DNA of 64,000 nucleotides, from the IMG/VR virus record IMGVR_UViG_3300009181_000058, positions 1 through 64,000 of that record; one strand, written 5' to 3'. This document shows, piece after piece, positions 1 through 64,000 of this stretch. Each line of letters starts with the position of its first letter. The stretch's first letter is position 1. The notes below the pieces were generated by a model. It did no database searches and had not been told where the DNA came from. It saw only the letters and a list, made by a program, of their open reading frames with translations. The stretch is from a virus. The position numbers were made by a program, and so were the translations under genes.

Positions 1-204
1 AACAAAGTGGAAGACAAAAAGTTCCATGAGATGGCCGATAACTTCCTGGGCTACATGATGAAGAACTTTGAGACAGAGTTGACTGTGATGGGTGCTCGTA
101 TTGCATTGACCACATACGACTTGCCCTTCCTCCCAACCAAGTTGAAGAACTTTGACGAGTTTCACCAACGCTTTGGCAAGTACATCTTGCAGGCGTCGGC
201 CTAA
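1..204 (+). CDS. 3' end of a hypothetical protein cut by the window edge
   Basis: The reading frame is open from base 1 and stops with TAA at 202-204. A GTG at 7 is available as a start, but the frame continues to the left edge, so this is more likely the last 67 codons of a longer gene. The visible part is soluble and mostly helical, with no membrane segment and no motif I recognise. It is followed directly by an intrinsic terminator. A VWA/metallopeptidase-like gene follows shortly; such genes often sit next to MoxR-type AAA ATPases, but nothing in this fragment proves it is one. Confidence 0.6.
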   Translation, partial: NKVEDKKFHEMADNFLGYMMKNFETELTVMGARIALTTYDLPFLPTKLKNFDEFHQRFGKYILQASA

Positions 205-208
205 GTTT

Positions 209-262
209 AAGGGGTCGTGTGGATTAAATACACGGGCTGTGGACACATGGCCCCTTTTCTTC
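209..262 (+). terminator. Intrinsic terminator after the truncated first gene
   Basis: A 13-bp stem pairs 209-221 (AAGGGGTCGTGTG) with 244-256 (CACATGGCCCCTT), including two G-U pairs. The loop is 22 nt and may hold a smaller CGTGT/ACACG alternative. TTTTCTTCT follows from 255. It begins five bases after the upstream stop codon and ends just before the next start at 270, which is where a terminator belongs. The pairing was done by eye; no folding energy was computed. Confidence 0.6.
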
Positions 263-269
263 TCCAGGT

Positions 270-599
270 ATGAAATACAAAGTTATAAAATTAGATGCAA
301 GGTACAGTCATCATACCGCCTACCAGTACATGATTGAGTTTTCAAAAGGACACTGGATTGGCACAGGAGTGTTGAGTTTTGATCGTGCCCGACGTTGGTT
401 CACCACAACCTATGGATGGGGTCAAGACGTGGAAGTTCGAAGTGAACTGCTTCGTACCCGACAACATCATGAGGAAGAATTTGAGCCGGATGACATCAAC
501 TCCACTTGGTCCTTCAGTGCCAAATACAATGACTACCGAATCTATGTTGCAACAGACAAAGAACTCAGTTGGTTCTTGTTGAGTCACCCTGTGTCATAG
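270..599 (+). CDS. Hypothetical protein, 109 aa
   Basis: This frame of 109 codons begins with ATG shortly after the terminator hairpin. An AGG triplet four bases upstream is a weak ribosome-binding site. The protein is rich in aromatic and charged residues (many Tyr, Trp, Asp, Glu), has no signal peptide or membrane span, and carries no motif I recognise. It is a single gene bounded by a terminator on the left and a promoter on the right, so it is probably transcribed separately or by read-through. Function unknown. Confidence 0.65.
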   Translation: MKYKVIKLDARYSHHTAYQYMIEFSKGHWIGTGVLSFDRARRWFTTTYGWGQDVEVRSELLRTRQHHEEEFEPDDINSTWSFSAKYNDYRIYVATDKELSWFLLSHPVS

Positions 600-612
600 T
601 ACCCAAGTACTA
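597..612. promoter_or_regulatory. Inverted repeat abutting the -35 box (possible operator)
   Basis: A perfect 6-bp inverted repeat, TAGTAC-CCAA-GTACTA, lies one base upstream of the -35 hexamer of the promoter at 614-642 and includes the TAG stop of the preceding gene. Its position would suit a repressor or activator site. It could equally be a short hairpin or chance; nothing else supports it. Confidence 0.25.
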
Positions 613-613
613 C

Positions 614-642
614 TTGACCAATAAATCGTGATCTGTTATAAT
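614..642 (+). promoter_or_regulatory. Strong sigma70-type promoter for the VWA-protein operon
   Basis: TTGACC (614-619) and a perfect TATAAT (637-642) are separated by exactly 17 bases (620-636). Transcription would start near 649-650, leaving a leader of about 22 nt that contains AAAGGAA ahead of the GTG start at 672. The match to the host housekeeping consensus points to early or immediate-early expression of the genes that follow. Confidence 0.8.
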
Positions 643-671
643 ATACACATAAACAACAAAAGGAACAGCCC

Positions 672-1946
672 GTGACTACCGCTACTACTACTAACAAAAA
701 AGAGTCTGATAAGTTCAAAGATCTTATTGGACCCATGGACCCAAAACTCGACAAAATTGTGCGTGAAATGTTGATCACTGCCCGTGTGGGCCTGTTGCTC
801 AAGGCTTCATTCTTTGGCAATCTTGCTACTCGTTTGAAACTGGTAAACGCAGACGAGTGGTGTGCCACTGCCGCAACAGACGGCAGAAACTTCTATTACA
901 ATAGCCGCTTTATTAAAATGCTCAAGCCCAAAGAGATTGAATTCTTGTTTGGACACGAGGTCCTGCATTGTGTTTATGATCACTTTGGACGTCGCGGCAA
1001 TCGCGACCCACAGTTGTTTAATATTGCCAATGACTTTGCTGTCAACCAAGATTTGGTCAAACACAAGGTAGGTGAGATGATTACCACAGTGCCTTGCCTG
1101 TTTGATCGCAAGTATGACGGCATGAGTTCAGAAGAAATCTACGACCAGTTGTACGAGAAAGCAGAAAAGATCAACATCAGTGACTTGTTGGACAAGATGA
1201 TTGACGAGCACATGGATGGTGAGGGCGATCCTGCTGATGGTGGCGATGGCGACCAAGAAGGCAAAGGTCGTCCTAAACTAACACCTGAAGAGCGCCAACA
1301 AATCCGCGACGAGATCAAAGAAGCCATGTTGGCGGCAGCCGCTACAGTGGATGGTGCAGGCAATATCCCAGCAGGTGTCAAGCGTCTTATACAAGACATG
1401 ACCGAGCCCAAGATGAACTGGCGTGAATTGTTGCGTATGCAATTGGAATCCACCATCAAGAGTGACTACACCTGGATGCGAGCCAGCCGTAAAGGTTGGC
1501 ACATGGATGCGGTCATGCCCGGTATGAAACTGGATCCCATGATTGATATTGCTATTGCACTGGACGCTTCGGGCTCAATCTCAGAAAAGATGTTGAAGGA
1601 CTTCTTGGGTGAGATCCAAGGTATTATGGACTCGTTCCCTGCATATCGTATTCATGTTATCACGTTTGATACTGATGCATACAACCCTGCACAATACGAC
1701 TCAGACAACCTGGAGGACATCTGCGACTACGAAGTAACAGGTGGCGGTGGCACTGACTTTGATTGTATCTTCAAGTATTTGAAGGACAATGAAATTGAAC
1801 CCAAGCGACTGGTTGTGTTCACAGACGGCTACCCTTTTGGTTCATGGGGCGATGAGAACTATGCAGATACTGTTTGGATCTTGCATGGTACCACAACCAT
1901 TGAACCACCTTGGGGTCAATATGCTTACTATGACGAGGCTGAGTAA
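672..1946 (+). CDS. VWA-domain, HExxH metallopeptidase-like protein (DUF2201 type)
   Basis: A 424-residue protein with two recognisable parts. The N-terminal half holds H95-E96-V-L-H99 within FGHEVLHCVYDH, a zinc-protease signature. The C-terminal half is a von Willebrand A-like domain with a MIDAS motif, D298-A-S300-G-S302, and a second conserved stretch near VVFTDGYP. A charged Asp/Gly/Glu-rich linker (about residues 180-215) joins them. This matches the layout of the DUF2201/VWA-like family found in bacteria and large phages, often near AAA ATPases; the biochemical role is not established. The start is GTG at 672 because AAAGGAA sits at the right distance and a strong promoter lies just upstream. 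The stop overlaps the next ATG (TAATG). Confidence 0.85.
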   Translation: MTTATTTNKKESDKFKDLIGPMDPKLDKIVREMLITARVGLLLKASFFGNLATRLKLVNADEWCATAATDGRNFYYNSRFIKMLKPKEIEFLFGHEVLHCVYDHFGRRGNRDPQLFNIANDFAVNQDLVKHKVGEMITTVPCLFDRKYDGMSSEEIYDQLYEKAEKINISDLLDKMIDEHMDGEGDPADGGDGDQEGKGRPKLTPEERQQIRDEIKEAMLAAAATVDGAGNIPAGVKRLIQDMTEPKMNWRELLRMQLESTIKSDYTWMRASRKGWHMDAVMPGMKLDPMIDIAIALDASGSISEKMLKDFLGEIQGIMDSFPAYRIHVITFDTDAYNPAQYDSDNLEDICDYEVTGGGGTDFDCIFKYLKDNEIEPKRLVVFTDGYPFGSWGDENYADTVWILHGTTTIEPPWGQYAYYDEAE

Positions 1947-2176
1947 TGAACCAACGCATAGAAAAATTTGCACGTGAGTGCGGTGCCTGGAATCAAGTGT
2001 ATGGCAACAGAACATTCATGATTGACGAGCACTTTGATATTGAGAAATTCGCCCGATTGATTGTGCAAGAATGTGCTGAGATTTCCGATACGGAGAGATC
2101 CAATTCAGTTGGTTGTGGATATATTACCAAAACAAACGGCATGAGAATTAAAGAACATTTTGGACTTGAACCATGA
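1946..2176 (+). CDS. Small phage protein, first copy of a duplicated pair
   Basis: A 76-residue soluble protein beginning at the ATG that overlaps the stop of the VWA gene (TAATG). Its last 45 residues, from EKFARLIVQECAEI to the end, are nearly identical to those of the gene at 2345-2569, including the shared block DTERSNS(V/L)GCGYITKTNG. The N-terminal parts differ. The stop overlaps the next start as ATGA. I do not recognise a domain; the compact, charged C-terminal block with a Gly-Cys-Gly turn is the conserved element. Confidence 0.75.
   Translation: MNQRIEKFARECGAWNQVYGNRTFMIDEHFDIEKFARLIVQECAEISDTERSNSVGCGYITKTNGMRIKEHFGLEP
2087..2164 (+). repeat. Direct repeat, copy 1 (78 bp)
   Basis: This 78-bp segment matches 2480-2557 at 72 of 78 positions by eye. 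Most differences fall at third codon positions, so the protein block is kept. It marks a tandem duplication of a small gene with one unrelated gene (2173-2361) between the copies. Confidence 0.85.
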
Positions 2177-2361
2177 CCGAACTTGAAACTGCACTGAAAA
2201 ATCACAACTGGAGTTTGGACGGATATACGACTCGACCCGGCATAGACCGATTGATGAAAGAAAATCCTGACACAGGCCAAGCACTATGGGAACAATATTG
2301 TCCGTGGAGTGAGACCAATGGTGGATATATCAAATGGAGTCAACATGCACGAACTAACTAA
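2173..2361 (+). CDS. Hypothetical protein, 62 aa
   Basis: ATG at 2173 overlaps the upstream stop as ATGA, suggesting translational coupling. The protein is 62 residues, Trp- and Tyr-rich, with a segment NHNWSLDGYTTRPGIDRL and a C-terminal WSETNGGYIKWSQHA. No membrane segment or known motif. It lies between two copies of a duplicated gene, overlapping the second by 17 nt. Confidence 0.65.
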   Translation: MTELETALKNHNWSLDGYTTRPGIDRLMKENPDTGQALWEQYCPWSETNGGYIKWSQHARTN

Positions 2362-2569
2362 ACAACTTGCTGAACAGGCTGAATTATTACAGTTTGTTAA
2401 CGGAATGACTTGTTATCGCCAACAGCACAAATTAGAAAAATTGGCCCAGTTGATTGTTGGAGAATGTGCTATGATCGCTGATACAGAGAGATCCAATTCA
2501 CTTGGTTGTGGATATATTACTAAAACTAACGGTATGAGAATCAAAGAACATTTTGGAGTCGAAACGTGA
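2345..2569 (+). CDS. Small phage protein, second copy of a duplicated pair
   Basis: A 74-residue protein. I place the start at the ATG at 2345 (MHELTKQLAEQ...) rather than at 2309, because the longer form would overlap the previous gene by over 50 nt. From residue 32 on it is a paralogue of the protein at 1946-2176, with the same DTERSNS-GCGYITKTNG block. The N-terminal 30 residues are unrelated and look helical. The stop overlaps a GTG start (GTGA) of the next small gene. Confidence 0.72.
   Translation: MHELTKQLAEQAELLQFVNGMTCYRQQHKLEKLAQLIVGECAMIADTERSNSLGCGYITKTNGMRIKEHFGVET
2480..2557 (+). repeat. Direct repeat, copy 2 (78 bp)
   Basis: Partner of 2087-2164; 72 of 78 bases agree by eye. 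It sits in the same frame and at the same C-terminal position of its gene as the first copy. Confidence 0.85.
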
Positions 2570-2712
2570 ATGACTTTTTACAAGCGTTAGGACCGTTTGT
2601 CTGGGGCTTTGTACTAGGATACTTTTGGCATCCTGTATGGACTTTGTGCAAGAGGGTTGTTGAAGAGGCTAAACTGGCCAGGAAGGAATGGAGGAACCAC
2701 GATGGAAGTTGA
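2566..2712 (+). CDS. Small membrane protein, 48 aa, GTG start
   Basis: A 48-codon frame starts with GTG at 2566, overlapping the upstream TGA as GTGA, and ends 11 nt inside the next gene. It encodes one membrane span, about residues 8-28 (LGPFVWGFVLGYFWHPVWTL), followed by a basic helix (KRVVEEAKLARKEWR). The Lys/Arg-rich tail after the span suggests N-out, C-in orientation. Without it the region 2570-2701 would be a gap in an otherwise gap-free operon. Function unknown. Confidence 0.7.
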   Translation: MNDFLQALGPFVWGFVLGYFWHPVWTLCKRVVEEAKLARKEWRNHDGS

Positions 2713-2911
2713 AATGATTGAGAAAACAAAAGATCGGTTTGATCTAGAGCAAGAGATCTTGGAGTGCTGGAAAGTCACTGCTGACATTCAAATGTACATT
2801 GATCAAGATTCCGCAACAGAAGATTTCAAGGTATTGGCCGAATACTACGAGCGCAAGTTCAATCTCTTGTGGAACACATTTGAATCCATGATTCACGAAA
2901 GAAAGATGTGA
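2702..2911 (+). CDS. Hypothetical protein, 69 aa
   Basis: The start is placed at the ATG at 2702 (MEVEMIEKTKDRF...), which leaves an 11-nt overlap with the preceding small gene; a start at 2657 would bury that gene's end. GGAGGAA lies upstream within about 10 nt, a strong Shine-Dalgarno sequence. The 69-residue product is acidic and predicted helical (EQEILECWKVTADIQMYIDQ). I recall similar small helical proteins in T4-like cyanophages, but no function. Confidence 0.75.
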   Translation: MEVEMIEKTKDRFDLEQEILECWKVTADIQMYIDQDSATEDFKVLAEYYERKFNLLWNTFESMIHERKM

Positions 2912-3090
2912 GCGAGATTCAAAAACGCATGACTGACCTCATGCGTCCAATAGAGCAACAGATACTCATGTGCGATGACCGTGAAGATCAATTGATGATG
3001 GCTTGTGCTATGTTGCAACGCACAAGGGAATTGTTCGACTATCACATTGGTGAAGAAGGACGTAAAAAAATGTTTAAGGATTTTATATAA
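2908..3090 (+). CDS. Hypothetical helical protein, 60 aa
   Basis: GTG start at 2908 overlaps the upstream stop (GTGA). The 60-residue product is helical and Met-rich, with MRPIEQQILMCDDREDQLMM and a C-terminal FDYHIGEEGRKKM. It resembles small proteins that recur in T4-like phages in this kind of early cluster; no function is known to me. The stop TAA overlaps the next ATG. Confidence 0.68.
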   Translation: MSEIQKRMTDLMRPIEQQILMCDDREDQLMMACAMLQRTRELFDYHIGEEGRKKMFKDFI

Positions 3091-3275
3091 TGTACGCATG
3101 GATAATAAAACATCAAGATGTTATTTCTGGCTTTGTGTCAGGTGTTAGTTTGATGGTTGCCGCAGATTACTTTGCTCGTGGCGACATGGCATATGGCAGT
3201 TTGAGCCTGTTTGTTTCAGTGGCAAACTTGTTGCTGTCTGGCAAAAAAATGGGTAGTCATGGGCAATCAAACTGA
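3090..3275 (+). CDS. Small membrane protein, 61 aa
   Basis: ATG at 3090 overlaps the preceding stop (TAATG). The 61-residue protein has one or two hydrophobic segments: about residues 11-26 (VISGFVSGVSLMVAAD) and 37-50 (YGSLSLFVSVANLLLS), with a basic tail (KKMGSHGQ). It may be a two-span inner-membrane protein. No motif is recognised. Confidence 0.62.
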   Translation: MYAWIIKHQDVISGFVSGVSLMVAADYFARGDMAYGSLSLFVSVANLLLSGKKMGSHGQSN

Positions 3276-3498
3276 TTACTTTGACCGTATAGGCTACCAA
3301 GCCGTATGGGATATAGGCGATCGTGTGTTTGGTAAGTGGAACAAGATACCGTTTGTGGGCACGGTTGGTAACGATCGTTTGCTCAACCATCGTGATGGTC
3401 CTGAGATTACTATACACCTAGATTTACCTATCCGGTTCGATAATCAGATATATAACTTTATCATTGTCAAGCACAAGGATATTAAGGAGTATAAATGA
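3259..3498 (+). CDS. Hypothetical protein, 79 aa
   Basis: I choose the ATG at 3259 (MGNQTDYFDRIGYQ...), giving a 17-nt overlap with the preceding gene, over the more upstream ATG at 3211. The product is soluble, with aromatic residues and a beta-rich C-terminus (EITIHLDLPIRF). The stop overlaps the next start as ATGA, and AAGGAG precedes that start. No domain recognised. Confidence 0.66.
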   Translation: MGNQTDYFDRIGYQAVWDIGDRVFGKWNKIPFVGTVGNDRLLNHRDGPEITIHLDLPIRFDNQIYNFIIVKHKDIKEYK

Positions 3499-3704
3499 AC
3501 TCAGTCGACATGGCCACTAACTTGATCTTTAGGGCAAAGAATTTACAGGAATTTACAGTCACTACCGAACTTCCAGATGATTTTGGCTTTCGCGGTGTCA
3601 TACCGTTTGACATGCAGATCACAGGCAACATATTAGAGGCACGGGTTTGGGCAGTGGACTTCAACGAGGCAGTTGACCGCCTGAACGAATTCTTACACAG
3701 TTAA
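3495..3704 (+). CDS. Hypothetical protein, 69 aa
   Basis: ATG at 3495 overlaps the preceding stop (ATGA), with AAGGAG about 6 bases upstream. The 69-residue product looks like a small alpha/beta protein: a strand-rich middle (EFTVTTELPDDFGF, MQITGNILEARVWAVDF) and a final helix (NEAVDRLNEFL). This pattern of a short segment ending in an amphipathic helix is common among small T4-like proteins. Function unknown. Confidence 0.7.
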   Translation: MNSVDMATNLIFRAKNLQEFTVTTELPDDFGFRGVIPFDMQITGNILEARVWAVDFNEAVDRLNEFLHS

Positions 3705-3706
3705 AG

Positions 3707-4576
3707 ATGCTTGCTTTTGAATATACTCTAGATCCTTTTGAAATTACCTTTAGATCAATACAGAGACCAGTAGCATCTTTGCGAGAAGAAGTTGATGCCG
3801 CACTACAATTGATTGCTGGAACAATCAAACGACCAATGGCAGTTGCGTTTAGTGGTGGGATTGATAGTGAAGTTATTTGTCGCAGTTTGCTAGAACAAGA
3901 TATAGACTTTAGGGTATTCATCATGAAATTCAACGATGATTTTAACACCCAGGATATATCTTGGGCGTTTAAGTTTTGTACTGAAAATAAGATTACCCCT
4001 ATTGTGCTAGACGTTGACATATTAGGTTTTATGTCACAAGGCACAAGATCTTATATTGATCAAGGGTATAAAAGTCACGAAGTTTTTAGATATCTTCAAC
4101 TTTGGTTAATGGAACAGGCAGGGCAACAAGGATATAGTCTGGTCATGGGCGGCCGTGAGGAAGCAATCAGTCGTTACAAAAAACGTCCAGCAATACGTTA
4201 TGACCTTGGGCATATTATGAGCCATGAGTGGAATCAAGCGACTGGTAATCATCATTACCCTAGTTTTTTTGAAACCACTCCCGAACTTATGTCTGCATAT
4301 TTAGACAGTCCAGTACTTAAACTTATTTGTCAGGATGTTAATTACTTTGTTTCTAACCCAATCGGCTCCAGTCCCGAAAAAATATTAGAGTTCCATCGTG
4401 CATGGCCCGAGATGAAACGTAGATCCAAAATGAATGGGTTTGAGAGATTGCACCATATAAAAGATAAGCACCAAGATCTGTTAAAATTACACATGCCAGA
4501 ACTGATAGATCTCTATATACCTGTTGCCAAAATTAGACAGCAATTAGGATTGGTTAATTTGCCCGAAATTATATAG
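3707..4576 (+). CDS. PP-loop ATPase (N-type ATP pyrophosphatase fold)
   Basis: The 289-residue protein has the PP-loop S49-G-G-I-D53-S54 after a strand MAVAF, the ATP pyrophosphatase signature shared by asparagine synthase, QueC, TilS and similar enzymes that activate a carboxylate or carbonyl by adenylation. A second conserved-looking patch is VMGGREEA near residue 146. There is no glutaminase domain, so it must use ammonia or another nucleophile, or act with a partner. It lacks a clear QueC zinc-cysteine set. In phages such proteins have been tied to base or tRNA modification, but no other pathway member is visible here. It starts two bases after the preceding stop. Confidence 0.8.
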   Translation: MLAFEYTLDPFEITFRSIQRPVASLREEVDAALQLIAGTIKRPMAVAFSGGIDSEVICRSLLEQDIDFRVFIMKFNDDFNTQDISWAFKFCTENKITPIVLDVDILGFMSQGTRSYIDQGYKSHEVFRYLQLWLMEQAGQQGYSLVMGGREEAISRYKKRPAIRYDLGHIMSHEWNQATGNHHYPSFFETTPELMSAYLDSPVLKLICQDVNYFVSNPIGSSPEKILEFHRAWPEMKRRSKMNGFERLHHIKDKHQDLLKLHMPELIDLYIPVAKIRQQLGLVNLPEII

Positions 4577-4582
4577 AAAATA

Positions 4583-4598
4583 AAATCTTCTGAGATTT
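4583..4598 (+). other. Small hairpin in the gap before 4616
   Basis: AAATCT-TCTG-AGATTT forms a 6-bp AT-rich stem with a 4-base loop just after the PP-loop gene. There is no T-tract, so it is not a convincing terminator; it might protect an mRNA end. The rest of the 39-nt gap holds GTTAAATA ahead of the next start. Confidence 0.25.
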
Positions 4599-4615
4599 GA
4601 TTGTTAAATATCTAT

Positions 4616-4825
4616 ATGGAAAACGCACAACTTACTATTGCTGATTTAGCAAGTCTCAAACAAATCATCGATGCCGCATGTACTCGCGGTGCATTCCGAG
4701 CCGCAGAGATGAAATCTGTTGGTGATGTTTATGATAAACTTTCTGCATTCTTGGACTCTATTGTAGCCCAACAGCAAGCCCAAGAAGCAGAACAAGCACA
4801 ACCTCAAGGAGATCAAAATGCTTAA
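4616..4825 (+). CDS. Conserved small phage protein, 69 aa
   Basis: I place the start at the ATG at 4616 (MENAQLTIADLASLKQ...), five codons inside a possible TTG start. The product is helical, acidic at the C-terminus and Gln-rich (residues 49-69: AQQQAQEAEQAQPQ). The core LKQIIDAACTRGAFRAAEM resembles a small conserved protein I recall from T4-like marine phages; function unknown. There is no Shine-Dalgarno sequence; instead GTTAAATA lies five bases before the ATG, similar to the late-promoter cores elsewhere in the window. It overlaps the next gene by 8 nt. Confidence 0.72.
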   Translation: MENAQLTIADLASLKQIIDAACTRGAFRAAEMKSVGDVYDKLSAFLDSIVAQQQAQEAEQAQPQGDQNA

Positions 4826-5561
4826 ACATATAGGACGACACGGTGACCGCAAGGTTGCTATTCTCTACAGAGAAGTACCCGGCGAGGAGCACATGTGCCT
4901 TGTGGTATATCCAGAAACCATGCCCACACATATTCACAACTCAATCATGGCCACGCTGGAAAGTGCTCCAGGACAGGCCGCAACAAACTTGTCAGAAGTG
5001 TTGCACCGCAATCTCCTGCCCGATGGCCGTCCACAACTGGAAGCCATGCATCGTGAAGGCATGATCAAGAAGATCTCTACCAACCAAGTTATTGTAACTC
5101 CCAGCGCACAAAGCAGTGTGAAACTGGACGAGATGAACAAAATCATTCGCGAAATGGAACAAGGCGGAGAAGCACTCAAACGTCTACAAGAACTTGATGC
5201 CAGCGCCGGCATGGTTGATCCTGCACAAAAGCGCAAGGCCGAAGCAGAATACAAACGCAGAGAAGAACGCAAGGCACAAGACACAGCCACACCTTATGTT
5301 CCACCATTGACCAGCACCGACGGTGCACTGGATGACAAGACTCTTGCGGCCAACATGTTGGCACAGGCCAAACGTATGGAAATAGAAGCCAAAGGCATGA
5401 TTGCCGAAGCCGCCCGCATGAAGAAACAAGCACAAGGTTTAAATCCCAGTGTCAATGCAAAAGAGTATGTTACACCTGTCGCAGAATCAGTCGCCCCCAC
5501 GGCACCAAAAAAAGGTCGTCCTCCTAAAGCCAAGGTAGCGACTGCCGATGCCGTTCAGTGA
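4818..5561 (+). CDS. Conserved phage protein with coiled-coil, 247 aa
   Basis: The 247-residue protein has an N-terminal globular part (about 1-95, MLKHIGRHGDRKVAILYREV...) and then a long charged helical region (100-215) rich in Lys, Glu, Ala and Met that is probably coiled coil. The tail is basic and Pro-rich (APKKGRPPKAKV), reminiscent of an AT-hook-like nucleic acid contact. The N-terminal part resembles a conserved hypothetical protein I recall from T4-like cyanophages; no function is known to me. AAGGAG precedes the start. It overlaps both neighbours (8 and 14 nt), suggesting one operon with thyX. Confidence 0.75.
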   Translation: MLKHIGRHGDRKVAILYREVPGEEHMCLVVYPETMPTHIHNSIMATLESAPGQAATNLSEVLHRNLLPDGRPQLEAMHREGMIKKISTNQVIVTPSAQSSVKLDEMNKIIREMEQGGEALKRLQELDASAGMVDPAQKRKAEAEYKRREERKAQDTATPYVPPLTSTDGALDDKTLAANMLAQAKRMEIEAKGMIAEAARMKKQAQGLNPSVNAKEYVTPVAESVAPTAPKKGRPPKAKVATADAVQ

Positions 5562-5850
5562 TGAATTCATTCAACAGTGGGAACACATTATTGAACAAGT
5601 CAATAAAACAGAAGTCCCACTTGAGTGCATTAAAAAAGTTGTAATTAGACTAGGTGATCGTCGTCAAAAAACGATTAATCTGGCCGCACTAAGACGACAG
5701 GGTCTTGACCTAGAAGAAGTTGAAACTATCTTGACCCGTACACTAACTGAACTTGGAGACACTGTTCGTGACATTGACTTTGTGGTCGATGTTACTGAAG
5801 TTGCCAAACTTGTACAGCCCGAAACCGATAAACTTTTAAAAGATCTATGA
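5548..5850 (+). CDS. Conserved phage protein, 100 aa
   Basis: A 100-residue soluble protein with a basic beta segment (KKVVIRLGDRRQKTINLA), a helix pair (ALRRQGLDLEEVETILTRTL) and a C-terminal VAKLVQPETDKLLKDL. I recall the same overall pattern, with the ending QPETDKLLK, from a conserved hypothetical protein of T4-like cyanophages. It overlaps the upstream gene by 14 nt and the thyX start by 4 nt (ATGA), so it is translationally coupled to thyX. Confidence 0.75.
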   Translation: MPFSDEFIQQWEHIIEQVNKTEVPLECIKKVVIRLGDRRQKTINLAALRRQGLDLEEVETILTRTLTELGDTVRDIDFVVDVTEVAKLVQPETDKLLKDL

Positions 5851-6518
5851 ATGTTAAACTTGTCTCCTATTCACAACCAACAGAAGACTTTAGAGCCCAG
5901 GGCATTGACGATGCTCAAGAACTTATCGCTTTCTGCGCACGAGTATCCAATCCCACCAACCAGTTCAACAATGAAACCAGCGAAAAACTCATCCGATACC
6001 TTGTCAGACACCAACACTGGAGTCCACTCGAAATGGTCTCAGCTTGCATGGAAATTACGACAACACGAGATATTGCACGGCAAATCCTCAGACACAGAAG
6101 TTTCAGTTTCCAAGAGTTCAGTCAACGATATGCTGACCCGACAACGGATCTTGAATTCGTTACCCGCAGTGGAAGACTTCAAGACCCAAAGAATCGACAA
6201 AATAGCATAGAGCACGACAACAACTTGTTGGAGAACGAATGGTATCGTGCTCAACAGCGGGTTATCTATGCGGCCCGACGTGAGTATGAATGGGCTATCA
6301 AGAACGGTATTGCCAAGGAACAGGCACGTGCTGTGCTACCAGAAGGCTTGATTCAAAGTCGACTATACATGAACGGTACCTTGAGATCATGGATACACTT
6401 TATTGAACTACGTTCAGGTAATGGCACACAACTGGAACACCAAGCGGTGGCTGTTGAGTGTGCTCGAGCCATTGCCGCAATCTTCCCATTGGCCACCGAC
6501 TTGGTTGCAAAAAACTAA
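5847..6518 (+). CDS. thyX: FAD-dependent thymidylate synthase ThyX
   Basis: The enzyme makes dTMP from dUMP using methylene-tetrahydrofolate, FAD and NADPH. The 223-residue length is usual. The ThyX signature is present as R82-H83-R84-SFS87-FQE90-F-S92-Q-R94, and the substrate-contacting block EQARAVLPEGLIQSRLYMNG, followed by a SWIHFIELR-type helix, is in place. Many T4-like marine phages use ThyX where T4 has Td. It sits last in the run of small genes that begins at 4616, coupled by ATGA to the gene before it, and would supply thymidine nucleotides for phage replication. Confidence 0.95.
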   Translation: MNVKLVSYSQPTEDFRAQGIDDAQELIAFCARVSNPTNQFNNETSEKLIRYLVRHQHWSPLEMVSACMEITTTRDIARQILRHRSFSFQEFSQRYADPTTDLEFVTRSGRLQDPKNRQNSIEHDNNLLENEWYRAQQRVIYAARREYEWAIKNGIAKEQARAVLPEGLIQSRLYMNGTLRSWIHFIELRSGNGTQLEHQAVAVECARAIAAIFPLATDLVAKN

Positions 6519-6533
6519 CTGCTCTGCTATACT
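6505..6533 (+). promoter_or_regulatory. Possible sigma70-type promoter before 6539
   Basis: TTGCAA (6505-6510) and TATACT (6528-6533) are 17 bases apart, overlapping the end of thyX. Transcription would begin at about 6539-6541, right at the next ATG, so the mRNA would be leaderless or nearly so. The box matches are only moderate. Confidence 0.35.
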
Positions 6534-6538
6534 TGTGT

Positions 6539-6865
6539 ATGGCAATAACACACAATGAGCAAGTAGAGCATTGGCAACCTGAACAAGTAAAAATCATCAA
6601 CGATAAGGCAGTACGTTTTCGCGACGTATGTGTGCATGAGATTCGCATGGGCGATGTAGAAGATCCGGATTTGATGGTTGCTGAACCCATATGGAAGTGG
6701 CAAGAATCAGATGCTGGTCGATTCATAATGGAAAATGCTGAGGACAAACCTTATTGGTCTCGTAGCATGGATCCTCACAATTATGGACACATGTATCGCA
6801 TTGTGGCCAGGCTCAGCGAACAGAACGAAACTTTTTGGCAACTCAAATGGGGCGATATTAAATGA
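6539..6865 (+). CDS. Conserved phage protein, 108 aa
   Basis: I start at the ATG at 6539 (MAITHNEQVEHWQ...), 20 bases after the thyX stop, because the longer frame from 6458 would lie inside thyX. The product is soluble with several Trp and His residues: EPIWKWQESDAGRFIM and DPHNYGHMYRIVARL. That pattern recurs in small proteins of T4-like phages; no function known. The stop overlaps the epimerase start (ATGA), so it may be transcribed with the sugar genes. Confidence 0.7.
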   Translation: MAITHNEQVEHWQPEQVKIINDKAVRFRDVCVHEIRMGDVEDPDLMVAEPIWKWQESDAGRFIMENAEDKPYWSRSMDPHNYGHMYRIVARLSEQNETFWQLKWGDIK

Positions 6866-7833
6866 GTAAATTTTTAGTAACCGGGGGCATGGGTCTGATT
6901 GGGCACAACGTGGTACAACGACTAGAAGCAAAAGAACATGAAGTTGTGATTGTGGACATCATGACTAACTATGGTATCATTCCGCAAGACGAACTAGAGT
7001 ACTTGTTGGACGAACGGCGCAAGAAGATTGCAACACAGGACATATATCGCACTGATATCTCAGACGCCGAGGCATTTGATCGTGTGGTAGAAGAACACAA
7101 GCCTGATGTGATCATACACATGGCCAGCTTTCCTCGACAGAAAGTTGTGAATGCCAACCCTGCATGGGGTGCCAGAGTCATGACGGAAGGTTTGATCAAC
7201 GTTTGCGAGAGTGCCAAAAAGCATGGTGTGGAGCGTGTGGTGTACATATCCAGCAGTATGGTCTACGGAGACTTTGAAGATCAAGTGCTAGAGGATGCTG
7301 AATGCCGTCCTATTGGACAATATGGAATTATGAAATTATCTGGAGAAGACCTTGTTAAAGATTATCATCGTCGTGGTTGCTTTGACTACGCTATTATCAG
7401 GCCTAGTGCTGTATACGGACCCTTGGACGTGGAAGACCGAGTGGTTGCAAAGTTTATGCTCGCCGCCATGCGAGGCAGCGTTCTCCATGTTAATGGGGTA
7501 TCCGAGACACTAGACTTTACCTATGTGGATGATGCCGCGGATGGTATTGTGGCTGCCGCGACACGCATTATGGCTGCCAACAAGACCTATAACATTACCA
7601 AATCACACTCAGTCAGTTTGTTAGAAGCCGCAGAGATGATTGTTAAGATTGTGGGCAAGGGCACCATTGAGATACGCGACAAGGATGCAGACTTCCCGTC
7701 ACGCGGCGCATTAAATATTGATCGTGCCAGGACCATACTTGGGTATGATCCCCAAGTGGATGTTGAACAAGGATTTGAAAATTACTACAACTGGATTGAC
7801 AATTCCGTTTACTGGTCTAAAAAAGCAGTATAA
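6862..7833 (+). CDS. NAD-dependent epimerase/dehydratase (extended SDR)
   Basis: The 323-residue protein has the extended short-chain dehydrogenase layout: the N-terminal NAD-binding motif T7-G8-G-M-G11-L-I-G14, an acidic residue ending the second strand (VVIVDIM), YISSSMVYG with the catalytic Ser, and Y154-G-I-M-K158 as the catalytic Tyr/Lys pair. The C-terminal half is the substrate domain (DFTYVDDAADGIV). These enzymes alter nucleotide-activated sugars; which sugar cannot be read. It is coupled to the gene before it (ATGA) and overlaps the aminotransferase after it, a pair that together would make an amino sugar. Confidence 0.87.
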   Translation: MSKFLVTGGMGLIGHNVVQRLEAKEHEVVIVDIMTNYGIIPQDELEYLLDERRKKIATQDIYRTDISDAEAFDRVVEEHKPDVIIHMASFPRQKVVNANPAWGARVMTEGLINVCESAKKHGVERVVYISSSMVYGDFEDQVLEDAECRPIGQYGIMKLSGEDLVKDYHRRGCFDYAIIRPSAVYGPLDVEDRVVAKFMLAAMRGSVLHVNGVSETLDFTYVDDAADGIVAAATRIMAANKTYNITKSHSVSLLEAAEMIVKIVGKGTIEIRDKDADFPSRGALNIDRARTILGYDPQVDVEQGFENYYNWIDNSVYWSKKAV

Positions 7834-8878
7834 CAATCTCCGCACAGAAATACTGGACACAACAGATGAAGTGTTGCGTTCAGGTATTCTCATGGGTGGC
7901 AACTATACTGCTGAGTTTGAAAACTGGCTGGCTAAAAAAAATCACGTGAGTTATGCTGTGACTTGTCACTCAGGCACGCAGGCACTTGAGATCTTGGCCA
8001 ATTACTATGCTCAAACCGAATTGAGTTATGTAAAACCTCCTACTGTGCTTGTTCCTGCATTGACTTATCCGGCCACTGCTAATGCTTTCATACGAGCAGG
8101 ATGGCAGGTGATGATTGGTGAGACTGACTACTATGGTCAGTTAGACATACGAAAGACACTCAAGGATATGGATTCGCATTATCATGCTGTGTGTGCTGTG
8201 GGATTGTATGGTGCGGCATTACGTGACATGCAACCAGCACGTAATCGGGCCATCCTGCTGGAAGATGGCGCACAGCATTGGTTGAGTGACAACTGTAACA
8301 GACAAGGCGAGGCCACCGCTATCAGTTTCGATCCCACAAAGAACTTGGCCAATTATGGCAACGGTGGTGCTGTGGTGTCCGATGATAGAAATCTCTTGGA
8401 CTATGCAAGAGACTGGGTGAACAATGGCAAGCATACTCGTCATGCCGAAACTGGTACAAACTCAAGGATGAGCGAAATTGATTGTGCGCAAATGATGGTC
8501 AAGACTCGGCACATAGATGCTTGGCAAAAACGACGTGGTGAGATTGCGGCACACTGGATTGAACAACTAAAGAAGCGCAATGTACGTTCGCTAATTGACG
8601 ACAGCAACTTCTCAACTCATTGCTATCACAAGTTTGTGATTGAAGTGGATGCCAGAGATATTGTGCAACGTAACCTTGCCATATGCAAAATTGAAACCAA
8701 AGTTCACTATGCTGAACCCCTGCATGAATTGCCTGCTTATCAGCACCTGGACAACCCCGGCGGGTTACTAAGTCCAGCATCTGCACTAAGCAGACGTTGC
8801 CTAAGTTTGCCTATCTATCCTGAACTCACAGACCTTGAAGTTGAATACGTTATTGATCAGTTGTTAGAGATCGTTTGA
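7796..8878 (+). CDS. DegT/DnrJ/EryC1/StrS-family aminotransferase
   Basis: PLP-dependent sugar aminotransferase of the DegT family, about 360 residues from my chosen start. The signature pieces are present: the N-terminal IPFTGLKKQYNNLR, SGTQALEILANYY (cofactor phosphate), PALTYPATANAF, LLEDGAQHW (the Asp facing the pyridine nitrogen), ISFDPTKNLANYGNGG with the Schiff-base Lys, and NSRMSEIDCAQMM. I place the start at the TTG at 7796, which yields the usual N-terminus; ATG codons at 7760 or 7718 would add unrelated residues and lengthen the overlap with the epimerase. It converges with the minus-strand gene at 8850, overlapping by 29 nt. Confidence 0.88.
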   Translation: MTIPFTGLKKQYNNLRTEILDTTDEVLRSGILMGGNYTAEFENWLAKKNHVSYAVTCHSGTQALEILANYYAQTELSYVKPPTVLVPALTYPATANAFIRAGWQVMIGETDYYGQLDIRKTLKDMDSHYHAVCAVGLYGAALRDMQPARNRAILLEDGAQHWLSDNCNRQGEATAISFDPTKNLANYGNGGAVVSDDRNLLDYARDWVNNGKHTRHAETGTNSRMSEIDCAQMMVKTRHIDAWQKRRGEIAAHWIEQLKKRNVRSLIDDSNFSTHCYHKFVIEVDARDIVQRNLAICKIETKVHYAEPLHELPAYQHLDNPGGLLSPASALSRRCLSLPIYPELTDLEVEYVIDQLLEIV

Positions 8879-10856
8879 CAAACGCATAACTTGCAAGCCA
8901 TGCCCACTCATAACTCTTCTGGAGTTCAGCGGGATCGCCATTTACAGAGTCATAAAACTCCACTGCATCCTGGGCACCTTTCATGCTCCACTTAGACTGT
9001 GTGTTATCTACAGCGAGCCATTGACAAAGTCTATACTCATTTTCTACATCTGGTAAACTTGCCTTGAGTTTGATCACTTCGCGAAATGCAGTACGCCAAC
9101 ACATCCAATCGTTGATATAATAGTTTGCTGTTCCGGATACAATAGGCACAACTTCATGTGCTTGATCCAGCGTAAAATCTAGCCCAACACCAGTATTCTC
9201 CAATGCTAATTTTTTGTTGTAGGCAATCATGGCCTGATGCCCGTACTGTAATCCATTGACAGGATTACGTGCATGGAAGATATAATGCTTGGCCTGTTGC
9301 ATACGATCTGGTTGCCAGGACCAATCAAACAGTTGATCCACTTCTAATTTGGCAAACACAGCAAAGAACCAAGGTGTGGTGCTGGCTCTAGCAGCCGCAT
9401 GGTATGCTGCCACTCGTCCGTTTACACCGTCTACTAAGTGAACTTTGTTTGTGTATCTTGACTCGTTGGCCAAATACATTGTCATCTGCAAAAAATTAGA
9501 TCTAGCATTGGGTTCGCCATTTGAAATAAACACAATGTCCAAGGGTTGATCTTTTAACATGCGATGTGTTCGGTCTATGTAAGCGTAATCGTACAACTGT
9601 GTGCGTATGTCTCCTACTGCGGCCTTGGGCACAATCACACTGGTTGCGCCCTCACTCAACGGCACAATAGTTTTGGTTTCCTGGCGCCATAACGGAACTG
9701 TGACCAAGTTGCCCGGCACATAATCTGTTGTGGTATACAGGGCCAGCGGACCGTCGAATGGCAGTGCTCGAACTGCTTCAGCCTGACTGTCAAGGGCATG
9801 ATTGATCACCGGCATAGGTCTACGTGGAACACTGGTCTCAACAAAGTTACAGTCGTACCATTCCAACAAAGCCACACGTTCTGCACGATATGCAAATGTG
9901 GGCACATGCATGAAGAATGTGTCCCCAAACTTTTCGCCATCACTGGCAAACACATGTAACATACCTGCTTGCCATTGTTCAGGGTGCCACGAAAAGTCAA
10001 AGTCGCTGTAGTCACAGATTGAGGAACATATCCACACAAACTCATGCTCAGGGCCTATGCTTTTTGCTATGCGTATGAGTGTATCGCGGTAGTTGTCAAA
10101 GTAACGCACACGTCGAGTGGTGTTGGCAATGTTGCCCGTATTACCGTCCATATGATCAATTTCATATATGGCTGTGGCCACTCGGTTGGTTTGTATGACC
10201 ATTTGTCCAATGAATTTTGTATCCAGGGCACCGGACACACAATACTGTGGACCGCCAGTGCGTTGATGTTGTGTGCCAAATTGATAGACATAAGGAGGAT
10301 CTGTATCATCTGGGTGCCAAGTCCAATCAAAACTATCAGTATCTGCGCCTTCGGGAATGATCCAGCAATTGTCTTGTGATATTTTTACAGCCCTGGGTGC
10401 GTCAACATACTTGACCAGGGTGCCACCATTGCGGTATCTTGGCCCACCTGTGCGTTGATGTTGTGTGCCAAATTGATAAGTCATTGGTGGTTCAGTTGGA
10501 TCTGGGTGCCACGTGGTATCAAATGCCTCAATGCCTTCTGGCACAGTCCAGTTGACAGTATCTCTACAGACACGTATAATAACTGGTGCGTCATGATAGT
10601 TTGTGTCAGTGAATACTGCTTTAGGAATCAAATATGTACCAGAATCCTTTTGCCATTGACTGGGCCATGCATGACGTTGTGTGGATTGCCAAGGAACAGG
10701 CTCCCAAAGCCAATCCCACTTGGAATAGTCACATAAGTATGAGATCCACCAAAAATATCTTGTGCGGCTCATGGTCTGTGCATGCTCAATCGAATCAGCC
10801 TCACGCTCGTGTGCAAATTGATTGGGTTTAATACCCGAATAGAATACGTCAAACAT
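8850..10856 (-). CDS. Repeat-containing glycosyltransferase-like protein, 668 aa
   Basis: A large soluble protein with an internal repeat whose core is F-D-x-(S/T)-W-(H/Q)-P, seen near residues 50, 116, 180, 290 and 535. Two copies also share YQFGTQHQRTGGP almost exactly. The last 250 residues resemble the protein at 26993-27919: both have the pattern F(I/L)S..EP, a VDG(V)-G motif, ARN-VNGL-YG, and WR(T/A)(A/G)FRE. That relative carries DGDN, a GT-A metal-binding motif, whereas this one has FAKLEVD at the same place, so its metal site may differ. Function as a glycosyltransferase is inference. The gene starts divergently from 10855 with the two ATGs overlapping at CATG. Confidence 0.6.
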   Translation of the reverse strand: MFDVFYSGIKPNQFAHEREADSIEHAQTMSRTRYFWWISYLCDYSKWDWLWEPVPWQSTQRHAWPSQWQKDSGTYLIPKAVFTDTNYHDAPVIIRVCRDTVNWTVPEGIEAFDTTWHPDPTEPPMTYQFGTQHQRTGGPRYRNGGTLVKYVDAPRAVKISQDNCWIIPEGADTDSFDWTWHPDDTDPPYVYQFGTQHQRTGGPQYCVSGALDTKFIGQMVIQTNRVATAIYEIDHMDGNTGNIANTTRRVRYFDNYRDTLIRIAKSIGPEHEFVWICSSICDYSDFDFSWHPEQWQAGMLHVFASDGEKFGDTFFMHVPTFAYRAERVALLEWYDCNFVETSVPRRPMPVINHALDSQAEAVRALPFDGPLALYTTTDYVPGNLVTVPLWRQETKTIVPLSEGATSVIVPKAAVGDIRTQLYDYAYIDRTHRMLKDQPLDIVFISNGEPNARSNFLQMTMYLANESRYTNKVHLVDGVNGRVAAYHAAARASTTPWFFAVFAKLEVDQLFDWSWQPDRMQQAKHYIFHARNPVNGLQYGHQAMIAYNKKLALENTGVGLDFTLDQAHEVVPIVSGTANYYINDWMCWRTAFREVIKLKASLPDVENEYRLCQWLAVDNTQSKWSMKGAQDAVEFYDSVNGDPAELQKSYEWAWLASYAFVKRSLTTDQ
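10258..10286 (-). repeat. Internal direct repeat, copy 1 (29 bp)
   Basis: The 29-bp segment starting GTGCGTTGATGTTGTGTGCC recurs exactly at 10450-10478, with weaker similarity continuing for some 40 bases. It encodes the QFGTQHQRTGG part of the repeat in the 668-residue protein and shows that two of the repeat units duplicated recently. Confidence 0.8.
10450..10478 (-). repeat. Internal direct repeat, copy 2 (29 bp)
   Basis: Exact partner of 10258-10286, one protein repeat unit (192 bp, 64 codons) away and in frame. Confidence 0.8.
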
Positions 10857-12039
10857 GATTAGAATAGATGAAATTTATAACAATACATTCTGGCCCTGGA
10901 TTAGAAAGAATAGACCAGGCTTTAGAGAATTTTTTTGTGAACCATTCGGGAGAAGCGACCCGGACAGCGTGATGAACTATGGAAGAGACGATTGTCACGA
11001 ACACAATTATATATTCTTTTTTGACCAAGAGCCTATTCATTTGAACATACATCAGCCTACTTTTGAACAAGTTGTCACGCTTAATGAAGACATACATACC
11101 AACTGCTACTGGGAGAGAAACAACGGCAAGTACAAAATGGCAGGAAAAATACCAAGACCTCCGGGATTTGTTGCACCTGGTTACATTGTGACCAGTGAGC
11201 GTGATAGTGAAAACGTTGAGGCTATTTGCAACAAGTACCAATGGAAATCACTATATTATTTCTTTCATGGCTGGGCCGCACTAGATTGGTATCGTGGATA
11301 TGATCGAACATTCTTGATTTCACCGCCAGCAGAACGCACTATTACTCGAACATTTATTGCACCCAATCGTATTGTGGCAGGTGAGCGTCAACACAGGCTA
11401 GAAGTGCTGTATCACCTATTCAAAAATAAATTATTAAACAATCATATCAGTTGTCCAGAAACTTGCCCAGCAGAAAATATCAGTATACACGATGCAGTCA
11501 AACCATTGGTGAACAAGTATCCAGATATTGAACAAGTGTTTGCACAACAAACACTGCCCATTAACTTTGCAGGCGAAACAGATCATCCCATGCATTCATG
11601 TTGGTTGAGCCTGTTCGGTGAGTCGGCAGAAAGTTTACTGTATCTTGTGACAGAAACTATAGCAACAGGGCGCAGACATCACCTGACAGAAAAGACATTC
11701 AAACCCATAGCCCTGGGCATGCCGTTTGTCATTGTAGGTACTCGTGGCAGTCTTGAGTACTTGCGTAGTTATGGATTCCGTACATTTGAGGGTATATGGG
11801 ATGAAAGTTATGACTTGGCAGAAGATTCAGTGCGTATCGAGCGTGTTGCTAGTTTGTTGCGTAGTCTAGACGAACTGCCCCCAGAAGGCAAGCAAGACCT
11901 GTTTGATCAGGCACGAGAAGTTGTAGAACACAATTGGAATCATTTTTATAATGGTGGCTTCGAAGCCGTGCTGTGGGCAGAACTACAGGAGATGTTGAAT
12001 GAAATTGAATCTGATATCGGACCAGACAGTCCGGGGTAA
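10855..12039 (+). CDS. Putative transferase, EK-KP family, 394 aa
   Basis: First of five related proteins in this window. Near residue 278 it has LTEKTFKPIALGMPFVIVG, then LEYLRSYGFRTFEGIWDESYD, the shared C-terminal signature. A middle segment, NRIVAGERQHRLEVLYHLF, matches an N-R-R-L pattern also shared. The order of a small basic segment, then EKxxKP and a Gly-Phe-Thr-Phe loop, resembles the nucleotide-sugar half of some GT-B enzymes such as fucosyltransferases, but the assignment is inference. The start ATG overlaps the divergent gene's ATG. Its 3' end overlaps the next paralogue by 41 nt. Confidence 0.62.
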   Translation: MIRIDEIYNNTFWPWIRKNRPGFREFFCEPFGRSDPDSVMNYGRDDCHEHNYIFFFDQEPIHLNIHQPTFEQVVTLNEDIHTNCYWERNNGKYKMAGKIPRPPGFVAPGYIVTSERDSENVEAICNKYQWKSLYYFFHGWAALDWYRGYDRTFLISPPAERTITRTFIAPNRIVAGERQHRLEVLYHLFKNKLLNNHISCPETCPAENISIHDAVKPLVNKYPDIEQVFAQQTLPINFAGETDHPMHSCWLSLFGESAESLLYLVTETIATGRRHHLTEKTFKPIALGMPFVIVGTRGSLEYLRSYGFRTFEGIWDESYDLAEDSVRIERVASLLRSLDELPPEGKQDLFDQAREVVEHNWNHFYNGGFEAVLWAELQEMLNEIESDIGPDSPG

Positions 12040-13180
12040 AATATATCCTGCTTTTGCAAGACATCAAGCAGAGCCTTACACACAATCATGGCGTGAGTTT
12101 GAACAGCACTGGCCGTTTACTGTGCCACTTAGACTACAGGAATATTGCGAACATCATGGCGTTGAATTGAACATATTTGAGTTGAACGAGGCCTGGCCTA
12201 AAAATACATTCTATCCGGTTGGCCTGGGTTTTTTTGATTTTGACATAGACTATTTTGAACTATTACCCGGCCGTGTGGTCTCTGAACTTGGGCACGGTAA
12301 CATACGTGTATTGTTTTATTATCACGAAGGTGACAATCCTGTAAAGATCAAACAACGACTAGATGAATTAGTGGCCAATCATCAACTGCCCCCTTGTTGT
12401 TATAAATTTGTCAGCGGTAACACAGCCGCACGTGATGTCAAAGGCTTTGTGTACTTTGCTGATTCTGAACTATGGTATTGGCATCGAAATCATGCCACAG
12501 CACCAATGGTCATACACGATCAACCACGTGAGCGTGAGTTCACTGCCTTGAACAGATTACACAAAACATGGCGTGCCACTGCAATGGCCGATTTACTACA
12601 GCATCATGTGTTGGACAACAGTTATTGGAGTTATTGCGAATCGGGTGAGGTTGTGGATGAAGAAAACCCTATTGAGATTGATTCGTTTGATGATTTAAGA
12701 GCCAGAACAGAGCAATTTTTAAAGTCAGCACCGTACTACAGCGATGAGTTAAATCAAACAGAACGTAACAATCATGCCAACCTTGTGGGCAAGTACTTCT
12801 CAAATAGTTATTGTCATATTGCACTGGAAACACATTTTGATGCTGATCAGTCTAGTGGAGTACTTTTATCAGAAAAAACATTCAAACCTATCAAACACGG
12901 ACAGATGTTTTTTGTAGTAGGACCAGCAGGCAGTCTACAAACCCTACGCAATCTGGGTTATAGAACATTTGACGGCATCCTGGATAACAGTTATGATTAC
13001 GATCATAATAATACACATCGTTGGACCAAACTGCGCAATGCAATAGTCCGGGCACAATCTGATTTGCCTAGATTACATGCTCGTGCCAGGGCAGACATAG
13101 AACACAACCAACGTTTATTTCTTGAACTCAAGACAGCCCGCTTAAATATCCTACTCGAGCACATAAATGAATCCTATTAA
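11999..13180 (+). CDS. Putative transferase, EK-KP family, 393 aa
   Basis: Paralogue of the preceding gene and probably its duplicate. The signature near residue 290 is LLSEKTFKPIKHGQMFFVVG followed by LQTLRNLGYRTFDGILDNSYDYD; the middle segment has LNRLHKTWRATAMADLL. The N-terminal third is different and rich in Phe, Tyr and Glu. A large overlap (41 nt upstream) and a 14-nt overlap with the amidinotransferase downstream tie it into one transcript. No membrane segments. Likely a soluble sugar or group transferase acting with its neighbours. Confidence 0.62.
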   Translation: MKLNLISDQTVRGKIYPAFARHQAEPYTQSWREFEQHWPFTVPLRLQEYCEHHGVELNIFELNEAWPKNTFYPVGLGFFDFDIDYFELLPGRVVSELGHGNIRVLFYYHEGDNPVKIKQRLDELVANHQLPPCCYKFVSGNTAARDVKGFVYFADSELWYWHRNHATAPMVIHDQPREREFTALNRLHKTWRATAMADLLQHHVLDNSYWSYCESGEVVDEENPIEIDSFDDLRARTEQFLKSAPYYSDELNQTERNNHANLVGKYFSNSYCHIALETHFDADQSSGVLLSEKTFKPIKHGQMFFVVGPAGSLQTLRNLGYRTFDGILDNSYDYDHNNTHRWTKLRNAIVRAQSDLPRLHARARADIEHNQRLFLELKTARLNILLEHINESY

Positions 13181-14204
13181 CAGTTATACAAGTTGGCAAC
13201 CCCTTGAAGAAGTCATAGTCGGCCGTGCGTACAGCCCAGACTATTTTGACTTCATCGAGAACGCACAAGTGCGCAATCAGTTACAACAAATCCTTTTGGA
13301 AACTGAAGAAGACCTTGCTAACTTGCAACGCACAATAGAAAAGTTTGGTGCTCGAGTACGTCGTCCCGACTTGCCCGACCGTGATCGCTTTATTCAATCA
13401 CAGGTTCACGGTAGCGGTGCACCTCTTCCACCACTCACACCAAGAGACTGGCAAATCACACTAGGCGACCGACTGTTGCGTGTGTTGGCCATGTCTGAAC
13501 TAGACGGGCTGTGCGGCGAGTACGAGTCTGCGGGCGGCACAGTGATCAATCCGCATGGACCTACAGGCTGGGACGAGAACTGCGTTCTTAATGGTGCAAG
13601 TGCTAGTTGTATTGTGCGTGTGGGTCGTGATGTGTTTTTTGATAACTCAGACTTCTTAAAGCCTGAGCAGACCCGTTGGATTGTGGACAATGTGTTAGGT
13701 CCTGAATATCGCATCCATGAAGCCATTACAGATGGCCATGGAGATGCTGTGTTTGCTATTCTCAAGCCCGGAGTGTTGCTGAGTTCCAAGCACGATGTTA
13801 ACTTGGACTTGGCCCGAGACTTTCCTGGCTGGGACGTATGCAAGATCTGGGATTCAAGTATCTGGGCCGCAATGGAAGTTGGCAAGTTCAAATACGAACA
13901 ATCACCAGGTGCTTGGTATGTGCAAGGACAAACACCCACGCAAGAGTTCACACAGTTTGTGGACACTTATCTAAACAAGTGGACTGGCTTTGTTGCCGAA
14001 ACTGTGTTTGATGTCAACTGCTTGGTACTAGATGAATCACATGTGATTTTTAGTGCTTACAATCGGGAAGTGTTTGACTACTGCCGTCGGCACCGGATAG
14101 AGCCTATCATTAGTGAACTGCGTCACAGTTACTTCTGGGACGGTGGTATCTCATGCTGTACACAAGATATCCGTCGCCGGGGCGGATTAGAAACTTATCT
14201 TTAA
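13167..14204 (+). CDS. Amidinotransferase (glycine amidinotransferase-like)
   Basis: The 345-residue protein belongs to the guanidino-group-modifying superfamily. Near the C-terminus, GGIS-C330-CTQDIRRRGGLETYL aligns with the catalytic-cysteine region of arginine:glycine amidinotransferase, and H191 in DGHGDAVF matches the catalytic His with its HxDA context. Such enzymes move an amidino group from arginine to an amine, for instance on an aminocyclitol. Two oddities: the residue before the catalytic Cys is Ser rather than the usual His, and the Asp expected a few residues before RVGRD is not evident (ASCIVRVGRD). It overlaps the upstream gene by 14 nt and meets the carbamoyltransferase tail to tail with a 4-nt overlap. 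Confidence 0.85.
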   Translation: MNPINSYTSWQPLEEVIVGRAYSPDYFDFIENAQVRNQLQQILLETEEDLANLQRTIEKFGARVRRPDLPDRDRFIQSQVHGSGAPLPPLTPRDWQITLGDRLLRVLAMSELDGLCGEYESAGGTVINPHGPTGWDENCVLNGASASCIVRVGRDVFFDNSDFLKPEQTRWIVDNVLGPEYRIHEAITDGHGDAVFAILKPGVLLSSKHDVNLDLARDFPGWDVCKIWDSSIWAAMEVGKFKYEQSPGAWYVQGQTPTQEFTQFVDTYLNKWTGFVAETVFDVNCLVLDESHVIFSAYNREVFDYCRRHRIEPIISELRHSYFWDGGISCCTQDIRRRGGLETYL

Positions 14205-15688
14205 CTACAAACAGTTACGCCATACAACTGTTCAAAACGATCAGCATCTGCTCGATCATTGACCATGGGCTCTCCACGTATGTTTAAGCTGGTGTTTAAC
14301 AGCATGGGACAGCCGGTCATTACGTACCATTTTTCCAGCAGTTCTCTTATGCCTGATCCGTCTTTGGGAACAGTTTGTACACGACTAGTGCCATCAACGT
14401 GAACGATAGCAGGAAATAACTCAGTATGCCTACACCTAGCGATTGTTTGCATATACCTACTGTTACTGAAACCACGAGGCATATCAAAGTACATGTCAGC
14501 CATCTCCTCCAGAATAACAGGCGCAAAGGGTCTGAACTGTTGTCTACGTTTGATTGCATTTACTTTCTCCTTGATCTCGCTGCCTCTAGGGTCTGCAAGG
14601 AGGCTACGGTTTCCCAGTGCTCTGGGGCCGAACTCGGCTCGTCCGGAGGCAACTCCAACAATCTGTTCAATAAGTAGCCGATCCAAAAGGCCATTAACGG
14701 GATAAGGCCCAGGAATATTGTGCCCCAGACTAGCACCGCGCCAGTTAATTCTATGTCCAAGAGCCAAAGCGGCAGCACCAAGGCTACTGCCAGCATCACC
14801 GGGACAAGGCATAATCCATATATTATCAAAGTATTCTCCTAACATGCGATTGGCGCTACAGTTTAGTGCAACCCCACCCATATATACCAGATTTGAACTA
14901 AATTCAAAGTTTCTGGCGCGAATCATTACTTGTTTTATAAGATCCTCTGCCACCAACTGCCCGGCAGCCGCAATGTTTTCGTTGCTGGCACCCATAAGGA
15001 AATCGTTGCTCATGCCTGTGTGAAAGTTGTGTCGCAGTTCAATATCACGCTCGTTGGCTATCACGTGCTCACGCATGTCATGATACCAGGTGTTGCGACC
15101 CCAGGCTGCCATACCCATGGTGATGTATTCTTCGTCTAGTGGATGTAGGCCGATACGCTTGGTAACTGCACTGTAGAACAGTCCGATTGAGTGTGGATAA
15201 ACCTGACGCCATAGTCTTTTATACCGTGCCTGACCTGTTCGATCATACGTTGCACCCCAGATACTGACGGTATCCCATTCACCAATGGCGTCAATGACAA
15301 CTACAGTGGCACGTTCGAATGGTGACGTCTGAAAGCCTGCTGCCGCATGCGATAAATGATGATTGTAATTCTTGTAGTGTTTGACGTCCTGCCAATTGGC
15401 ATGACCTATTTGATCGTGTATGTTTTTCTTCACACTGAGTCGGTTCCACTCAATGCCCTGGCCGCTGTACAATTGACGCAACTGTTTCATAACCGGGCGT
15501 TCATAGTATGCCACTGTGCTAATTGGATTGTAGTTTTCTAATTCTCTAATCAATGGTGTACAGAAGTCAGCATCATTTTTCTTTTTGCTATAACGTTCCG
15601 AATGGCCGGCAAACAATATGTCTCCGTTGGGACTTATGACCGTGGCGGCTGCATCATGAAAGCCTGCTGAAATGCCCAATATATTCAT
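14201..15688 (-). CDS. Carbamoyltransferase (NodU/CmcH/TobZ family)
   Basis: The 495-residue protein shows the family layout: an N-terminal Kae1-like ATPase fold starting ILGISAGFHDAA, with H11-D12 and H110-H111-LS-H114-A as metal and substrate ligands, VVIDAIGEWDT, and a C-terminal domain with SGRAEFGPRALGNRSLLADP and FRPFAPVILEE. The family uses carbamoyl phosphate and ATP to carbamoylate a hydroxyl, usually on a sugar or antibiotic. Homologues are frequent in T4-like marine phages. The length is slightly under the usual 550-600. Its start overlaps the stop of a 33-codon gene (ATGA), and its stop overlaps the stop of the convergent amidinotransferase. Confidence 0.92.
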   Translation of the reverse strand: MNILGISAGFHDAAATVISPNGDILFAGHSERYSKKKNDADFCTPLIRELENYNPISTVAYYERPVMKQLRQLYSGQGIEWNRLSVKKNIHDQIGHANWQDVKHYKNYNHHLSHAAAGFQTSPFERATVVVIDAIGEWDTVSIWGATYDRTGQARYKRLWRQVYPHSIGLFYSAVTKRIGLHPLDEEYITMGMAAWGRNTWYHDMREHVIANERDIELRHNFHTGMSNDFLMGASNENIAAAGQLVAEDLIKQVMIRARNFEFSSNLVYMGGVALNCSANRMLGEYFDNIWIMPCPGDAGSSLGAAALALGHRINWRGASLGHNIPGPYPVNGLLDRLLIEQIVGVASGRAEFGPRALGNRSLLADPRGSEIKEKVNAIKRRQQFRPFAPVILEEMADMYFDMPRGFSNSRYMQTIARCRHTELFPAIVHVDGTSRVQTVPKDGSGIRELLEKWYVMTGCPMLLNTSLNIRGEPMVNDRADADRFEQLYGVTVCS

Positions 15689-15786
15689 TTGTAGATAAAT
15701 GGATCTCGTTTGCGCAGTTCTTTTAATTTTTTACGATAGCGTATTTCTAATGTAATTCTATCCCAAAGTCTTCGAATCCAGTTCAT
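15685..15786 (-). CDS. 33-residue small protein between two overlapping genes
   Basis: A frame of 33 codons on the minus strand fills the otherwise empty 94 nt between the carbamoyltransferase and the next gene. Its ATG (15786-15784) overlaps the upstream TGA as ATGA, and its own TGA (15687-15685) overlaps the carbamoyltransferase ATG as ATGA. The product is very basic (MNWIRRLWDRITLEIRYR, then KKLKELRKRDPFIYK) and would form an amphipathic helix with a DPFIYK end. I recall similar short proteins ending DPFIY(K) beside carbamoyltransferases in cyanophages. It may bind a neighbour or a membrane; no function is known. Confidence 0.75.
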   Translation of the reverse strand: MNWIRRLWDRITLEIRYRKKLKELRKRDPFIYK

Positions 15787-16817
15787 TTTAAACTCCTAAT
15801 TTGTTGCTCTATATAGTCCGGATCGCTCCAGTGATAATCATATGTGACCTGTGCTTGACCAGTACGCACAGCACACACATCCAGGTGTTGGGCTAGTTGT
15901 GCCCAGATCGCTTGATGGTCTTGTGTACCAAATGATCTTTCAAGATCAACTTGCCCGATACAAGGGTGGCCGATTGTGAGACCGGGGTCAGTTGGGTCGA
16001 ATCCATTCCGTTCAAGCCACCTTCGAAATTCGGCCAATTGCGCAATTTGCCACGGGTATGCGCCGGGATCACGTGCCCATTCAATATCAAAGTCTCCAGC
16101 GGCTTGAGTCTGTGTTCGAAGACTTGTAGTAACCAGTTCACCAATACGCGAATCCCTACCTTCATCTTGAAACACCTCCCAGTGATGCTTGCCTACTGCT
16201 TTATTTACGCCCACATACACACCACCCAGTTTTCTATTGATTGTGTCTATACCAAACAATTCAAGATCCTGTTCCTCTAATTCAAATCGCGGGGCATTCA
16301 ACCAGCACATGAGTTGACTGGGCCTGCGCCATTCAGGCGCCTGTACTGCCTTGCGCATGCTCAGCACCAAACTTTCCAGTTCGTGACACAACAGGTTCAA
16401 TTGACGTATGTGCCAGCGTGTGTGATCATCTGCGGCTGTGTAATGCGGACTCATTGCCCCTGCGGTGCCCTGCAGATCTTCAAAGTATCTGTGCAGTTGA
16501 TTCATTTGCGCATGATTGACGTCTAGATCTGCTTGTATTACTGTGCCCGGGCTAAAGAAATCTTGTATGCGATAATCCAACGTGCTGGCATTGATAGCGT
16601 TGATTGATCTATTGATCTGTGTACACAGATACTCTGCTGTTCTGGCGCTTTCAGTCCAGCCAAGCCAGCAGTAGTTCTTTTCTAAATGCAGACTATTTTG
16701 AACAATATCATTTAATGCCGTCAGCCATTTGCGGCTGAGACTGTTGTCTGCAATGTCTATGTACACAGTTAGTATGTTCTTTGTGCCGCGTAGGTCTATC
16801 TCAATTGTATCAAGCAA
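15783..16817 (-). CDS. Protein of unknown function upstream of carbamoyltransferase, 344 aa
   Basis: A 344-residue soluble protein, rich in Trp, His and Asp, with no motif I recognise. Visible features are TDTINRKLGGVYVGVNKAVGKHHWEVF in the middle (given only as a region, about residues 192-215), a helical N-terminal half, and GHPCIGQVDLERSFG near residue 288. The spacing of His residues (HPC, KHHW, YDYHWSD) could form a metal site, but this is a guess. It overlaps the radical SAM gene before it by 8 nt and the 33-codon gene after it by 4 nt, so all are probably co-translated. Confidence 0.7.
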   Translation of the reverse strand: MLDTIEIDLRGTKNILTVYIDIADNSLSRKWLTALNDIVQNSLHLEKNYCWLGWTESARTAEYLCTQINRSINAINASTLDYRIQDFFSPGTVIQADLDVNHAQMNQLHRYFEDLQGTAGAMSPHYTAADDHTRWHIRQLNLLCHELESLVLSMRKAVQAPEWRRPSQLMCWLNAPRFELEEQDLELFGIDTINRKLGGVYVGVNKAVGKHHWEVFQDEGRDSRIGELVTTSLRTQTQAAGDFDIEWARDPGAYPWQIAQLAEFRRWLERNGFDPTDPGLTIGHPCIGQVDLERSFGTQDHQAIWAQLAQHLDVCAVRTGQAQVTYDYHWSDPDYIEQQIRSLK

Positions 16818-18099
16818 TTTTCATCCACCATTCTAATACATCTGGACGTGAGCCCAGGATATCTGTCATTGTCACTGACTGTGTTCTTATTTGTTCTAAT
16901 CGTAACACACGGGCTTTGCCTTTTGCAAGCCCTGCTTGATAAGTGTCCGGCCACTGTTCTTCAAAACAAGGCCGGCTCTTTAATTGTAACAGTACATCAC
17001 GCATGGCACCTGCGGAGCGGCCTGCTAACTCGTCAACCCATGGGTCTAATAAATGCCTAGGCAGTGCCAATGGACTCAAGATGATATCAGGTGAGAAACT
17101 AAAGATCACCTTGGCCAACATTTCCACACCCAACTCAGCGGCCAATGCCGTCATACGATCCACTTCAGTCATGCCCGGTAGTGTGAGTGTGAAGTCCAGG
17201 CGCATTTGACGCGGATTTGTGGCTATCTTTAATCCCTGTCGGAAGTTGTCAAGGAATGATTCATAATGTAAGCCTGTGCGAATATACTCTCCAGTGTGTC
17301 CTGTTCCATCAAGACTGGCGCAGATTTGCCAGTCACGTATGTTCGAAAGTATATCTTGGTAAAGATCAATCCCACCATAAGCAATCCTGCTGAGATTAGT
17401 ATTGTATCTAGCATATAATTTTCCTCCATCCTCTAGTTCTATTATGCGTTTCATGTAGCGCCAATGCTGTTCATACATCAACGGTTCCCCACCCACCCAA
17501 TATATTTCTTCTACTCGATGTTGCTCCACAGCCGCACTGAATTCGGCTTCAATTTGACTGTCCTGAAAGTTTGTGATTTCGGCACGTGTATCGTTTCGCA
17601 TCCAATTGTTTTTAGGATTAGTCCAGTCAACCATTTTGTTTTGTTTTTGTTCAGTCTCCCATGCACTGGACAGCATGTCGCCACAGGTTCTACATTTGAA
17701 ATTGCACAGGTTTGAAAACCTATAATCCCATGAAACAGGGCGCATATGAGTCGATCCAGTTGAGTCAGTGCTATCCCATATTTGATCAAGTCTTCCCTGG
17801 AACAGGTGCCAAAAATAATCGCGGTATACGGATACATTGAGTAACCGGTCATTGCAAACCTCACATTCTGGTAGTGTTTCTCCGGCCATCATTCTGCGCC
17901 GTACCGATCGCATGTGCTCTGAATTCCAGTGAGCCTCAAGAGTCACGGGTATGTATCGCCCTGTACCTGCGGCAGTGTCTATGTACTGTTCAAAGTTCTG
18001 TGCAGGCTCACGGCTGGCACAGCACATTCTGCGTTCTGTTTGCGGGGAGAGATATGTATGCACCCAGGGGGCTAGACACATGGTATCAGGTTTATGCAT
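16810..18099 (-). CDS. Radical SAM protein with N-terminal auxiliary-cluster cysteines (1 of 5)
   Basis: 429 residues. The radical SAM cluster motif is C132-NFK-C136-RT-C139, followed by GGEPLM, which binds the SAM amino group. Ahead of it are CLAPW (C8), a Cys pair at C26-C27 and ECEVC (C79, C82), a set of four or five cysteines typical of the twitch/SPASM-type auxiliary cluster but placed at the N-terminus. Such enzymes use a deoxyadenosyl radical on a sugar or peptide substrate. It overlaps both neighbours by 8 nt. Of the CC-pair subtype, with the genes at 19125 and 20415. Confidence 0.85.
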   Translation of the reverse strand: MHKPDTMCLAPWVHTYLSPQTERRMCCASREPAQNFEQYIDTAAGTGRYIPVTLEAHWNSEHMRSVRRRMMAGETLPECEVCNDRLLNVSVYRDYFWHLFQGRLDQIWDSTDSTGSTHMRPVSWDYRFSNLCNFKCRTCGDMLSSAWETEQKQNKMVDWTNPKNNWMRNDTRAEITNFQDSQIEAEFSAAVEQHRVEEIYWVGGEPLMYEQHWRYMKRIIELEDGGKLYARYNTNLSRIAYGGIDLYQDILSNIRDWQICASLDGTGHTGEYIRTGLHYESFLDNFRQGLKIATNPRQMRLDFTLTLPGMTEVDRMTALAAELGVEMLAKVIFSFSPDIILSPLALPRHLLDPWVDELAGRSAGAMRDVLLQLKSRPCFEEQWPDTYQAGLAKGKARVLRLEQIRTQSVTMTDILGSRPDVLEWWMKIA

Positions 18100-19132
18100 T
18101 TACGAATTCCAATACAGGTTCAACAATACTGGTGTTGAGCAATTTTTTTGTTAGGTCTTGATCAAAGAACCTTGCGCTATTATACAACAATTTTTCTTTA
18201 ATTGCAGGATTATCGAGCAGCCTGTGATCAAAGTCCCGCACAATTTGTACTATGCGGTCGATTCTTTCTCGCCAGTCAGTGATATCATCATATGTTTCGT
18301 CCCATAATTCAGGAAATGTTTCAAATCCTTGACTGCGCAAGTGTGCTAGATTACCCGATGTGCTGACCATTAATATAGGATGCTTGCAGGCCATGGGCTT
18401 GTAACTCTTTTCACTCAAGAAAAAACGATCATTCTCAGTCAAACTGTAGCCCGTAAAAGCACAATCATCAATATAAGTTTCCACAGCCAGGGTAAAGACG
18501 GTACTGTCCATCCAGTCTGTATTGATGTATCGTTGCCAGGCATCTTTAAGCGTTAACGGCACTGCATTTTGTAGTGTCATAGAGCAATCATCGGGTAAAA
18601 AGACTCCACGGTGTCTATAACTGTGTATGCTGTCCTCTAATAGATCCCCCAGACTGTCATAAAGATAATCACGTTCCGGGCGGTGTAGCCCAATGCTCAT
18701 AAAGAATTTCTTTTTTACCCCAGGTGACTGTGGTTGATATTGATCTAACTCAAAAGCATGTAGCGCACTTTGAGTTGTTATCCAATACCAATACGGTGTG
18801 GCAATAATTTTCACTCCTGGAATGATCTTTGCACTATCACCACTTACAATAATTGTTCCTTGCCCAGGATGTTGTAGCATGAGCACAAATACCCAATGCA
18901 GACCATAATGCACATAGTGTTCATTCTTTGCGTCAAATATCACGCAATGTCCGCGATCTAAATGAGTTTGTATTGTGTTGTGATATGGCCCATACATGTC
19001 ATAATAAAATATAGTGTCTGCATCATATGTGCAATCAGGATCCCAATAATCCACAGGATAATCCACAGGCACGGCCGGTCGAAACCAATTCGGTGACTGA
19101 TCCTGCAGAAACATGTACACAATCTTACGCAT
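18092..19132 (-). CDS. Putative transferase, EK-KP family, 346 aa
   Basis: Third member of the family. The signature near residue 237 is FFLSEKSYKPMACKHPILMV, then LAHLRSQGFETFPELWDETYDD; the middle segment is FFMSIGLHRPERDYLYDSL. In the N-terminal part a YYDMYGPYH stretch follows DADTIF. It lies between two radical SAM genes with 8-nt overlaps on each side, which suggests these products act in a fixed ratio. No signal peptide or membrane span. The role as a glycosyl or related transferase is inference from the fold-like pattern and context. Confidence 0.62.
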   Translation of the reverse strand: MRKIVYMFLQDQSPNWFRPAVPVDYPVDYWDPDCTYDADTIFYYDMYGPYHNTIQTHLDRGHCVIFDAKNEHYVHYGLHWVFVLMLQHPGQGTIIVSGDSAKIIPGVKIIATPYWYWITTQSALHAFELDQYQPQSPGVKKKFFMSIGLHRPERDYLYDSLGDLLEDSIHSYRHRGVFLPDDCSMTLQNAVPLTLKDAWQRYINTDWMDSTVFTLAVETYIDDCAFTGYSLTENDRFFLSEKSYKPMACKHPILMVSTSGNLAHLRSQGFETFPELWDETYDDITDWRERIDRIVQIVRDFDHRLLDNPAIKEKLLYNSARFFDQDLTKKLLNTSIVEPVLEFVNA

Positions 19133-20339
19133 GTTTTTGGTACTGCAACAAGTCAGCCAATTCTGGTGCTACTCGGCGCAGGTCTTGGTTGCGTTTGCGA
19201 TCTAGGTCAGCAATTTTCATGCGTGTCATAAAGCCGTCGGTTGATGCACCTGAATTCATAAAGTCCCGTATACGATCAAATTCCCCACGATAAATGGTAT
19301 TCACTGAATCCAAGTATTCGGTGATGGCTTGTTTGGCCACATCGGGCAAACAAGCAATTGAGAAATACCAGGCATCGTGCATCATGTTCCAGTACACAAA
19401 AGAGAAACTCGCACGGTTGCGTTCCAGCCAAGTCGCAACGTTGCCAAGATAACGCACATTGAACACGTTGACTGTGGTACACACTTGCAGTTGAATATTG
19501 GGGTGTATTTCCTTTAGATCTGTGAAACGATCTAGATTTTCACAAACCAGAGCCCACTCAGCATTGGAGCGTTGATATTCAAAACGCTCGCCCACATCAT
19601 CTATTGAAAATGCTATTTCCACTGTTTTAAAATGCTTCCAAATTGACTCAGCCTGCTCAGGATATTGTGTGCCATTTGTGTTGTAGTGTATTTCTACTTG
19701 ATGCGCTATACCGCGATCCACAATGCCTCGAAGCATGTCAAAGTGTTCTGCAATCATAAATGGCTCACCGCCAGTGAATTCAATATAGCGTATGTCATCG
19801 ACCACTGAGTCAATTTGATCCCAGAATTGAGGATTGTCCCTGGGCCAAGCACCAGCACGTAGCATTGTGTAAGCGTGTGACTTTTTCTGTTCGTCCCGGG
19901 GCAATTGTGCAATTTCTTCTGCGGCAAATTGGCTGCTGGACCATGACCCGCATATACGACATTTAAGATTACATATATTGCCTAATTTAAGGTCCAGAAA
20001 CATCAGGGGTTTGGCATCTGCTGTGAATTCTGACCCAATGCCCATGTGCTTGAGTCTATCCAAGGTGTGCATTCTTTTGCTTGTGCGCCCCGAACGCTCT
20101 TCTGACCAACACTTGCGACATGTTTGTGGTTGTTCGCTGTCCAGGAATTGTTGGCGTAGATTGCGCATGTAATTTGAGTTTTGTATGTCCACAAAATTGG
20201 CAGTGCTTAATTCAAACTTATTTCCTGCGTTGTCTACAATTTCGTCATCGGCCAGACAGCATGGACGCACTGTACCAATGGGTGAGGCTTCTAGGCTAAT
20301 CCAAGGTAGTACACAAAATTTATCTTGTGGTAATTTCAT
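19125..20339 (-). CDS. Radical SAM protein with N-terminal auxiliary-cluster cysteines (2 of 5)
   Basis: 404 residues. N-terminal FCVLPW (C9), PCC (C27, C28) and CRKCW (C74, C77) precede the radical SAM motif C123-NLK-C127-RI-C130 and then GGEPFM. This is the form usually named twitch-domain radical SAM protein in marine phage genomes. The order C...CC...CxxC before the barrel suggests an auxiliary iron-sulfur cluster near the N-terminus. It overlaps the downstream transferase-like gene by 8 nt; upstream, a 32-codon frame overlaps its start by 20 nt. Confidence 0.87.
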   Translation of the reverse strand: MKLPQDKFCVLPWISLEASPIGTVRPCCLADDEIVDNAGNKFELSTANFVDIQNSNYMRNLRQQFLDSEQPQTCRKCWSEERSGRTSKRMHTLDRLKHMGIGSEFTADAKPLMFLDLKLGNICNLKCRICGSWSSSQFAAEEIAQLPRDEQKKSHAYTMLRAGAWPRDNPQFWDQIDSVVDDIRYIEFTGGEPFMIAEHFDMLRGIVDRGIAHQVEIHYNTNGTQYPEQAESIWKHFKTVEIAFSIDDVGERFEYQRSNAEWALVCENLDRFTDLKEIHPNIQLQVCTTVNVFNVRYLGNVATWLERNRASFSFVYWNMMHDAWYFSIACLPDVAKQAITEYLDSVNTIYRGEFDRIRDFMNSGASTDGFMTRMKIADLDRKRNQDLRRVAPELADLLQYQKHA

Positions 20340-20418
20340 TTAATGATCCATGTAATCGTTGTGCCCATTGTCCGTGACACACAGCACTATGGCTACAACC
20401 CAGTGCCAATGCTGTCAT
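20320..20418 (-). CDS. 32-residue frame between two radical SAM genes
   Basis: ATG at 20418-20416 overlaps the stop of the 565-residue radical SAM gene as ATGA, and the frame ends 20 nt inside the next radical SAM gene. It fills a 75-nt gap that would otherwise be the only one in this operon. The product, MTALALGCSHSAVCHGQW followed by AQRLHGSLNEITTR, starts like the first strand of an SGNH-hydrolase-like protein (LALGCSHS), so it may be the stub of a deleted gene. A small Cys-containing peptide made next to radical SAM enzymes is also conceivable. Expression is unproven. Confidence 0.4.
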   Translation of the reverse strand: MTALALGCSHSAVCHGQWAQRLHGSLNEITTR

Positions 20419-22112
20419 TTTAATGCTGCCAATTCAGGCAATGCGTCTGCCCACGATTCATTTCTGATTCCATCAAGTTGATTGGTCTTTTCCCAGAACT
20501 TGTCAATTAAATGGCTGTTGTCTGTTGCGTTCATAAAGGTAATGGCCGATTCAAACCCTTGTGTGGCACGCTGTAGCGGATCCCGGTCGCTCATCCAACT
20601 CAGGTGCTTGCGATATTTTTCTTCCAGTCGTTGTTTGTATTCCTGCGGTGCAATATCTATTCTATAGTACGGGGGATCTTGCAAGATATTTACATTGAGA
20701 TCCTGGGCACGAATCAACCCGGCAGCCACCCATTCGCGATGAAAATCTGGCAGGTGCCAAGCATTCATTATGCTCAAGGTAGGGCTAATATAAAAATCCA
20801 CCCCAGGACATATTGCAATCATCTCGTGACGGTTTTTTACCACATCATACCAGCGGGTACCTTTGCGTATGTATTCAGCGGGCAGTCCCATGCCATCTAG
20901 ACTGGCGCCAACAGATACTGATTTGAACTGTTTCCAATATTCAAATACACTGCGTCCTTTTAAATCTGTGTGGGTAAAGTTGGTGTTATACACCAACCGT
21001 ACATGGAACATTTTGCGTCGCACCAGTTCGTCTAAGATGCGATAATGCTCTTCCATCAACAATGGTTCCCCGCCGGCAAAGTAAATCTGCTCCACGTGCT
21101 CAATGTGTTCTACCAATTGATCCCATGCGTCTATTTCGAATCTTCCAGCATAGTTTAGTACCTTGTTGTGTTTTTTCCATTCAGGACCTGCCAATTGGGC
21201 TTGATCTTTGTACCAACTTGAACTAAAGATGTGGCCACAACTGCGACAACTTAAATTACATAGATTACTAAATCGAATGTCCCAGTAAGTCAATTCAAAT
21301 TCATCCAATGTACCATCCGGCTGTGTGTTGTGAGTTTTGTTTATATGGTGTCCAAAGTGTTTGTTGGCACTGATACGTCCACTCATGAATCCCACTTCCT
21401 CTTGCTCGTAACAACGATTACAAGCATGTACTGGAGTGCTATTCAGCATGTTTCTGCGGATCTCGCGTAGGGGCTCCTGATTCCATATTTCTTTTATGGT
21501 GTGCTGGCGCATGTCCCCCATCGGGAACTGCATGTCTGCTGAACAACAAGGATATGCTTTGCCATTGGGGTAGGCGTGGAAATGAATCCAAGGCAGCATA
21601 CAAAATGTTTTGCTTTTGGTCAGTAGATCCTGGTCAACTTGAGTCAACTGAGCCAGATCTATTTTCAATGGTTCTTGGGAATTATATGCGTTGCGCACGA
21701 TCTTTTTTGTTATGTCTTGGGCATACACAACAATTTCAATTGGCACACGGTCACTGCTGATCCTATCAAACGATTTGCTGTATGCTTCGGGCAAGGTAGC
21801 ATCTGTGGTTAACAATATAACAAAAAAATTGCTGATATCAATTTCGTTTAGACGTCTTTGCACTTGTTCTAGCAGTTGTCCAACCAAACTGTAGTTGTCT
21901 GAGTAAACGTCACCACGAGTGAGTGTGAGCAGTATGCGTTGGTTATTTTCAAACACCGGCTGATGCACAGAACCAAATACTGTTCGTAGCCAGGCTTTTT
22001 TATCAAAGTCAGACAAGTCATGCCATTGGTCTAGATCAATGACTGACACTATGTCATATTGTTGTTTTAATCTGTTTATCTCGTGTGCTAGTATCATAAT
22101 GCGTTGTACCAT
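20415..22112 (-). CDS. Radical SAM protein with 165-residue N-terminal extension (3 of 5)
   Basis: 565 residues, the longest of the five. The first 165 residues form an extra domain with an alpha/beta look (VSVIDLDQW, RILLTLTRGDVY, NFFVILLTTDATLP), not seen in the siblings. After it come FCMLPW (C171), PCC (C189, C190), CNRCY (C231, C234), the radical SAM motif C285-NLS-C289-RS-C292 and GGEPLL. It belongs to the CC-pair subtype. The extension could bind a partner or substrate. It overlaps the next radical SAM gene by 19 nt and the 32-codon frame by 4 nt. Confidence 0.85.
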   Translation of the reverse strand: MVQRIMILAHEINRLKQQYDIVSVIDLDQWHDLSDFDKKAWLRTVFGSVHQPVFENNQRILLTLTRGDVYSDNYSLVGQLLEQVQRRLNEIDISNFFVILLTTDATLPEAYSKSFDRISSDRVPIEIVVYAQDITKKIVRNAYNSQEPLKIDLAQLTQVDQDLLTKSKTFCMLPWIHFHAYPNGKAYPCCSADMQFPMGDMRQHTIKEIWNQEPLREIRRNMLNSTPVHACNRCYEQEEVGFMSGRISANKHFGHHINKTHNTQPDGTLDEFELTYWDIRFSNLCNLSCRSCGHIFSSSWYKDQAQLAGPEWKKHNKVLNYAGRFEIDAWDQLVEHIEHVEQIYFAGGEPLLMEEHYRILDELVRRKMFHVRLVYNTNFTHTDLKGRSVFEYWKQFKSVSVGASLDGMGLPAEYIRKGTRWYDVVKNRHEMIAICPGVDFYISPTLSIMNAWHLPDFHREWVAAGLIRAQDLNVNILQDPPYYRIDIAPQEYKQRLEEKYRKHLSWMSDRDPLQRATQGFESAITFMNATDNSHLIDKFWEKTNQLDGIRNESWADALPELAALK

Positions 22113-23425
22113 TCTTTTAATTCGGGAAATGCTGTGTCAAAGTCTTTTGATCTACGTTGATCATACTGTGAATAAAACTGTCGAAAATCATTTAATAGTT
22201 TGGGGCGATCAAATGCTTCTGAATGCGGGGTCTTGACCACATCCAAGTAATCTATTAATCGTTGTGTGTGATTGACTTCGTGTTCGTGTATGACGTCACT
22301 GTCAGACCAATGCGCCAGCCATGTGACCAAGCGTTGTCTATATACTTGGCGCTGGGCGTCGGGTAGAATCAATGGTGATTGAAATGACGGAAAGCGTAAG
22401 ATATTTAGTGTGAAACTTATAGCATCCTTTCCGTATTCCATTTTCCAATTCATTATGCACTCTAACAACTGATCCAGTGTGCTCAGGCACAGTGCATTAA
22501 TGGTACACATAACGTGTATGCCCCGGAACTGCCCCGAATCTAACAAGCGTTCTACATTGTTGGCCCAGTCGTCCCAGATCAGGCCGTCACGTATATACTC
22601 TGCTTGAGTGGAGATTGCCTCATTGCTTGTGTATAAGTCGATGGCCATGCCATGTGTACTGGCAAGTAATCGATCAATGTCAACTTCGGTGCCCAGATTA
22701 CTATTGATAGCCAAGCGTGTGCTACTCTTGCCCTGATTATCTCGAAACCAATCAATGAGTCGCCAGGTATGGGCAGACATAAGGGGCTCTCCTCCGGTAA
22801 TTCTAAGTTCCTGAAGGGTATGATGTAGATCTGTTTCCCACCAAGCAAAAAATGCGTCAATATAAGGATTAGCCTCTGTGATCCTAAACAGTTGTGCATT
22901 ATCGTGAGTATGAGTAAAGTGGTTGCGACCGTCACTGACAAGATCATTGTAGGGTCCATTTGTACGTATGTCCTTGACCCAAGTTGTGCTAAAAGCAGGA
23001 TTACAATAGGAGCAAGCAAACTGACAAGTACGATCAAAAGCAATTTCCAGTGTGCGGAGATTGACGTCGGTATCGGGTGCAGTATTAAATGCTTCATTCA
23101 AGGCCTCTATGGGGTATATCTTACTTTTGTACACACGGTCTGACACAGCGTCCAATCCCATGTCTTCGATCTTCCAACAATACTCACAACCTGCAGGACG
23201 TTCGCCCGCAAGCATTTTACGACGATCCTCTTTCTTTTGATCAGTGTTGTGCAGTAGCCTAGGGTTGGAACGTACTCGATCCGGGTCCACCAAATGGGCT
23301 GGCGGGTGATGGCAACTGGTAGTCTGCCCTGATCCTAACCAAATGGTTGCGTTGTACCATTTCGCCGCACAGAAACTGGCTGAGAGAGGGTCTAATACTG
23401 TGTGTTTAAATTCTAGATCATTCAT
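22094..23425 (-). CDS. Radical SAM protein, CxHPP subtype (4 of 5)
   Basis: 443 residues. The radical SAM motif is C134-QFA-C138-SY-C141, followed by GGEPLM. The N-terminal cysteines differ from the first subtype: C19 in FCAAKW, C38 in SCHHPPAHLVDP, and C80/C83 in CEYCW, so CHHPP replaces the CC pair. The sequence runs in parallel with the protein at 25614-26993 along its length (LHNT..KK, AEY(I/M)R, SLT or SFT segments), so the two are close paralogues. It shares an 8-nt overlap with the transferase-like gene at 23418. Confidence 0.85.
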   Translation of the reverse strand: MNDLEFKHTVLDPLSASFCAAKWYNATIWLGSGQTTSCHHPPAHLVDPDRVRSNPRLLHNTDQKKEDRRKMLAGERPAGCEYCWKIEDMGLDAVSDRVYKSKIYPIEALNEAFNTAPDTDVNLRTLEIAFDRTCQFACSYCNPAFSTTWVKDIRTNGPYNDLVSDGRNHFTHTHDNAQLFRITEANPYIDAFFAWWETDLHHTLQELRITGGEPLMSAHTWRLIDWFRDNQGKSSTRLAINSNLGTEVDIDRLLASTHGMAIDLYTSNEAISTQAEYIRDGLIWDDWANNVERLLDSGQFRGIHVMCTINALCLSTLDQLLECIMNWKMEYGKDAISFTLNILRFPSFQSPLILPDAQRQVYRQRLVTWLAHWSDSDVIHEHEVNHTQRLIDYLDVVKTPHSEAFDRPKLLNDFRQFYSQYDQRRSKDFDTAFPELKEWYNAL

Positions 23426-24515
23426 TGAATAAGTTACTAACTATGTGGTTTTGTTCATCAGCCCATTCATACCAACGTTGTCTATTATGCAACAAGTCCG
23501 GTAGCATGCGGTTGTACATATCTAGTAGTTCAGTTGGGCTGGCTGTACTCAGTTGTTTTATTGCCGCAATCAATGCAGTGTGTAGTGTGTCATTGGGATC
23601 TATTGTGGGATCAGGACGAAGTTTCAGTCCCGGAAAATAATGATCAAACATACGAAATCCATTGTGTTCCCAGAATTCGTAATGTTGTGTTTGTCCGTTG
23701 ATCAAGAAAGGTCGCAGGCCAATAATGGGTTTAAAATCAATTTGATTTATAAATTGATTTCGAGGATTGTTACTGGTGCCACCTACTATGTGCAAGAAAT
23801 GATGTTGCCAATAATGCATATTGTGCAAACTAAAAAGGTCGTGTGGGATGTCGTGTGGGGTAGCGGCTGAGCTTTCAGGGTACCAGTGTCCGTATTTTAC
23901 ATAGTCCTGATTTTTCTCTCCAATGGAGAAATAAAGATCCTTGTCCGGCCCTGTATCCCCGTCGAAAGATCTTCCCAGGGTCACTACTCCAAGATCCTTT
24001 AGATTGTGTTCGATTAACTTTTTTACAAATGCCAATCTATGTGGGTAAGGTTTGCGATTGTAACTGATAAACAAGTACTTGGGATCAGTCAATACTAATT
24101 CTTGTGTTTGATATATTTCAAAATGATCTCTGCACACAATAGCAAAAAAGTTAAAGTAAATGGTTGTGCTGTCTGCAGGCGCCCAGATGGGGCTGGGGGT
24201 GTCAAAGTTGCCCAGGAAGTATGTGTGTTTGATCGCCAGGCGTTGGATTAGTTCCAGTACCACTGGTTCGTGATGCTGTGAAAAGTAATCCACAGTGGAC
24301 ACCACAAACAAGTTGTCAAACTGTTCTCCTGCTGTGAGTATTTGTTGCAGTTCCGCATCCTCGCTGGGCGGCAAGCGCCAGGTGGTATTGAACAGCAGAT
24401 TGCGTTGCGTGGGGAAAGTCTGATCAATCTGTTGCTGAATACCGCGAAGTATTGACTGTTCGTAACTGCCATAAACCCATTGTTCAGGAAAGGAATTAAT
24501 TATACTTGTGATCAT
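23418..24515 (-). CDS. Putative transferase, divergent EK-KP family member, 365 aa
   Basis: Fourth member, and the least typical. Near residue 260 it reads NQIDFKPIIGLRPFLING and then WEHNGFRMFDHYFPG, keeping F-KP-G-PF and GF-F but losing the SEK part. The middle segment LFISYNRKPYPHRLAFVKKL matches the R..R pattern of the others. The sequence from 1 to 130 is alpha/beta. The Glu-Lys loss may change ligand binding. It is bracketed by a radical SAM gene (8-nt overlap) and another family member (4-nt overlap). Confidence 0.58.
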   Translation of the reverse strand: MITSIINSFPEQWVYGSYEQSILRGIQQQIDQTFPTQRNLLFNTTWRLPPSEDAELQQILTAGEQFDNLFVVSTVDYFSQHHEPVVLELIQRLAIKHTYFLGNFDTPSPIWAPADSTTIYFNFFAIVCRDHFEIYQTQELVLTDPKYLFISYNRKPYPHRLAFVKKLIEHNLKDLGVVTLGRSFDGDTGPDKDLYFSIGEKNQDYVKYGHWYPESSAATPHDIPHDLFSLHNMHYWQHHFLHIVGGTSNNPRNQFINQIDFKPIIGLRPFLINGQTQHYEFWEHNGFRMFDHYFPGLKLRPDPTIDPNDTLHTALIAAIKQLSTASPTELLDMYNRMLPDLLHNRQRWYEWADEQNHIVSNLFNE

Positions 24516-25630
24516 TTGAGGTTGAATGTGCGGTCCACAAAGTCCAGGAACTGCTGGGGGAATTCAGCGCGAATTTTAGGGCCAAGGTCGGCCATATGCT
24601 GTTGATTATACTTACTTATTTGTTCCGCCGCAACCAGGAATTTTGCCAGGTCTTGTTGACATAGATCTTGTACCACCGCTACAATTCTATCTAGTCTGTC
24701 TTGATTGTTGTCCATTAGATCAAATGATTCGTCTATTAGATGACTGTAGGTTTGGAATCCTTGTTTTTTTAAGTCCCGATAAAAACCACAATTGGCCACT
24801 GCTATCCAGGGATGGCCCATGGCAATGGGTTTGTATATCTTTTCACTGCGCAAACTGTATGGATAATCGCATACTGTTTCTGTTACCAAACTAAAATAGG
24901 TATCAACATAAGGTTCAGCCTGTATGTAGATTTCTCCCCAATGGTCATTAAATAATTCTGCCTTGACAAAGGAGTTTTGGTGTGCCATATCCAAGCCCAC
25001 ACGAAATTGGTCAACTTCATATTTTGCGGGCAACAACTGTATTTTTGAAGGTCTGGACAACAGATCAGTTTGGTATGTGTGATGGTACACTGGTGCAATG
25101 TCTAGATTGGTCCACAATGCCTGATCTAACAATGTACGCAGACTTTCAATCATGTATTTTCTGTGCGGGCGTGTGCGGCCATTTAAAAACAAGAACTTGT
25201 AGGGTTTATGTAGTTTGGCATATATTTCATCTACTCTGGCACATTGATCACGATTTTCTTTGTACTCATATGGTTTGCACAAATAACTGTCGTAGAACAA
25301 GTGCGGTAGGTCAGATTCCATGTCACCACAGCCTACCAGGGCCATTTTGTTCTGTTTTAATAAATCTATTAGACCCAGGCGTTCACATTGATGTTTCAAT
25401 GTACTAGATCCTTCTGTAGGGTTGGCCAACACAGGATAAAAGAAACCAGTACTGGCCAATTCTTTAATCTTCACATGGTGCTGATTGAATGCTTGACGAC
25501 TTATCACTGTGACAGAGCCTGCTTGCGGCTCATGCTGATCAAAATCCCAAAATGTATTGTCACAAAACTGTGCTATCTGTGGATATATTTCACAGAAAGT
25601 ATCGCATATGAGTTTATGTGTTTTTGGCAT
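24512..25630 (-). CDS. Putative transferase, EK-KP family, 372 aa
   Basis: Fifth member. I start at the ATG at 25630 (MPKTHKLICDTF...), because the frame runs further upstream only as an overlap with the radical SAM gene. Near residue 258 it has LRSEKIYKPIAMGHPWIAV followed by YRDLKKQGFQTYSHLIDESFD; the middle segment is FLFLNGRTRPHRKYMIESL. VGCGDMESD near residue 113 is a possible glycine-rich turn. It overlaps the radical SAM gene at 25614 by 17 nt and its paralogue at 23418 by 4 nt. Confidence 0.62.
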   Translation of the reverse strand: MPKTHKLICDTFCEIYPQIAQFCDNTFWDFDQHEPQAGSVTVISRQAFNQHHVKIKELASTGFFYPVLANPTEGSSTLKHQCERLGLIDLLKQNKMALVGCGDMESDLPHLFYDSYLCKPYEYKENRDQCARVDEIYAKLHKPYKFLFLNGRTRPHRKYMIESLRTLLDQALWTNLDIAPVYHHTYQTDLLSRPSKIQLLPAKYEVDQFRVGLDMAHQNSFVKAELFNDHWGEIYIQAEPYVDTYFSLVTETVCDYPYSLRSEKIYKPIAMGHPWIAVANCGFYRDLKKQGFQTYSHLIDESFDLMDNNQDRLDRIVAVVQDLCQQDLAKFLVAAEQISKYNQQHMADLGPKIRAEFPQQFLDFVDRTFNLK

Positions 25631-26993
25631 GATACTCACATTCGGCCCACCAGGCACGCATTTCAGGAAATGTTGCCAAGAAGTCTGTGCCTCGGCGGCA
25701 ATCATGTTCCGCAAAGAAACGATAAAAATCTGCACGAGCCACAGAATGATCTTGTGCCTGCGCACTACGCATCCAGGCAATGTCTCTATCCAGGCGTGCC
25801 ACTTCATAGTCTTTGAATCCGTGATAGGGATTGGTGTCTGTGATTAAATTTTGACTCATCCAGTCTCGAACACTTTCTAGTCGCTGTGCATATGATTCAG
25901 GCAAGGTCTGTAGGCTTTGCCAGGCAGGCTGTCTAAGCACAGGTGTATCAAACCACACACGCTGATATGTTGTGCTATGTTTCCGACGTAGTTCCAGTAT
26001 GCCCTCCAGCAGTTGTTGCAGACTGCTCACTGACAGATTGTTCATTGTGATAATAAACGTTAGACTGTTGTAGGAGGGCACTTGAGTCAAGTATTGATCC
26101 ACACGTGACCACACTAGATCAAACGTCATACCGTGTCGCATGTACTCTGCTTGAGCACCCCAGCCATCTAAACTCACATACTGCATGAAATGTTCTATGC
26201 GGCCATCACAAATGGTTTTGACAGCGGTCAGATACTTTTGAAACAACACTTCATCTACTGAGAAGTTTGATGTAACGTTCAAGTGCAGTTTCTTTGACGG
26301 ATTTTCAATCACATGGTCAAACACTCTGTATGTGTTCTTGTCCATTAGCGGTTCACCACCGGTCATTCTAAAGTGTTCCAGTGTGGGATATAGTTGGGGC
26401 CACCAGGCCCAAAATGCTTCTACATAAGGGTTATGCTCTCGGGCAGGAATAATGCGCCTATTCCCGGTAAAATGGTCCAGACTGTTGTGCGGAGTACTGG
26501 TAGCATAAGGCCCCATTCTCTGTGCTTCATCGTGCCAACTGCTACTAAATTGAGGACTACAATAACTACACTTGAGATTGCAAGCGTGATTAAAATTAAC
26601 TTCAACATAACTAGGGATAATATCATCTTCGGCTCCTGTCGAATTTTTTATTTGTTCAAAGTCCATGGCGGCCCAGGGTTCGCCCGAACGATAGTGTCGA
26701 TCACTCAATTTGCCCCGATCTTCCATGTTCCAGCAATAGGAGCATTCTTGTGGCCGCTCATTGCGCAACATTATTTGTCTCTGTTGTTTTTTGTGCTCGG
26801 TATTGTGTAGAGCACTGGGATTGAGTTTGACTGCTTCGGGGTCTATGGCATGTAGCGGTGGATGGTAGCAGGAATTGTTGAGTCCTGTAGGCAAGTGCAG
26901 GCTGACTTGTTTCCATTTGGCCAAACATAGTGCAGGACCCAGTTTGTCTTTCATTTGCTCTGCTGAGCCCATGAACACACTCTTGTTATCCAT
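25614..26993 (-). CDS. Radical SAM protein, CxHPP subtype (5 of 5)
   Basis: 459 residues. The radical SAM motif is C138-NLK-C142-SY-C145, with GGEPLM downstream. N-terminal cysteines are C23 (LCLAKW), C42 (SCYHPPLHAIDP) and C84/C87 (CSYCW). It pairs with the 443-residue protein as a second subtype in which CxHPP replaces the Cys-Cys pair. The start ATG overlaps the upstream stop (TAATG). The two subtypes may act on different substrates, or successively on one. Confidence 0.85.
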   Translation of the reverse strand: MDNKSVFMGSAEQMKDKLGPALCLAKWKQVSLHLPTGLNNSCYHPPLHAIDPEAVKLNPSALHNTEHKKQQRQIMLRNERPQECSYCWNMEDRGKLSDRHYRSGEPWAAMDFEQIKNSTGAEDDIIPSYVEVNFNHACNLKCSYCSPQFSSSWHDEAQRMGPYATSTPHNSLDHFTGNRRIIPAREHNPYVEAFWAWWPQLYPTLEHFRMTGGEPLMDKNTYRVFDHVIENPSKKLHLNVTSNFSVDEVLFQKYLTAVKTICDGRIEHFMQYVSLDGWGAQAEYMRHGMTFDLVWSRVDQYLTQVPSYNSLTFIITMNNLSVSSLQQLLEGILELRRKHSTTYQRVWFDTPVLRQPAWQSLQTLPESYAQRLESVRDWMSQNLITDTNPYHGFKDYEVARLDRDIAWMRSAQAQDHSVARADFYRFFAEHDCRRGTDFLATFPEMRAWWAECEYHAKNT

Positions 26994-27919
26994 TACCAGC
27001 CCTCTTGTTGACGAATAATGTCTATTTCTCTAGTCATGATGCCACGGTTTGTAAAGTTTGATCGATAGTGATGCTTGAAGAATTGGCTTTGTTCTGCTTC
27101 CAGCATGGCCAAGGGCAGGTCTAGTGTGGTCCCTAATTCTTCTGCCACACGGTTGGCCAGCAAGCGCGGATCACTATCCTTTACTGTGTCCCACAGTTCA
27201 CGTAGTCGTTCAAAGTCCTGTACCATTATGTAATCCACATTGGTCAGCATGGTCATATATGTGCCCATACGACTTCCTGCAATGCACCACATGCCATTTT
27301 CCACATCTGCACCCACGTTGTGCCAAATAGTCAAATTATCTAGGTTGCGTTGATGCACACGTTGTTTGAAGTCTTGTATAGTGGGTTTGGAACCTTGATT
27401 CAAACACATCTTTACACCTTCACGAAAGCCGGCACGCCAGGCATGGAATGGGCTTTGGTTGGGATAAGTTGTGCTGTAGCAGTCATGCATGGCCCAGTAC
27501 AAGGGATCAAAACAAAACTCTACCACAGTTTCATCGCGTCCGTCTGTATTCTCGTGTGTGCGCATGTTCATCACATGTTCTCGAGTCCATGAACTCAGGC
27601 CACCATTGCCATACATGAGTCCGTTCACATGATTACGAGCCCGCCACCGGAACACAGCCCGCTCATGGTCTGATGTGGCAAAATCAAGTGTTTGATTAAA
27701 AAACGCCGGATCGGGGATATTGTCTCCATCCACAAGGATAAATCTTTCGGTGTCACTTGCCAGGGCCGCGGCTTTGTGTGCCGCATCGCTTCCCAGTACA
27801 CCATCGACCCTACGGGCCCAAGGCACCATGTTTTTAATTCGGATCCAATATTGTTCTTTTTCGGGTTCGTCATATGATAGGTAGATGCAGTCTAGGTCTG
27901 CAATGTCAATAGGATTCAT
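26993..27919 (-). CDS. GT-A-like glycosyltransferase, 308 aa
   Basis: The N-terminal half looks like a GT-A fold: a first strand DLDCIYLSYDEP, then RRVDGVLGSDAAHKAAALAS, and FILVD64-G-D66-NIPD, a DxD-type metal and nucleotide-sugar motif. Further on are ARNHVNGLMYGNGG and FHAWRAGFREGVKM, which are shared with the C-terminal part of the 668-residue protein at 8850, so the two are homologues. It probably transfers a sugar; donor and acceptor are unknown. It overlaps the gene upstream by 14 nt. Confidence 0.7.
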   Translation of the reverse strand: MNPIDIADLDCIYLSYDEPEKEQYWIRIKNMVPWARRVDGVLGSDAAHKAAALASDTERFILVDGDNIPDPAFFNQTLDFATSDHERAVFRWRARNHVNGLMYGNGGLSSWTREHVMNMRTHENTDGRDETVVEFCFDPLYWAMHDCYSTTYPNQSPFHAWRAGFREGVKMCLNQGSKPTIQDFKQRVHQRNLDNLTIWHNVGADVENGMWCIAGSRMGTYMTMLTNVDYIMVQDFERLRELWDTVKDSDPRLLANRVAEELGTTLDLPLAMLEAEQSQFFKHHYRSNFTNRGIMTREIDIIRQQEGW

Positions 27920-28238
27920 GTGTTTTCATACTCCATCTTTGGTAAGGCTCTGTTGCAGGCACTACTATGGCCACGTTGTCGGGATGGCAAGCAGTTCCTG
28001 TATCTGTAGGTGTAAGTCTGCGCACAGCAGATTTTAATTCAATCAGTTGACCCGCTTGCACTCGAACATTCATGGGTGCCCGAGCATAAGTTTCAGCATC
28101 AACATCAATGTATGTACCAGGTAAATCTTCCATGCTGTAGGTTATTGGCTCACCTGATTCGTCGTGGTACAAGCGCCATGACACTGATTGTGGTTCAGGC
28201 ATGGCATGCAAGATTGCCCAGAATTCTTCAGCGTTCAT
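27906..28238 (-). CDS. Hypothetical protein, 110 aa
   Basis: I start at the ATG at 28238 (MNAEEFWAILHAM...), leaving an 11-nt overlap with the upstream gene; a start at 28274 would extend it. The protein has a helix, then a beta-rich part (YRLYHDESGEPITYS-like, GTYIDVDAETYARAP, VRVQAGQLIEL). Its conserved-looking end PATEPYQRWSMKTH contains several aromatic residues. No known domain. It lies between two glycosyltransferase-like genes and shares their operon. Confidence 0.65.
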   Translation of the reverse strand: MNAEEFWAILHAMPEPQSVSWRLYHDESGEPITYSMEDLPGTYIDVDAETYARAPMNVRVQAGQLIELKSAVRRLTPTDTGTACHPDNVAIVVPATEPYQRWSMKTHESY

Positions 28239-29013
28239 GGTGCCAATTCTTAACGTTGTAATGAAATGCACCACGTTGCACGACAGTGTTTACTCGCAGT
28301 TCATAATCGCGGTATTCACAAATCAATTCGTCCACCCAAGGATCTCGCTTGGCGGCAATAATATGACGTTTCATGTGTATGATAGTGGGGTAACTGGCAA
28401 AAGGCATGGTACATGTTTCAGGTCCCTGGATCATGGCCGCAATGGCATATACCACATCCGTCGACGGTGACTGTTCGGGAAATTTTAACATGGCACGATA
28501 CTGCGGCCAGTTTTCAAATATGTTGCGTACAGTCACAAAGAACTCCTGTGCTGTTTTACTCAAGCGCCAGTAGGTAATTGCATTGTAAACATCTGGCAAA
28601 TGGTTGGCATCAAACACTTGACGATAGTGTCTAGACTTGGCTCGCTGATCTTTCCAGTCTCTACAGCCTGTTGATACCACTACATCACGATGACGTAACA
28701 TGGTCCACCAGTGATCAACAGGGCTGGTGATCAACATGTCTGCCTCTAGTTTGATTGTTTCACGGAATGGTGTAGCGTTGAACACTTGCCAGTCATTGGC
28801 ATAAGGGTTAGCCGTATCAATGGGAAACGGAAACTTGCGAACGTAATCGAACAAATGATCAGGCTCACGGTCTTCATTGGTCAACAAACAAATTTTTGCA
28901 TCAGGGTGCCAGTACTTGATGGTCTTGGCCAGAGTTTCACTGCAATTCACATAGTCTGTGTCTTGAGTATTAGTTGCTACTATTAGGTAGCCTTTTTCCT
29001 CAACAGGTTTCAA
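28228..29013 (-). CDS. Glycosyltransferase-like protein (GT-A type), 261 aa
   Basis: The first strand GYLIVATNTQDTDYV and ICLLTNEDREPD, then ETIKLE90-A-D92-MLITSPVDHWW, fit the pattern of GT8-type or DUF-type sugar transferases in which ExD or DxD binds metal and nucleotide. The following stretch VVVSTGCRDWKDQ and NAITYWRLSKTAQEFF continue that pattern. The protein at 29000 is a relative with LDAD at the same place. It is soluble and acts probably in the cytoplasm on an activated sugar. Confidence 0.7.
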   Translation of the reverse strand: MKPVEEKGYLIVATNTQDTDYVNCSETLAKTIKYWHPDAKICLLTNEDREPDHLFDYVRKFPFPIDTANPYANDWQVFNATPFRETIKLEADMLITSPVDHWWTMLRHRDVVVSTGCRDWKDQRAKSRHYRQVFDANHLPDVYNAITYWRLSKTAQEFFVTVRNIFENWPQYRAMLKFPEQSPSTDVVYAIAAMIQGPETCTMPFASYPTIIHMKRHIIAAKRDPWVDELICEYRDYELRVNTVVQRGAFHYNVKNWHHER

Positions 29014-29806
29014 TTATTTTCTCCAAATGTTGTTTACCCATGGCATGAAAGTCTTGATTGCGTACGGTGGTCCAACGTGGGCGCTTGTGTTGGTCTATAT
29101 AATCTATTCTGTAGCAATCTTTGCTGGTTCTAGTCACAGTATGTTCAGGGGTGACACTGGCTAGATCCCAAGGCACACTTTTATATTCCAATGTTTGTCC
29201 ATTTACAATATTGAGTGCTATGCTTAGTGCATGATCATTGCGATAGGTAGAACTGGCGATTCGATACAGATCTTTATAGTGCCGCCAGTTGGCTCGAATC
29301 ATTCGCATGCAGTCAAATATCAATTGAGCATGAGTGCTCTTCCGAAACATCATTACTGTGGCCCATGACATGGGCATATTGTATTCACCGTAGTGATTTA
29401 ATCCTACAAAATTATCAACTCCAGTAATGTCATAAGCATGATCATGTGCCAAGAACTCTTGATTGCTATCGAGTAAGATCTTTAACTGATCACTGGCCAC
29501 CACATAGTCAGCGTCCAGTACTAGGGTTTGATCCCAAGGAGAAAGAGTATAGGCATCAGTTCTACCTGCGTTGTGCCACGTAACAGTTGCCTGATAATCC
29601 TCAAACCAACGTGTTCCTCCCGATTCAGGTGCGGCGCTGATGACTTGATCAAAGCCCCGAAGTCGCGGATCCTCGGGCCGGGTATCAGTGACCACGGCGG
29701 TAGGTATGTTGAGGTGCCTACGAATGTTTCTAGCACTCCACTCAGCCATAGCAACGTAGTCGGTCGATTCATTGTCAAAAGCAAATATCAGTGCGCCTGT
29801 GGTCAT
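29000..29806 (-). CDS. Glycosyltransferase-like protein (GT8-type DxD), 268 aa
   Basis: 268 residues with ALIFAFDNESTDYVAMAEW, PTAVVTDTRPED, QTLVLD98-A-D100-YVVASDQL and MSWATVMMFRKSTHAQLIF, in the order seen in GT8-like glycosyltransferases (nucleotide-sugar binding, DxD, acceptor region). It is a paralogue of the 261-residue protein next door. A 14-nt overlap separates them and a 4-nt overlap (ATGA) ties it to the conserved protein at 29803. Confidence 0.75.
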   Translation of the reverse strand: MTTGALIFAFDNESTDYVAMAEWSARNIRRHLNIPTAVVTDTRPEDPRLRGFDQVISAAPESGGTRWFEDYQATVTWHNAGRTDAYTLSPWDQTLVLDADYVVASDQLKILLDSNQEFLAHDHAYDITGVDNFVGLNHYGEYNMPMSWATVMMFRKSTHAQLIFDCMRMIRANWRHYKDLYRIASSTYRNDHALSIALNIVNGQTLEYKSVPWDLASVTPEHTVTRTSKDCYRIDYIDQHKRPRWTTVRNQDFHAMGKQHLEKIIETC

Positions 29807-30111
29807 CGGTTACGGTTGAGATTTTCATGTTCTACCCGCCAGGCATTCATTTGCTCTTGCCAGCGAGCATGTGATAGAGCAAACAATTCGGGAACATTTA
29901 CTTTTACCGGAGTTTCGTATAGGTCCAGTAACACAACATCCTTGTCCTGGGCACAGGCCAACAACACACATTGCAGTTCAGGTCCGGCACGCCACATTCC
30001 GCCTGCATGGGCAAACAACATTCGGGCCTCGTATTTTTCTTTTAGGGTGCGCCTAGCGGTGGCGTGATCGAATCTAGCCCGTGCATGGGCCACAAGTTTT
30101 TCAGTTTCCAT
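29803..30111 (-). CDS. Conserved phage protein, 102 aa
   Basis: I start at the ATG at 30111 (METEKLVAHARARFDH...) rather than 15 bases further out. A helical N-terminus with repeated Arg/Ala/His leads to EKYEARMLFAHAGGMW, then a strand-rich segment DVVLLDLYETPVKVNV and ARWQEQMNAW. The same pattern recurs, by memory, as a conserved small protein near the fibre genes of T4-like marine phages. It is the first gene after the structural module's terminator, and TATAAT sits right before its start. Confidence 0.75.
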   Translation of the reverse strand: METEKLVAHARARFDHATARRTLKEKYEARMLFAHAGGMWRAGPELQCVLLACAQDKDVVLLDLYETPVKVNVPELFALSHARWQEQMNAWRVEHENLNRNR

Positions 30112-30117
30112 AGATTT

Positions 30118-30123
30118 ATTATA
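30118..30123 (-). promoter_or_regulatory. Possible -10 box for the central minus-strand operon
   Basis: On the minus strand, TATAAT lies 6 bases ahead of the ATG at 30111 and directly after the T-tract of the terminator. There is no good -35 (TAGACT at 17 bases). TATAATAAAT is also loosely like the late-promoter cores. If used, the mRNA would start at or near the ATG. Confidence 0.35.
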
Positions 30124-30152
30124 CAAGAAAAAGAGGTAGAAGTCTACCTCTT
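30122..30152 (-). terminator. Intrinsic terminator closing the structural operon
   Basis: Read on the minus strand, AAGAGGTAG (30152-30144), loop ACTT, CTACCTCTT (30139-30131) forms a perfect 9-bp stem and runs into TTTCTTG. It lies 19 nt after the last structural gene and just before the next gene's start, so it separates late structural transcription from the central operon. Confidence 0.82.
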
Positions 30153-30170
30153 GAGCAGGAGTTTAACCGA

Positions 30171-31181
30171 TTAGGCTACTGAAGCGGCAATAGCCGGAGT
30201 ACCCCAAGTATTAGTCAATGATGCTGTGCTTGGTGGAATGTAAGTGACCAAGGTAGTTGGTGCTGAGCCCACAATTGTGGTTGAGGGACTGGCAGTTCCT
30301 GTACCGCCTGAAATATCAGCAGTGGTACCTGCACCCGATGACCCATCACTTACCCAGGTTGTGACCAAGGTCAACACTGTGGAACTTGTGGCTGTGGCTG
30401 TGGTACGAATGTACTCTCCCGAATACGGAGCGGTTGCGTTGTTTAATTGGAATATGGTTGCAGGAGTGCCAGTAAGATTGTACCAGCCTGTTGTGGTGGC
30501 AAGAGTGGTTTGTGTTCCACCTGTGCCGCTGAGACGTGTGGTTCCTGTGTAACTTTGACCTGCAATGGTCTGGGCCGCTGAATTCACACGACCAGTAAGG
30601 TTGATTGTGCCGCACTGTCCAGCAAAAGTGTTCCAATCTGGATCTGAGTCGGTTCCTGTGGAACTCTTGCCATACTTGATACGCACAATGCCGCCTGCAT
30701 TCCAAAAATAACGTGCTTGGTCAGCCGTCGGAAATGTCACAGTGTGTGTAAACGTAATGGTCCAGGCTGCCTGCGCTGCACCAGTGGCTGTGGTTTTGCT
30801 TGTGGTGCCCGAGAATGTTCCGTATTCAGTTCCCGAGGCCGCGGCGTTGCCACGATTGGTCGTGACACTGGTCAGGTCGGCATTGAGTGCTGCCAAAATG
30901 CCAATTGTTTGCCCTGAAGTGGGTGCTGATCTTGCGGTGAGTGTGGTTGAGGTTTGTGTTCCTGCTGTGGCCAAGTTGTTGACCAGGCTGGCCCATTGTG
31001 TAGCTGTGACTGTACTGGCGGCTGAGGGATTTGCCACTGCTGTTTGTCCCCAACCTTTGTCGGTGGCGCCAACTCCCCAGATGTCATTTAAGTTGGCCCC
31101 GGCTGTGCCGCCACTGGCAGTGGGTCCAACAAAACCATTATAGTCTGCCGCTTGTATTAGTCCTGCACTTGAATATGTCAT
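30171..31181 (-). CDS. Fibre-like structural protein, 336 aa
   Basis: A 336-residue protein of very biased composition: Thr, Ser, Gly and Ala dominate, with almost no Cys. The N-terminus reads SAGLIQAADYNGFVG and the middle has repeated STTTL/TTA-like stretches. Low-complexity, beta-prone sequence of this kind is typical of tail fibres or decoration proteins in marine T4-like phages. AAGGAAAAG precedes the ATG at 31181. It is the last gene of the structural operon, 19 nt before a terminator. Which receptor it contacts cannot be inferred. Confidence 0.65.
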   Translation of the reverse strand: MTYSSAGLIQAADYNGFVGPTASGGTAGANLNDIWGVGATDKGWGQTAVANPSAASTVTATQWASLVNNLATAGTQTSTTLTARSAPTSGQTIGILAALNADLTSVTTNRGNAAASGTEYGTFSGTTSKTTATGAAQAAWTITFTHTVTFPTADQARYFWNAGGIVRIKYGKSSTGTDSDPDWNTFAGQCGTINLTGRVNSAAQTIAGQSYTGTTRLSGTGGTQTTLATTTGWYNLTGTPATIFQLNNATAPYSGEYIRTTATATSSTVLTLVTTWVSDGSSGAGTTADISGGTGTASPSTTIVGSAPTTLVTYIPPSTASLTNTWGTPAIAASVA

Positions 31182-31194
31182 TTTCTTTTCCTTG

Positions 31195-33144
31195 TTAGTT
31201 CTTGATGGTCACAATTGCTTCAATTGTACCTGATTCTGGGGTGGTCTTGTCGACCAGGCTTCGTCCAATTACGTTGAATGCAGTGGCTTCTCCGGGCTGG
31301 GCCGCTCTAGCAATGCCCGCTCCTGCCGAAACCAATCTGTCACCTTTGCGCACTGTACCGATTACTTTGACTGGCACACGTCCGGTCATTGCAACTGGAG
31401 GATGTGTGTCGTTTTCGCCGGCTCCACCGTTCATCAGGTATGCCGCTCTAGTACTTATCACGCCAAACACATTTTCGCTTAATTCTTCAAGAGATCTAGT
31501 GATTTCTGCTGATCCGCCCAGTTCAACTACTGTGCCTGCTTCTAGAACTTCATCTGCGGCAAAACGTTCTGCAACGTCAGCATACAGTGCTGTGGTTGCT
31601 GTGGCAAACACTTGGTTAAAATAACTGCTGGAACTTCCAATATTACCTACAGCATTAGTACCAGTATGAGTGATAGTATTTACGCTTAAAATACCTGCGG
31701 TGCCCGAAGTTATCAAGTTGCCGCCTGTCACGTTGCCACTGGCCGAGAGCGTGGTGGCATTGACTCTGTCGGTAAATGCCTGATTAAAGTATTGAGCACT
31801 TGATCCAATGTTACCCACAGCATTTGTGCCGCTGTGTGCGAGACTGACCACGTTGGCAGAGTTGATGTATATTGTGGTTGTGTCAAATACTGCCACGGCT
31901 GTGCTGTTTACACCAATCGTTACGTTTCCATCCGATGCGGCAACTCTTACATTGGAGTTGCCGTTTTGAATTTGTGTTACACTGACTGCGGCGCTTAGAC
32001 CAGTAAGTTGCGAACCGTTACCAAAAAGGTAACCCCCGGCTATATTACCAGTGGTAATAATACTGTTACTTGCTACGCTGGCTACCGTGACTTGGCCACC
32101 TGCACTTATAATGCCGCCAGTTAAGATGTTGCCGCCGGTTATGTTGGCAGTGGCACTGACGATACCAGCAGTTAATATATTACCGTGTATGGCATTACCA
32201 GTTGAACTCATCACACCAACAGTTAAGACATTACCACCGGTAACGTTGGCTGCTGATGTAATTGTTGATGTAGCACTTACTAACCCACTGGTTAGAATGT
32301 TGCCACCTGTGATGTTACCAGTTGTGCTCACTGCGCCGCCTGCTGGAGGGATCACGTTGCCAATAAAGTTAGCACCTGTTACGTTACCAGTGGCAGATAC
32401 TTGTCCAGCGGTCAAAATGTTACCACCAGTTACGTTACCACTCACTGTGGTGTAGCCAGTAATATTGGCTCCAGTGCCTGTGAATGTGGCCACTGTATTA
32501 CTACTAGCAGTAGTGATAGTTACATTGCCAGCACCAATCAAGTTACCACTCATGTTGGTACCTGTGTCGTTGCTCATGGTCACGCCCTTGAACACTGTGG
32601 GGAACAAGGTGCTTACAGGCGCAGCCGCAGTGAATGTAGCGTTGGCATTATAAATTGCCACTCGTATGTTACCTGAGTATATTGAAGTTATATACTGTGT
32701 TGTGTTACCAGAGTCAGGAATTGCTTCGGGAATTGCACCTGCAAGGCCTGTTGAACTTGAATAGGCCGGACCCACTACCAAAAATGCAGATCCAGTCCAA
32801 ACTTTCAGTTGTTGGTTGGTAGTATCATACCAAAGATCGCCAGTTACATTTGAGGCCGGCGCTGTGCCGCTGGCAGTTGCGGCTGAAATTGTTTTAAACG
32901 TTGTACCGTTATAAACTTTGAGTAAACTGTTGGTTTTATCCCACCAAAGTTGTCCAGTAAGTGGTGCAACTGGCGCAGTGGGATTTGAAAAGTTTTCCAA
33001 CATCTGGATAAAGTTTTCATCCAAGAATTCACCGTATCCAGCATAATTTTTACCTACCAAAGTCACACTACTGGAGGTGTTGATGGTGCCATCTGCTACA
33101 GTAGCAAAGATATTTCCGTCAGTAAGATTAATTGTATATGCCAT
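31195..33144 (-). CDS. Long tail-fibre protein with GNILT repeats and C-terminal ADVAERF domain
   Basis: 649 residues. The N-terminus (about 1-140) holds SSVTLVGKNYAGYGE and LTGQLWWD.TN repeats (GQLWWDKTNSLLKVYNG, GDLWYDTTNQQLKVWTG), common in phage fibre attachment regions. Residues 200-380 are tandem copies of a 15-17 residue unit, (T)GGNILTxGxVSATxxI, expected to form a trimeric beta-structured shaft. The C-terminus begins YADVAERFAADEVLEAGTVV, a domain seen at the ends of many phage fibres. Good late-promoter core and AGGAACAGG precede the start. It is likely the host-contact fibre. Confidence 0.78.
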   Translation of the reverse strand: MAYTINLTDGNIFATVADGTINTSSSVTLVGKNYAGYGEFLDENFIQMLENFSNPTAPVAPLTGQLWWDKTNSLLKVYNGTTFKTISAATASGTAPASNVTGDLWYDTTNQQLKVWTGSAFLVVGPAYSSSTGLAGAIPEAIPDSGNTTQYITSIYSGNIRVAIYNANATFTAAAPVSTLFPTVFKGVTMSNDTGTNMSGNLIGAGNVTITTASSNTVATFTGTGANITGYTTVSGNVTGGNILTAGQVSATGNVTGANFIGNVIPPAGGAVSTTGNITGGNILTSGLVSATSTITSAANVTGGNVLTVGVMSSTGNAIHGNILTAGIVSATANITGGNILTGGIISAGGQVTVASVASNSIITTGNIAGGYLFGNGSQLTGLSAAVSVTQIQNGNSNVRVAASDGNVTIGVNSTAVAVFDTTTIYINSANVVSLAHSGTNAVGNIGSSAQYFNQAFTDRVNATTLSASGNVTGGNLITSGTAGILSVNTITHTGTNAVGNIGSSSSYFNQVFATATTALYADVAERFAADEVLEAGTVVELGGSAEITRSLEELSENVFGVISTRAAYLMNGGAGENDTHPPVAMTGRVPVKVIGTVRKGDRLVSAGAGIARAAQPGEATAFNVIGRSLVDKTTPESGTIEAIVTIKN

Positions 33145-33162
33145 TTCGGTTACCTGTTCCTA

Positions 33163-33170
33163 TATTTATA
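33163..33170 (-). promoter_or_regulatory. Late promoter core TATAAATA
   Basis: Minus-strand TATAAATA, identical to the T4 late promoter consensus, ends 18 nt before the fibre gene's ATG (33144) and overlaps the stop of the previous gene. This places the start of transcription about 12 nt before the ATG, leaving the AGGAACAGG ribosome site in the leader. gp55 is encoded at 62494. Confidence 0.7.
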
Positions 33171-33771
33171 CAGCATTGATGTTGCTCAATGTCTGTATTC
33201 TCAGCGTGTAATCGATTTGAATTTGTCGATTCAAGCTCTTTTGTACCGGGTGAAAAATCACGTGGGTAATCAGGCGCAGGTTGTCAGTGGCGCCATTCCA
33301 AGTTTTAAGCCCTAGTTCATCAAACACGAACTCACCATTGTAGTTGGTTGAGTTGTCAAATGCTTGTTGCTCTGCAGGCTCACCGTAATCCAACAAACAG
33401 GTCACTAAGATATCAGTGTAAAGATTTCCTGCTGTGTGTAGTACGGTCATTTTGTTGTTTTCAGGGTCTGTGTCAGCGGCTGAATTATCGTCAACTACCT
33501 TTTGATATGTTTGGTTGTATAAGTCAGCATTCTGTCCTGTGGTGTTTGGGGGCAAATATGTAATAACTCCTGTGGGGTCTACTGAACTGCCGCCATTGCC
33601 AAATGCCATTTGATAGATATAGCCTACGTTACGGTCTGCTAGACTCTGAGCCATTGCTACTGAAATGTTTTCGTAGTGAATAGCGTTGTGATCATTATAG
33701 AATATTTCACCGCTTGCAGGGTCATAGATCTTGACATGCCCTGATATTTTGGCTAGTCCTGACTCAATCAT
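33166..33771 (-). CDS. Conserved structural protein, 201 aa
   Basis: 201 residues with YDPASGEIFYNDHNAIHYEN, then MAQSLADRNVGYIYQMAFGN and GVITYLPPNTTG, a pattern I recall from conserved proteins near the tail-fibre genes of T4-like marine phages. Beta-rich C-terminus (DYTLRIQTLS). No enzymatic motif. Its start overlaps the 49-codon gene's stop as ATGA. It is probably a baseplate-periphery or fibre-attachment component; this rests on position. Confidence 0.7.
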   Translation of the reverse strand: MIESGLAKISGHVKIYDPASGEIFYNDHNAIHYENISVAMAQSLADRNVGYIYQMAFGNGGSSVDPTGVITYLPPNTTGQNADLYNQTYQKVVDDNSAADTDPENNKMTVLHTAGNLYTDILVTCLLDYGEPAEQQAFDNSTNYNGEFVFDELGLKTWNGATDNLRLITHVIFHPVQKSLNRQIQIDYTLRIQTLSNINAV

Positions 33772-33917
33772 GCTCGCCCCTCCACATAAGTCTTTTGCGT
33801 CGTTGGATCAAACACTCTAAAGTATCCTTGCACGTTGACGGTGCCGGTTTCGTTGGGTTTGCCGGGCTTTTGCTCATTTTTCTGCTCAACTTGTTGATTT
33901 TGCTGTGTGTTTGACAT
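33768..33917 (-). CDS. 49-residue small structural-region protein
   Basis: A 49-codon frame on the minus strand fills the 165-nt space between the giant protein gene and the 201-residue gene. It starts with ATG at 33917 and ends in TGA overlapping the next ATG (ATGA). The product has a Gln/Asn/Lys-rich first half (MSNTQQNQQVEQKNEQKPG) and a strand-like second half (VNVQGYFRVFDPTTQKTYVE, ending GRA), which resembles the N-terminal strand of the following protein (KISGHVKIYDPASGEIFYN). They may interact or share origin. Confidence 0.75.
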   Translation of the reverse strand: MSNTQQNQQVEQKNEQKPGKPNETGTVNVQGYFRVFDPTTQKTYVEGRA

Positions 33918-33924
33918 GGTCTTT

Positions 33925-33941
33925 TATTTACCTTGTTTATA
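33925..33941 (-). promoter_or_regulatory. Two late-promoter-like cores before the 49-codon gene
   Basis: On the minus strand TATAAACA (33941-33934) lies 16 nt before the ATG, and GGTAAATA (33932-33925) lies 7 nt before it; the latter is identical to the core before the gp48-like gene. The first has the spacing of the other late promoters; the second would give an almost leaderless mRNA. Both overlap the end of the giant gene. Confidence 0.45.
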
Positions 33942-36900
33942 ACCCACGCAAGAACCTTGCGGCTTGTGTTTGGGTGTCTTGTAGCGCAATTCCATCGCTG
34001 GCAGTGCCGTCACCGGGTGCGTACCAAGTAACGCCCTGGCGCACTAAAATTGTTACTTCTACGCCTGCGGCAGGCGGTAGTAGTGGTGGGAAGACGTTGG
34101 TGTCTACAATGAATTCCACAGCCAATGGATCATAGTCTGTTACAAAATAACGATAGCGACTTTCAGCGGTGGTATCGCTGTAGGCATACTGACGTTGCCC
34201 ACCAACATAAACTTCAATTGCCGGAGTTTCACTGCTAGAATCCAGAAAGTCCTCAAATAATATACTGGGTGCATAGAATGTTGTGGTGCTGTCATCTCCT
34301 GTACTAGTATCGCTCACAATGTAGTCTTGGAATTGTGAGGGCAACAAGTTGCCGCGACCTGTGTCATATATGTCAGTACCAGCACTGTGATCTGCGGCGG
34401 CAGTGCCAGCGGTTCCACGCATGAGTCCTGAAATGACATTTGCCACTATGTCCCTTGCACGATACATCACACGCTCGCCATCAATTGTGACCACACCAAA
34501 AATTCCTGTCTTACGCACAGGGTCAAGATCAGGTTCGCTCAATTGACCAGCGTTTGTGACATAAGCAATACTAGCAGTGCTTGATAAATCTTGTGCTAGG
34601 GTTGTGGTAGTTGCTTCAGTAATTCTGTAAGTTGCTTGTACTCCACGCATGTCTTGGAATATGCGGAATGCCATAGCATCTGGCACCACACTATTGGTAT
34701 ATTCTTCAATGACCATAATATCAGTTGTGCCAATTACGCCACCAGAGTATATTAAATAATCACCTTCCACAGTATAATCAATACCTTCAAACAGTCTATT
34801 ACCATTTAGTGTGGCCCACAATCTGCTGGCTTCATTTAGGCTTCTTTCTAGATAGAAATTATTAACAGATATAGTGGTCCCTACAGAATAATCATATGAT
34901 CCTGGGGTATCGCTCACTGAGGCGGCATCATAAACTGTGGTGTCATAACCTTCAGTAAGCGTTAGGCCTTCTGTAACCGGGCCTTGAAACACCAGAGTCA
35001 ACGGCCATTGTTGCGACGTATCATTCCAGGTAGTCACTGCAAACACGTCATTCAAGTTTACTGTGGCGCTGATTTGCGCTTGGTTTCCAACAATCGCATA
35101 GTCTGCCTGAGTGTTCACAGCAATCAAAATTCTTGCGCCGCTGGGTGGAGGGGTAAAGAACACAACCTGACGACCTGGTGTGTTGTTGCCGGTCCAAGCA
35201 GTCACAGCATAGTTGCCCTGAGTGGACCCAACGTTTTGAACCTGTAAAATATTATCTATCCAAACATTAACATCACTATTGGCATTGATTGCTGATTGAC
35301 TGTAGTTGCCGCGTTGTGGTAACCCAAAACTCACACTAGAGTCGTCGCCAATCCATTCAATTCCTGCCGGCGGCCGCAATCTCAATCCGTTACGAGTGAT
35401 TACAGCATTGGCTGAATTTGAACCTTGCACACTGTTGGTTAATACTATGATCTTGTTTGATACCATGTTGGCATCGGCCACTTGATATTGAACCTGTGGG
35501 GTACTCCATGAGTATGCAGTGGATGCTTGCCCTGTTCCTGATCCAGCGCCTGTGGCTACAAAACTCACACCCACGGTACCTGATGCGGCACCAATAGCAG
35601 TCCAGTTGGTTGTTCCAACCGTGGTAATTGTATAGGACTTGCCTATTACAAAATATCCTGCATCTACAGTGTTGGTTCCAAATATCACCATGGCAATGCC
35701 ATCTGTAGCACCATAGTCGGTACCAAAGTCTACTAGACTTTCTAGTGTAGGAACAAATGCAAACCAATACAGCACGTTGGTGATGTTTATACCAACTGGC
35801 ACATTTTGCAAGGCGCGATAGTAGATGCCACTATTATTCACAATATCAAGTTTGCCGTAACTATCTAGTATATTCCAATTTGCGCTGTCAACATACGGTT
35901 GCCAGGTCACGCTGTCAACATTTTCACCATTTACAAATACCGCAATGCTGACAATTTCTGCTGTGTTAACTGGAACTACCACTGTCTCACCAATATCGCC
36001 GCCGATGTAATTGGCACGGTACAACTGACTGCCACCCCCCAATTCAAACACATTGATCTGGAACTGATCTCCAGATGTCAAGGTCAGTAAAGAAACTGTT
36101 TGGTTGATCCAGTCAACAGTATAATCAATGTCAAGTGCAAGGTCTAAGCCAGTGGTGATATTGCTGATCAGGACCTGTACAGGATGTTCTACTGTGCCTG
36201 CCCAACTGTACGCTGTTTCAATGGCAGGGTCGTATGTGTAGCGAATTATGCTCCATTGGAATCCGTGGCCGTCTCTGTTCCAGTCTGCGCCTGGACGAGT
36301 ATAAACACGGAAATCAAGAGTGTCAAATTCTGCGCCATTGATCAATTCTTCAGGAGAGTGTCCTTCATACAAGCCAATGAACTGGCCGCCATCAACATTG
36401 ATATCTGTGGGCAGTTCTCCCAGTGTGGTATCTGTAAATTCACTAGAGTATGTGGCATCTATGCTCAGTGGATCGCGCAAGAAGTAGTCGCCGTAAACTT
36501 GTACACCAGGATAGTCAACCCCATCGATTAACAAAGGCAATTCTAGTCCTGGCTGATTAACGCCGGGCACATAATAGCCCATGGTACGGTCTACGCCAGT
36601 TAGTGTTCTTGCTGGAACCACAGTCCAGTCTTCAAGATTAAATTCTGGACCAACCACTGCGGTAGAATCTGTGGGTGTGGCCGACCACACACGATCATCA
36701 TACCGTACCAGCATGCCAGACAAATAAGTACCATTTGGACTCCAGGTCAACACATCACTAAAATATTGGAAACGATCATATTTGATCACCGTGCGGAAAC
36801 TGCGCACAAGATCATTGGTCATTATGGCATACGCTCTGGCCTCAGTGCCATTGCCACCGTCAAATGTGATTGTAGGGGTTTGACCGTATCCTGATCCTGC

Positions 36901-39900
36901 ATTGGTAACATTCACAGCAACTACCCGCCCCAGACTGCTGATCACCGCTGTGGCTTCTGCTGGTTCGGTTGCGTCGCCTGTGATAATAACCACAGGTGGT
37001 TCTGTGTATCCTGACCCGCCATCAATGATTTCCACACTGTCTAATATCAACAAATAATTGCTGTACCATTGATTGTATGGCCAAGTTGACCACAGCGTAC
37101 TGGTTGCAGGCAAATCACTTTGTGTATTGGTTGGTGAATTAAATGCATTGCCGTGATTGTACGGCAACAAGATTGGACTTGTAAATTTGGCTATTTCCAA
37201 CGTTGTGTTGTAATAGGCCGGCAAATCAAAGTCAGTTAAATCGCCAAAGAACTCATCGGCGCCGGTGTACTTCAAATTAAATTCACGGATACTGACATGA
37301 TATGGTTTGACTTCTTGAATATAGTCACTCACAAATTCTTGATTGTCAATGATGTAATTCTGATATGGGATCAATTGGCGAATTCTGTGATCTACATCAA
37401 TCAAACTGGTCTTGACCAGCCATTCAGGTGCAGAGAATTCGCTCAACACAAAGTTAAACATCAAGACCAAGGCCTTGTTGCGTTGTATTGCAAGATCATC
37501 AATCAACAATTCTTCGTTGATGGCTTGAATAATTTTTCTTGTTTCAATCACAGGCTCTTGGTCAAAATATTGTGCATCAAATACTTCAACATCAAAGCCA
37601 AAACGTCCCAGGGCATAGTCATATAGTTCTGCAGAGAATTCAATGGTGCCATCTTGCAGTGCAACTCGTTCAAACCCAAGATCGGTTAGCAAATAAATTT
37701 CAAACTTGCCTTGTGCATTGGCAGTGACTTTAACACTACTACCAACCGGTAATATTAATGTAGTCAATGCGGAGTATGTGGCTACTTCGGCCACAACTTT
37801 GGTACTGGCATTATATCCTGGACGGTACCAGTTGATATAACTCCAATAGTCAGGTGTGTTGTATCCTTGCACTTGAGTCAATTTTAAAACTCTTGTGTTG
37901 GCCTGCGTGTCGCTTAGTTCAACGGTGTAGACCGTCCACAGTCCATTGTTGCTACTGTCTGTGGTCACAAGATATTTGTAACCCAATGGTATTGACCCGC
38001 TGGTGTTGGACCAGAACGGTGTTTGGAATCCTAGTATTTCTAAATTGGCCACCTGTAGGTTCCAATTGGTCACAGAGACGCTGTCTACTATTTCAGTTTG
38101 TGGAGGGATAGGTGCGCTACTGTTGAGTAGATTGAATGATCTACTTTCACTGATTGGATATTGTGCCAATACTGTGTTTGCACGTTTTAAATAGTTTTTC
38201 AATGCCGCAAAACGATTCACAAACATACTTTGTCGTGGACGGAATTGTACACCATAACGTTCTGCTGGGTTCAAATTAGGATCAGGAACTTTGTTACCAA
38301 ATGTATCTACCCCGCACAAACTGTCTTGAAGTTTACGATACAGGCTGTCACTCAAGAAGCCATCGGCACGATCTTGTGGAATCAGTTCATACTCAACGTG
38401 TACATTGTCATTTGTGTATTCTCGATCGTACTCAATGTTGATAATAGTATCGCTGGCTTCAATATAGTCAGCACTGTTGTACAGAGCAACGGTGCTGGCA
38501 TTGATTGGTGCTAGATAAGCAATACCACTAGCTCTGGGATCAGCAATGTAAGATGCAACTGTGCTGGCTGGTAAAGTTTTGCCCAGTTGTGTTGCAGTTA
38601 CCGTGATACCTCTCACCCAGAAATAGTAATAGGTAGCAAAGGTTCCGTCTTGTGACAGATTGGTATTCACAGTATAAGATGCTGTGTTCAACGGAGTTCC
38701 TTCACCGGTGTAGGCGGAAGGAGGCGTTGTGCTTTGTATCCACTGATACACATCAACTTCGCTGCCTGGGAACAATTGTGCCCAACGTCGAGAAGCATAC
38801 ACAACACTGTCTTGATTGGGATCAATAAATCTTACTGTACTGATGTCCCACCAAATTTCTCCCACGTGATCTGCAAACCATGTTGTGCCTTTGAGGTTGG
38901 ACGGGCCTGTGTTGTAAGCGGCAGGATCCACTGCACCGACATAATCGATATTGGCACGTGCCGCGCCCAATATCTTGCCTTGCAGTGGGTTGATGAAGTC
39001 CAAGAACTGTGTTCTGGCGCTGGTGATTCTATCGTAAAAGAACACACTGTTCAACAGTCGAATATCAACAGTGGGCTGTTCAATCTCTGCCACTGACCAT
39101 GCTGGAGAACCAGTTGGGTTTTCAAAAACAAACACAGCACCAAAATTGGCGGTGCTATCTCCGCTGTCGTTCTTGGGTGCGCCAGCCATGAGCACACCCG
39201 AAGTGTAATTTACTGCGGCGCCAAATGTGTCATATGATTGGACTTGACTGTTGTTGATTTGTTGTCCAAATACAAATTTGCCTGGGTTAGTAACAGTCAG
39301 TGTACTGCTTGGCAAATAATCAAAAGTATAAATTGCACCACTTTGTACAATCACAGAGAAGAATATGGTACTGCCAGCATCAAAATAAGTTGTGCCATCA
39401 TCAAATATAGTTTCAAGGTACAGCGTACCTCGTGGTGCGCCAACAACCAAGTTGATAGCATTGTCGTTGACACTGATGGCACTACCAAATGCCGCATACT
39501 CCACAGGATATGGACTGGTAATCAACTGTGTCCAAGCAAATGTATCAAAGCCCAAAGTTGTAAATGCCGTGCCCACACTACCAGGTGCTACTTGTACCTT
39601 GTTGAACGGTGCGGCTGCCGCAGAATTTTTAACATTGATTGTTAGGTATCCAGCGGTACTGACTGTGGCCAACACGTTTGGAACTGTAGAATTGATTGCG
39701 TTGGCCAGGCTTGCCACAGTGGTACCAGTCAGTACCACATCCATGTTGTTGACTCTAATGGTGTTGCCAACAGTGAATGTGGGATTGGCCACTGTGGCAG
39801 TGATTGTGCCATAAACTCGGCTTTGGTTTACAAAACGTTCAACCACACCACCTTTAAAAATCTGTTGGCTGCTTTGTGGTTCTCCCACATATAGACTGCA

Positions 39901-42900
39901 ATTGTTGTCGCAAATTTCTACTGCTTGCCCAAAGTTTGAAAAGTTAGCCACGGTATTTTGCGAAACTGTTTGTAATAAATTAAATTGATTGGTCTCAATT
40001 TCAACTACATCGCCTACCTTGAGGTCACCCAAGATAGTAATTGTGTTTCCACTTACTGTGAAAGAGTTAGGTGCATCAATCACGCTGTCAGTTTGATTGA
40101 TGTAGAATTCATTGTTGACAATCACGCTCACAGGCGCAGTTGGTGCAGATCCTAGTACTGTGAAATTGGTGCTGGAAGAATTGCTATTGCAAATGAATCT
40201 TTGTACATTACGGTCAAACACATAAACTTGTCCGGCTTCCACGTTGCCATCAATTGTGATATAAGGAGTTCCCACCAGGACCTGGCGACCATCTGTAGTA
40301 CATGAAATGCTGTGACCAAAGCGATCAGAAGCACCAAGTCCAGCCACAGTAAGAGTATTTGTATATTCAAAGTAACCGTTGGCTCTTACGATTATGATAT
40401 CACTACTGATATATGATCCGGTAAATGTCACTGTTGTGCCTGCAAATGTGTAATCAATATTGGGTCGCAACAACGCTCCATTAACTTCAATACTGAATGA
40501 GTATATGTTTGTGGCTGTGAACAGTCCGGGCAAAGATGATGATGTTCCAGCAAGATTGTACGTTGCAGCCGAGTAGGGAATTTGAAAACTGTTATAACGT
40601 GCAAATTCAATCAATAATTGGGCAACAGCTGTGCCTGTGCCTGAACCTGCCCCGGTAGCGACGAATTCAACCCCCACAGTGTTTGAACTTGCGCCAATTG
40701 CTGTGAAGTCGGTGGTACCCAAAGTTAAAATTGTGTATGTGGCACCTGGTACAAAACTGCCTGCTATAGTATTTCCTGGTGCAGATGCAAAAGTAACTGT
40801 GCCGAAACTGCCACTGATTGTGTAGTCAGTTCCGACTGTTTGTATTTGTCCATTCAAGGTAACTTTGAGTTGGTAGTCGTTGTTGATTTGTATGGTATCA
40901 TTGATAGTGTATGCTGTGGTCACTCCGTCGGCGATCGTTTTGATAACTTGATTCTGCCAATCAACATAGCCATATGCATGTACGCTGTTTAGTCCTGGTG
41001 CGCCAATGTACATCCAACGCTCGTCTAGACTCATGGCCACACTGTAACCAAATTCTCCTGCACCAGTTAATAATGTACCGTATGCCGCAGGTTGTGTGAG
41101 CAATTGCCATTGCCCAAAAGGAATAGATCCCGGAACTCCCAGTGTCGGGTCGCGATAGATCACACAAGCATAGCCGTTGTTGGCTTGGCTGCCAGATCCC
41201 AAACTAGCACTAGCACCGGCCACTGCCCAGGATTGATTGCCAAAGTCTATGGCATTACCGTATCCACGCACACCTGTTGCATCTAGTGTGAGTATTGCAT
41301 CGCCTGTGCCTAACGGACTTACAGGTGTGTACTGATCGCTGTAACTCTTGACGTATACATATATTGCGCCTTTTGAAGTACCTGTGTAAAATCCATAGTT
41401 TGGACTACCCACAAATGCGGCCAATTTGTTTCTGGCCTGTGCCACGCTGGCACCGTATTGTTCTCCAGCATCTAGCAGTACTGGATTTAGTGCAACAATG
41501 CTTGAGAACACATCATTCTTTTGCAACACTTCCCACAAGCCGTCACCGTTGTCGTCGACCCAAACTTTGGCGCCTGGCAAGATATTTAGAGCATAAGGCA
41601 AACTGTCAACATCACTGGCCTGAGCCACTCGCATGGTCTGCAATGTGAATCCAATTCCTGTGCCATTGGCCACTGCACGATTGCTGGTAAATGCAAATGC
41701 AATGTTTACTGTGTCCAGATTGGGAACACTGAGTACCTGATATACTCCATTGATTTCACTGTCAAAGAATTTGATGATCAGTTTATCACCGGTTGTCAGG
41801 CCGTGTTGATCATTAAAAATCACACGACTTGTACCGTTCAGGTTGTCACAAACGTGTTGAATTTGTCCTGGTACTGCTTGCGCACGATAAATGTTCCAAT
41901 CGTAATCGTTGATCTTGGCAACCCAGATACTGGTACCTACCTGAATTGAATCAATATTTGCTGCCAGACTTTCTGTGTTTGTTATGTCGAACACTGTGAT
42001 ATCAGTATCGTCAAGACTCACATAACCTGCTGTGGGTAACCCGATATCTGTGGGCAATTCAGTAGTGGTTGGAAGAATGTCTGTACTGGTCAGTTTGTAA
42101 CTACTACGCCACACATCGGTCAAGTATATTTGTTGGTCTGCGGCACTTGCTTGTTGTGGCACAACCACTTGTACCAGGCTAGGATTTGCACTCAACAACG
42201 CACGGTTCAAACGCAATTCAACAAAACTACGATTGGCATTGGCACCATATGTCGCACGTTGTACTGCCCAGTTTTCATAGATTGTGTAGTCAGCGGCTTC
42301 TTTACCTAGGTTGGCAGACTTGAACAAGTCTGTGGCCAGTCTAGTACCTTTGGTGCCTAGGAATTGTCTATAAACATTGACCTGACTCACATCGTCAAGA
42401 TTCAACGCAGCCAGGTACTGACGTGGTTTGAATCCAATCAAGCCATAAGATAACAAATCATTGTCTGTTTCAATGTTGGCAGCATTGATGTTGTAACTGT
42501 TGGCCAGTTGGTCGGCTTTGTTGGCCAGGTTGGGTAACAATCCAAGTTCAATTTGTGTGTAGTCGCTTTGTGTCCAAGTATTGAAGTCAAACTTTACACT
42601 GGGTTGCACAATGGTCAGGGCCGACCAGTATACGTTTTTATACTTGACAATTTCGCCCTTGCTATAAGTTCTTAATCCTGTCCACTCTTGAACATTGTCT
42701 TGATTTAAAATAAATCCAGGAGTATCTACACTTCCGTTCCAGTCGCTGGTGGTCACTGCCACCAGTGTCAATCTACTTTGTCTTGCTCCAGTGACTGGAT
42801 TATAAATCAAATCTCCAAACACGCTCTTGTTGTTCAGTACCATCATGTGTTCGTAGTTGGTAAATCTCAAATTGATATAACTGATGCTTTGTGTGGTCAG

Positions 42901-45900
42901 TGGCTGAATAGTGAATGTATTTCCCAGGCGAACAACATTTAATGAACGTGTGGGTATTTCGTTTGAATTTTGATCCAGTAATAAGTTTTCGCTAGTTTCG
43001 GTCACAATGCTGTCGACCACTGCACCTGGTCGAGTAACAGTCAGCCCTCCAGCCAATGGATTCAAATTGATAATGGCATTTGTGCCCCAGCCTTGTTGGC
43101 TCCAGTACAAGAATTCCGTGACCATTCTTGGCCAGTCTAGTGTGTAACCATTGGCTCTGTCGGTAAATGTTAGTCCTTGGGTTTCCAACAGTTTGCCGTA
43201 ACTCAGCAAGAAATCACTCACTGCGGTTTCATTCACAAACACAAATCCATACGGAACCTGTGTCACATTGTCTGAATAAAAAGTTGGTACAAGCACAGTG
43301 ATACCGCCGGCGCTGTATTCTTGCAGTTTGCCCACTGCTTGGCTTTGTAGTATTTCAAAATACGGTTGTGTTGTGCCATAACCAAATACAGCGTATCCGC
43401 CACCGTCAACTTTTTGCACAGCCACACTGCTGTATCGTATCTGATCAAACGGCTGATTTTTGTACAACAAGATGTTGTAACTTTCGTCTGGAATCGTCAG
43501 CGTTGTGTTGGTACTGTTGGGACTAGACTTCTCAGTAACCAATTTGACATATTGTTTGTCTGAGTAACTGGCCATTCTATAGCATAATCTAACATCCAAT
43601 GCCGCAAGATCCGCAGTCAAAAGATCGGTTGAGTTGATACCTGTTTGTCTATTGTAATCTACAATCCAGTTAATGTAACTGGCTTTGCTGACGTCGTTGC
43701 CATACACTTCAATACCATTGGCATCCAATCTATACCGTTGATTATAGAGATATTGATTGTAGTCAGTATCGAACTTGTACAAATCACGATCGGCAAACAA
43801 CGCAAAGAACTCGGCCGGACGAGTAACTGCCAACACATGCATTACCGAGAAAGGATATGAACTGGAATTCCACCATGACGCTTCAACTGGGCCACCGTCG
43901 CCAATGGCCCAACTCTTTTGATATCTGGCGCTGACATTTTGATTCAATGGCACGCCGCCCACAACACTGTTTTGTGGGCTCAGCAACTCGCCTTCACCGC
44001 CTGTGGGTATGACCGATGTCAACCCCGGTCTTGCGTAATTAGGCTTGTAATAAGGCACAACAGGATCTGCCACAAGGCCGGCTTCCAAGTCGTCCCACAA
44101 CACCAAGTTGTCTGCGGTATACGGCGCTGGACCATAACGATCTTGCCACCAGGTGGGTTCAATTTCTAAGCCCAACATTTCCCAGGGTGTGTACTCGGGC
44201 TGTTGAGTATCATAGAAGTAGCGATAGATACCGCGCCATGCGCCTAGTAAATTTTCGTTGTTGAGGCGGTTGGTAGTGCCACTATAGTTCCAGGTAAACT
44301 CATTGGTGGCACTAAATGTTTGTTCTTTGTAATTTAGTTTGTTCCATCCGCAGTAACTCAACAAGTCCTCGGCAAAGATATTGTTAATTTCTTCAAAGGT
44401 ATATCCTGTGTCACGGAACTGTCCGGGCAATACATTTTCTATTGTGAGAGGTACAGGGTTGCCATCTTGTTTGATATTGTTGTAGATTCTTGTTTCAAAT
44501 TCTAGCAACACTTGGTCTCGTATGTCTCCAAACACCGGAGTTTCACTGCCGTCGTGTCCGATAATAAATTCGCCTGTGCCATTCGAAGTTACCAGTGTTG
44601 TTATCTCTGGTTCATATTTTGGATACAGGCCCATTTTACTAGGAGTATTGGGTACAAAATTTCCATAGGTGGCACTGTATTCATTGATTGTGACTGTGTC
44701 GCCAACTGCGAGAGTCGCTGATATTGTTAGTCTTGGGCCGTCGGTGGCCACAACATATTCTAGATCTCTGGTCAATATCTCATCATTTAGATATACACAA
44801 AGTCCAAGGTAGTTGGCTGATGTGTAGTTGTACACTTGTACAGTATCAAATGTGGCTCTAGTGGTTAGACCCACAGTGTAGGTATTGCTATAACTTGTGA
44901 CGCCTTGTGGGATCATGTCACTCCAGTAGAAAGGTTGAGTTTCTAATTTGCCCAGGGTGATATCTTGTATGGCTTGATCGAGAATTGTGGCAGTGGTTTT
45001 AAAAGCAATGTTGTTTTGAGTCAACACTGCATCCAGCATTTGCGCTTTGAATTTAGTATACTCACGGCTATTATATTGCAAAGATGCAAATATATTGTAA
45101 CTGGGACTACGCATGAAGTAGCCAGCCAGGGTCAACGGTGCGCTTTGTTGTAGAATTTCAAGGCCGTACGGAACAATATTGCCAAGGTCACGACTGTTGT
45201 TTGATCCGTTGATTGGTCCGGTCAAGTCCAATAAGTTTTCACAAATGGTTTCGTAATGAGTACGAATAGTACCTAATGTAAATGCAGGGCTGTTTGCATT
45301 GAGAGGATTACTTTGTAAATTATCTGGCACCTGATAAAAACCTACTGTGCTGGTTTGATCGCTCAATGCCAATACTTCAATAATATCTGTAGGCAAGTAG
45401 GTGTTAGTCAGTGTAATAACTGTACTGTTTGTGCCAACAGTATAGGTATACGTGCTGGGATCAATAAACACACTGCCAACATAGATTTTTATCACAGGAA
45501 CTGCAATTACAGTTTGTGATGTCACTGCAATATCAAGTTTGAGACTCTGTCCTGTGTAAGTAAATTTAAACTGTTGATAGATTTGTTGTTCAACTACCGC
45601 AGTTTGCCAACCAATTAACTTGTAATAAGTTACGCGATCTTCATACTCTCTTGCGGCGCCCGAACTGATAGGAGTTGCTGTGCTGACATTGTCAATTGTA
45701 TAAGTGAATGTGTCAACGTACAGGTTGTTGTCAAACAGAATATCACCAACGTTGTTGATGTTAAGGTATTGTAAAGGAAATTGCAAAACGGTATCAAGTA
45801 TGGTTGTGTCGCCCACAGCATAACTGAACAATTTTGAGCCCACAAAGTCACTGGATTGATACTTGACTCGATCGCCAAAACTCACACCATCTATATCGTA

Positions 45901-48126
45901 TACGTTGTATAACGGTGCCTGTTGTACACTGATTTTTTGTTGTGCTTCAATCCAGGCAGTTCCATCAAACCAGAATGTTAGTCCGGCAATGGTGTCACCA
46001 TCTATACACACAGTGGACTCATCTAGTTGAACTGCACCATCAGTGGCTTCGGTCAACACAATAATTGGTTGTGTAATCAACGGAGGCACAGTGTCAGGCG
46101 TTGCAAAACTTACTACATAAATTTTATCACGTACATTTAAATCTTCGTCTGCGGCAAAAATAACTCGTGAGCCTTCTACCAGGGTATAACCGTCAGTTGT
46201 GTAACCAGTAGATCCCTCCACATTTGAAAACGCATCAGTTTCAGTAAAGTCAATGATATCCACCGGTGCTTTACCACGGGTTCCCATGTTCCATAGTCGT
46301 ATGCCTGGACGAAATTGTATGATTGGTCTCTTGGCACGGAAATTGTTGTCAATGTCTGCGGCTGTGTTATTATATGTGGCTGTGGCATTGATCACATCGA
46401 TATGAAACCAACGATTGCTTCTTGTCCAGGCATTTAGATCCTTGCTGGCGCGACTGATGGTTAGATAATCTATATCTGCTGGCTCCACAGCAATGGTACT
46501 GTCAGTATAATCAGTTGCATAACTTTCGTACACTGCAAAATTTTCAACAGGCAACAATTCAATTGCAGTACCTACTCCACTTACATAATATTCATGATTG
46601 CTAACCGCAATTGCATTCATAGTACCTGTGCCAGTTTGTAGTGTCACTGCTGGACCATTGGGTACTGCACTCACAGTAAATTTCAGTCCGTTGACCGCAA
46701 TGGATCTCACATAGTAAGTTGTGCCTGGTTCGAGACCTCCAAGGGTTGTGGCTAAAAACACAACTCCTTGCCCAACATACAAGTAGGTTGCATTGTAATA
46801 AGTGATATAGTTTGTGCCGGCTTCTGTAGCAGTACATTGGAAAGTGCTTGTGCCTGATCCATAACTAGCAGGCACAACATCTCCAGTGAATCGTACTTTG
46901 AGACCATTGGTAAACGCTACTCCATTGGGACTGGTGTATGTTTCTTGACCAATGATACTGTCAACATCGAGCGTGCTACTGTTGCCCGGCTCAACCAAAA
47001 GAATACGACCAAAAATTTCTGAATTGGTTCCAGACTGATAGTACAATGTATCTTGTACCGCACTCAACAATGGAATACTGCGAATAACGCCAGCCGGATC
47101 TTTGTACCATTGAGTATTACTGTAAACTGTGCCGTAACTGGTGATCCATTTTTCCAGGCTGTTGATTGTTGCAATTTCTGCCAGTTGTAGGTAAACCACA
47201 CTGTCAACAGTGACATAGGTAATTTGATATTTTTGTGTGAGTGCAGGGTTGTCAATAAAAATCAACGTGCGATTGTTTAAATTGGTTACACCATCGATGC
47301 CGCCTGTTGCAACAACAAAATCAATCAATGGTTGTCCGTTAATATCATTGTAAGCCAATTCAGTTACCAAATCAATGGTGCCAATACTGGTTAGATTGTA
47401 ATAAAAACTTTGTGCATCCTTTAGTGGAGCATTAAAAATCACAGTACCTGATGTTTCACCGTTGTTGGCCACTCCGTAAACATCTCTACTGCTAATGTTT
47501 GGAGTGGCAGGTATTGTACCTGATATACCTGGTGCTGACTGTATCCAAAATTCATCTGATACTTGGAACGTGTAACTGCCGCCACGCACCAATTCAATCA
47601 CAGGATTGTTGCCATTGACGCCTGAAAAATTGTAAGCACTGTTGTTGGTGGTTACTACAAAATTGTCTGTGGTGGAAATACCAGCAGATGCCACATCAAC
47701 TGCGGCTAGACCGCCAGGAATCCAATAGTATTGGCTGAAATTTATAAATGCATCAAAATCAACAAACGGATCCCAGGTATAATATTCACTTGAATATAAT
47801 CTGTCTGGGCGGCCACCGTTGCCGCCTTGGAAACTTACTGCATCATTCAATCCAGGATAGGTAATGGCATTTTTGATAGTATCAGTATCAGGCACCAGAC
47901 TGACCACGCCTGGCTCAAGTTGATAGTCTGCCCGTGTTTTTGTGGGTTCAACCACATACTTGTCGTTGGGGTTTACACCTGGGCCAACTGTACGACCAAT
48001 AAAACCTTGTGTTTTTCTAAAGTTAGGCTCTTGGATCAGTTGATCAAGAGTGGCGGCCAAAAATTGTTTGTTGGCATCGGTCTGAAAAATTTCAGGAAGA
48101 AAATCTACGCTACGTGTGTTGGCCAT
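33937..48126 (-). CDS. Giant tail/baseplate structural protein, 4729 aa
   Basis: A single uninterrupted frame of 4,730 codons directly after gp6, the place of gp7 in T4. The N-terminus (VDFLPEIFQTDANKQFL) resembles the start of large proteins at this locus in marine T4-like phages. Visible modules: FG-GAP-like beta-propeller units around residues 2360-2980 (FGYSVAMSLDERWMYIGAP, FGHSISCTTDGRQVLVG, FGAAVNYTSGVLMAGAP); two copies of GTT(D/N)(F/W)TAIGA with FVATGAGSGTG near 2475 and 4190; and GSGY-type beta repeats near 3710-3770. It is probably a baseplate-linked fibre or wedge scaffold. The ATG overlaps the gp6 stop (TAATG). Confidence 0.75.
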   Translation of the reverse strand: MANTRSVDFLPEIFQTDANKQFLAATLDQLIQEPNFRKTQGFIGRTVGPGVNPNDKYVVEPTKTRADYQLEPGVVSLVPDTDTIKNAITYPGLNDAVSFQGGNGGRPDRLYSSEYYTWDPFVDFDAFINFSQYYWIPGGLAAVDVASAGISTTDNFVVTTNNSAYNFSGVNGNNPVIELVRGGSYTFQVSDEFWIQSAPGISGTIPATPNISSRDVYGVANNGETSGTVIFNAPLKDAQSFYYNLTSIGTIDLVTELAYNDINGQPLIDFVVATGGIDGVTNLNNRTLIFIDNPALTQKYQITYVTVDSVVYLQLAEIATINSLEKWITSYGTVYSNTQWYKDPAGVIRSIPLLSAVQDTLYYQSGTNSEIFGRILLVEPGNSSTLDVDSIIGQETYTSPNGVAFTNGLKVRFTGDVVPASYGSGTSTFQCTATEAGTNYITYYNATYLYVGQGVVFLATTLGGLEPGTTYYVRSIAVNGLKFTVSAVPNGPAVTLQTGTGTMNAIAVSNHEYYVSGVGTAIELLPVENFAVYESYATDYTDSTIAVEPADIDYLTISRASKDLNAWTRSNRWFHIDVINATATYNNTAADIDNNFRAKRPIIQFRPGIRLWNMGTRGKAPVDIIDFTETDAFSNVEGSTGYTTDGYTLVEGSRVIFAADEDLNVRDKIYVVSFATPDTVPPLITQPIIVLTEATDGAVQLDESTVCIDGDTIAGLTFWFDGTAWIEAQQKISVQQAPLYNVYDIDGVSFGDRVKYQSSDFVGSKLFSYAVGDTTILDTVLQFPLQYLNINNVGDILFDNNLYVDTFTYTIDNVSTATPISSGAAREYEDRVTYYKLIGWQTAVVEQQIYQQFKFTYTGQSLKLDIAVTSQTVIAVPVIKIYVGSVFIDPSTYTYTVGTNSTVITLTNTYLPTDIIEVLALSDQTSTVGFYQVPDNLQSNPLNANSPAFTLGTIRTHYETICENLLDLTGPINGSNNSRDLGNIVPYGLEILQQSAPLTLAGYFMRSPSYNIFASLQYNSREYTKFKAQMLDAVLTQNNIAFKTTATILDQAIQDITLGKLETQPFYWSDMIPQGVTSYSNTYTVGLTTRATFDTVQVYNYTSANYLGLCVYLNDEILTRDLEYVVATDGPRLTISATLAVGDTVTINEYSATYGNFVPNTPSKMGLYPKYEPEITTLVTSNGTGEFIIGHDGSETPVFGDIRDQVLLEFETRIYNNIKQDGNPVPLTIENVLPGQFRDTGYTFEEINNIFAEDLLSYCGWNKLNYKEQTFSATNEFTWNYSGTTNRLNNENLLGAWRGIYRYFYDTQQPEYTPWEMLGLEIEPTWWQDRYGPAPYTADNLVLWDDLEAGLVADPVVPYYKPNYARPGLTSVIPTGGEGELLSPQNSVVGGVPLNQNVSARYQKSWAIGDGGPVEASWWNSSSYPFSVMHVLAVTRPAEFFALFADRDLYKFDTDYNQYLYNQRYRLDANGIEVYGNDVSKASYINWIVDYNRQTGINSTDLLTADLAALDVRLCYRMASYSDKQYVKLVTEKSSPNSTNTTLTIPDESYNILLYKNQPFDQIRYSSVAVQKVDGGGYAVFGYGTTQPYFEILQSQAVGKLQEYSAGGITVLVPTFYSDNVTQVPYGFVFVNETAVSDFLLSYGKLLETQGLTFTDRANGYTLDWPRMVTEFLYWSQQGWGTNAIINLNPLAGGLTVTRPGAVVDSIVTETSENLLLDQNSNEIPTRSLNVVRLGNTFTIQPLTTQSISYINLRFTNYEHMMVLNNKSVFGDLIYNPVTGARQSRLTLVAVTTSDWNGSVDTPGFILNQDNVQEWTGLRTYSKGEIVKYKNVYWSALTIVQPSVKFDFNTWTQSDYTQIELGLLPNLANKADQLANSYNINAANIETDNDLLSYGLIGFKPRQYLAALNLDDVSQVNVYRQFLGTKGTRLATDLFKSANLGKEAADYTIYENWAVQRATYGANANRSFVELRLNRALLSANPSLVQVVVPQQASAADQQIYLTDVWRSSYKLTSTDILPTTTELPTDIGLPTAGYVSLDDTDITVFDITNTESLAANIDSIQVGTSIWVAKINDYDWNIYRAQAVPGQIQHVCDNLNGTSRVIFNDQHGLTTGDKLIIKFFDSEINGVYQVLSVPNLDTVNIAFAFTSNRAVANGTGIGFTLQTMRVAQASDVDSLPYALNILPGAKVWVDDNGDGLWEVLQKNDVFSSIVALNPVLLDAGEQYGASVAQARNKLAAFVGSPNYGFYTGTSKGAIYVYVKSYSDQYTPVSPLGTGDAILTLDATGVRGYGNAIDFGNQSWAVAGASASLGSGSQANNGYACVIYRDPTLGVPGSIPFGQWQLLTQPAAYGTLLTGAGEFGYSVAMSLDERWMYIGAPGLNSVHAYGYVDWQNQVIKTIADGVTTAYTINDTIQINNDYQLKVTLNGQIQTVGTDYTISGSFGTVTFASAPGNTIAGSFVPGATYTILTLGTTDFTAIGASSNTVGVEFVATGAGSGTGTAVAQLLIEFARYNSFQIPYSAATYNLAGTSSSLPGLFTATNIYSFSIEVNGALLRPNIDYTFAGTTVTFTGSYISSDIIIVRANGYFEYTNTLTVAGLGASDRFGHSISCTTDGRQVLVGTPYITIDGNVEAGQVYVFDRNVQRFICNSNSSSTNFTVLGSAPTAPVSVIVNNEFYINQTDSVIDAPNSFTVSGNTITILGDLKVGDVVEIETNQFNLLQTVSQNTVANFSNFGQAVEICDNNCSLYVGEPQSSQQIFKGGVVERFVNQSRVYGTITATVANPTFTVGNTIRVNNMDVVLTGTTVASLANAINSTVPNVLATVSTAGYLTINVKNSAAAAPFNKVQVAPGSVGTAFTTLGFDTFAWTQLITSPYPVEYAAFGSAISVNDNAINLVVGAPRGTLYLETIFDDGTTYFDAGSTIFFSVIVQSGAIYTFDYLPSSTLTVTNPGKFVFGQQINNSQVQSYDTFGAAVNYTSGVLMAGAPKNDSGDSTANFGAVFVFENPTGSPAWSVAEIEQPTVDIRLLNSVFFYDRITSARTQFLDFINPLQGKILGAARANIDYVGAVDPAAYNTGPSNLKGTTWFADHVGEIWWDISTVRFIDPNQDSVVYASRRWAQLFPGSEVDVYQWIQSTTPPSAYTGEGTPLNTASYTVNTNLSQDGTFATYYYFWVRGITVTATQLGKTLPASTVASYIADPRASGIAYLAPINASTVALYNSADYIEASDTIINIEYDREYTNDNVHVEYELIPQDRADGFLSDSLYRKLQDSLCGVDTFGNKVPDPNLNPAERYGVQFRPRQSMFVNRFAALKNYLKRANTVLAQYPISESRSFNLLNSSAPIPPQTEIVDSVSVTNWNLQVANLEILGFQTPFWSNTSGSIPLGYKYLVTTDSSNNGLWTVYTVELSDTQANTRVLKLTQVQGYNTPDYWSYINWYRPGYNASTKVVAEVATYSALTTLILPVGSSVKVTANAQGKFEIYLLTDLGFERVALQDGTIEFSAELYDYALGRFGFDVEVFDAQYFDQEPVIETRKIIQAINEELLIDDLAIQRNKALVLMFNFVLSEFSAPEWLVKTSLIDVDHRIRQLIPYQNYIIDNQEFVSDYIQEVKPYHVSIREFNLKYTGADEFFGDLTDFDLPAYYNTTLEIAKFTSPILLPYNHGNAFNSPTNTQSDLPATSTLWSTWPYNQWYSNYLLILDSVEIIDGGSGYTEPPVVIITGDATEPAEATAVISSLGRVVAVNVTNAGSGYGQTPTITFDGGNGTEARAYAIMTNDLVRSFRTVIKYDRFQYFSDVLTWSPNGTYLSGMLVRYDDRVWSATPTDSTAVVGPEFNLEDWTVVPARTLTGVDRTMGYYVPGVNQPGLELPLLIDGVDYPGVQVYGDYFLRDPLSIDATYSSEFTDTTLGELPTDINVDGGQFIGLYEGHSPEELINGAEFDTLDFRVYTRPGADWNRDGHGFQWSIIRYTYDPAIETAYSWAGTVEHPVQVLISNITTGLDLALDIDYTVDWINQTVSLLTLTSGDQFQINVFELGGGSQLYRANYIGGDIGETVVVPVNTAEIVSIAVFVNGENVDSVTWQPYVDSANWNILDSYGKLDIVNNSGIYYRALQNVPVGINITNVLYWFAFVPTLESLVDFGTDYGATDGIAMVIFGTNTVDAGYFVIGKSYTITTVGTTNWTAIGAASGTVGVSFVATGAGSGTGQASTAYSWSTPQVQYQVADANMVSNKIIVLTNSVQGSNSANAVITRNGLRLRPPAGIEWIGDDSSVSFGLPQRGNYSQSAINANSDVNVWIDNILQVQNVGSTQGNYAVTAWTGNNTPGRQVVFFTPPPSGARILIAVNTQADYAIVGNQAQISATVNLNDVFAVTTWNDTSQQWPLTLVFQGPVTEGLTLTEGYDTTVYDAASVSDTPGSYDYSVGTTISVNNFYLERSLNEASRLWATLNGNRLFEGIDYTVEGDYLIYSGGVIGTTDIMVIEEYTNSVVPDAMAFRIFQDMRGVQATYRITEATTTTLAQDLSSTASIAYVTNAGQLSEPDLDPVRKTGIFGVVTIDGERVMYRARDIVANVISGLMRGTAGTAAADHSAGTDIYDTGRGNLLPSQFQDYIVSDTSTGDDSTTTFYAPSILFEDFLDSSSETPAIEVYVGGQRQYAYSDTTAESRYRYFVTDYDPLAVEFIVDTNVFPPLLPPAAGVEVTILVRQGVTWYAPGDGTASDGIALQDTQTQAARFLRGL

Positions 48127-51100
48127 TAAATTACTCCGCTACCAGGTGCGGTACGTAAGTTAGTACTGGTCAATGCTTCAATAACTTCAATGTTGTTGAT
48201 TGTGGCACCATTTACAAATATTTCATTTGGTGCTGAACGAATCTCGTATAGATCGCCAAAGTACTTTTGGCTGTTGAGTGGTACCAAAACCACTGAACTA
48301 ACAATTGTTCCAAGTTCTCTGTGTAGGTATGCGGCAAGTTCTGAGAAGTAGAAGGTGTCCCCAAAGTTCCACTTGTCAATTGAAAAGTATGTGTTCATTG
48401 CAGTAACTACACTGCTTTTGATTTCACTGGTACTAGCAGTTGATCCTTGTGCCCGAATCACTTTGATTGTGGCACGTAATTCTTGTGCGGCTTTTTGGCC
48501 AAACAAGGGTTTGAATATCACTGAATTTAAAATAATATTGTCACTCAACATTTTGTAATTTTGTAGGCCTTGGTATTCAGTTGACAACTCATCAATAGTG
48601 GGCACATCAGGTTCTACTACAGTACCTGTTGTATCACGAATCCAGTTTTGATAAGCAGTATAATAACTCAATGTAACAACATACAAGTCAATGATGTTGG
48701 TTGTGCCTGGGTCAATACGTGAAGTCAAAGGTGCGTTGTGACGATATTGGAAATACAATGCTTGACGACCAGTTCTGGCAATCCATTCATCAGTGACGTC
48801 AACCAAGGTTCTTGTTCCTATGTAATTCACTGACAACTGATAGAAAGCCTCTTGCTCGTAGGCATAAAATACTTGGCCCGGAGTCCAAGCACTTTTTTGC
48901 AATTCAATCTCGTCAAGGGTGCCATAGTCACTGGTCACCACACCTGGCTCTACCAACAGGTAGCGTTGCAGGTTATCAAAGTCCACAGTCTTTTGGAGAT
49001 AGATATATTTTTGTGTGGAGTTTACAGTTGGTGCAACAATCTCACTAAAGAAGTCTGGATTATCAGGCACACCATCATTGTCACTGTCTCGATATCCTAC
49101 CAGGACCTGGAAGTCATCAACATAGCCGTCGCTCTCTACAGGCTGTCCAATAATGGTCATGTAGATATCACCAGACAAGTGATCTGTGGAATCTGGCTGA
49201 GTATTCACTGCCAGCACATTGATAAAGTCTTTGATCACTGTGCCTGTGCGGCTGTCATAAATTTGTCCACCATCATAGTAGAAGAATCGTGTTTGTAACA
49301 CTGATCCAAATGAGTATGCAAGTCCACGAAAGGTCACTGTATAGTTTTGATTTTGTACAACAAATTGTATCAACCAGGATGCATCCTGATTAGTGCCTGA
49401 TGTGTTGCCGGCATACGCCTGACTCCAGGTCGAATCCTGTGCTAGGTTGGTGCTGGTAATTAGATACCAAGTATTAGGTGTGCCAGTAATGTCGCCGTTG
49501 TTGTCATACCCCAAGCCAAAATTTCGATTCAACAAAATTTGTTCGGCAATACTTTGTTCTATACTCACCGGTAAGTCAGTGACAAATAACGGAATAATAG
49601 TGTCAACCAGTGCGCCTGTGGGCACAAAATTATTGAGTGCCACAGGGCCTGCACCAGAAGGCAAGTTGCCAAGGCCGTTGTTGTAGCCCGACCCTTCAAT
49701 ACTGATTGGGCTGGCCCAAATTTCCAATGTCTGATCTGTTGAAGTTGGTGTACCCTGTTGTAACTTGTTGTTTTTATCAAAATAGTAACCAGTGGGCGGT
49801 ACAAACTTAATCAAGCTTCCCACAGCCACATATTTGAATGCTGTGGTTGTGGTTGTGCCTACCGGAATAGGTGAGCCCGTGGGCCAGGCAGTTGAATAAA
49901 CTGCATTTTTAAAGTATCCAGTAGTTTCGTTAGCCAGTGTAGTACTTTGTGTCCAACTTGCGTCAGTGACCCAGGTTGTGCCGCCATATGTGGGCAATGA
50001 AGTGTCTGTGACTCTTGGGAAGTTTTCATAATAAAACTGGCGCATGGTGTTTGCACCAATGGCCGGCTGAACTTGATTGGTAGTGAAATCAGCAATCTCA
50101 TTGCGATTGGTCCAGGAGAACAAGATAGTGGGAAGAATGTTTTGTTCCCACAAGCCGCCGTCGCTGCCAAAACTGTTGGTGCTGGAATACTTGCCTGTGT
50201 TGTCAACCAAGTCAAGGTAACGACTTGTGCCAATTGATGCACGATTTAGGGCCTTGCTTTTGACAATTGAGTTGTATTGTGTGTATGGAAAGAGGTTGTA
50301 ATCTTCTCCGTTGACCATACGGTCTTGTGTGTAATAGCGGGCAGGAGCACGTTGTTTGATAGCATCAATAGTTTCACGTGCTTGACTGTTTGAAACAGGT
50401 TGAGTAATGCCACAAGTGAATGTCAGTGTTTCAAGATTGCCAGCACGACTGATATAACTGATTGGAATTTGTACGGCCTGCATTTCTGCAGGATTAATGA
50501 TGTATTGTAAACCGTTTGATGCACGAACATAAGCACGGAATGTGCCTACTGGAATTTCTGAGAACACACCATCGCCAAACACCATGGTAATTTGGTCGTT
50601 GGTTCTTGATGTAACAGTATAGATAGGACGAAGGGTGGTGCCCACTTGCTCGGCACCAGCAGAGTAAATGTTTTCAGTATATGCCCATTCGCGATTGATG
50701 TTGCCCACGTTGTCTAACTGGAACAACCAACGATCTTCATTGTTGACGCCTTCAATGTTGATGTTTACAGTACGGTTGCTGACTTTTTCAGCCAAGTTAA
50801 AGTCTTGGTTCTGTAACACGCCTTGTTTGAACATAAAGAAGTAACCAGTGTTGGCTGATTGAAATCCCAGGCTGTCGTTACGGAACAAGATGTTGAATGG
50901 TTGATTGGCCTGTGGCGGCGGCTCGTACACGTAAGTTTCGCCTACTGATGTGGATGTCATGGCTTCAAATGGCATGTTCACACCGTCTACTGTGGCAGTA
51001 TACGGTACCACTGGCAAATATCCCGGCACTAGATTGATACCATACTCGCTGGTAACTACACCTAATATAGTTTGTTTGTTGCCAGGTCGTCCGACTTTTT

Positions 51101-51602
51101 GTGTATCAACCAAACTGGCATTGATAACTGTGGTGAATTGTTCTTGCCAGTCTGGATTGGTTTGGTCAGCCCAGTTGATTGTGAAATTTGCTAAATTTAC
51201 GCCTTGGTAGTCCACAACGTTTTCTGTTGTGGTAACTGAAAATACTTTGAGTAGCCCTTGTGCGGCAACGTTGCGTTTGGCAGTGTAACTGACCAAGTTG
51301 GCCAGGCGTACCACTGAATCACGACGTTCTGCCGTGTCCATGTAGTTTTCTCTAGTGTTTAGATCTGTACGGAAGGCCAGTGCCTGTCCCATGAACGCAA
51401 TAACGTCTAATAGAGCAATGTATTCTGACGATTCAATGTAGTCATTGAATGTTTCTGGGTAGTACAAACGCAGGTAATCAACAAAACTTTTGCGCAGAGT
51501 TTCAAAATCATAACTTTGAAAATCGGCTTCGCGATAGGTTTGATAGATTTGTTTCCAATCTTCTACGCCAAATATCGCTGTTTGTCTAGTTGTTTTTGCC
51601 AT
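48126..51602 (-). CDS. Baseplate wedge protein gp6
   Basis: 1,158 residues, much longer than T4 gp6 (about 660). The N-terminus DFQSYDFETLRKSFVDYLRL, then YIALLDVIAFMGQALAFRTD and AERRDSVVRLANLVSYTAKR, is the gp6 helical region as found in T4-like phages. The rest is beta-rich with inserted domains. A C-terminal block reads NYKMLSDNIILNSVIFKPLFG and LAAYLHRELGTIVSS. Order gp25 then gp6 in the same direction matches T4. A late-promoter core lies 19 nt before the ATG with AAGAGG in the leader. Confidence 0.88.
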   Translation of the reverse strand: MAKTTRQTAIFGVEDWKQIYQTYREADFQSYDFETLRKSFVDYLRLYYPETFNDYIESSEYIALLDVIAFMGQALAFRTDLNTRENYMDTAERRDSVVRLANLVSYTAKRNVAAQGLLKVFSVTTTENVVDYQGVNLANFTINWADQTNPDWQEQFTTVINASLVDTQKVGRPGNKQTILGVVTSEYGINLVPGYLPVVPYTATVDGVNMPFEAMTSTSVGETYVYEPPPQANQPFNILFRNDSLGFQSANTGYFFMFKQGVLQNQDFNLAEKVSNRTVNINIEGVNNEDRWLFQLDNVGNINREWAYTENIYSAGAEQVGTTLRPIYTVTSRTNDQITMVFGDGVFSEIPVGTFRAYVRASNGLQYIINPAEMQAVQIPISYISRAGNLETLTFTCGITQPVSNSQARETIDAIKQRAPARYYTQDRMVNGEDYNLFPYTQYNSIVKSKALNRASIGTSRYLDLVDNTGKYSSTNSFGSDGGLWEQNILPTILFSWTNRNEIADFTTNQVQPAIGANTMRQFYYENFPRVTDTSLPTYGGTTWVTDASWTQSTTLANETTGYFKNAVYSTAWPTGSPIPVGTTTTTAFKYVAVGSLIKFVPPTGYYFDKNNKLQQGTPTSTDQTLEIWASPISIEGSGYNNGLGNLPSGAGPVALNNFVPTGALVDTIIPLFVTDLPVSIEQSIAEQILLNRNFGLGYDNNGDITGTPNTWYLITSTNLAQDSTWSQAYAGNTSGTNQDASWLIQFVVQNQNYTVTFRGLAYSFGSVLQTRFFYYDGGQIYDSRTGTVIKDFINVLAVNTQPDSTDHLSGDIYMTIIGQPVESDGYVDDFQVLVGYRDSDNDGVPDNPDFFSEIVAPTVNSTQKYIYLQKTVDFDNLQRYLLVEPGVVTSDYGTLDEIELQKSAWTPGQVFYAYEQEAFYQLSVNYIGTRTLVDVTDEWIARTGRQALYFQYRHNAPLTSRIDPGTTNIIDLYVVTLSYYTAYQNWIRDTTGTVVEPDVPTIDELSTEYQGLQNYKMLSDNIILNSVIFKPLFGQKAAQELRATIKVIRAQGSTASTSEIKSSVVTAMNTYFSIDKWNFGDTFYFSELAAYLHRELGTIVSSVVLVPLNSQKYFGDLYEIRSAPNEIFVNGATINNIEVIEALTSTNLRTAPGSGVI

Positions 51603-51621
51603 TGTACTGAGCCTCTTCTTT

Positions 51622-51629
51622 TATTTATG
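51622..51629 (-). promoter_or_regulatory. Late promoter core CATAAATA before gp6
   Basis: Minus-strand CATAAATA ends 19 nt before the gp6 ATG at 51602, in the 47-nt gap after gp25. It matches T4 TATAAATA at 7 of 8 bases. The spacing agrees with the other two good cores, so gp6 and the giant gene probably start a late transcript here. Confidence 0.65.
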
Positions 51630-51649
51630 GAAGTTAAAAACCGCTCAGT

Positions 51650-52027
51650 TTATACGTATGATGCTGAACGTTGTTCTAAATTAAAGAAAATACTCAGCCT
51701 TTGTGCTTCTGTGCTAGGCACCACTGCCAGTTGAATTTCAAGTAGTATGCCATTCTCTTGTGGATATACCTGTGTGTCACTGATGTAGATTCTTGGATCG
51801 CCGCCGGCCACTCGTTGAATCTCTGTCACTATGTTGGTTTGCAAGTCTTCCAATTGATTCTCAAACAAGAAGTCCCACAAGGTAGTTCCGTACGCGGGGC
51901 GACCGGGCAGTTGCCCTTGACGTATATTAAATGCGTTTAGCAGGTCGCGTTTGATCAACTCAAAGTCCGTGAGAGTGAACTTTTTGTATTGTTTTTGTGT
52001 GTTGAATCCAATGAATGTTTGTGCCAT
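51650..52027 (-). CDS. Baseplate wedge protein gp25
   Basis: 125 residues, the usual gp25 length. Characteristic parts are FNTQKQYKKFTLTDFELIKR, the conserved block PGRPAYGTTLWDFLFENQLE, and ARVAGGDPRIYISD-like downstream. In T4, gp25 joins wedges at the hub and starts sheath assembly; the gp25-like fold is also found in type VI secretion TssE. It precedes gp6 as in T4. CATAAATA lies four bases before its ATG. Confidence 0.92.
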   Translation of the reverse strand: MAQTFIGFNTQKQYKKFTLTDFELIKRDLLNAFNIRQGQLPGRPAYGTTLWDFLFENQLEDLQTNIVTEIQRVAGGDPRIYISDTQVYPQENGILLEIQLAVVPSTEAQRLSIFFNLEQRSASYV

Positions 52028-52031
52028 GTGG

Positions 52032-52039
52032 TATTTATG
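52032..52039 (-). promoter_or_regulatory. Late-promoter-like CATAAATA at the gp25 start
   Basis: Identical to the core before gp6 but only 4 nt from the ATG at 52027, so a transcript starting there would have no leader. It may be a leaderless late promoter or a chance match in the 17-nt gap after the previous stop codon. Confidence 0.35.
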
Positions 52040-52044
52040 GGTGC

Positions 52045-53910
52045 TTATTCGTTGGCGCCGCGCCCTTCAATCTTGAGACTCAATGCATACAATCTTTGTT
52101 TTTGTTGAGTTGATAATGCCAATGTGGCTTGAACTTTTGCGGCAATGGCATCAACTGAGAATTCTGTACTTTTTATTGTGGCCTGTTCACTGGCGGGCAG
52201 AGTAGCGAACGAGTCAACTATTGCTGTAACTAAAGGAAGACCATTGATGTTGTAGTAGTTTCGGATGGCATCACGTTCAGAGTTGAGCGCATCATACTGC
52301 GCCTGTGTGATGGTCTGTTGATTCTCCAAGGCTGCAAATTTTGAATCCAGCGCGGCCAACTTTTGTCCAGTGGGATTGAGGTAATTGTTGAAATATGCTG
52401 TGGCTCGATCTATGTATTCTTGTGCTGTGCCTGTACTGGCCTTGGCTGTGTAACTAGGCACAGGGATTTTTGGATCACCTACTACTCTGGTGCTGGCAGC
52501 ATCCAGTGTGGCTCGATTCACTGTGTCTATCTTGGGCACAGGAATATCTTGTTGTTTGAATGCTGTGGGTATCTTGGTGTTAACCAAGTTTACTGCGAAC
52601 GCACTGTCGCGCACAGAACTTGAAAAGGCTGCTTGTATTGAGCCTGTGGCATCGCCTGGAATAGGTAAACCTTTTGCAAATGCTTCTGCGTTGGGTAGAC
52701 TTTTGGCGGCATTCAGTGCCATGCCGGCAATGCCCTGACTGGATAAGTTTTGCACAGGCACCCCTACTGCACCCAGTCCTGCCACACCTTTGGTCATAAG
52801 GTCTTGCTGTATTTGACTTTGTTTGCCGGCATTGCCTAACAAATCACCCACACCTTTGATGCCATCTTTCCCGGTCCAGGCTGCCGGACTCTTGACCACA
52901 TTGGCAAATAAACTAGCACCCTTGGCTGCCAAGGCTGCCACGCCAGGTTTGACATAGCCTGCGGTCTCTAGCTGTTTTAGGTCAAATCCAAATGATCCAA
53001 GTCCCTTACTGTTGCTGACAGCATCAGCGGCCTGTCCCACTAGATTCTTTGCCTGTGCCAACACACCATTTACTTCTGGTATGCTCATGGGACCAATGCC
53101 ACTCACAGCACCGGCACCAGTGATACTGCTGGCCACTTTTGTGAAGTCAGCAGTGTTGATAGGGTTAGTTACAGGAAAGCCAGTTATGGTTTTGTTTATA
53201 GTTTGAATAGAGGAAACCGCTGTGGATCCTTGTATCACTGCCGCACTTACCAAAGGGTTGCCTGCTCCTGCGGCACCGGGTATCTTTGATAATGCACCGG
53301 ATATGGCCGAGACCGCGGGACCTACTGCGGCAGTTAATCCTGCGGCAATGCCTGCTAGTGATCCTCCGAGTGCTCCGCCTGCACCACCAAGAGAGGTACT
53401 AATAGATCCTAATGGTACAGTGCTTCCCACACTGCCAAGTGCACCAGCCAGGCTGCCTTGTGCTTGTTGCAGGGCGGATTGGGCACTTGCAAGGCCGTCG
53501 GCTGCTTGTGAAGCCGCAGATAAACTTTCGCCTGGTTTGAATCCTGTTAGACTTCCGGTGTCTGCTTGTTTTTTGAAGATTGCAAATGCCTGTTCTCGAG
53601 TGAGCCCCGGGGGTCCTTTGAGCGAGAACGTGGACGATGTACCTTGAGCAGTTGTTTGAGTTAGATTTGAGGATGCCGGTGCCTGTGTTCCAGAAGTGTC
53701 TTCAGGTGGTCTTGGGTATCCAAGGCTTGTGAGGCTGGGTAACCCTCGACGCAGACGTTCAGCATTGGTTCTATCCCAAATTATATAATCGTTACCTGTA
53801 TATGTCAAGTCTGAATCGGCAGTGCGAGAAAAAAGGTTGGTATTGATACCTGCACCAAGAGCGGTTGCAGAACTATTGAGTTGATTGAGATCAAATGTAA
53901 ATTCAGCCAT
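52045..53910 (-). CDS. Gly/Ala/Ser-rich structural protein, 621 aa
   Basis: 621 residues. The N-terminal 90 residues look folded (FDLNQLNSSATALGAGIN, DYIIWDRTNAERLRRGLPSL). A long Ala/Gly/Ser-rich middle, about 130-420, is probably disordered or forms helical stretches (AAGLTAAVGPAVSAISGALS). The C-terminal 120 residues contain a coiled-coil-like region (LDSKFAALENQQTITQAQYD). It lies between gp5 and gp25, 1 nt after the gp5 stop, so it is probably a tail or baseplate component. I do not recognise the family. Confidence 0.68.
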   Translation of the reverse strand: MAEFTFDLNQLNSSATALGAGINTNLFSRTADSDLTYTGNDYIIWDRTNAERLRRGLPSLTSLGYPRPPEDTSGTQAPASSNLTQTTAQGTSSTFSLKGPPGLTREQAFAIFKKQADTGSLTGFKPGESLSAASQAADGLASAQSALQQAQGSLAGALGSVGSTVPLGSISTSLGGAGGALGGSLAGIAAGLTAAVGPAVSAISGALSKIPGAAGAGNPLVSAAVIQGSTAVSSIQTINKTITGFPVTNPINTADFTKVASSITGAGAVSGIGPMSIPEVNGVLAQAKNLVGQAADAVSNSKGLGSFGFDLKQLETAGYVKPGVAALAAKGASLFANVVKSPAAWTGKDGIKGVGDLLGNAGKQSQIQQDLMTKGVAGLGAVGVPVQNLSSQGIAGMALNAAKSLPNAEAFAKGLPIPGDATGSIQAAFSSSVRDSAFAVNLVNTKIPTAFKQQDIPVPKIDTVNRATLDAASTRVVGDPKIPVPSYTAKASTGTAQEYIDRATAYFNNYLNPTGQKLAALDSKFAALENQQTITQAQYDALNSERDAIRNYYNINGLPLVTAIVDSFATLPASEQATIKSTEFSVDAIAAKVQATLALSTQQKQRLYALSLKIEGRGANE

Positions 53911-53911
53911 G

Positions 53912-55435
53912 TTATTGCGCCTGTATTTCTATACCAGGAGGTACTGGTACTGCGCCTGGTGGCGGTGAGGGTTTACCCTCTTCAAATGCAATTTCAACAT
54001 CCACACCTTTGTTATGATAAGGATAAGGTTCGTGCGTAGGCGCACGGCTCACGGTGCTCTCAAGTCCTTCAGGTTTGACTATCCAACCCTTGCTGGTATC
54101 CCATTCAGTATCATCCAACAAGGTTGTGGTCAATGGTTGTGGATTAGAGACCGTGCCGGCGGCAGGACCGTTGAGATCAATACCACCTGCTTGTAAAGCC
54201 AGCGCAGATCCTGCACCCCAAGACCCTGATGTGCTGTTTAATGTAAGTGTGCCATCTGCTTTGACTCCAATGGTGCCTTTGCTATACAAAGTAATATCAT
54301 CTTGTGCCTGCACACTCAAGAATGTATTTGTTTCTAACTGCATATCTTCCATGCTTTTCATTTTTAAATAACGACCAGCAAACATGTTGATGTCACGATC
54401 AGCATGCAGGTTTATATCACCCTTGGTACGAATGTTTACTGAGTTTGTGGCATACACATCCACTGTGCCTTCTACTCCAAATTCAATCCAAGTTTGTCCA
54501 TTGGCATGAACAATATAGAAAAAGTTTCCAGTATCACTCATGGTGATTTGATGGCCTTTTGAGGTGCGTAATCTCAGCAGGGCATTGTTGCCTTCGGTAT
54601 CACCATCATCCATCACAAAGCTATGGCCGCCCACACGTCCAATGACTTTGGCATCACCTGGTTTGATTTCGCCGGCATTGAGTTTGGCATTGATATCGTT
54701 GGGTTTCATGCCGCCCTGATAAATGGCTGTGCCAGGGGTACTGATTCCAAACACAGCACTGGGGGTCTCTCGTTGACTGCTGGAGTTGATTGTGCCGCGT
54801 TCGTTGTCGGTTATAAGACCTTGTTGAAGCAATGCTTGAGCCACAACACTTTGCACAGGTTTTATGCCGTCAAAAAATCTTGGATTGTTAAACAGTTCAT
54901 CGTTGTTGATGTTGATTTCTGCCACAGGCAAACGTGAAGCATTGGCAAAATATGATTCTTGATTTTGATTCTGTACTTCTGCTTGTGATTTAGCCACTGA
55001 GCCAATGGCCGGAACCATGCGCCCTGTGCCTTGTTCAGGAGCAACGCCAATGTAATAACCTTGGCTGCGGTCACCATTTACAAAAATGCAAATTACAGTG
55101 ACTCCCACATCTGGCGGAGTAAACCACATGCCATAACTGTTGGGGGTGCCAGGGTAACCACCATTGTCCTGGGTTTGACCATTGGTGGCAGTTGTTGGCG
55201 TGTTGCCATAAAAAGGCGGCATATAACTCACTGTGGTCCACTTGGCATCGTTTTTCATGCCGTCTTCCCCGCCGTCTGCAAATGCTTCAATGTACACCTG
55301 TAGTCGGCCGCTACGAGTCGGGTCTACGGCGCTCATGACCACACCAGTAAATGGACCAAACTCCGAAGGTACACCTCCGCGGTCTAGTTTATAGTTACCA
55401 GGACGGCCTTTGCTACGCTGTACATTATCTACCAT
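53912..55435 (-). CDS. Baseplate spike/hub protein gp5-like (no lysozyme domain)
   Basis: 507 residues. The N-terminal OB-fold (about 25-130) has FGPFTGVVMSAVDPTRSGRL and YGMWFTPPDVGVTVICIFVN, the VgrG/gp5 signature. The C-terminal region 290-420 has the spike beta-helix style repeats (GDINLHADRDINMFAGRYLK, DDITLYSKGTIGVKADGTLT). In T4 gp5 a lysozyme domain lies between them; here the linker region has no lysozyme catalytic triad, so it cannot digest peptidoglycan itself. AAAGGA precedes the ATG at 55435. Confidence 0.87.
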   Translation of the reverse strand: MVDNVQRSKGRPGNYKLDRGGVPSEFGPFTGVVMSAVDPTRSGRLQVYIEAFADGGEDGMKNDAKWTTVSYMPPFYGNTPTTATNGQTQDNGGYPGTPNSYGMWFTPPDVGVTVICIFVNGDRSQGYYIGVAPEQGTGRMVPAIGSVAKSQAEVQNQNQESYFANASRLPVAEININNDELFNNPRFFDGIKPVQSVVAQALLQQGLITDNERGTINSSSQRETPSAVFGISTPGTAIYQGGMKPNDINAKLNAGEIKPGDAKVIGRVGGHSFVMDDGDTEGNNALLRLRTSKGHQITMSDTGNFFYIVHANGQTWIEFGVEGTVDVYATNSVNIRTKGDINLHADRDINMFAGRYLKMKSMEDMQLETNTFLSVQAQDDITLYSKGTIGVKADGTLTLNSTSGSWGAGSALALQAGGIDLNGPAAGTVSNPQPLTTTLLDDTEWDTSKGWIVKPEGLESTVSRAPTHEPYPYHNKGVDVEIAFEEGKPSPPPGAVPVPPGIEIQAQ

Positions 55436-55444
55436 GTGTGTCCT

Positions 55445-58400
55445 TTAATCATCAGTTTTGTTTATTGGATTTATAGCGGGATTAGTGGTGCTAGTCGGTC
55501 CGACTGGTGATTGACTACCGCGTCCTTGATTGCCACGGGCGGCAGCGGCCGCATTAGCCCTTGCTATTACACCAGTTAGTTTAGGTGGTCCACTATTGGT
55601 TGTCTCAGTTGACGCAATAGTTCCGCCGGTACCGTCTGTGGGCGGTCTTGGTGCCCCTGCTGGCAATACCCGACTGCCGTTGTTAACACTTTGTTGAGAA
55701 CCATTATTATTATCCCAACCACTTGCTCCGTTTGAATCAAACGGGGGCAGTTTACCTTGCGTACTTGCGACTGCCGCCTGTTTATCCCAACTATTTCCCC
55801 CGGTTCCCGAATCAAAAGCGCCAAAGTTGCCGGTGCGTAATGACGCTTGTTTGTCCCAACTATTTCCCCCGGTTCCTGAATCAAAAGCACCAAAGTTGGT
55901 ATTTGCATTGTTACGACCACCGGTGCCGGCACGCTTGGTATCTGGGCTGGCATTGGCTGTGGATGCCGCTGCCGCAGGATTGGCAGAGTTCTTGCCAGAC
56001 GGTATTGGAAACATATACAACGTTCCTTCCAGTGCTTGTTCAAAACTGCCGCCCTTGAATTCACTTGTAACCTTGGTGGCAATGTACACACGACTCTGCA
56101 GAGGCTTTTTGTCAGGGCCAGTTCGTTTTGCATAAGGATCTGCCAGGCCAGTACTGAGATCATAATCTTCTGGACGTTGCCATAACATTTCAAACATGAT
56201 GTCTTGACTGTCAAAACTTATGGATCCGTCTGCTTCAAATCCTGTTCTGGCCGCAGGGTATACTGTGCTGGCAGTGACCGGTCTGAATTGACTGCCTTGC
56301 ATGATCCAAGCAGGATCTCCAATAATTCGTACCTTGGCGGCAGCAAGGTCACTGGGACTGTACAATAGATCAGCGGCATTGGCATTGGGTTCAAGTTCTT
56401 TGCCTTCGGCACCAAAACTACTTTCTCCGCTTCTTGGACTATAAACATACTTCACTAGGTCTGCCATACTACTGGTAAATCTTTTGCCCTGTTGATTTCT
56501 CATGCTTGTGCCAGGGCCGTTGCCACTCAACGTGGCTGTAAACATTGTGTTGAGTGTTTCTTGATAATCTTTGACCGCGGTATTTTGTCCAGTGAACCAG
56601 AAAGGATAACTTTTGTGTATGCCGGAAAATTTGGTAGCGGGAAAGTATTGACTGTTGAGATTTTTTACTAGAAACGGGCTCACAGTATATTTAATTTTGT
56701 AAGCATAGTCATTTCGATTGCTGTCAAAGTCCTTGCGTTCACAACTCATGCTGATGGTAAACCAGGTGACATTTCTAGTTGTTTGTTGATTGAGTGTTTG
56801 TTCACCGTCAGCGTCTACTACCACTAGTTTTTGTTTGCCAATATAACTTGAATTTCTAATAACCAGTTCAATCACTTGCAAGATTTGTTGACCGGCTGTG
56901 ATACTGAAATTACGATTTTCATAATCAACTGAAATGGTGTTTTGATTTAATGCTTTTGTATCTGTAGTTGGTGGCTTTGCATTTGGTGTTCGTCTATGAT
57001 CTTTTTTGACATTGGGAAGTTGTATTTTGGCGGCACTGATGTCAGCGGCGCTGGCCAGGCCTGGTATGCCAACAAATTCAATTGAGTATTCATCGGCTAT
57101 CAAATAGTTTCCAGATTCAACTTGTTCTTTTTGAAAGTCATTCATGGCAGCCATCAAGCCCTCGGTGATTGTTTTCTTGGGACTGGGTGCCGCAGTAGCA
57201 GTAGGCGGAGGTTTGTATGAGGAACCGCTGCCGGGTGCGGCCTGAGCCGCTCTCAATCGATCTTGGTCTGTTTGTGCTTGATTATCCCAACCGCTTCCTG
57301 ACCCGGTATCAAAGGGAATATTAAAACTGGTAGATTTGCCTGGATCAGCATTGGGTGCTGTGCCTGTTGAGTACTTGGCATTTCCTCCCAGCAATCCTCC
57401 CACAGTGCTATCCACCAGTTGCACATCATATGGTATGGTTCCGCGACTGGAGCCGCCGCCAATGTTTTGCCCAATAGGAGCGGCTTCAAATTCATATGCG
57501 ACTGTTTTTGTGCCAATGGTCCAGTTGACCTTGGCAATTATGAAAGGTATAAATTTTTCTACCACAGCCGCAGGGTCGCTAGTGTTCACAGGAGAATCTA
57601 GGCCGCCTTTGATAGGGTATACAATATTGCCACTTTCGTCGTAGCCGTAAAAACGCAGGACCATGAGATATGTTGCGGCAGTGTAGTTTATCTTGCCAGT
57701 GCTTTCTTTAGGTTCAAAGTTGGCCACCGCTTCGTACAAGCGATCCAACAGTGTGATGCCTTGAGGTTCCACAACTGTGAATTTGAGAGTACTGGCAAGA
57801 TGTGCGGCACCTGTGCCTTTGCCCATGCACTGAGTTTCTAATGTAACTGAGTCAATAAAAAAATCGTTTGTGAAGAATGGACTACGATTGGCTGATGGGT
57901 ATGCAGGTGCGGCAGTTCCATAAAACCCGCCTTCTTGTGCATCAGCATCGCCGCCACTGCTGCCTGTGGGGAATGGAGGTCTAATGACACCGTCACTGAC
58001 TCCTGCACCGCCCGATTGAAACAGCAAGTTGTATCCATCAATTTTTTTATCTTTGCTGTTCATCAATTTTGAATACTGAGCCTTGTTCATCAAATATACC
58101 GATGCTGACCAAGCATAATTGTTGTAGCGATCTAGAATATTAGGCTGTGGCGTAACCTGTATGGGATCGGCCTGGGCCGCATTTAGATTGGTTTGCTTGG
58201 TATTAGTACTGTTGTTTGCGGCATCATCTCTAGTGGGTGTGCCTGGTTCTGTGGTCAAATCAACGCCACCAGGTATGCCACCGGGATCATACAACTCACC
58301 TGTTTCAGGATTTTTTCTAAGATTAGATAGTGTGCCATCTTCGGCTCTGACGTTGATGCCTTGTGTGTATGGACCTGTGGCCTGTGTTTGTTCCGTGGTT

Positions 58401-58882
58401 CTTGTTGGTGCATCAGTGCCGGTGGTACCACCAGTGTCAGATGTGACTGGAACATCAGCATTGGTTGGAGTGGTGGTAGCGGGTGGAGCAACTATGCGAC
58501 CGCCTGCTTTGACTTGGGCAGCCGCTGGTTTAGTAGGACCTTGAGGACCATCTTCGCTGGCAGATTGACTGGCAGTAGCAGGCGGTGGCGGTTGCGTTGG
58601 AGATGCGTTTGCTTGTTGCGCTTCAGCTCCTTCAATTTGCCGGCGTAGTACGGCCGCTTCGTCTTGATATTGAGTTTGCAAAGATGCAATTTGGGTATTA
58701 ATTGCATCTTCCTGGGCTCGTAAAACTGCCGCACCTTCTCTATCTCCGCCAGCAAACAACCTTCGTCGTTGTTCTTGTATGCTGTCTTGTTCTCGTGCTA
58801 GTGCCGCCACCTTGTCAAGGTTAGCGTCTATCAAACGTTCTAAGTTAGATAATCTAGCCTGTAGTTCTGCCACGGTAGCCAT
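55445..58882 (-). CDS. Large baseplate-region protein with FDxGxGxxWD repeats, 1145 aa
   Basis: 1,145 residues. Residues 1-90 form a coiled coil (ARLSNLERLIDANLDKVAAL, AEAQQ). Then a Thr/Pro/Gly-rich linker leads to a folded part starting NILDRYNNYAWSASVYLMN at about 245 and FFTNDFFIDSVTLETQCMG, which I recall from large proteins next to gp53 in marine T4-like phages. Four copies of FD(S/T)xGxxxWD(N/K) lie near 515 and 1010-1060, two of them adjacent and almost identical. The C-terminal tail is Pro/Thr-rich. Probably a hub or tail-tip structural protein; position supports this, function is not shown. Confidence 0.72.
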   Translation of the reverse strand: MATVAELQARLSNLERLIDANLDKVAALAREQDSIQEQRRRLFAGGDREGAAVLRAQEDAINTQIASLQTQYQDEAAVLRRQIEGAEAQQANASPTQPPPPATASQSASEDGPQGPTKPAAAQVKAGGRIVAPPATTTPTNADVPVTSDTGGTTGTDAPTRTTEQTQATGPYTQGINVRAEDGTLSNLRKNPETGELYDPGGIPGGVDLTTEPGTPTRDDAANNSTNTKQTNLNAAQADPIQVTPQPNILDRYNNYAWSASVYLMNKAQYSKLMNSKDKKIDGYNLLFQSGGAGVSDGVIRPPFPTGSSGGDADAQEGGFYGTAAPAYPSANRSPFFTNDFFIDSVTLETQCMGKGTGAAHLASTLKFTVVEPQGITLLDRLYEAVANFEPKESTGKINYTAATYLMVLRFYGYDESGNIVYPIKGGLDSPVNTSDPAAVVEKFIPFIIAKVNWTIGTKTVAYEFEAAPIGQNIGGGSSRGTIPYDVQLVDSTVGGLLGGNAKYSTGTAPNADPGKSTSFNIPFDTGSGSGWDNQAQTDQDRLRAAQAAPGSGSSYKPPPTATAAPSPKKTITEGLMAAMNDFQKEQVESGNYLIADEYSIEFVGIPGLASAADISAAKIQLPNVKKDHRRTPNAKPPTTDTKALNQNTISVDYENRNFSITAGQQILQVIELVIRNSSYIGKQKLVVVDADGEQTLNQQTTRNVTWFTISMSCERKDFDSNRNDYAYKIKYTVSPFLVKNLNSQYFPATKFSGIHKSYPFWFTGQNTAVKDYQETLNTMFTATLSGNGPGTSMRNQQGKRFTSSMADLVKYVYSPRSGESSFGAEGKELEPNANAADLLYSPSDLAAAKVRIIGDPAWIMQGSQFRPVTASTVYPAARTGFEADGSISFDSQDIMFEMLWQRPEDYDLSTGLADPYAKRTGPDKKPLQSRVYIATKVTSEFKGGSFEQALEGTLYMFPIPSGKNSANPAAAASTANASPDTKRAGTGGRNNANTNFGAFDSGTGGNSWDKQASLRTGNFGAFDSGTGGNSWDKQAAVASTQGKLPPFDSNGASGWDNNNGSQQSVNNGSRVLPAGAPRPPTDGTGGTIASTETTNSGPPKLTGVIARANAAAAARGNQGRGSQSPVGPTSTTNPAINPINKTDD
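55780..55890 (-). repeat. Tandem repeat coding for GAFDSGTGGNSWDKQA
   Basis: Two copies, about 55 bases each, code for near-identical FGAFDSGTGGNSWDKQ; the shared core ends CCCAACTATTTCCCCCGGTT on the plus strand. Further, weaker copies of the motif are near 55715 and 57290. Tandem copies inside a structural gene are prone to slippage or recombination. Confidence 0.8.
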
Positions 58883-58885
58883 AGG

Positions 58886-59185
58886 TTAGAATCCCAAGGC
58901 TGTTTTCAGCGTGGTAATTTTTGGCAAGTAGATCAATGTACCAACAGCAAAGTCCATGGGTGGTGCTTGCAAGGTGTTGGGGTTGCGTTGATAGAACACC
59001 CACCATAGACCAGCGTTGCCATACAAGTCAAATGCCAGCAGGTCTGGTCTATACTGATAGGTGGTGTTGATAGTAAATGTCAGGTCGTCATTTTCCTTGG
59101 GTATGGGTCTATTGACCATGGTTTCAAGAAAGAACTGACTGTAGCCAGTTTGATAGTAAGGACTGGTTGCGTCGTATTGTGCCAT
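58886..59185 (-). CDS. Baseplate wedge protein gp53
   Basis: 99 residues. The C-terminal half DLLAFDLYGNAGLWWVFYQR, NPNTLQAPPMDFAVGTLIYL is the gp53/LysM-like block seen in T4-like phages; the shorter N-terminal half (YYQTGYSQFFLETMVNRPIP) fits as well. In T4 gp53 joins the wedges. Length is half of T4 gp53 (about 196), as in other marine phages. ATG overlaps the gp48-like gene's stop (TAATG); four bases separate its stop codon from the next gene. Confidence 0.87.
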   Translation of the reverse strand: MAQYDATSPYYQTGYSQFFLETMVNRPIPKENDDLTFTINTTYQYRPDLLAFDLYGNAGLWWVFYQRNPNTLQAPPMDFAVGTLIYLPKITTLKTALGF

Positions 59186-62100
59186 TACCAGAACCCTCCT
59201 TTGAGTAGGTCACCGTTGGCAAAGCCTGCTAGGCTGAACTGTTTGCTGATTTGAGCACGAGTTTGTGCAGGTATTAGTGTGATATCAATTTCCATTTTGG
59301 TTGGTACATAACTGGATGGCACAAGATTTTGAACACTGCCTGCTACTGAGTTAGGGGACGGGGGTGGCGCCTGTGCACCTTTTGTCAACAAGGCATTGGC
59401 CAATCTAGTCAACCCAGATAGTGATCCACCGGCTGGTAAACTGGCCCCAGATGGGTTGTAGCGATTGTTCAAATTCAGACCAAAGTTGTTGGGATTGGTT
59501 GTTCTTATGTAGTCCACGTCGTTGGGCAAGGTGTAATTAAACGAACTGATCACCACCGGATGATCAGAGAATTGATAGCCTCCAAATCCATTTAACAAAC
59601 ATATAGGAGGAGGTGTACCACGTTCAGGGTCTTGGCCGTAGAACATTTTGGTTGCTGATCTAAAGAAATGTATCACTGCCAGCAAGTAGTTGGCTTCTGT
59701 AGTGTTCTGTGCTGTGAACGTGCCACGAATTTGTATGTCTCCCACTCTTGAGTTCTTGTAGAACAGTCCACGATAGTTTGAATGCACTAGATCATACTGT
59801 TCATAGTTGGCTGAATAAGTTGTGGTAATGTTTGGTGTGTAAGGAAATATCACGCCATCTGTACCCGAGCCGGCCTTGAGAGGTGCTAGTATACCTGGAT
59901 CATTGGCATTGTACAAGTACTGTGCTTTTGGGCCAAGACTAAGTCTCACACGCCAGTCGGTGTTGCCTGGTTGTTTGTAACGTGCTTGAATTGTGGACTG
60001 TTGTTTGGCTCGTCGCACTATTGCGGCAGATTGTGCCGCTTCTTCAGACACAGCATCGTTGGCACCTTGAAAAAGATTTTGCGACGCAATTTGTTCAGCA
60101 TCACTGGTATAACCAGTTGACAACGGATCAACTGCGTCTGGTGGATAACTTGTGGGTTGTACCGCCTCAATAGGCATGCCAAATTGATCAACTGGATTGC
60201 CACTACTGTCAACAAAGCCGCCCGAACCTTCTGGATCTGGCTTTACATCAAACCCTTCTCCGCCGGTGCCTGGATCAACCAGTGCAGCCGATTGGGTTAG
60301 ATTATCACCGGTGGGTATTAATGATCCATTGGCATCAACAGGCTGACCATCTCCGTTGACAAATCCACCAAAGCCATCGGGAAATACATTGCCAAATCCT
60401 TCACCACTATTGTTTACATCGACTAGTGCGGCTGATTCAGTAACATTATCACCAGTGGGTATCAATGATCCATTGGCATCAACGGGTTGACCATCTCCGT
60501 TGACAAATCCACCAAAGCCATCGGGAAATACATTGCCAAATCCTTCACCACTATTGTTTACATCGACTGGTGGAGGAAATTCAACAAAATTTTCTGATGC
60601 CAACTGATCTCTTTGATCTTGCTGAAACGCTTCTTGTACTGCAAGTTCATTGTCGGTCAGTGGATCAACATCTAAATTAGTATCAGCAGGTTGTTGGTTG
60701 GCTAAATTTTGTTCTGCTTCTAATCTTGAGGTTTCAAATGGATCCTCGTTGGTGTTAAAATCTTGTGCCTGGCCTACTGCAATTCTGTCTCGTGTGGCAA
60801 TTTGTTCAGCGTCCGTGACAAAATCAGGCTGTAGGCCAGGATCCACTAGAGCTGCCACCTGGCCTGGACCTTGTCCGCTGTCAGGATTGCCGCCACCGGC
60901 TGCATATCCATCAGCATTGGCTTCAATTACTAGTTCTTGTTCTGCTGTGTTGTCGTTGGCCAATCGAATATAATTTTCTTGACTGGCATTGTTGGCTTCT
61001 AGTTCTGCTCTACGTGCATCACTAATATTAGCATCTGCTAGTTCAGCATTGTTTTCAGCAATGATTTGTTCAGCGTTAGAGATGCCAACTTCGTTCCTGG
61101 CAATGGCTCCGTTTGCCGCATCAATATTCTTGAGATTGGTATTGTTTGTACCTGGGTACAGTGCCGCGGCATCTGCGGCTGTTTGTTGATCCTGTGCTGT
61201 GCGTTGGTCGGCAGTTAATGTTCCTGTGCCGTTGTAAAAAGCATCTGCTTGATCAGCATCGAGTGTGGTTCCGGAATAGGTTGTGGGTGGCACTCCTGCA
61301 ATGGGCATGCCGACGGAATCAACTGGATCGCCTTGAGCATTCACAAAACCACCATTGCCGTCAGGCGTACCAAGTCCAAATCCTTCACCACCATTGTTTG
61401 TATCCACTGCGGTGTTGGACGTAGGAGGTCCAGTCACAGGTGCCACTAGAGCGGCTGTTCCTGAGCCAGTGGTTGCGGCTGTTGTTGACGCTGTGGGTTT
61501 TGCGCCAAACAAACCGCCCACAGTAGCAGAGAAGTTGGTAAACAGTGAACTCAAACCCGATCCGCCGCCGGTACCGCCGCCTAGCAGTCCACCAAACAGT
61601 CCTTTGATTGTGCCCAGGGCATTATCTATACTGGGCAAGCCTGTGTTTAGATTACCGAACCCAAAGCCGCTGGTGGCAATGAGTGTGGAATCTGGCAGTT
61701 GTGGTATGCCTAGTCTGGCACGAATGTACGGATCTGTGGGATCTGCCCCGCCAAGATCTTGTAATTGCGTTGGTGTTAATCCATAGTATGGATTATTAAC
61801 TGGACTAGAATATGTTGTGGGTGGTACTCCTGCAATGGGCATGCCGTTTGAATCAACCGGATCGCCTTGTGCGTTGACAAAGCCACCGTTGCCATCAGAT
61901 GTGCCTAGACCAAATCCTTCGCCACCATTGTTTGTATCAACTGCGGCTTTTGATGTTGCTGGCCCAACGCCAGCATAGTATGGCTGACCGTTTTCTTGAT
62001 TGATCTTAAAGCCAGGCATTAAATTGCCGTCATCGTCATACTGCGGGAATTGACTGGGATCACTTGCTGGTTGTACTGGAGTATCCTTTGTACTCGGACC

Positions 62101-62379
62101 TACTCCAGCATAGTATGGCTGATTGTTTTCTTCATTGATTTTAAAACCAGGTTGTAAGTTGCCTTCGTTGTCGTAGGCCGGGAATTGACTGGGATCACTT
62201 GCTGGTCGTACTGCTGAGTCTTTTGCGGCAGTTTGATACACAGTTTTTTTAGTATTGGTAGTGGTATTCGGTACTGTGTTGGTCGTAGGAGGTTTAGGAG
62301 GGTTTGCTACCACTGTAGTTGTTCCGCCGTCAGATTCCGGGGCAGTTCCACCAGCAGAATTTATTAAATATGGATCCAT
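59185..62379 (-). CDS. gp48-like baseplate tube-cap protein with long repeat region, 1064 aa
   Basis: The C-terminal 280 residues (TDWRVRLSLGPKAQYLYN; IRGTFTAQNTTEANYLLAVI; DVDYIRTTNPNNFGLN) match what I remember of the tube-cap protein gp48 in marine T4-like phages, upstream of gp53 as here. The first 750 residues are an unusual extension: two 40-residue SQFPxYDxxGNLxPGFKI-type repeats, then five copies of a 45-residue unit with GEGFG, DGxGGFVN and PVDxxGxPI. The extension is acidic and Asn/Asp/Gly-rich, like calcium-binding repeats. A late promoter core lies 18 nt before the ATG with AGGA in the leader. Confidence 0.65.
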   Translation of the reverse strand: MDPYLINSAGGTAPESDGGTTTVVANPPKPPTTNTVPNTTTNTKKTVYQTAAKDSAVRPASDPSQFPAYDNEGNLQPGFKINEENNQPYYAGVGPSTKDTPVQPASDPSQFPQYDDDGNLMPGFKINQENGQPYYAGVGPATSKAAVDTNNGGEGFGLGTSDGNGGFVNAQGDPVDSNGMPIAGVPPTTYSSPVNNPYYGLTPTQLQDLGGADPTDPYIRARLGIPQLPDSTLIATSGFGFGNLNTGLPSIDNALGTIKGLFGGLLGGGTGGGSGLSSLFTNFSATVGGLFGAKPTASTTAATTGSGTAALVAPVTGPPTSNTAVDTNNGGEGFGLGTPDGNGGFVNAQGDPVDSVGMPIAGVPPTTYSGTTLDADQADAFYNGTGTLTADQRTAQDQQTAADAAALYPGTNNTNLKNIDAANGAIARNEVGISNAEQIIAENNAELADANISDARRAELEANNASQENYIRLANDNTAEQELVIEANADGYAAGGGNPDSGQGPGQVAALVDPGLQPDFVTDAEQIATRDRIAVGQAQDFNTNEDPFETSRLEAEQNLANQQPADTNLDVDPLTDNELAVQEAFQQDQRDQLASENFVEFPPPVDVNNSGEGFGNVFPDGFGGFVNGDGQPVDANGSLIPTGDNVTESAALVDVNNSGEGFGNVFPDGFGGFVNGDGQPVDANGSLIPTGDNLTQSAALVDPGTGGEGFDVKPDPEGSGGFVDSSGNPVDQFGMPIEAVQPTSYPPDAVDPLSTGYTSDAEQIASQNLFQGANDAVSEEAAQSAAIVRRAKQQSTIQARYKQPGNTDWRVRLSLGPKAQYLYNANDPGILAPLKAGSGTDGVIFPYTPNITTTYSANYEQYDLVHSNYRGLFYKNSRVGDIQIRGTFTAQNTTEANYLLAVIHFFRSATKMFYGQDPERGTPPPICLLNGFGGYQFSDHPVVISSFNYTLPNDVDYIRTTNPNNFGLNLNNRYNPSGASLPAGGSLSGLTRLANALLTKGAQAPPPSPNSVAGSVQNLVPSSYVPTKMEIDITLIPAQTRAQISKQFSLAGFANGDLLKGGFW
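60298..60425 (-). repeat. Near-identical tandem repeat, copy 1
   Basis: This stretch and 60438-60565 differ at only a few bases by eye. They encode GEGFGNVFPDGFGGFVNGDG, QPVDANGSLIPTGDN. The high identity at the DNA level shows a recent duplication inside the 1064-residue gene. Confidence 0.8.
60438..60565 (-). repeat. Near-identical tandem repeat, copy 2
   Basis: Partner of 60298-60425, offset by 140-141 bases with an in-frame spacer that codes for an ALVDVNNS-type joint. Repeat of 47 codons including the joint. Confidence 0.8.
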
Positions 62380-62397
62380 TTGAGTATTCCTATATGT

Positions 62398-62405
62398 TAT
62401 TTACC
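62398..62405 (-). promoter_or_regulatory. Late promoter core GGTAAATA before the structural operon
   Basis: Minus-strand GGTAAATA ends 18 nt before the ATG at 62379. It lies in the 114-nt region that divides the structural operon from the divergent gp55 gene, and precedes an AGGA ribosome site. It matches T4 TATAAATA at 6 of 8 bases; the shared spacing supports it. Confidence 0.55.
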
Positions 62406-62437
62406 CATTTCTAAAACGGCGTATTTTAACAAACAGG

Positions 62438-62465
62438 TTGACAAGTGTTGTAAATGTGCTACAAT
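62438..62465 (+). promoter_or_regulatory. sigma70-type promoter for the late sigma factor gene
   Basis: TTGACA (62438-62443), a perfect -35, and TACAAT (62460-62465) are 16 bases apart. Transcription would start near 62472; AGGAG (62477-62481) lies 12 nt before the ATG at 62494. AATAAATA overlaps the -10 region (62463-62470), so the late machinery might also use this site. Confidence 0.75.
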
Positions 62466-62493
62466 AAATACATAACAGGAGACACAGTCACTC

Positions 62494-63390
62494 ATGACTT
62501 TATTACCCAAGGCGGCACCTCGTGTCAATTATCTCAACAACAGAGATATTTTAAAAGAAATTCACCTCAGTAAAAACAACTACTGCTGGTATCAAGACCG
62601 AGCAATGGATCATCAATTTGATATTATTTTGCCTAGTATAGACAAGATCAACCAACGTACTATAGCAGAAGCTAGGCGCAACCGAGCAGATCGTTTAAAG
62701 CGAGAAGGTACTATTGTAGACCCTAAAAAGATACCCAACACAGAAATTGTGTTCCGTATCACTTGCTGGGAACACATACCCCGGGCGCCTAAAAAAGTAA
62801 CCAAAGCCGAAGCCAAAAAGCGCAAGTTAGAAGAAATACTAGATCTAGATGATGCCACCGAGGATGATCCGTTGGCAGACATTGTGGATGTGCCTGTGTT
62901 GGACATGAATCACGTGCGTGTGAACTTTCCCCCGTTTGAGCACTATCGCATAGACGATGAAAAGAGACCATTCATTGTGGGCCGTAGTCACTGGCGGGGA
63001 GATTTGGTCTCAGGTGAGTTTTCCAAGGACCATGGAGACATGACCAAAAAACTAGCCCTGATGTTTATGAAATTATGCGAAAGATATGCTACAAGGAGTA
63101 ACTGGCGTGGATACACCTACAACGAAGAAATGCGGGGGCAAGCCTTGCTACAACTCAGTCAAATCGGATTGCAATTTGACGAATCAAAATCGCAGAACCC
63201 TTTTGCGTATTATACTGCCGCTATCACTAATAGTTTCACTCGTATCTTGAACATTGAAAAGAAAAATCAAAACATCCGTGACGACATTTTGGAGATGAAC
63301 GGACTCAATCCTTCATGGACTAGACAGAACTCTGGCAAACATTCAATGGCCGCCATGTCCGGACCGGTTGTAAGTAGCCTGGATGAGTAG
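62494..63390 (+). CDS. Late-transcription sigma factor gp55
   Basis: 298 residues. The C-terminal 130 residues carry the gp55 core: KLALMFMKLCERYATRSNWR, GYTYNEEMRGQALLQLSQIG, then NPFAYYTAAITNSFTRILNI and IRDDILEMNGLNPSWTRQ, matching the sigma-2-like region of phage late sigma factors. The N-terminal 165 residues, with a basic stretch (KKVTKAEAKKRKLEE) and an acidic DLDDATEDDPLADI, are longer than in T4 (185 residues in total). gp55 with the sliding clamp and gp33 directs host polymerase to late promoters; cores are seen upstream of the structural genes. Confidence 0.87.
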   Translation: MTLLPKAAPRVNYLNNRDILKEIHLSKNNYCWYQDRAMDHQFDIILPSIDKINQRTIAEARRNRADRLKREGTIVDPKKIPNTEIVFRITCWEHIPRAPKKVTKAEAKKRKLEEILDLDDATEDDPLADIVDVPVLDMNHVRVNFPPFEHYRIDDEKRPFIVGRSHWRGDLVSGEFSKDHGDMTKKLALMFMKLCERYATRSNWRGYTYNEEMRGQALLQLSQIGLQFDESKSQNPFAYYTAAITNSFTRILNIEKKNQNIRDDILEMNGLNPSWTRQNSGKHSMAAMSGPVVSSLDE

Positions 63391-63402
63391 TATACTAGTA
63401 GG

Positions 63403-64000
63403 ATGACAAATCTATTTCGTAAAGCCGCGGTCTTCACAGACATTCACTTTGGCTTGAAAAGTAACAGCACTCAACACAACGAGGACTGCCTAAATTTTGT
63501 CAAGTGGGCCACTGCCAAGGCCCGGGCTGAAGGCTGTGAGACCTGCATGTTCCTGGGCGACTGGCACAACAACCGTGCCAGCCTAAACATTGTCACGCTG
63601 AACTACAGCCTACAAGCACTGGAGCACATGAATGATAATTTTGAAAACGTGTATTTCATTCCTGGTAATCATGATTTGTATTATCGAGACAAGCGCGACA
63701 TACAAAGTGTGGAATGGGCAAAGCATCTCCCTAATGTACAGATATGTAACGATTGGTTTAGCCGTGGTGATGTTGTCATTGCTCCTTGGCTTGTAGCCGA
63801 TGATCACAAGCGTATTCCTAAACTAAAGGGCAAGTACATGTTTGGGCACTTTGAATTGCCTGGATATCTAATGAATGCCATGGTGGAGATGCCAGATCAC
63901 GGTGAAGTACGCAGAGAAGACTTCGGAAACTTTGAACATGTGTTTACTGGACACTTTCACAAACGACAGACCAAAAAAAACATCACCTACATTGGCAATT
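63403..64000 (+). CDS. Recombination nuclease subunit gp47 (SbcD/Mre11-like), partial
   Basis: The ATG at 63403 follows the gp55 stop by 12 nt, with TAGGATG at the start. The frame is open to the window edge (199 codons seen). All calcineurin-type phosphoesterase motifs are there in order: FTDIHFG, FLGDWHNN, PGNHDLYY, the histidine of GHFE and GHFHK near the visible end. In T4 gp47 pairs with gp46 to resect DNA ends for recombination-dependent replication. The C-terminal part lies outside the window. gp55 beside gp47 is an arrangement also seen in T4. Confidence 0.9.
   Translation, partial: MTNLFRKAAVFTDIHFGLKSNSTQHNEDCLNFVKWATAKARAEGCETCMFLGDWHNNRASLNIVTLNYSLQALEHMNDNFENVYFIPGNHDLYYRDKRDIQSVEWAKHLPNVQICNDWFSRGDVVIAPWLVADDHKRIPKLKGKYMFGHFELPGYLMNAMVEMPDHGEVRREDFGNFEHVFTGHFHKRQTKKNITYIGN

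What the first reader, a model, noticed from the sequence alone, without database searches (positions are those of the whole stretch)
6862..30111. A 23-kb phage cluster combining five radical SAM enzymes with sugar, amidino, carbamoyl and glycosyl transfer genes
Over about 23 kb the genome devotes some 20 genes to a pathway unrelated to replication or assembly: epimerase, DegT aminotransferase, amidinotransferase, carbamoyltransferase, five radical SAM proteins, five EK-KP proteins and four GT-A-like proteins. The combination of aminotransferase, amidinotransferase and carbamoyltransferase resembles aminoglycoside-type or nodulation-factor-type decoration. It could alter the phage or host surface, or modify a nucleic acid or nucleotide. 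I know of single members in marine phages, not of this complete set.
Basis: partly seen in the sequence, partly recalled or inferred. Interest (0 to 1): 0.85.

Follow-up and report, generated by a model that had tools for sequence, protein, structure and literature searches.

The report
Jumbo-phage sugar-decorating gene cluster
Uncultivated giant phages carry, right beside genes that look like tail-fibre genes, a conserved set of five radical enzymes plus sugar-transfer and sugar-decorating genes that probably builds an unusual decorated sugar chain, perhaps for the phage's own tail fibres.

Summary
The gene list is real. All five radical SAM proteins pass the NCBIfam N_Twi_rSAM cut-off with conserved cluster cysteines. 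The five EK-KP proteins are one family; the one modelled is a GT-B fold nearest alpha-1,3-fucosyltransferase. Of four 'GT-A-like' proteins, two match glycogenin (GT8), one is weakly GT2-like, one has lost its DGDN. Epimerase, DegT aminotransferase, amidinotransferase and NovN/GdmN-type carbamoyltransferase are confirmed. A cyclophilin-like core protein was missed.

The window is a fragment of an uncultivated jumbo myovirus. Five radical SAM genes and carbamoyltransferase form a syntenic core (40-42 of 42 distinct loci). The block lies behind fibre-like virion genes in 120 of 120 distinct loci, but a conserved terminator-like hairpin (88 of 127 gaps) suggests a separate transcription unit. One GT8-like gene covaries with the middle of the fibre-like protein (exploratory).

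Best reading: a cytosolic saccharide assembly and radical-tailoring cassette, most likely acting on tail fibres; host-surface remodelling is the main rival; T4-style DNA hypermodification is disfavoured. Reactions, substrate and host are unknown. New variant of known phage glycan/host-recognition clusters.

The parts
6862..7833 (+). SDR nucleotide-sugar epimerase (SSSMVYG, so epimerase-like rather than TDE-type 4,6-dehydratase; motif meaning recalled)
   Evidence: PF01370 E 8e-44; phrog_540 nucleotide-sugar epimerase; median identity 40% where found in relatives
7718..8878 (+). DegT/DnrJ/EryC1 PLP sugar aminotransferase, PseC/WecE-like; true start probably downstream of 7718
   Evidence: PF01041 E 7e-56; TIGR03588 PseC E 4e-38, below its cut-off
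8850..10856 (-). 668-aa protein, C-terminal part related to the 26993-27919 GT-A-like protein but without its DGDN
   Evidence: BLASTP E 9e-5 over 207 columns; alignment A6, 17 sequences; HMM cross-hits
10855..12039 (+). EK-KP glycosyltransferase-like protein (GT-B by homology to 18092-19132)
   Evidence: alignment A2; fold of the homologue
11999..13180 (+). EK-KP glycosyltransferase-like protein
   Evidence: A2; no match in phage records
13167..14204 (+). Amidinotransferase of the AGAT/StrB1/SxtG family; His191 and Cys330 invariant
   Evidence: PDB profile match E 5e-19; alignment A3, 24 sequences
14201..15688 (-). O-carbamoyltransferase, NovN/GdmN/TobZ type
   Evidence: PF16861 E 1e-47, PF02543 E 1e-33; best PDB chain decarbamoylnovobiocin carbamoyltransferase E 5e-52; 42 of 42 loci
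15783..16817 (-). Core protein of unknown function: cyclophilin-like barrel with helical insert around residues 55-163
   Evidence: AlphaFold pLDDT 90.2; VIA-align best Z 10.2, rmsd 3.5, 138 aligned, to cyclophilins; Foldseek best E 0.82; 38 of 42 loci
16810..18099 (-). N-terminal-twitch radical SAM enzyme 1
   Evidence: NF033640 273 bits; 9 Cys conserved in 75 aligned sequences incl. CxxxCxxC and twitch Cys
18092..19132 (-). EK-KP glycosyltransferase-like protein, structure-modelled representative
   Evidence: pLDDT 90.7; GT-B, top VIA-align 2nzw alpha1,3-FucT Z 13.4, rmsd 3.8, 266 aligned
19125..20339 (-). N-terminal-twitch radical SAM enzyme 2
   Evidence: NF033640 331 bits; Cys conserved in 73 aligned sequences; 41 of 42 loci
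20415..22112 (-). N-terminal-twitch radical SAM enzyme 3 with an extra N-terminal region of about 165 aa
   Evidence: NF033640 409 bits over residues 167-563; Cys conserved in 85 aligned sequences; 41 of 42 loci
22094..23425 (-). N-terminal-twitch radical SAM enzyme 4
   Evidence: NF033640 291 bits; Cys ligands conserved in 75 aligned sequences; 42 of 42 loci
23418..24515 (-). EK-KP glycosyltransferase-like protein
   Evidence: A2; best-match hit in only 6 of 42 loci
24512..25807 (-). EK-KP glycosyltransferase-like protein; as called it overlaps the upstream gene by 194 b, so the true start is probably inside
   Evidence: A2; coordinates
25614..26993 (-). N-terminal-twitch radical SAM enzyme 5
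   Evidence: NF033640 320 bits; Cys ligands 96-100% in 67 aligned sequences; 40 of 42 loci
26993..27919 (-). GT-A-like (GT2-like, weak) protein with invariant DGDN
   Evidence: PF13641 weak in 6 of 22 members, best E 0.034; alignment A4
27906..28274 (-). small conserved protein of unknown function
   Evidence: synteny patterns
28228..29013 (-). GT8-like (glycogenin-like) protein; covaries with the middle of the fibre-like protein
   Evidence: joint A5 profile to glycogenin-1 E 3e-4; no Pfam hit; partial r 0.27 and 0.34 with quarters 2 and 3 of the fibre-like protein
29000..29806 (-). GT8-like protein with DAD motif
   Evidence: joint A5 profile; within 6 kb behind the fibre-like genes in 120 of 120 distinct loci
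29803..30126 (-). small conserved protein, first gene of the unit
   Evidence: 119 of 120 loci
30131..30152 (-). intrinsic-terminator-like hairpin between the fibre-like genes and the cluster
   Evidence: the scan as a whole is not above shuffles: 21 against 17.8; in relatives a perfect hairpin of 7 bp or more with T tail in 88 of 127 distinct gaps, shuffled mean 0.2, 35 different stems; 0 of 87 p15783-carb gaps, 0 of 21 rs20415-rs19125 gaps, 5 of 141 in the 28228-26993 interval
30171..31181 (-). Ser/Thr-rich (31%) protein of the fibre region, possible acceptor (inferred)
   Evidence: no Pfam or PHROG match; composition; synteny
31195..33144 (-). fibre-like virion protein (23% Ser/Thr), possible acceptor; 'tail fibre' is inferred from repetitive sequence and place behind the baseplate genes
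   Evidence: phrog_14394 virion structural protein over residues 2-73, E 3e-9; no Pfam match; composition; synteny

Best explanation
The block 6862-30126 is a saccharide assembly and tailoring cassette of a jumbo phage. Shown or well supported: five distinct twitch radical SAM proteins with conserved cluster ligands, an O-carbamoyltransferase, an AGAT-type amidinotransferase, a sugar epimerase and aminotransferase, and glycosyltransferase folds or profiles. Inferred: epimerase and DegT aminotransferase make an amino-sugar nucleotide; the GT8-like and EK-KP GT-B enzymes build a chain in the cytosol; the five radical SAM enzymes carry out fixed oxidations, epimerisations, deoxygenations or couplings on it; amidinotransferase and carbamoyltransferase cap amino and hydroxyl groups, as in aminoglycosides and novobiocin. 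The most likely acceptor is the phage's own Ser/Thr-rich fibre-like virion proteins encoded next door (tail fibres, inferred), so that the decorated fibre meets the host or evades recognition.
For: Families and folds. Conservation: the radical SAM genes are in 40, 42, 41, 41 and 42 of 42 distinct covered loci (the last is the gene used to pick the loci), carbamoyltransferase in 42, p15783 in 38. The radical SAM proteins form five clades (22 sampled each; groups were chosen by at least 40% identity to the window protein, so this is partly built in), so five separate jobs seem to be kept, while EK-KP hits vary from 0 to 5 per locus in 37 long loci. Tie to fibres: the fibre-like gene and the 30171 protein lie within 6 kb upstream on the same strand in 120 of 120 distinct loci, and fibre-like hits precede the GT8 pair also in a distant phage-like contig where p15783, carbamoyl- and amidinotransferase were not seen in the 37 kb fetched. 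The GT8-like gene 28228 covaries with the middle of the fibre-like protein (partial r 0.27 and 0.34, 0 of 299 permutations each), not with its N-terminal quarter (-0.03), while 29803, 29000, 26993 and two radical SAM genes stay at 0.04 or below in those quarters. No membrane protein is visible in the cluster (hydropathy), so lipid-linked assembly or export is not encoded there.
Against: That the neighbours are tail fibres is inferred; they have no Pfam match and only a weak virion-protein PHROG. A conserved terminator-like hairpin separates the cluster from them in 88 of 127 gaps, so it is probably not one operon. Counting changes of fibre class on gene trees did not single out 28228: coarse classes 9 changes (26993 also 9, structural neighbour 33166 7), fine classes 26 (33166 18, 26993 20, 29000 24). 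Weaker covariation also appears with non-GT genes (29803 with 30171, 0.12-0.16; radical SAM 22094 with fibre quarter 4, 0.13). The tests are exploratory, on related, similarity-selected loci. Published readings of similar clusters favour host LPS (PMC7029224, PMC7824862). A Vibrio phage with a radical SAM cluster has a gene annotated PagP nearby. No reaction is known to me for this radical SAM subfamily; the substrate is inferred. The amidinotransferase is in only 23 of 42 loci.
Confidence: 0.4

Rival explanations
1. Host-surface remodelling: the cassette decorates the host's LPS O-chain or capsule during infection, to block superinfection or change attachment of progeny.
For: Published interpretation of GT-rich host-recognition regions of pelagimyophages (PMC7029224, passages) and of cyanophage clusters (PMC7824862 section 22). 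Probably its own transcription unit. EK-KP enzymes change quickly between relatives, as O-antigen genes do. PagP annotated near a radical SAM cluster in Vibrio phage K566.
Against: No membrane protein, so no flippase, ligase or lipid-linked initiating enzyme, seen in the cluster (hydropathy; the host could supply them); 28228 covaries with the fibre-like protein.
Confidence: 0.3
2. A diffusible aminoglycoside-like or guanidino-sugar metabolite made during infection.
For: Carbamoyltransferase closest to NovN and GdmN among solved structures, amidinotransferase in the AGAT/StrB1/SxtG family, DegT enzyme. PMC7824862 predicts either glycan decoration or a secondary metabolite for a cyanophage carbamoyltransferase cluster.
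Against: No exporter or resistance family matched in the cluster proteins scanned; several variable GTs fit a polymer better; placed behind fibre-like genes in the loci examined.
Confidence: 0.13
3. Peptide or protein tailoring: the twitch/SPASM radical SAM enzymes modify a phage protein directly (fibre or another peptide), with the cyclophilin-like protein presenting the substrate.
For: SPASM/twitch radical SAM enzymes often act on peptides (recalled for other families); cyclophilin-like fold of 15783-16817 in 38 of 42 loci.
Against: No precursor peptide recognised (none was searched for systematically); sugar-nucleotide and GT genes unexplained; the barrel match is fold only, with no sequence match.
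Confidence: 0.08
4. Hypermodification of phage DNA: glycosylated or carbamoylated bases.
For: A phage carbamoyltransferase of this superfamily acts on 5hmC (PMC8670742, passages); the EK-KP fold is also near T4 beta-glucosyltransferase (1c3j Z 12.8); two related records (G006, G007) do have PF00303, not tested whether synthase or hydroxymethylase.
Against: No PF00303 match in 11 of 13 records, among them 5 of 7 of 320 kb or more (records may be incomplete). The carbamoyltransferase is 25% identical to the 5hmC enzyme and has GNRS where that has CNTT. The paper finds carbamoyltransferases flanked by glycosyltransferases in unmodified contigs. The Tet/JBP search rang in no control and shows nothing.
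Confidence: 0.06

Closest known systems
Host-recognition cluster of pelagimyophages (PMC7029224; passages seen)
   Same: Tail-fibre genes with several glycosyltransferases and, in one comparison, added radical SAM cassettes in one region.
   Different: There called hypervariable; here a fixed order of five radical SAM genes with carbamoyltransferase and a cyclophilin-like protein. Its main text has no 'carbamoyl' or 'amidinotransferase' (0 hits each).
Cyanophage polysaccharide clusters of P-SSM2/S-SSM6a (PMC7824862; section 22 read)
   Same: Epimerases, glycosyltransferases, carbamoyltransferases; glycan or secondary-metabolite reading.
   Different: No 'radical' in the main text (0 hits); other cluster partners (halogenase, oxygenases); different phage group.
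N_Twi_rSAM, NCBIfam NF033640
   Same: All five radical SAM proteins pass the family cut-off.
   Different: Five paralogue groups kept together in order; seven related records hold 8-16 members each over the cut-off, none of 14 control genomes holds one.
GT10 alpha-1,3-fucosyltransferase (2nzw)
   Same: GT-B fold, Z 13.4, rmsd 3.8, 266 aligned.
   Different: About 10% identity and no Pfam hit; other GT-B families within Z 1.
Mycobacteriophage virion glycosylation (Freeman et al. 2023; not read, seen only as cited in PMC12619734)
   Same: Glycans on virion proteins of a phage.
   Different: No radical SAM, amidino- or carbamoyltransferase set known to me there (recalled).
5hmC carbamoyltransferase (PMC8670742; passages seen)
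   Same: Same superfamily.
   Different: 25% identity and no thymidylate-synthase homologue in most related records searched.

Membership tests
NCBIfam N_Twi_rSAM | score over curated cut-off of 170 bits | tested here: met
   273, 331, 409, 291 and 320 bits
NCBIfam N_Twi_rSAM | CxxxCxxC and N-terminal twitch cysteines | tested here: met
   conserved at 96-100% in 67-85 aligned sequences of each of the five groups, the window's included, not dereplicated
GT10 fucosyltransferase | GT-B fold like 2nzw | tested here: met
   Z 13.4, 266 aligned, one of five EK-KP proteins modelled; other GT-B families tie
GT10 fucosyltransferase | match to a Pfam glycosyltransferase model | tested here: not met
   0 families at E up to 0.01 for all five EK-KP proteins; so like, not filed as, GT10
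GT8 / glycogenin | profile match to family structures | tested here: met
   joint profile of the 28228 and 29000 families to glycogenin-1, E 3e-4 over 90 positions; but no Pfam hit
AGAT-type amidinotransferase | family profile match | tested here: met
   AGAT, StrB1, HsvA and SxtG chains, E 5e-19 to 6e-14; no Pfam hit
AGAT-type amidinotransferase | catalytic Asp-His-Cys | tested here: inconclusive
   His191 and Cys330 invariant in 24 sequences and aligned with an AGAT His and Cys; the Asp could not be placed (triad recalled)
NodU/TobZ/NovN carbamoyltransferase | both Pfam domains over cut-off | tested here: met
   162 and 118 bits against 27 and 24
5hmC-type DNA hypermodification | thymidylate-synthase-type hydroxymethylase in the genome | tested here: inconclusive
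   absent in 11 of 13 records incl. the window's 77-kb fragment and 5 of 7 of 320 kb or more; present in G006 and G007; records may be incomplete
Cyclophilin (15783-16817) | cyclophilin-like barrel | tested here: met
   best Z 10.2, 138 aligned, but Foldseek best E 0.82
Cyclophilin (15783-16817) | sequence match to the family | tested here: not met
   no Pfam hit, no PDB profile hit at E up to 1; not filed as a cyclophilin
LPS/O-antigen biosynthesis cluster | membrane steps (initiation on lipid, flipping, ligation) in the cluster | tested here: not met
   no 19-residue window above 1.6 mean hydropathy except 1.97 in the doubtful N-terminal extension of 24512-25807; the host could supply these steps
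Virion protein glycosylation | glycan on purified virion protein | not testable with these tools
   needs mass spectrometry of virions

The most novel reading that the evidence does not exclude
A virus-borne, aminoglycoside-like glycan: five dedicated twitch radical SAM enzymes tailor a guanidinylated and carbamoylated oligosaccharide that fibre-specific GT8-like and GT10-like enzymes put on the phage's own tail fibres, so that a whole uncultivated jumbo-phage lineage carries radical-chemistry glycoproteins as its host-contact surface.
Probability: 0.25. Interest if true: 0.85.

Novelty: new variant of a known kind. Interest (0 to 1): 0.6.

Why it matters
The N_Twi_rSAM subfamily has, as far as I know, no assigned reaction. 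Here five groups of it are kept in fixed order with a carbamoyltransferase, and mostly with a cyclophilin-like protein, in a lineage of jumbo phages, which gives a defined pathway with named partners to reconstitute. If the target is the tail fibre, it would show that phages use radical chemistry to build their host-contact surface, a layer that sequence-based host prediction does not see.

Tried and rejected
T4-type late promoter: TATAAATA occurs once in the window, in front of the fibre-like gene, once in L006, and 12 times in relative G004 but not in its cluster; not above chance, dropped. One operon with the fibre-like genes: given up after the terminator-like hairpin; the s_33166-fibre and fibre-30171 gaps are too short to be fair controls (median 33 and 15 b), the p15783-carb gap is the fair one. 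First covariation runs used some truncated or wrong-start sequences, incl. one 26-aa fibre and one empty 30171 protein; one search was too strict (27 loci; there 28228 gave 0.20 and 0.27 with quarters 2 and 3, but 26993 also gave 0.23 with quarter 1); (80 distinct of 98 complete loci, of 314 examined) is the one relied on. Fibre-class parsimony did not single out a GT. Tet/JBP search rang nowhere, controls included: uninformative. Bacterial context of N_Twi_rSAM: 2 of 245 genomes of one unnamed phylum over the cut-off, and the clustered one lies on a jumbo-phage-like contig; no bacterial guilt-by-association was gained. Baseplate search in two MAGs found nothing, so their phage content is inferred from gene content only. 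Foldseek's top row for EK-KP (EngA, TM 0.2) was discarded. The environment of the contigs was not looked up. Literature: 9 searches; 4 papers opened: passages, one section and one outline; none read whole. I saw no description of this five-radical-SAM cluster in the listings or passages; the library is open-access only. On re-checking I lowered the tail-fibre reading from 0.42 to 0.40, because the fibre identity is inferred and weaker covariation with non-GT genes exists.

Full report
What the window is. The window is part of a 77,249-base virus record. PHROG matches give baseplate, virion and late sigma-factor proteins. The baseplate wedge is 34.3% and 33.5% identical over 97-99% to the jumbo phages Phosso (Sinorhizobium) and Atu_ph07 (Agrobacterium). 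Relatives of the cluster lie on contigs up to 364 kb. No tRNA gene was found in the window. Host and environment are unknown to me.

Epimerase, DegT aminotransferase and carbamoyltransferase have strong Pfam matches. The amidinotransferase has no Pfam or NCBIfam match but matches the AGAT, StrB1, HsvA and SxtG structures (phmmer best E 4e-15; profile best E 5e-19). The five radical SAM proteins score 273-409 bits against NF033640 (cut-off 170). In alignments of 67-85 sequences for each, the CxxxCxxC triad and the N-terminal twitch cysteines are 96-100% conserved.

The EK-KP proteins. The five align as one family (69 sequences) without Pfam, PHROG or PDB profile match. The model of 18092-19132 (pLDDT 90.7) is a GT-B fold; the best structural alignments are alpha-1,3-fucosyltransferase 2nzw (Z 13.4, rmsd 3.8, 266 aligned, 10% identity) and, tied within 1, a glucosyltransferase 8xsg and T4 beta-glucosyltransferase 1c3j (Z 12.8). 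So it works like a GT-B transferase; I do not file it as GT10.

The GT-A-like proteins. A joint profile of 28228-29013 and 29000-29806 matches glycogenin-1 (E 3e-4), though no member has a Pfam GT hit. 26993-27919 is only weakly GT2-like (6 of 22 members) with an invariant DGDN. The C-terminal part of 8850-10856 is related to it (E 9e-5) but has FAKLEV at that place, so it may not be catalytic.

Its model (pLDDT 90.2) is a cyclophilin-like barrel with a helical insert (best Z 10.2, 138 aligned; Foldseek's best E was 0.82). Two GTDB contigs carry it; the MAG of one also carries other core genes, probably misbinned phage DNA.

How conserved the set is. Among 42 distinct loci with enough sequence on both sides, the five radical SAM genes are present in 40, 42, 41, 41 and 42 (the last is the gene the loci were picked by), carbamoyltransferase in 42, p15783 in 38, amidinotransferase in 23. 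Twenty-eight of 37 long loci have exactly five radical SAM hits (two have four, six have six, one has seven), while EK-KP hits range from 0 to 5. The radical SAM proteins fall in five clades (22 sampled from each by at least 40% identity to the window protein, so partly by construction; support 0.78-1.0). The seven records of 320-364 kb (G001-G007) hold 8 to 16 NF033640 members over the cut-off; none of 14 control genomes holds one over it (counted from its table). G004 has 6 further EK-KP, 3 further amidinotransferase-like and 6 further radical SAM profile hits elsewhere in its genome. These loci were chosen by similarity, so the synteny figures describe this lineage and its near kin.

Place in the genome. 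In 120 of 120 distinct loci with 6 kb of upstream sequence the fibre-like gene and the 30171 protein lie within 6 kb before the GT8-like pair on the same strand; the shown order patterns with fibre - 30171 - 29803 - 29000 cover 115 of them. In a distant phage-like contig in a bacterial MAG the order fibre-like hits - GT8 pair - 26993 homologue - radical SAM is kept while other partners differ. 'Fibre' is inferred: 31195-33144 has only a weak virion-protein PHROG match and 30171-31181 none. They are 23% and 31% Ser+Thr, against 6-16% for cluster proteins. The gap between 30171 and 29803 holds a terminator-like hairpin (30131-30152); of 127 distinct relative gaps 88 have a perfect hairpin of 7 bp or more with a T-rich tail, with 35 different stems, against 0.2 in shuffles, 0 of 87 in the p15783-carb gap and 5 of 141 in the 28228-26993 interval (shuffled 1.6). 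So the cluster is probably its own transcription unit behind the fibre unit.

Fibre and GT covary. In 80 distinct loci with nine genes extracted, the rank distances of 28228 correlate with those of fibre quarters 2 and 3 after removing the seven other genes (partial r 0.27 and 0.34; 0 of 299 permutations each), not with quarter 1 (-0.03) and weakly with quarter 4 (0.07). 29000 correlates with quarter 4 (0.20) and with the C-terminal half of 30171 (0.20). 29803, 29000, 26993 and both radical SAM genes tested stay at 0.04 or below in quarters 2 and 3; the structural neighbour 33166 correlates with all quarters (0.21-0.32), as linkage would give. Against this: 29803 correlates with both halves of 30171 (0.16, 0.12) and radical SAM 22094 with quarter 4 (0.13), and fibre-class parsimony on gene trees does not single out 28228 (9 changes against 9 and 7; 26 against 18-24 with finer classes). 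I take the covariation as suggestive only.

Mechanism. Among solved structures the carbamoyltransferase is closest to NovN and GdmN, which act on small-molecule hydroxyls (activities recalled). Twitch radical SAM dehydrogenase plus DegT aminotransferase recalls BtrN/BtrS of butirosin (recalled, no call). Together with the amidinotransferase this fits a tailored amino-sugar saccharide. The acceptor is inferred: tail fibres are favoured by synteny, Ser/Thr content, covariation and the lack of membrane steps; host surface is the main rival. DNA hypermodification is disfavoured and by the contig statistics in PMC8670742, though two of seven large records do hold PF00303.

What is known. PMC7029224 (passages) reports glycosyltransferases and radical SAM cassettes in the host-recognition region of pelagimyophages and reads the glycosyltransferases as host O-chain modification. 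PMC7824862 (section 22) reports cyanophage glycan and carbamoyltransferase clusters; its main text has no 'radical'. PMC12619734 (passages and abstract) describes an aquatic jumbo lineage with core glycosyltransferases and no 'radical' in its main text; whether it is related was not tested. In the phage collection, two of the five radical SAM proteins were searched: Vibrio phages K566/K567, nt-1 and CZ01 and the single-cell virus AG-345-D19 have relatives at about 22-25% identity. A contig of AG-345-D19 has carbamoyltransferase (47%), amidinotransferase and radical SAM genes together.

Verdict. It is a new variant of phage glycan/host-recognition clusters, with a conserved five-enzyme radical SAM core. 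That the product is a decorated saccharide I hold at about 0.75; that it sits on tail fibres, 0.40.

Noticed in passing
window 30131-30152 (- strand): Conserved terminator-like hairpin with many different stems between the fibre-like genes and the cluster in relatives.
   Followed up: yes
L082; G013 contigs C6, C35, C37, C42, C48, C66: A GTDB MAG labelled Candidatus Pacearchaeota (ARS103) holds ten N_Twi_rSAM matches over the cut-off and parts of this phage core; probably misbinned phage DNA (baseplate search empty).
   Followed up: partly
L221-L222 (G116:C57, 335,231 b): A jumbo-phage-like contig in a bacterial MAG with a related fibre-GT-radical SAM cluster; desaturase-like, sugar-dehydrogenase-like and SGNH-like proteins are among its ORFs (names by eye).
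   Followed up: partly
L081 (Vibrio phage K566 149844-180542): Five ORFs match my radical SAM profile; a gene annotated PagP (lipid A) and one annotated nicotinamide phosphoribosyltransferase lie nearby.
   Followed up: no
L190 (MH319727): Single-cell marine virus contig with carbamoyltransferase (47%), amidinotransferase and radical SAM together; a way to a host if the cell is known.
   Followed up: no
window 33937-48126 (- strand): Single 4729-aa virion ORF (phrog_10938).
   Followed up: no
window 3707-4576 (+): PP-loop/Asn-synthase-like protein (weak), with a relative beside the distant cluster in L221 (24%).
   Followed up: no
G000:C1:68945-69409 (outside the window, L006): Weak sixth radical SAM-like match, far below the cut-off.
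   Followed up: no
G003:C1:318146-319294: N_Twi_rSAM match over the cut-off with one in-frame TAG.
   Followed up: no
G004 (L092-L109): Among 95 proteins scanned: TerC, two Clp proteases, guanylate-cyclase and CHASE2 domains, FkbM methyltransferase, fatty-acid desaturase and UDP-glucose/GDP-mannose dehydrogenase matches (25 of 45 families shown).
   Followed up: no
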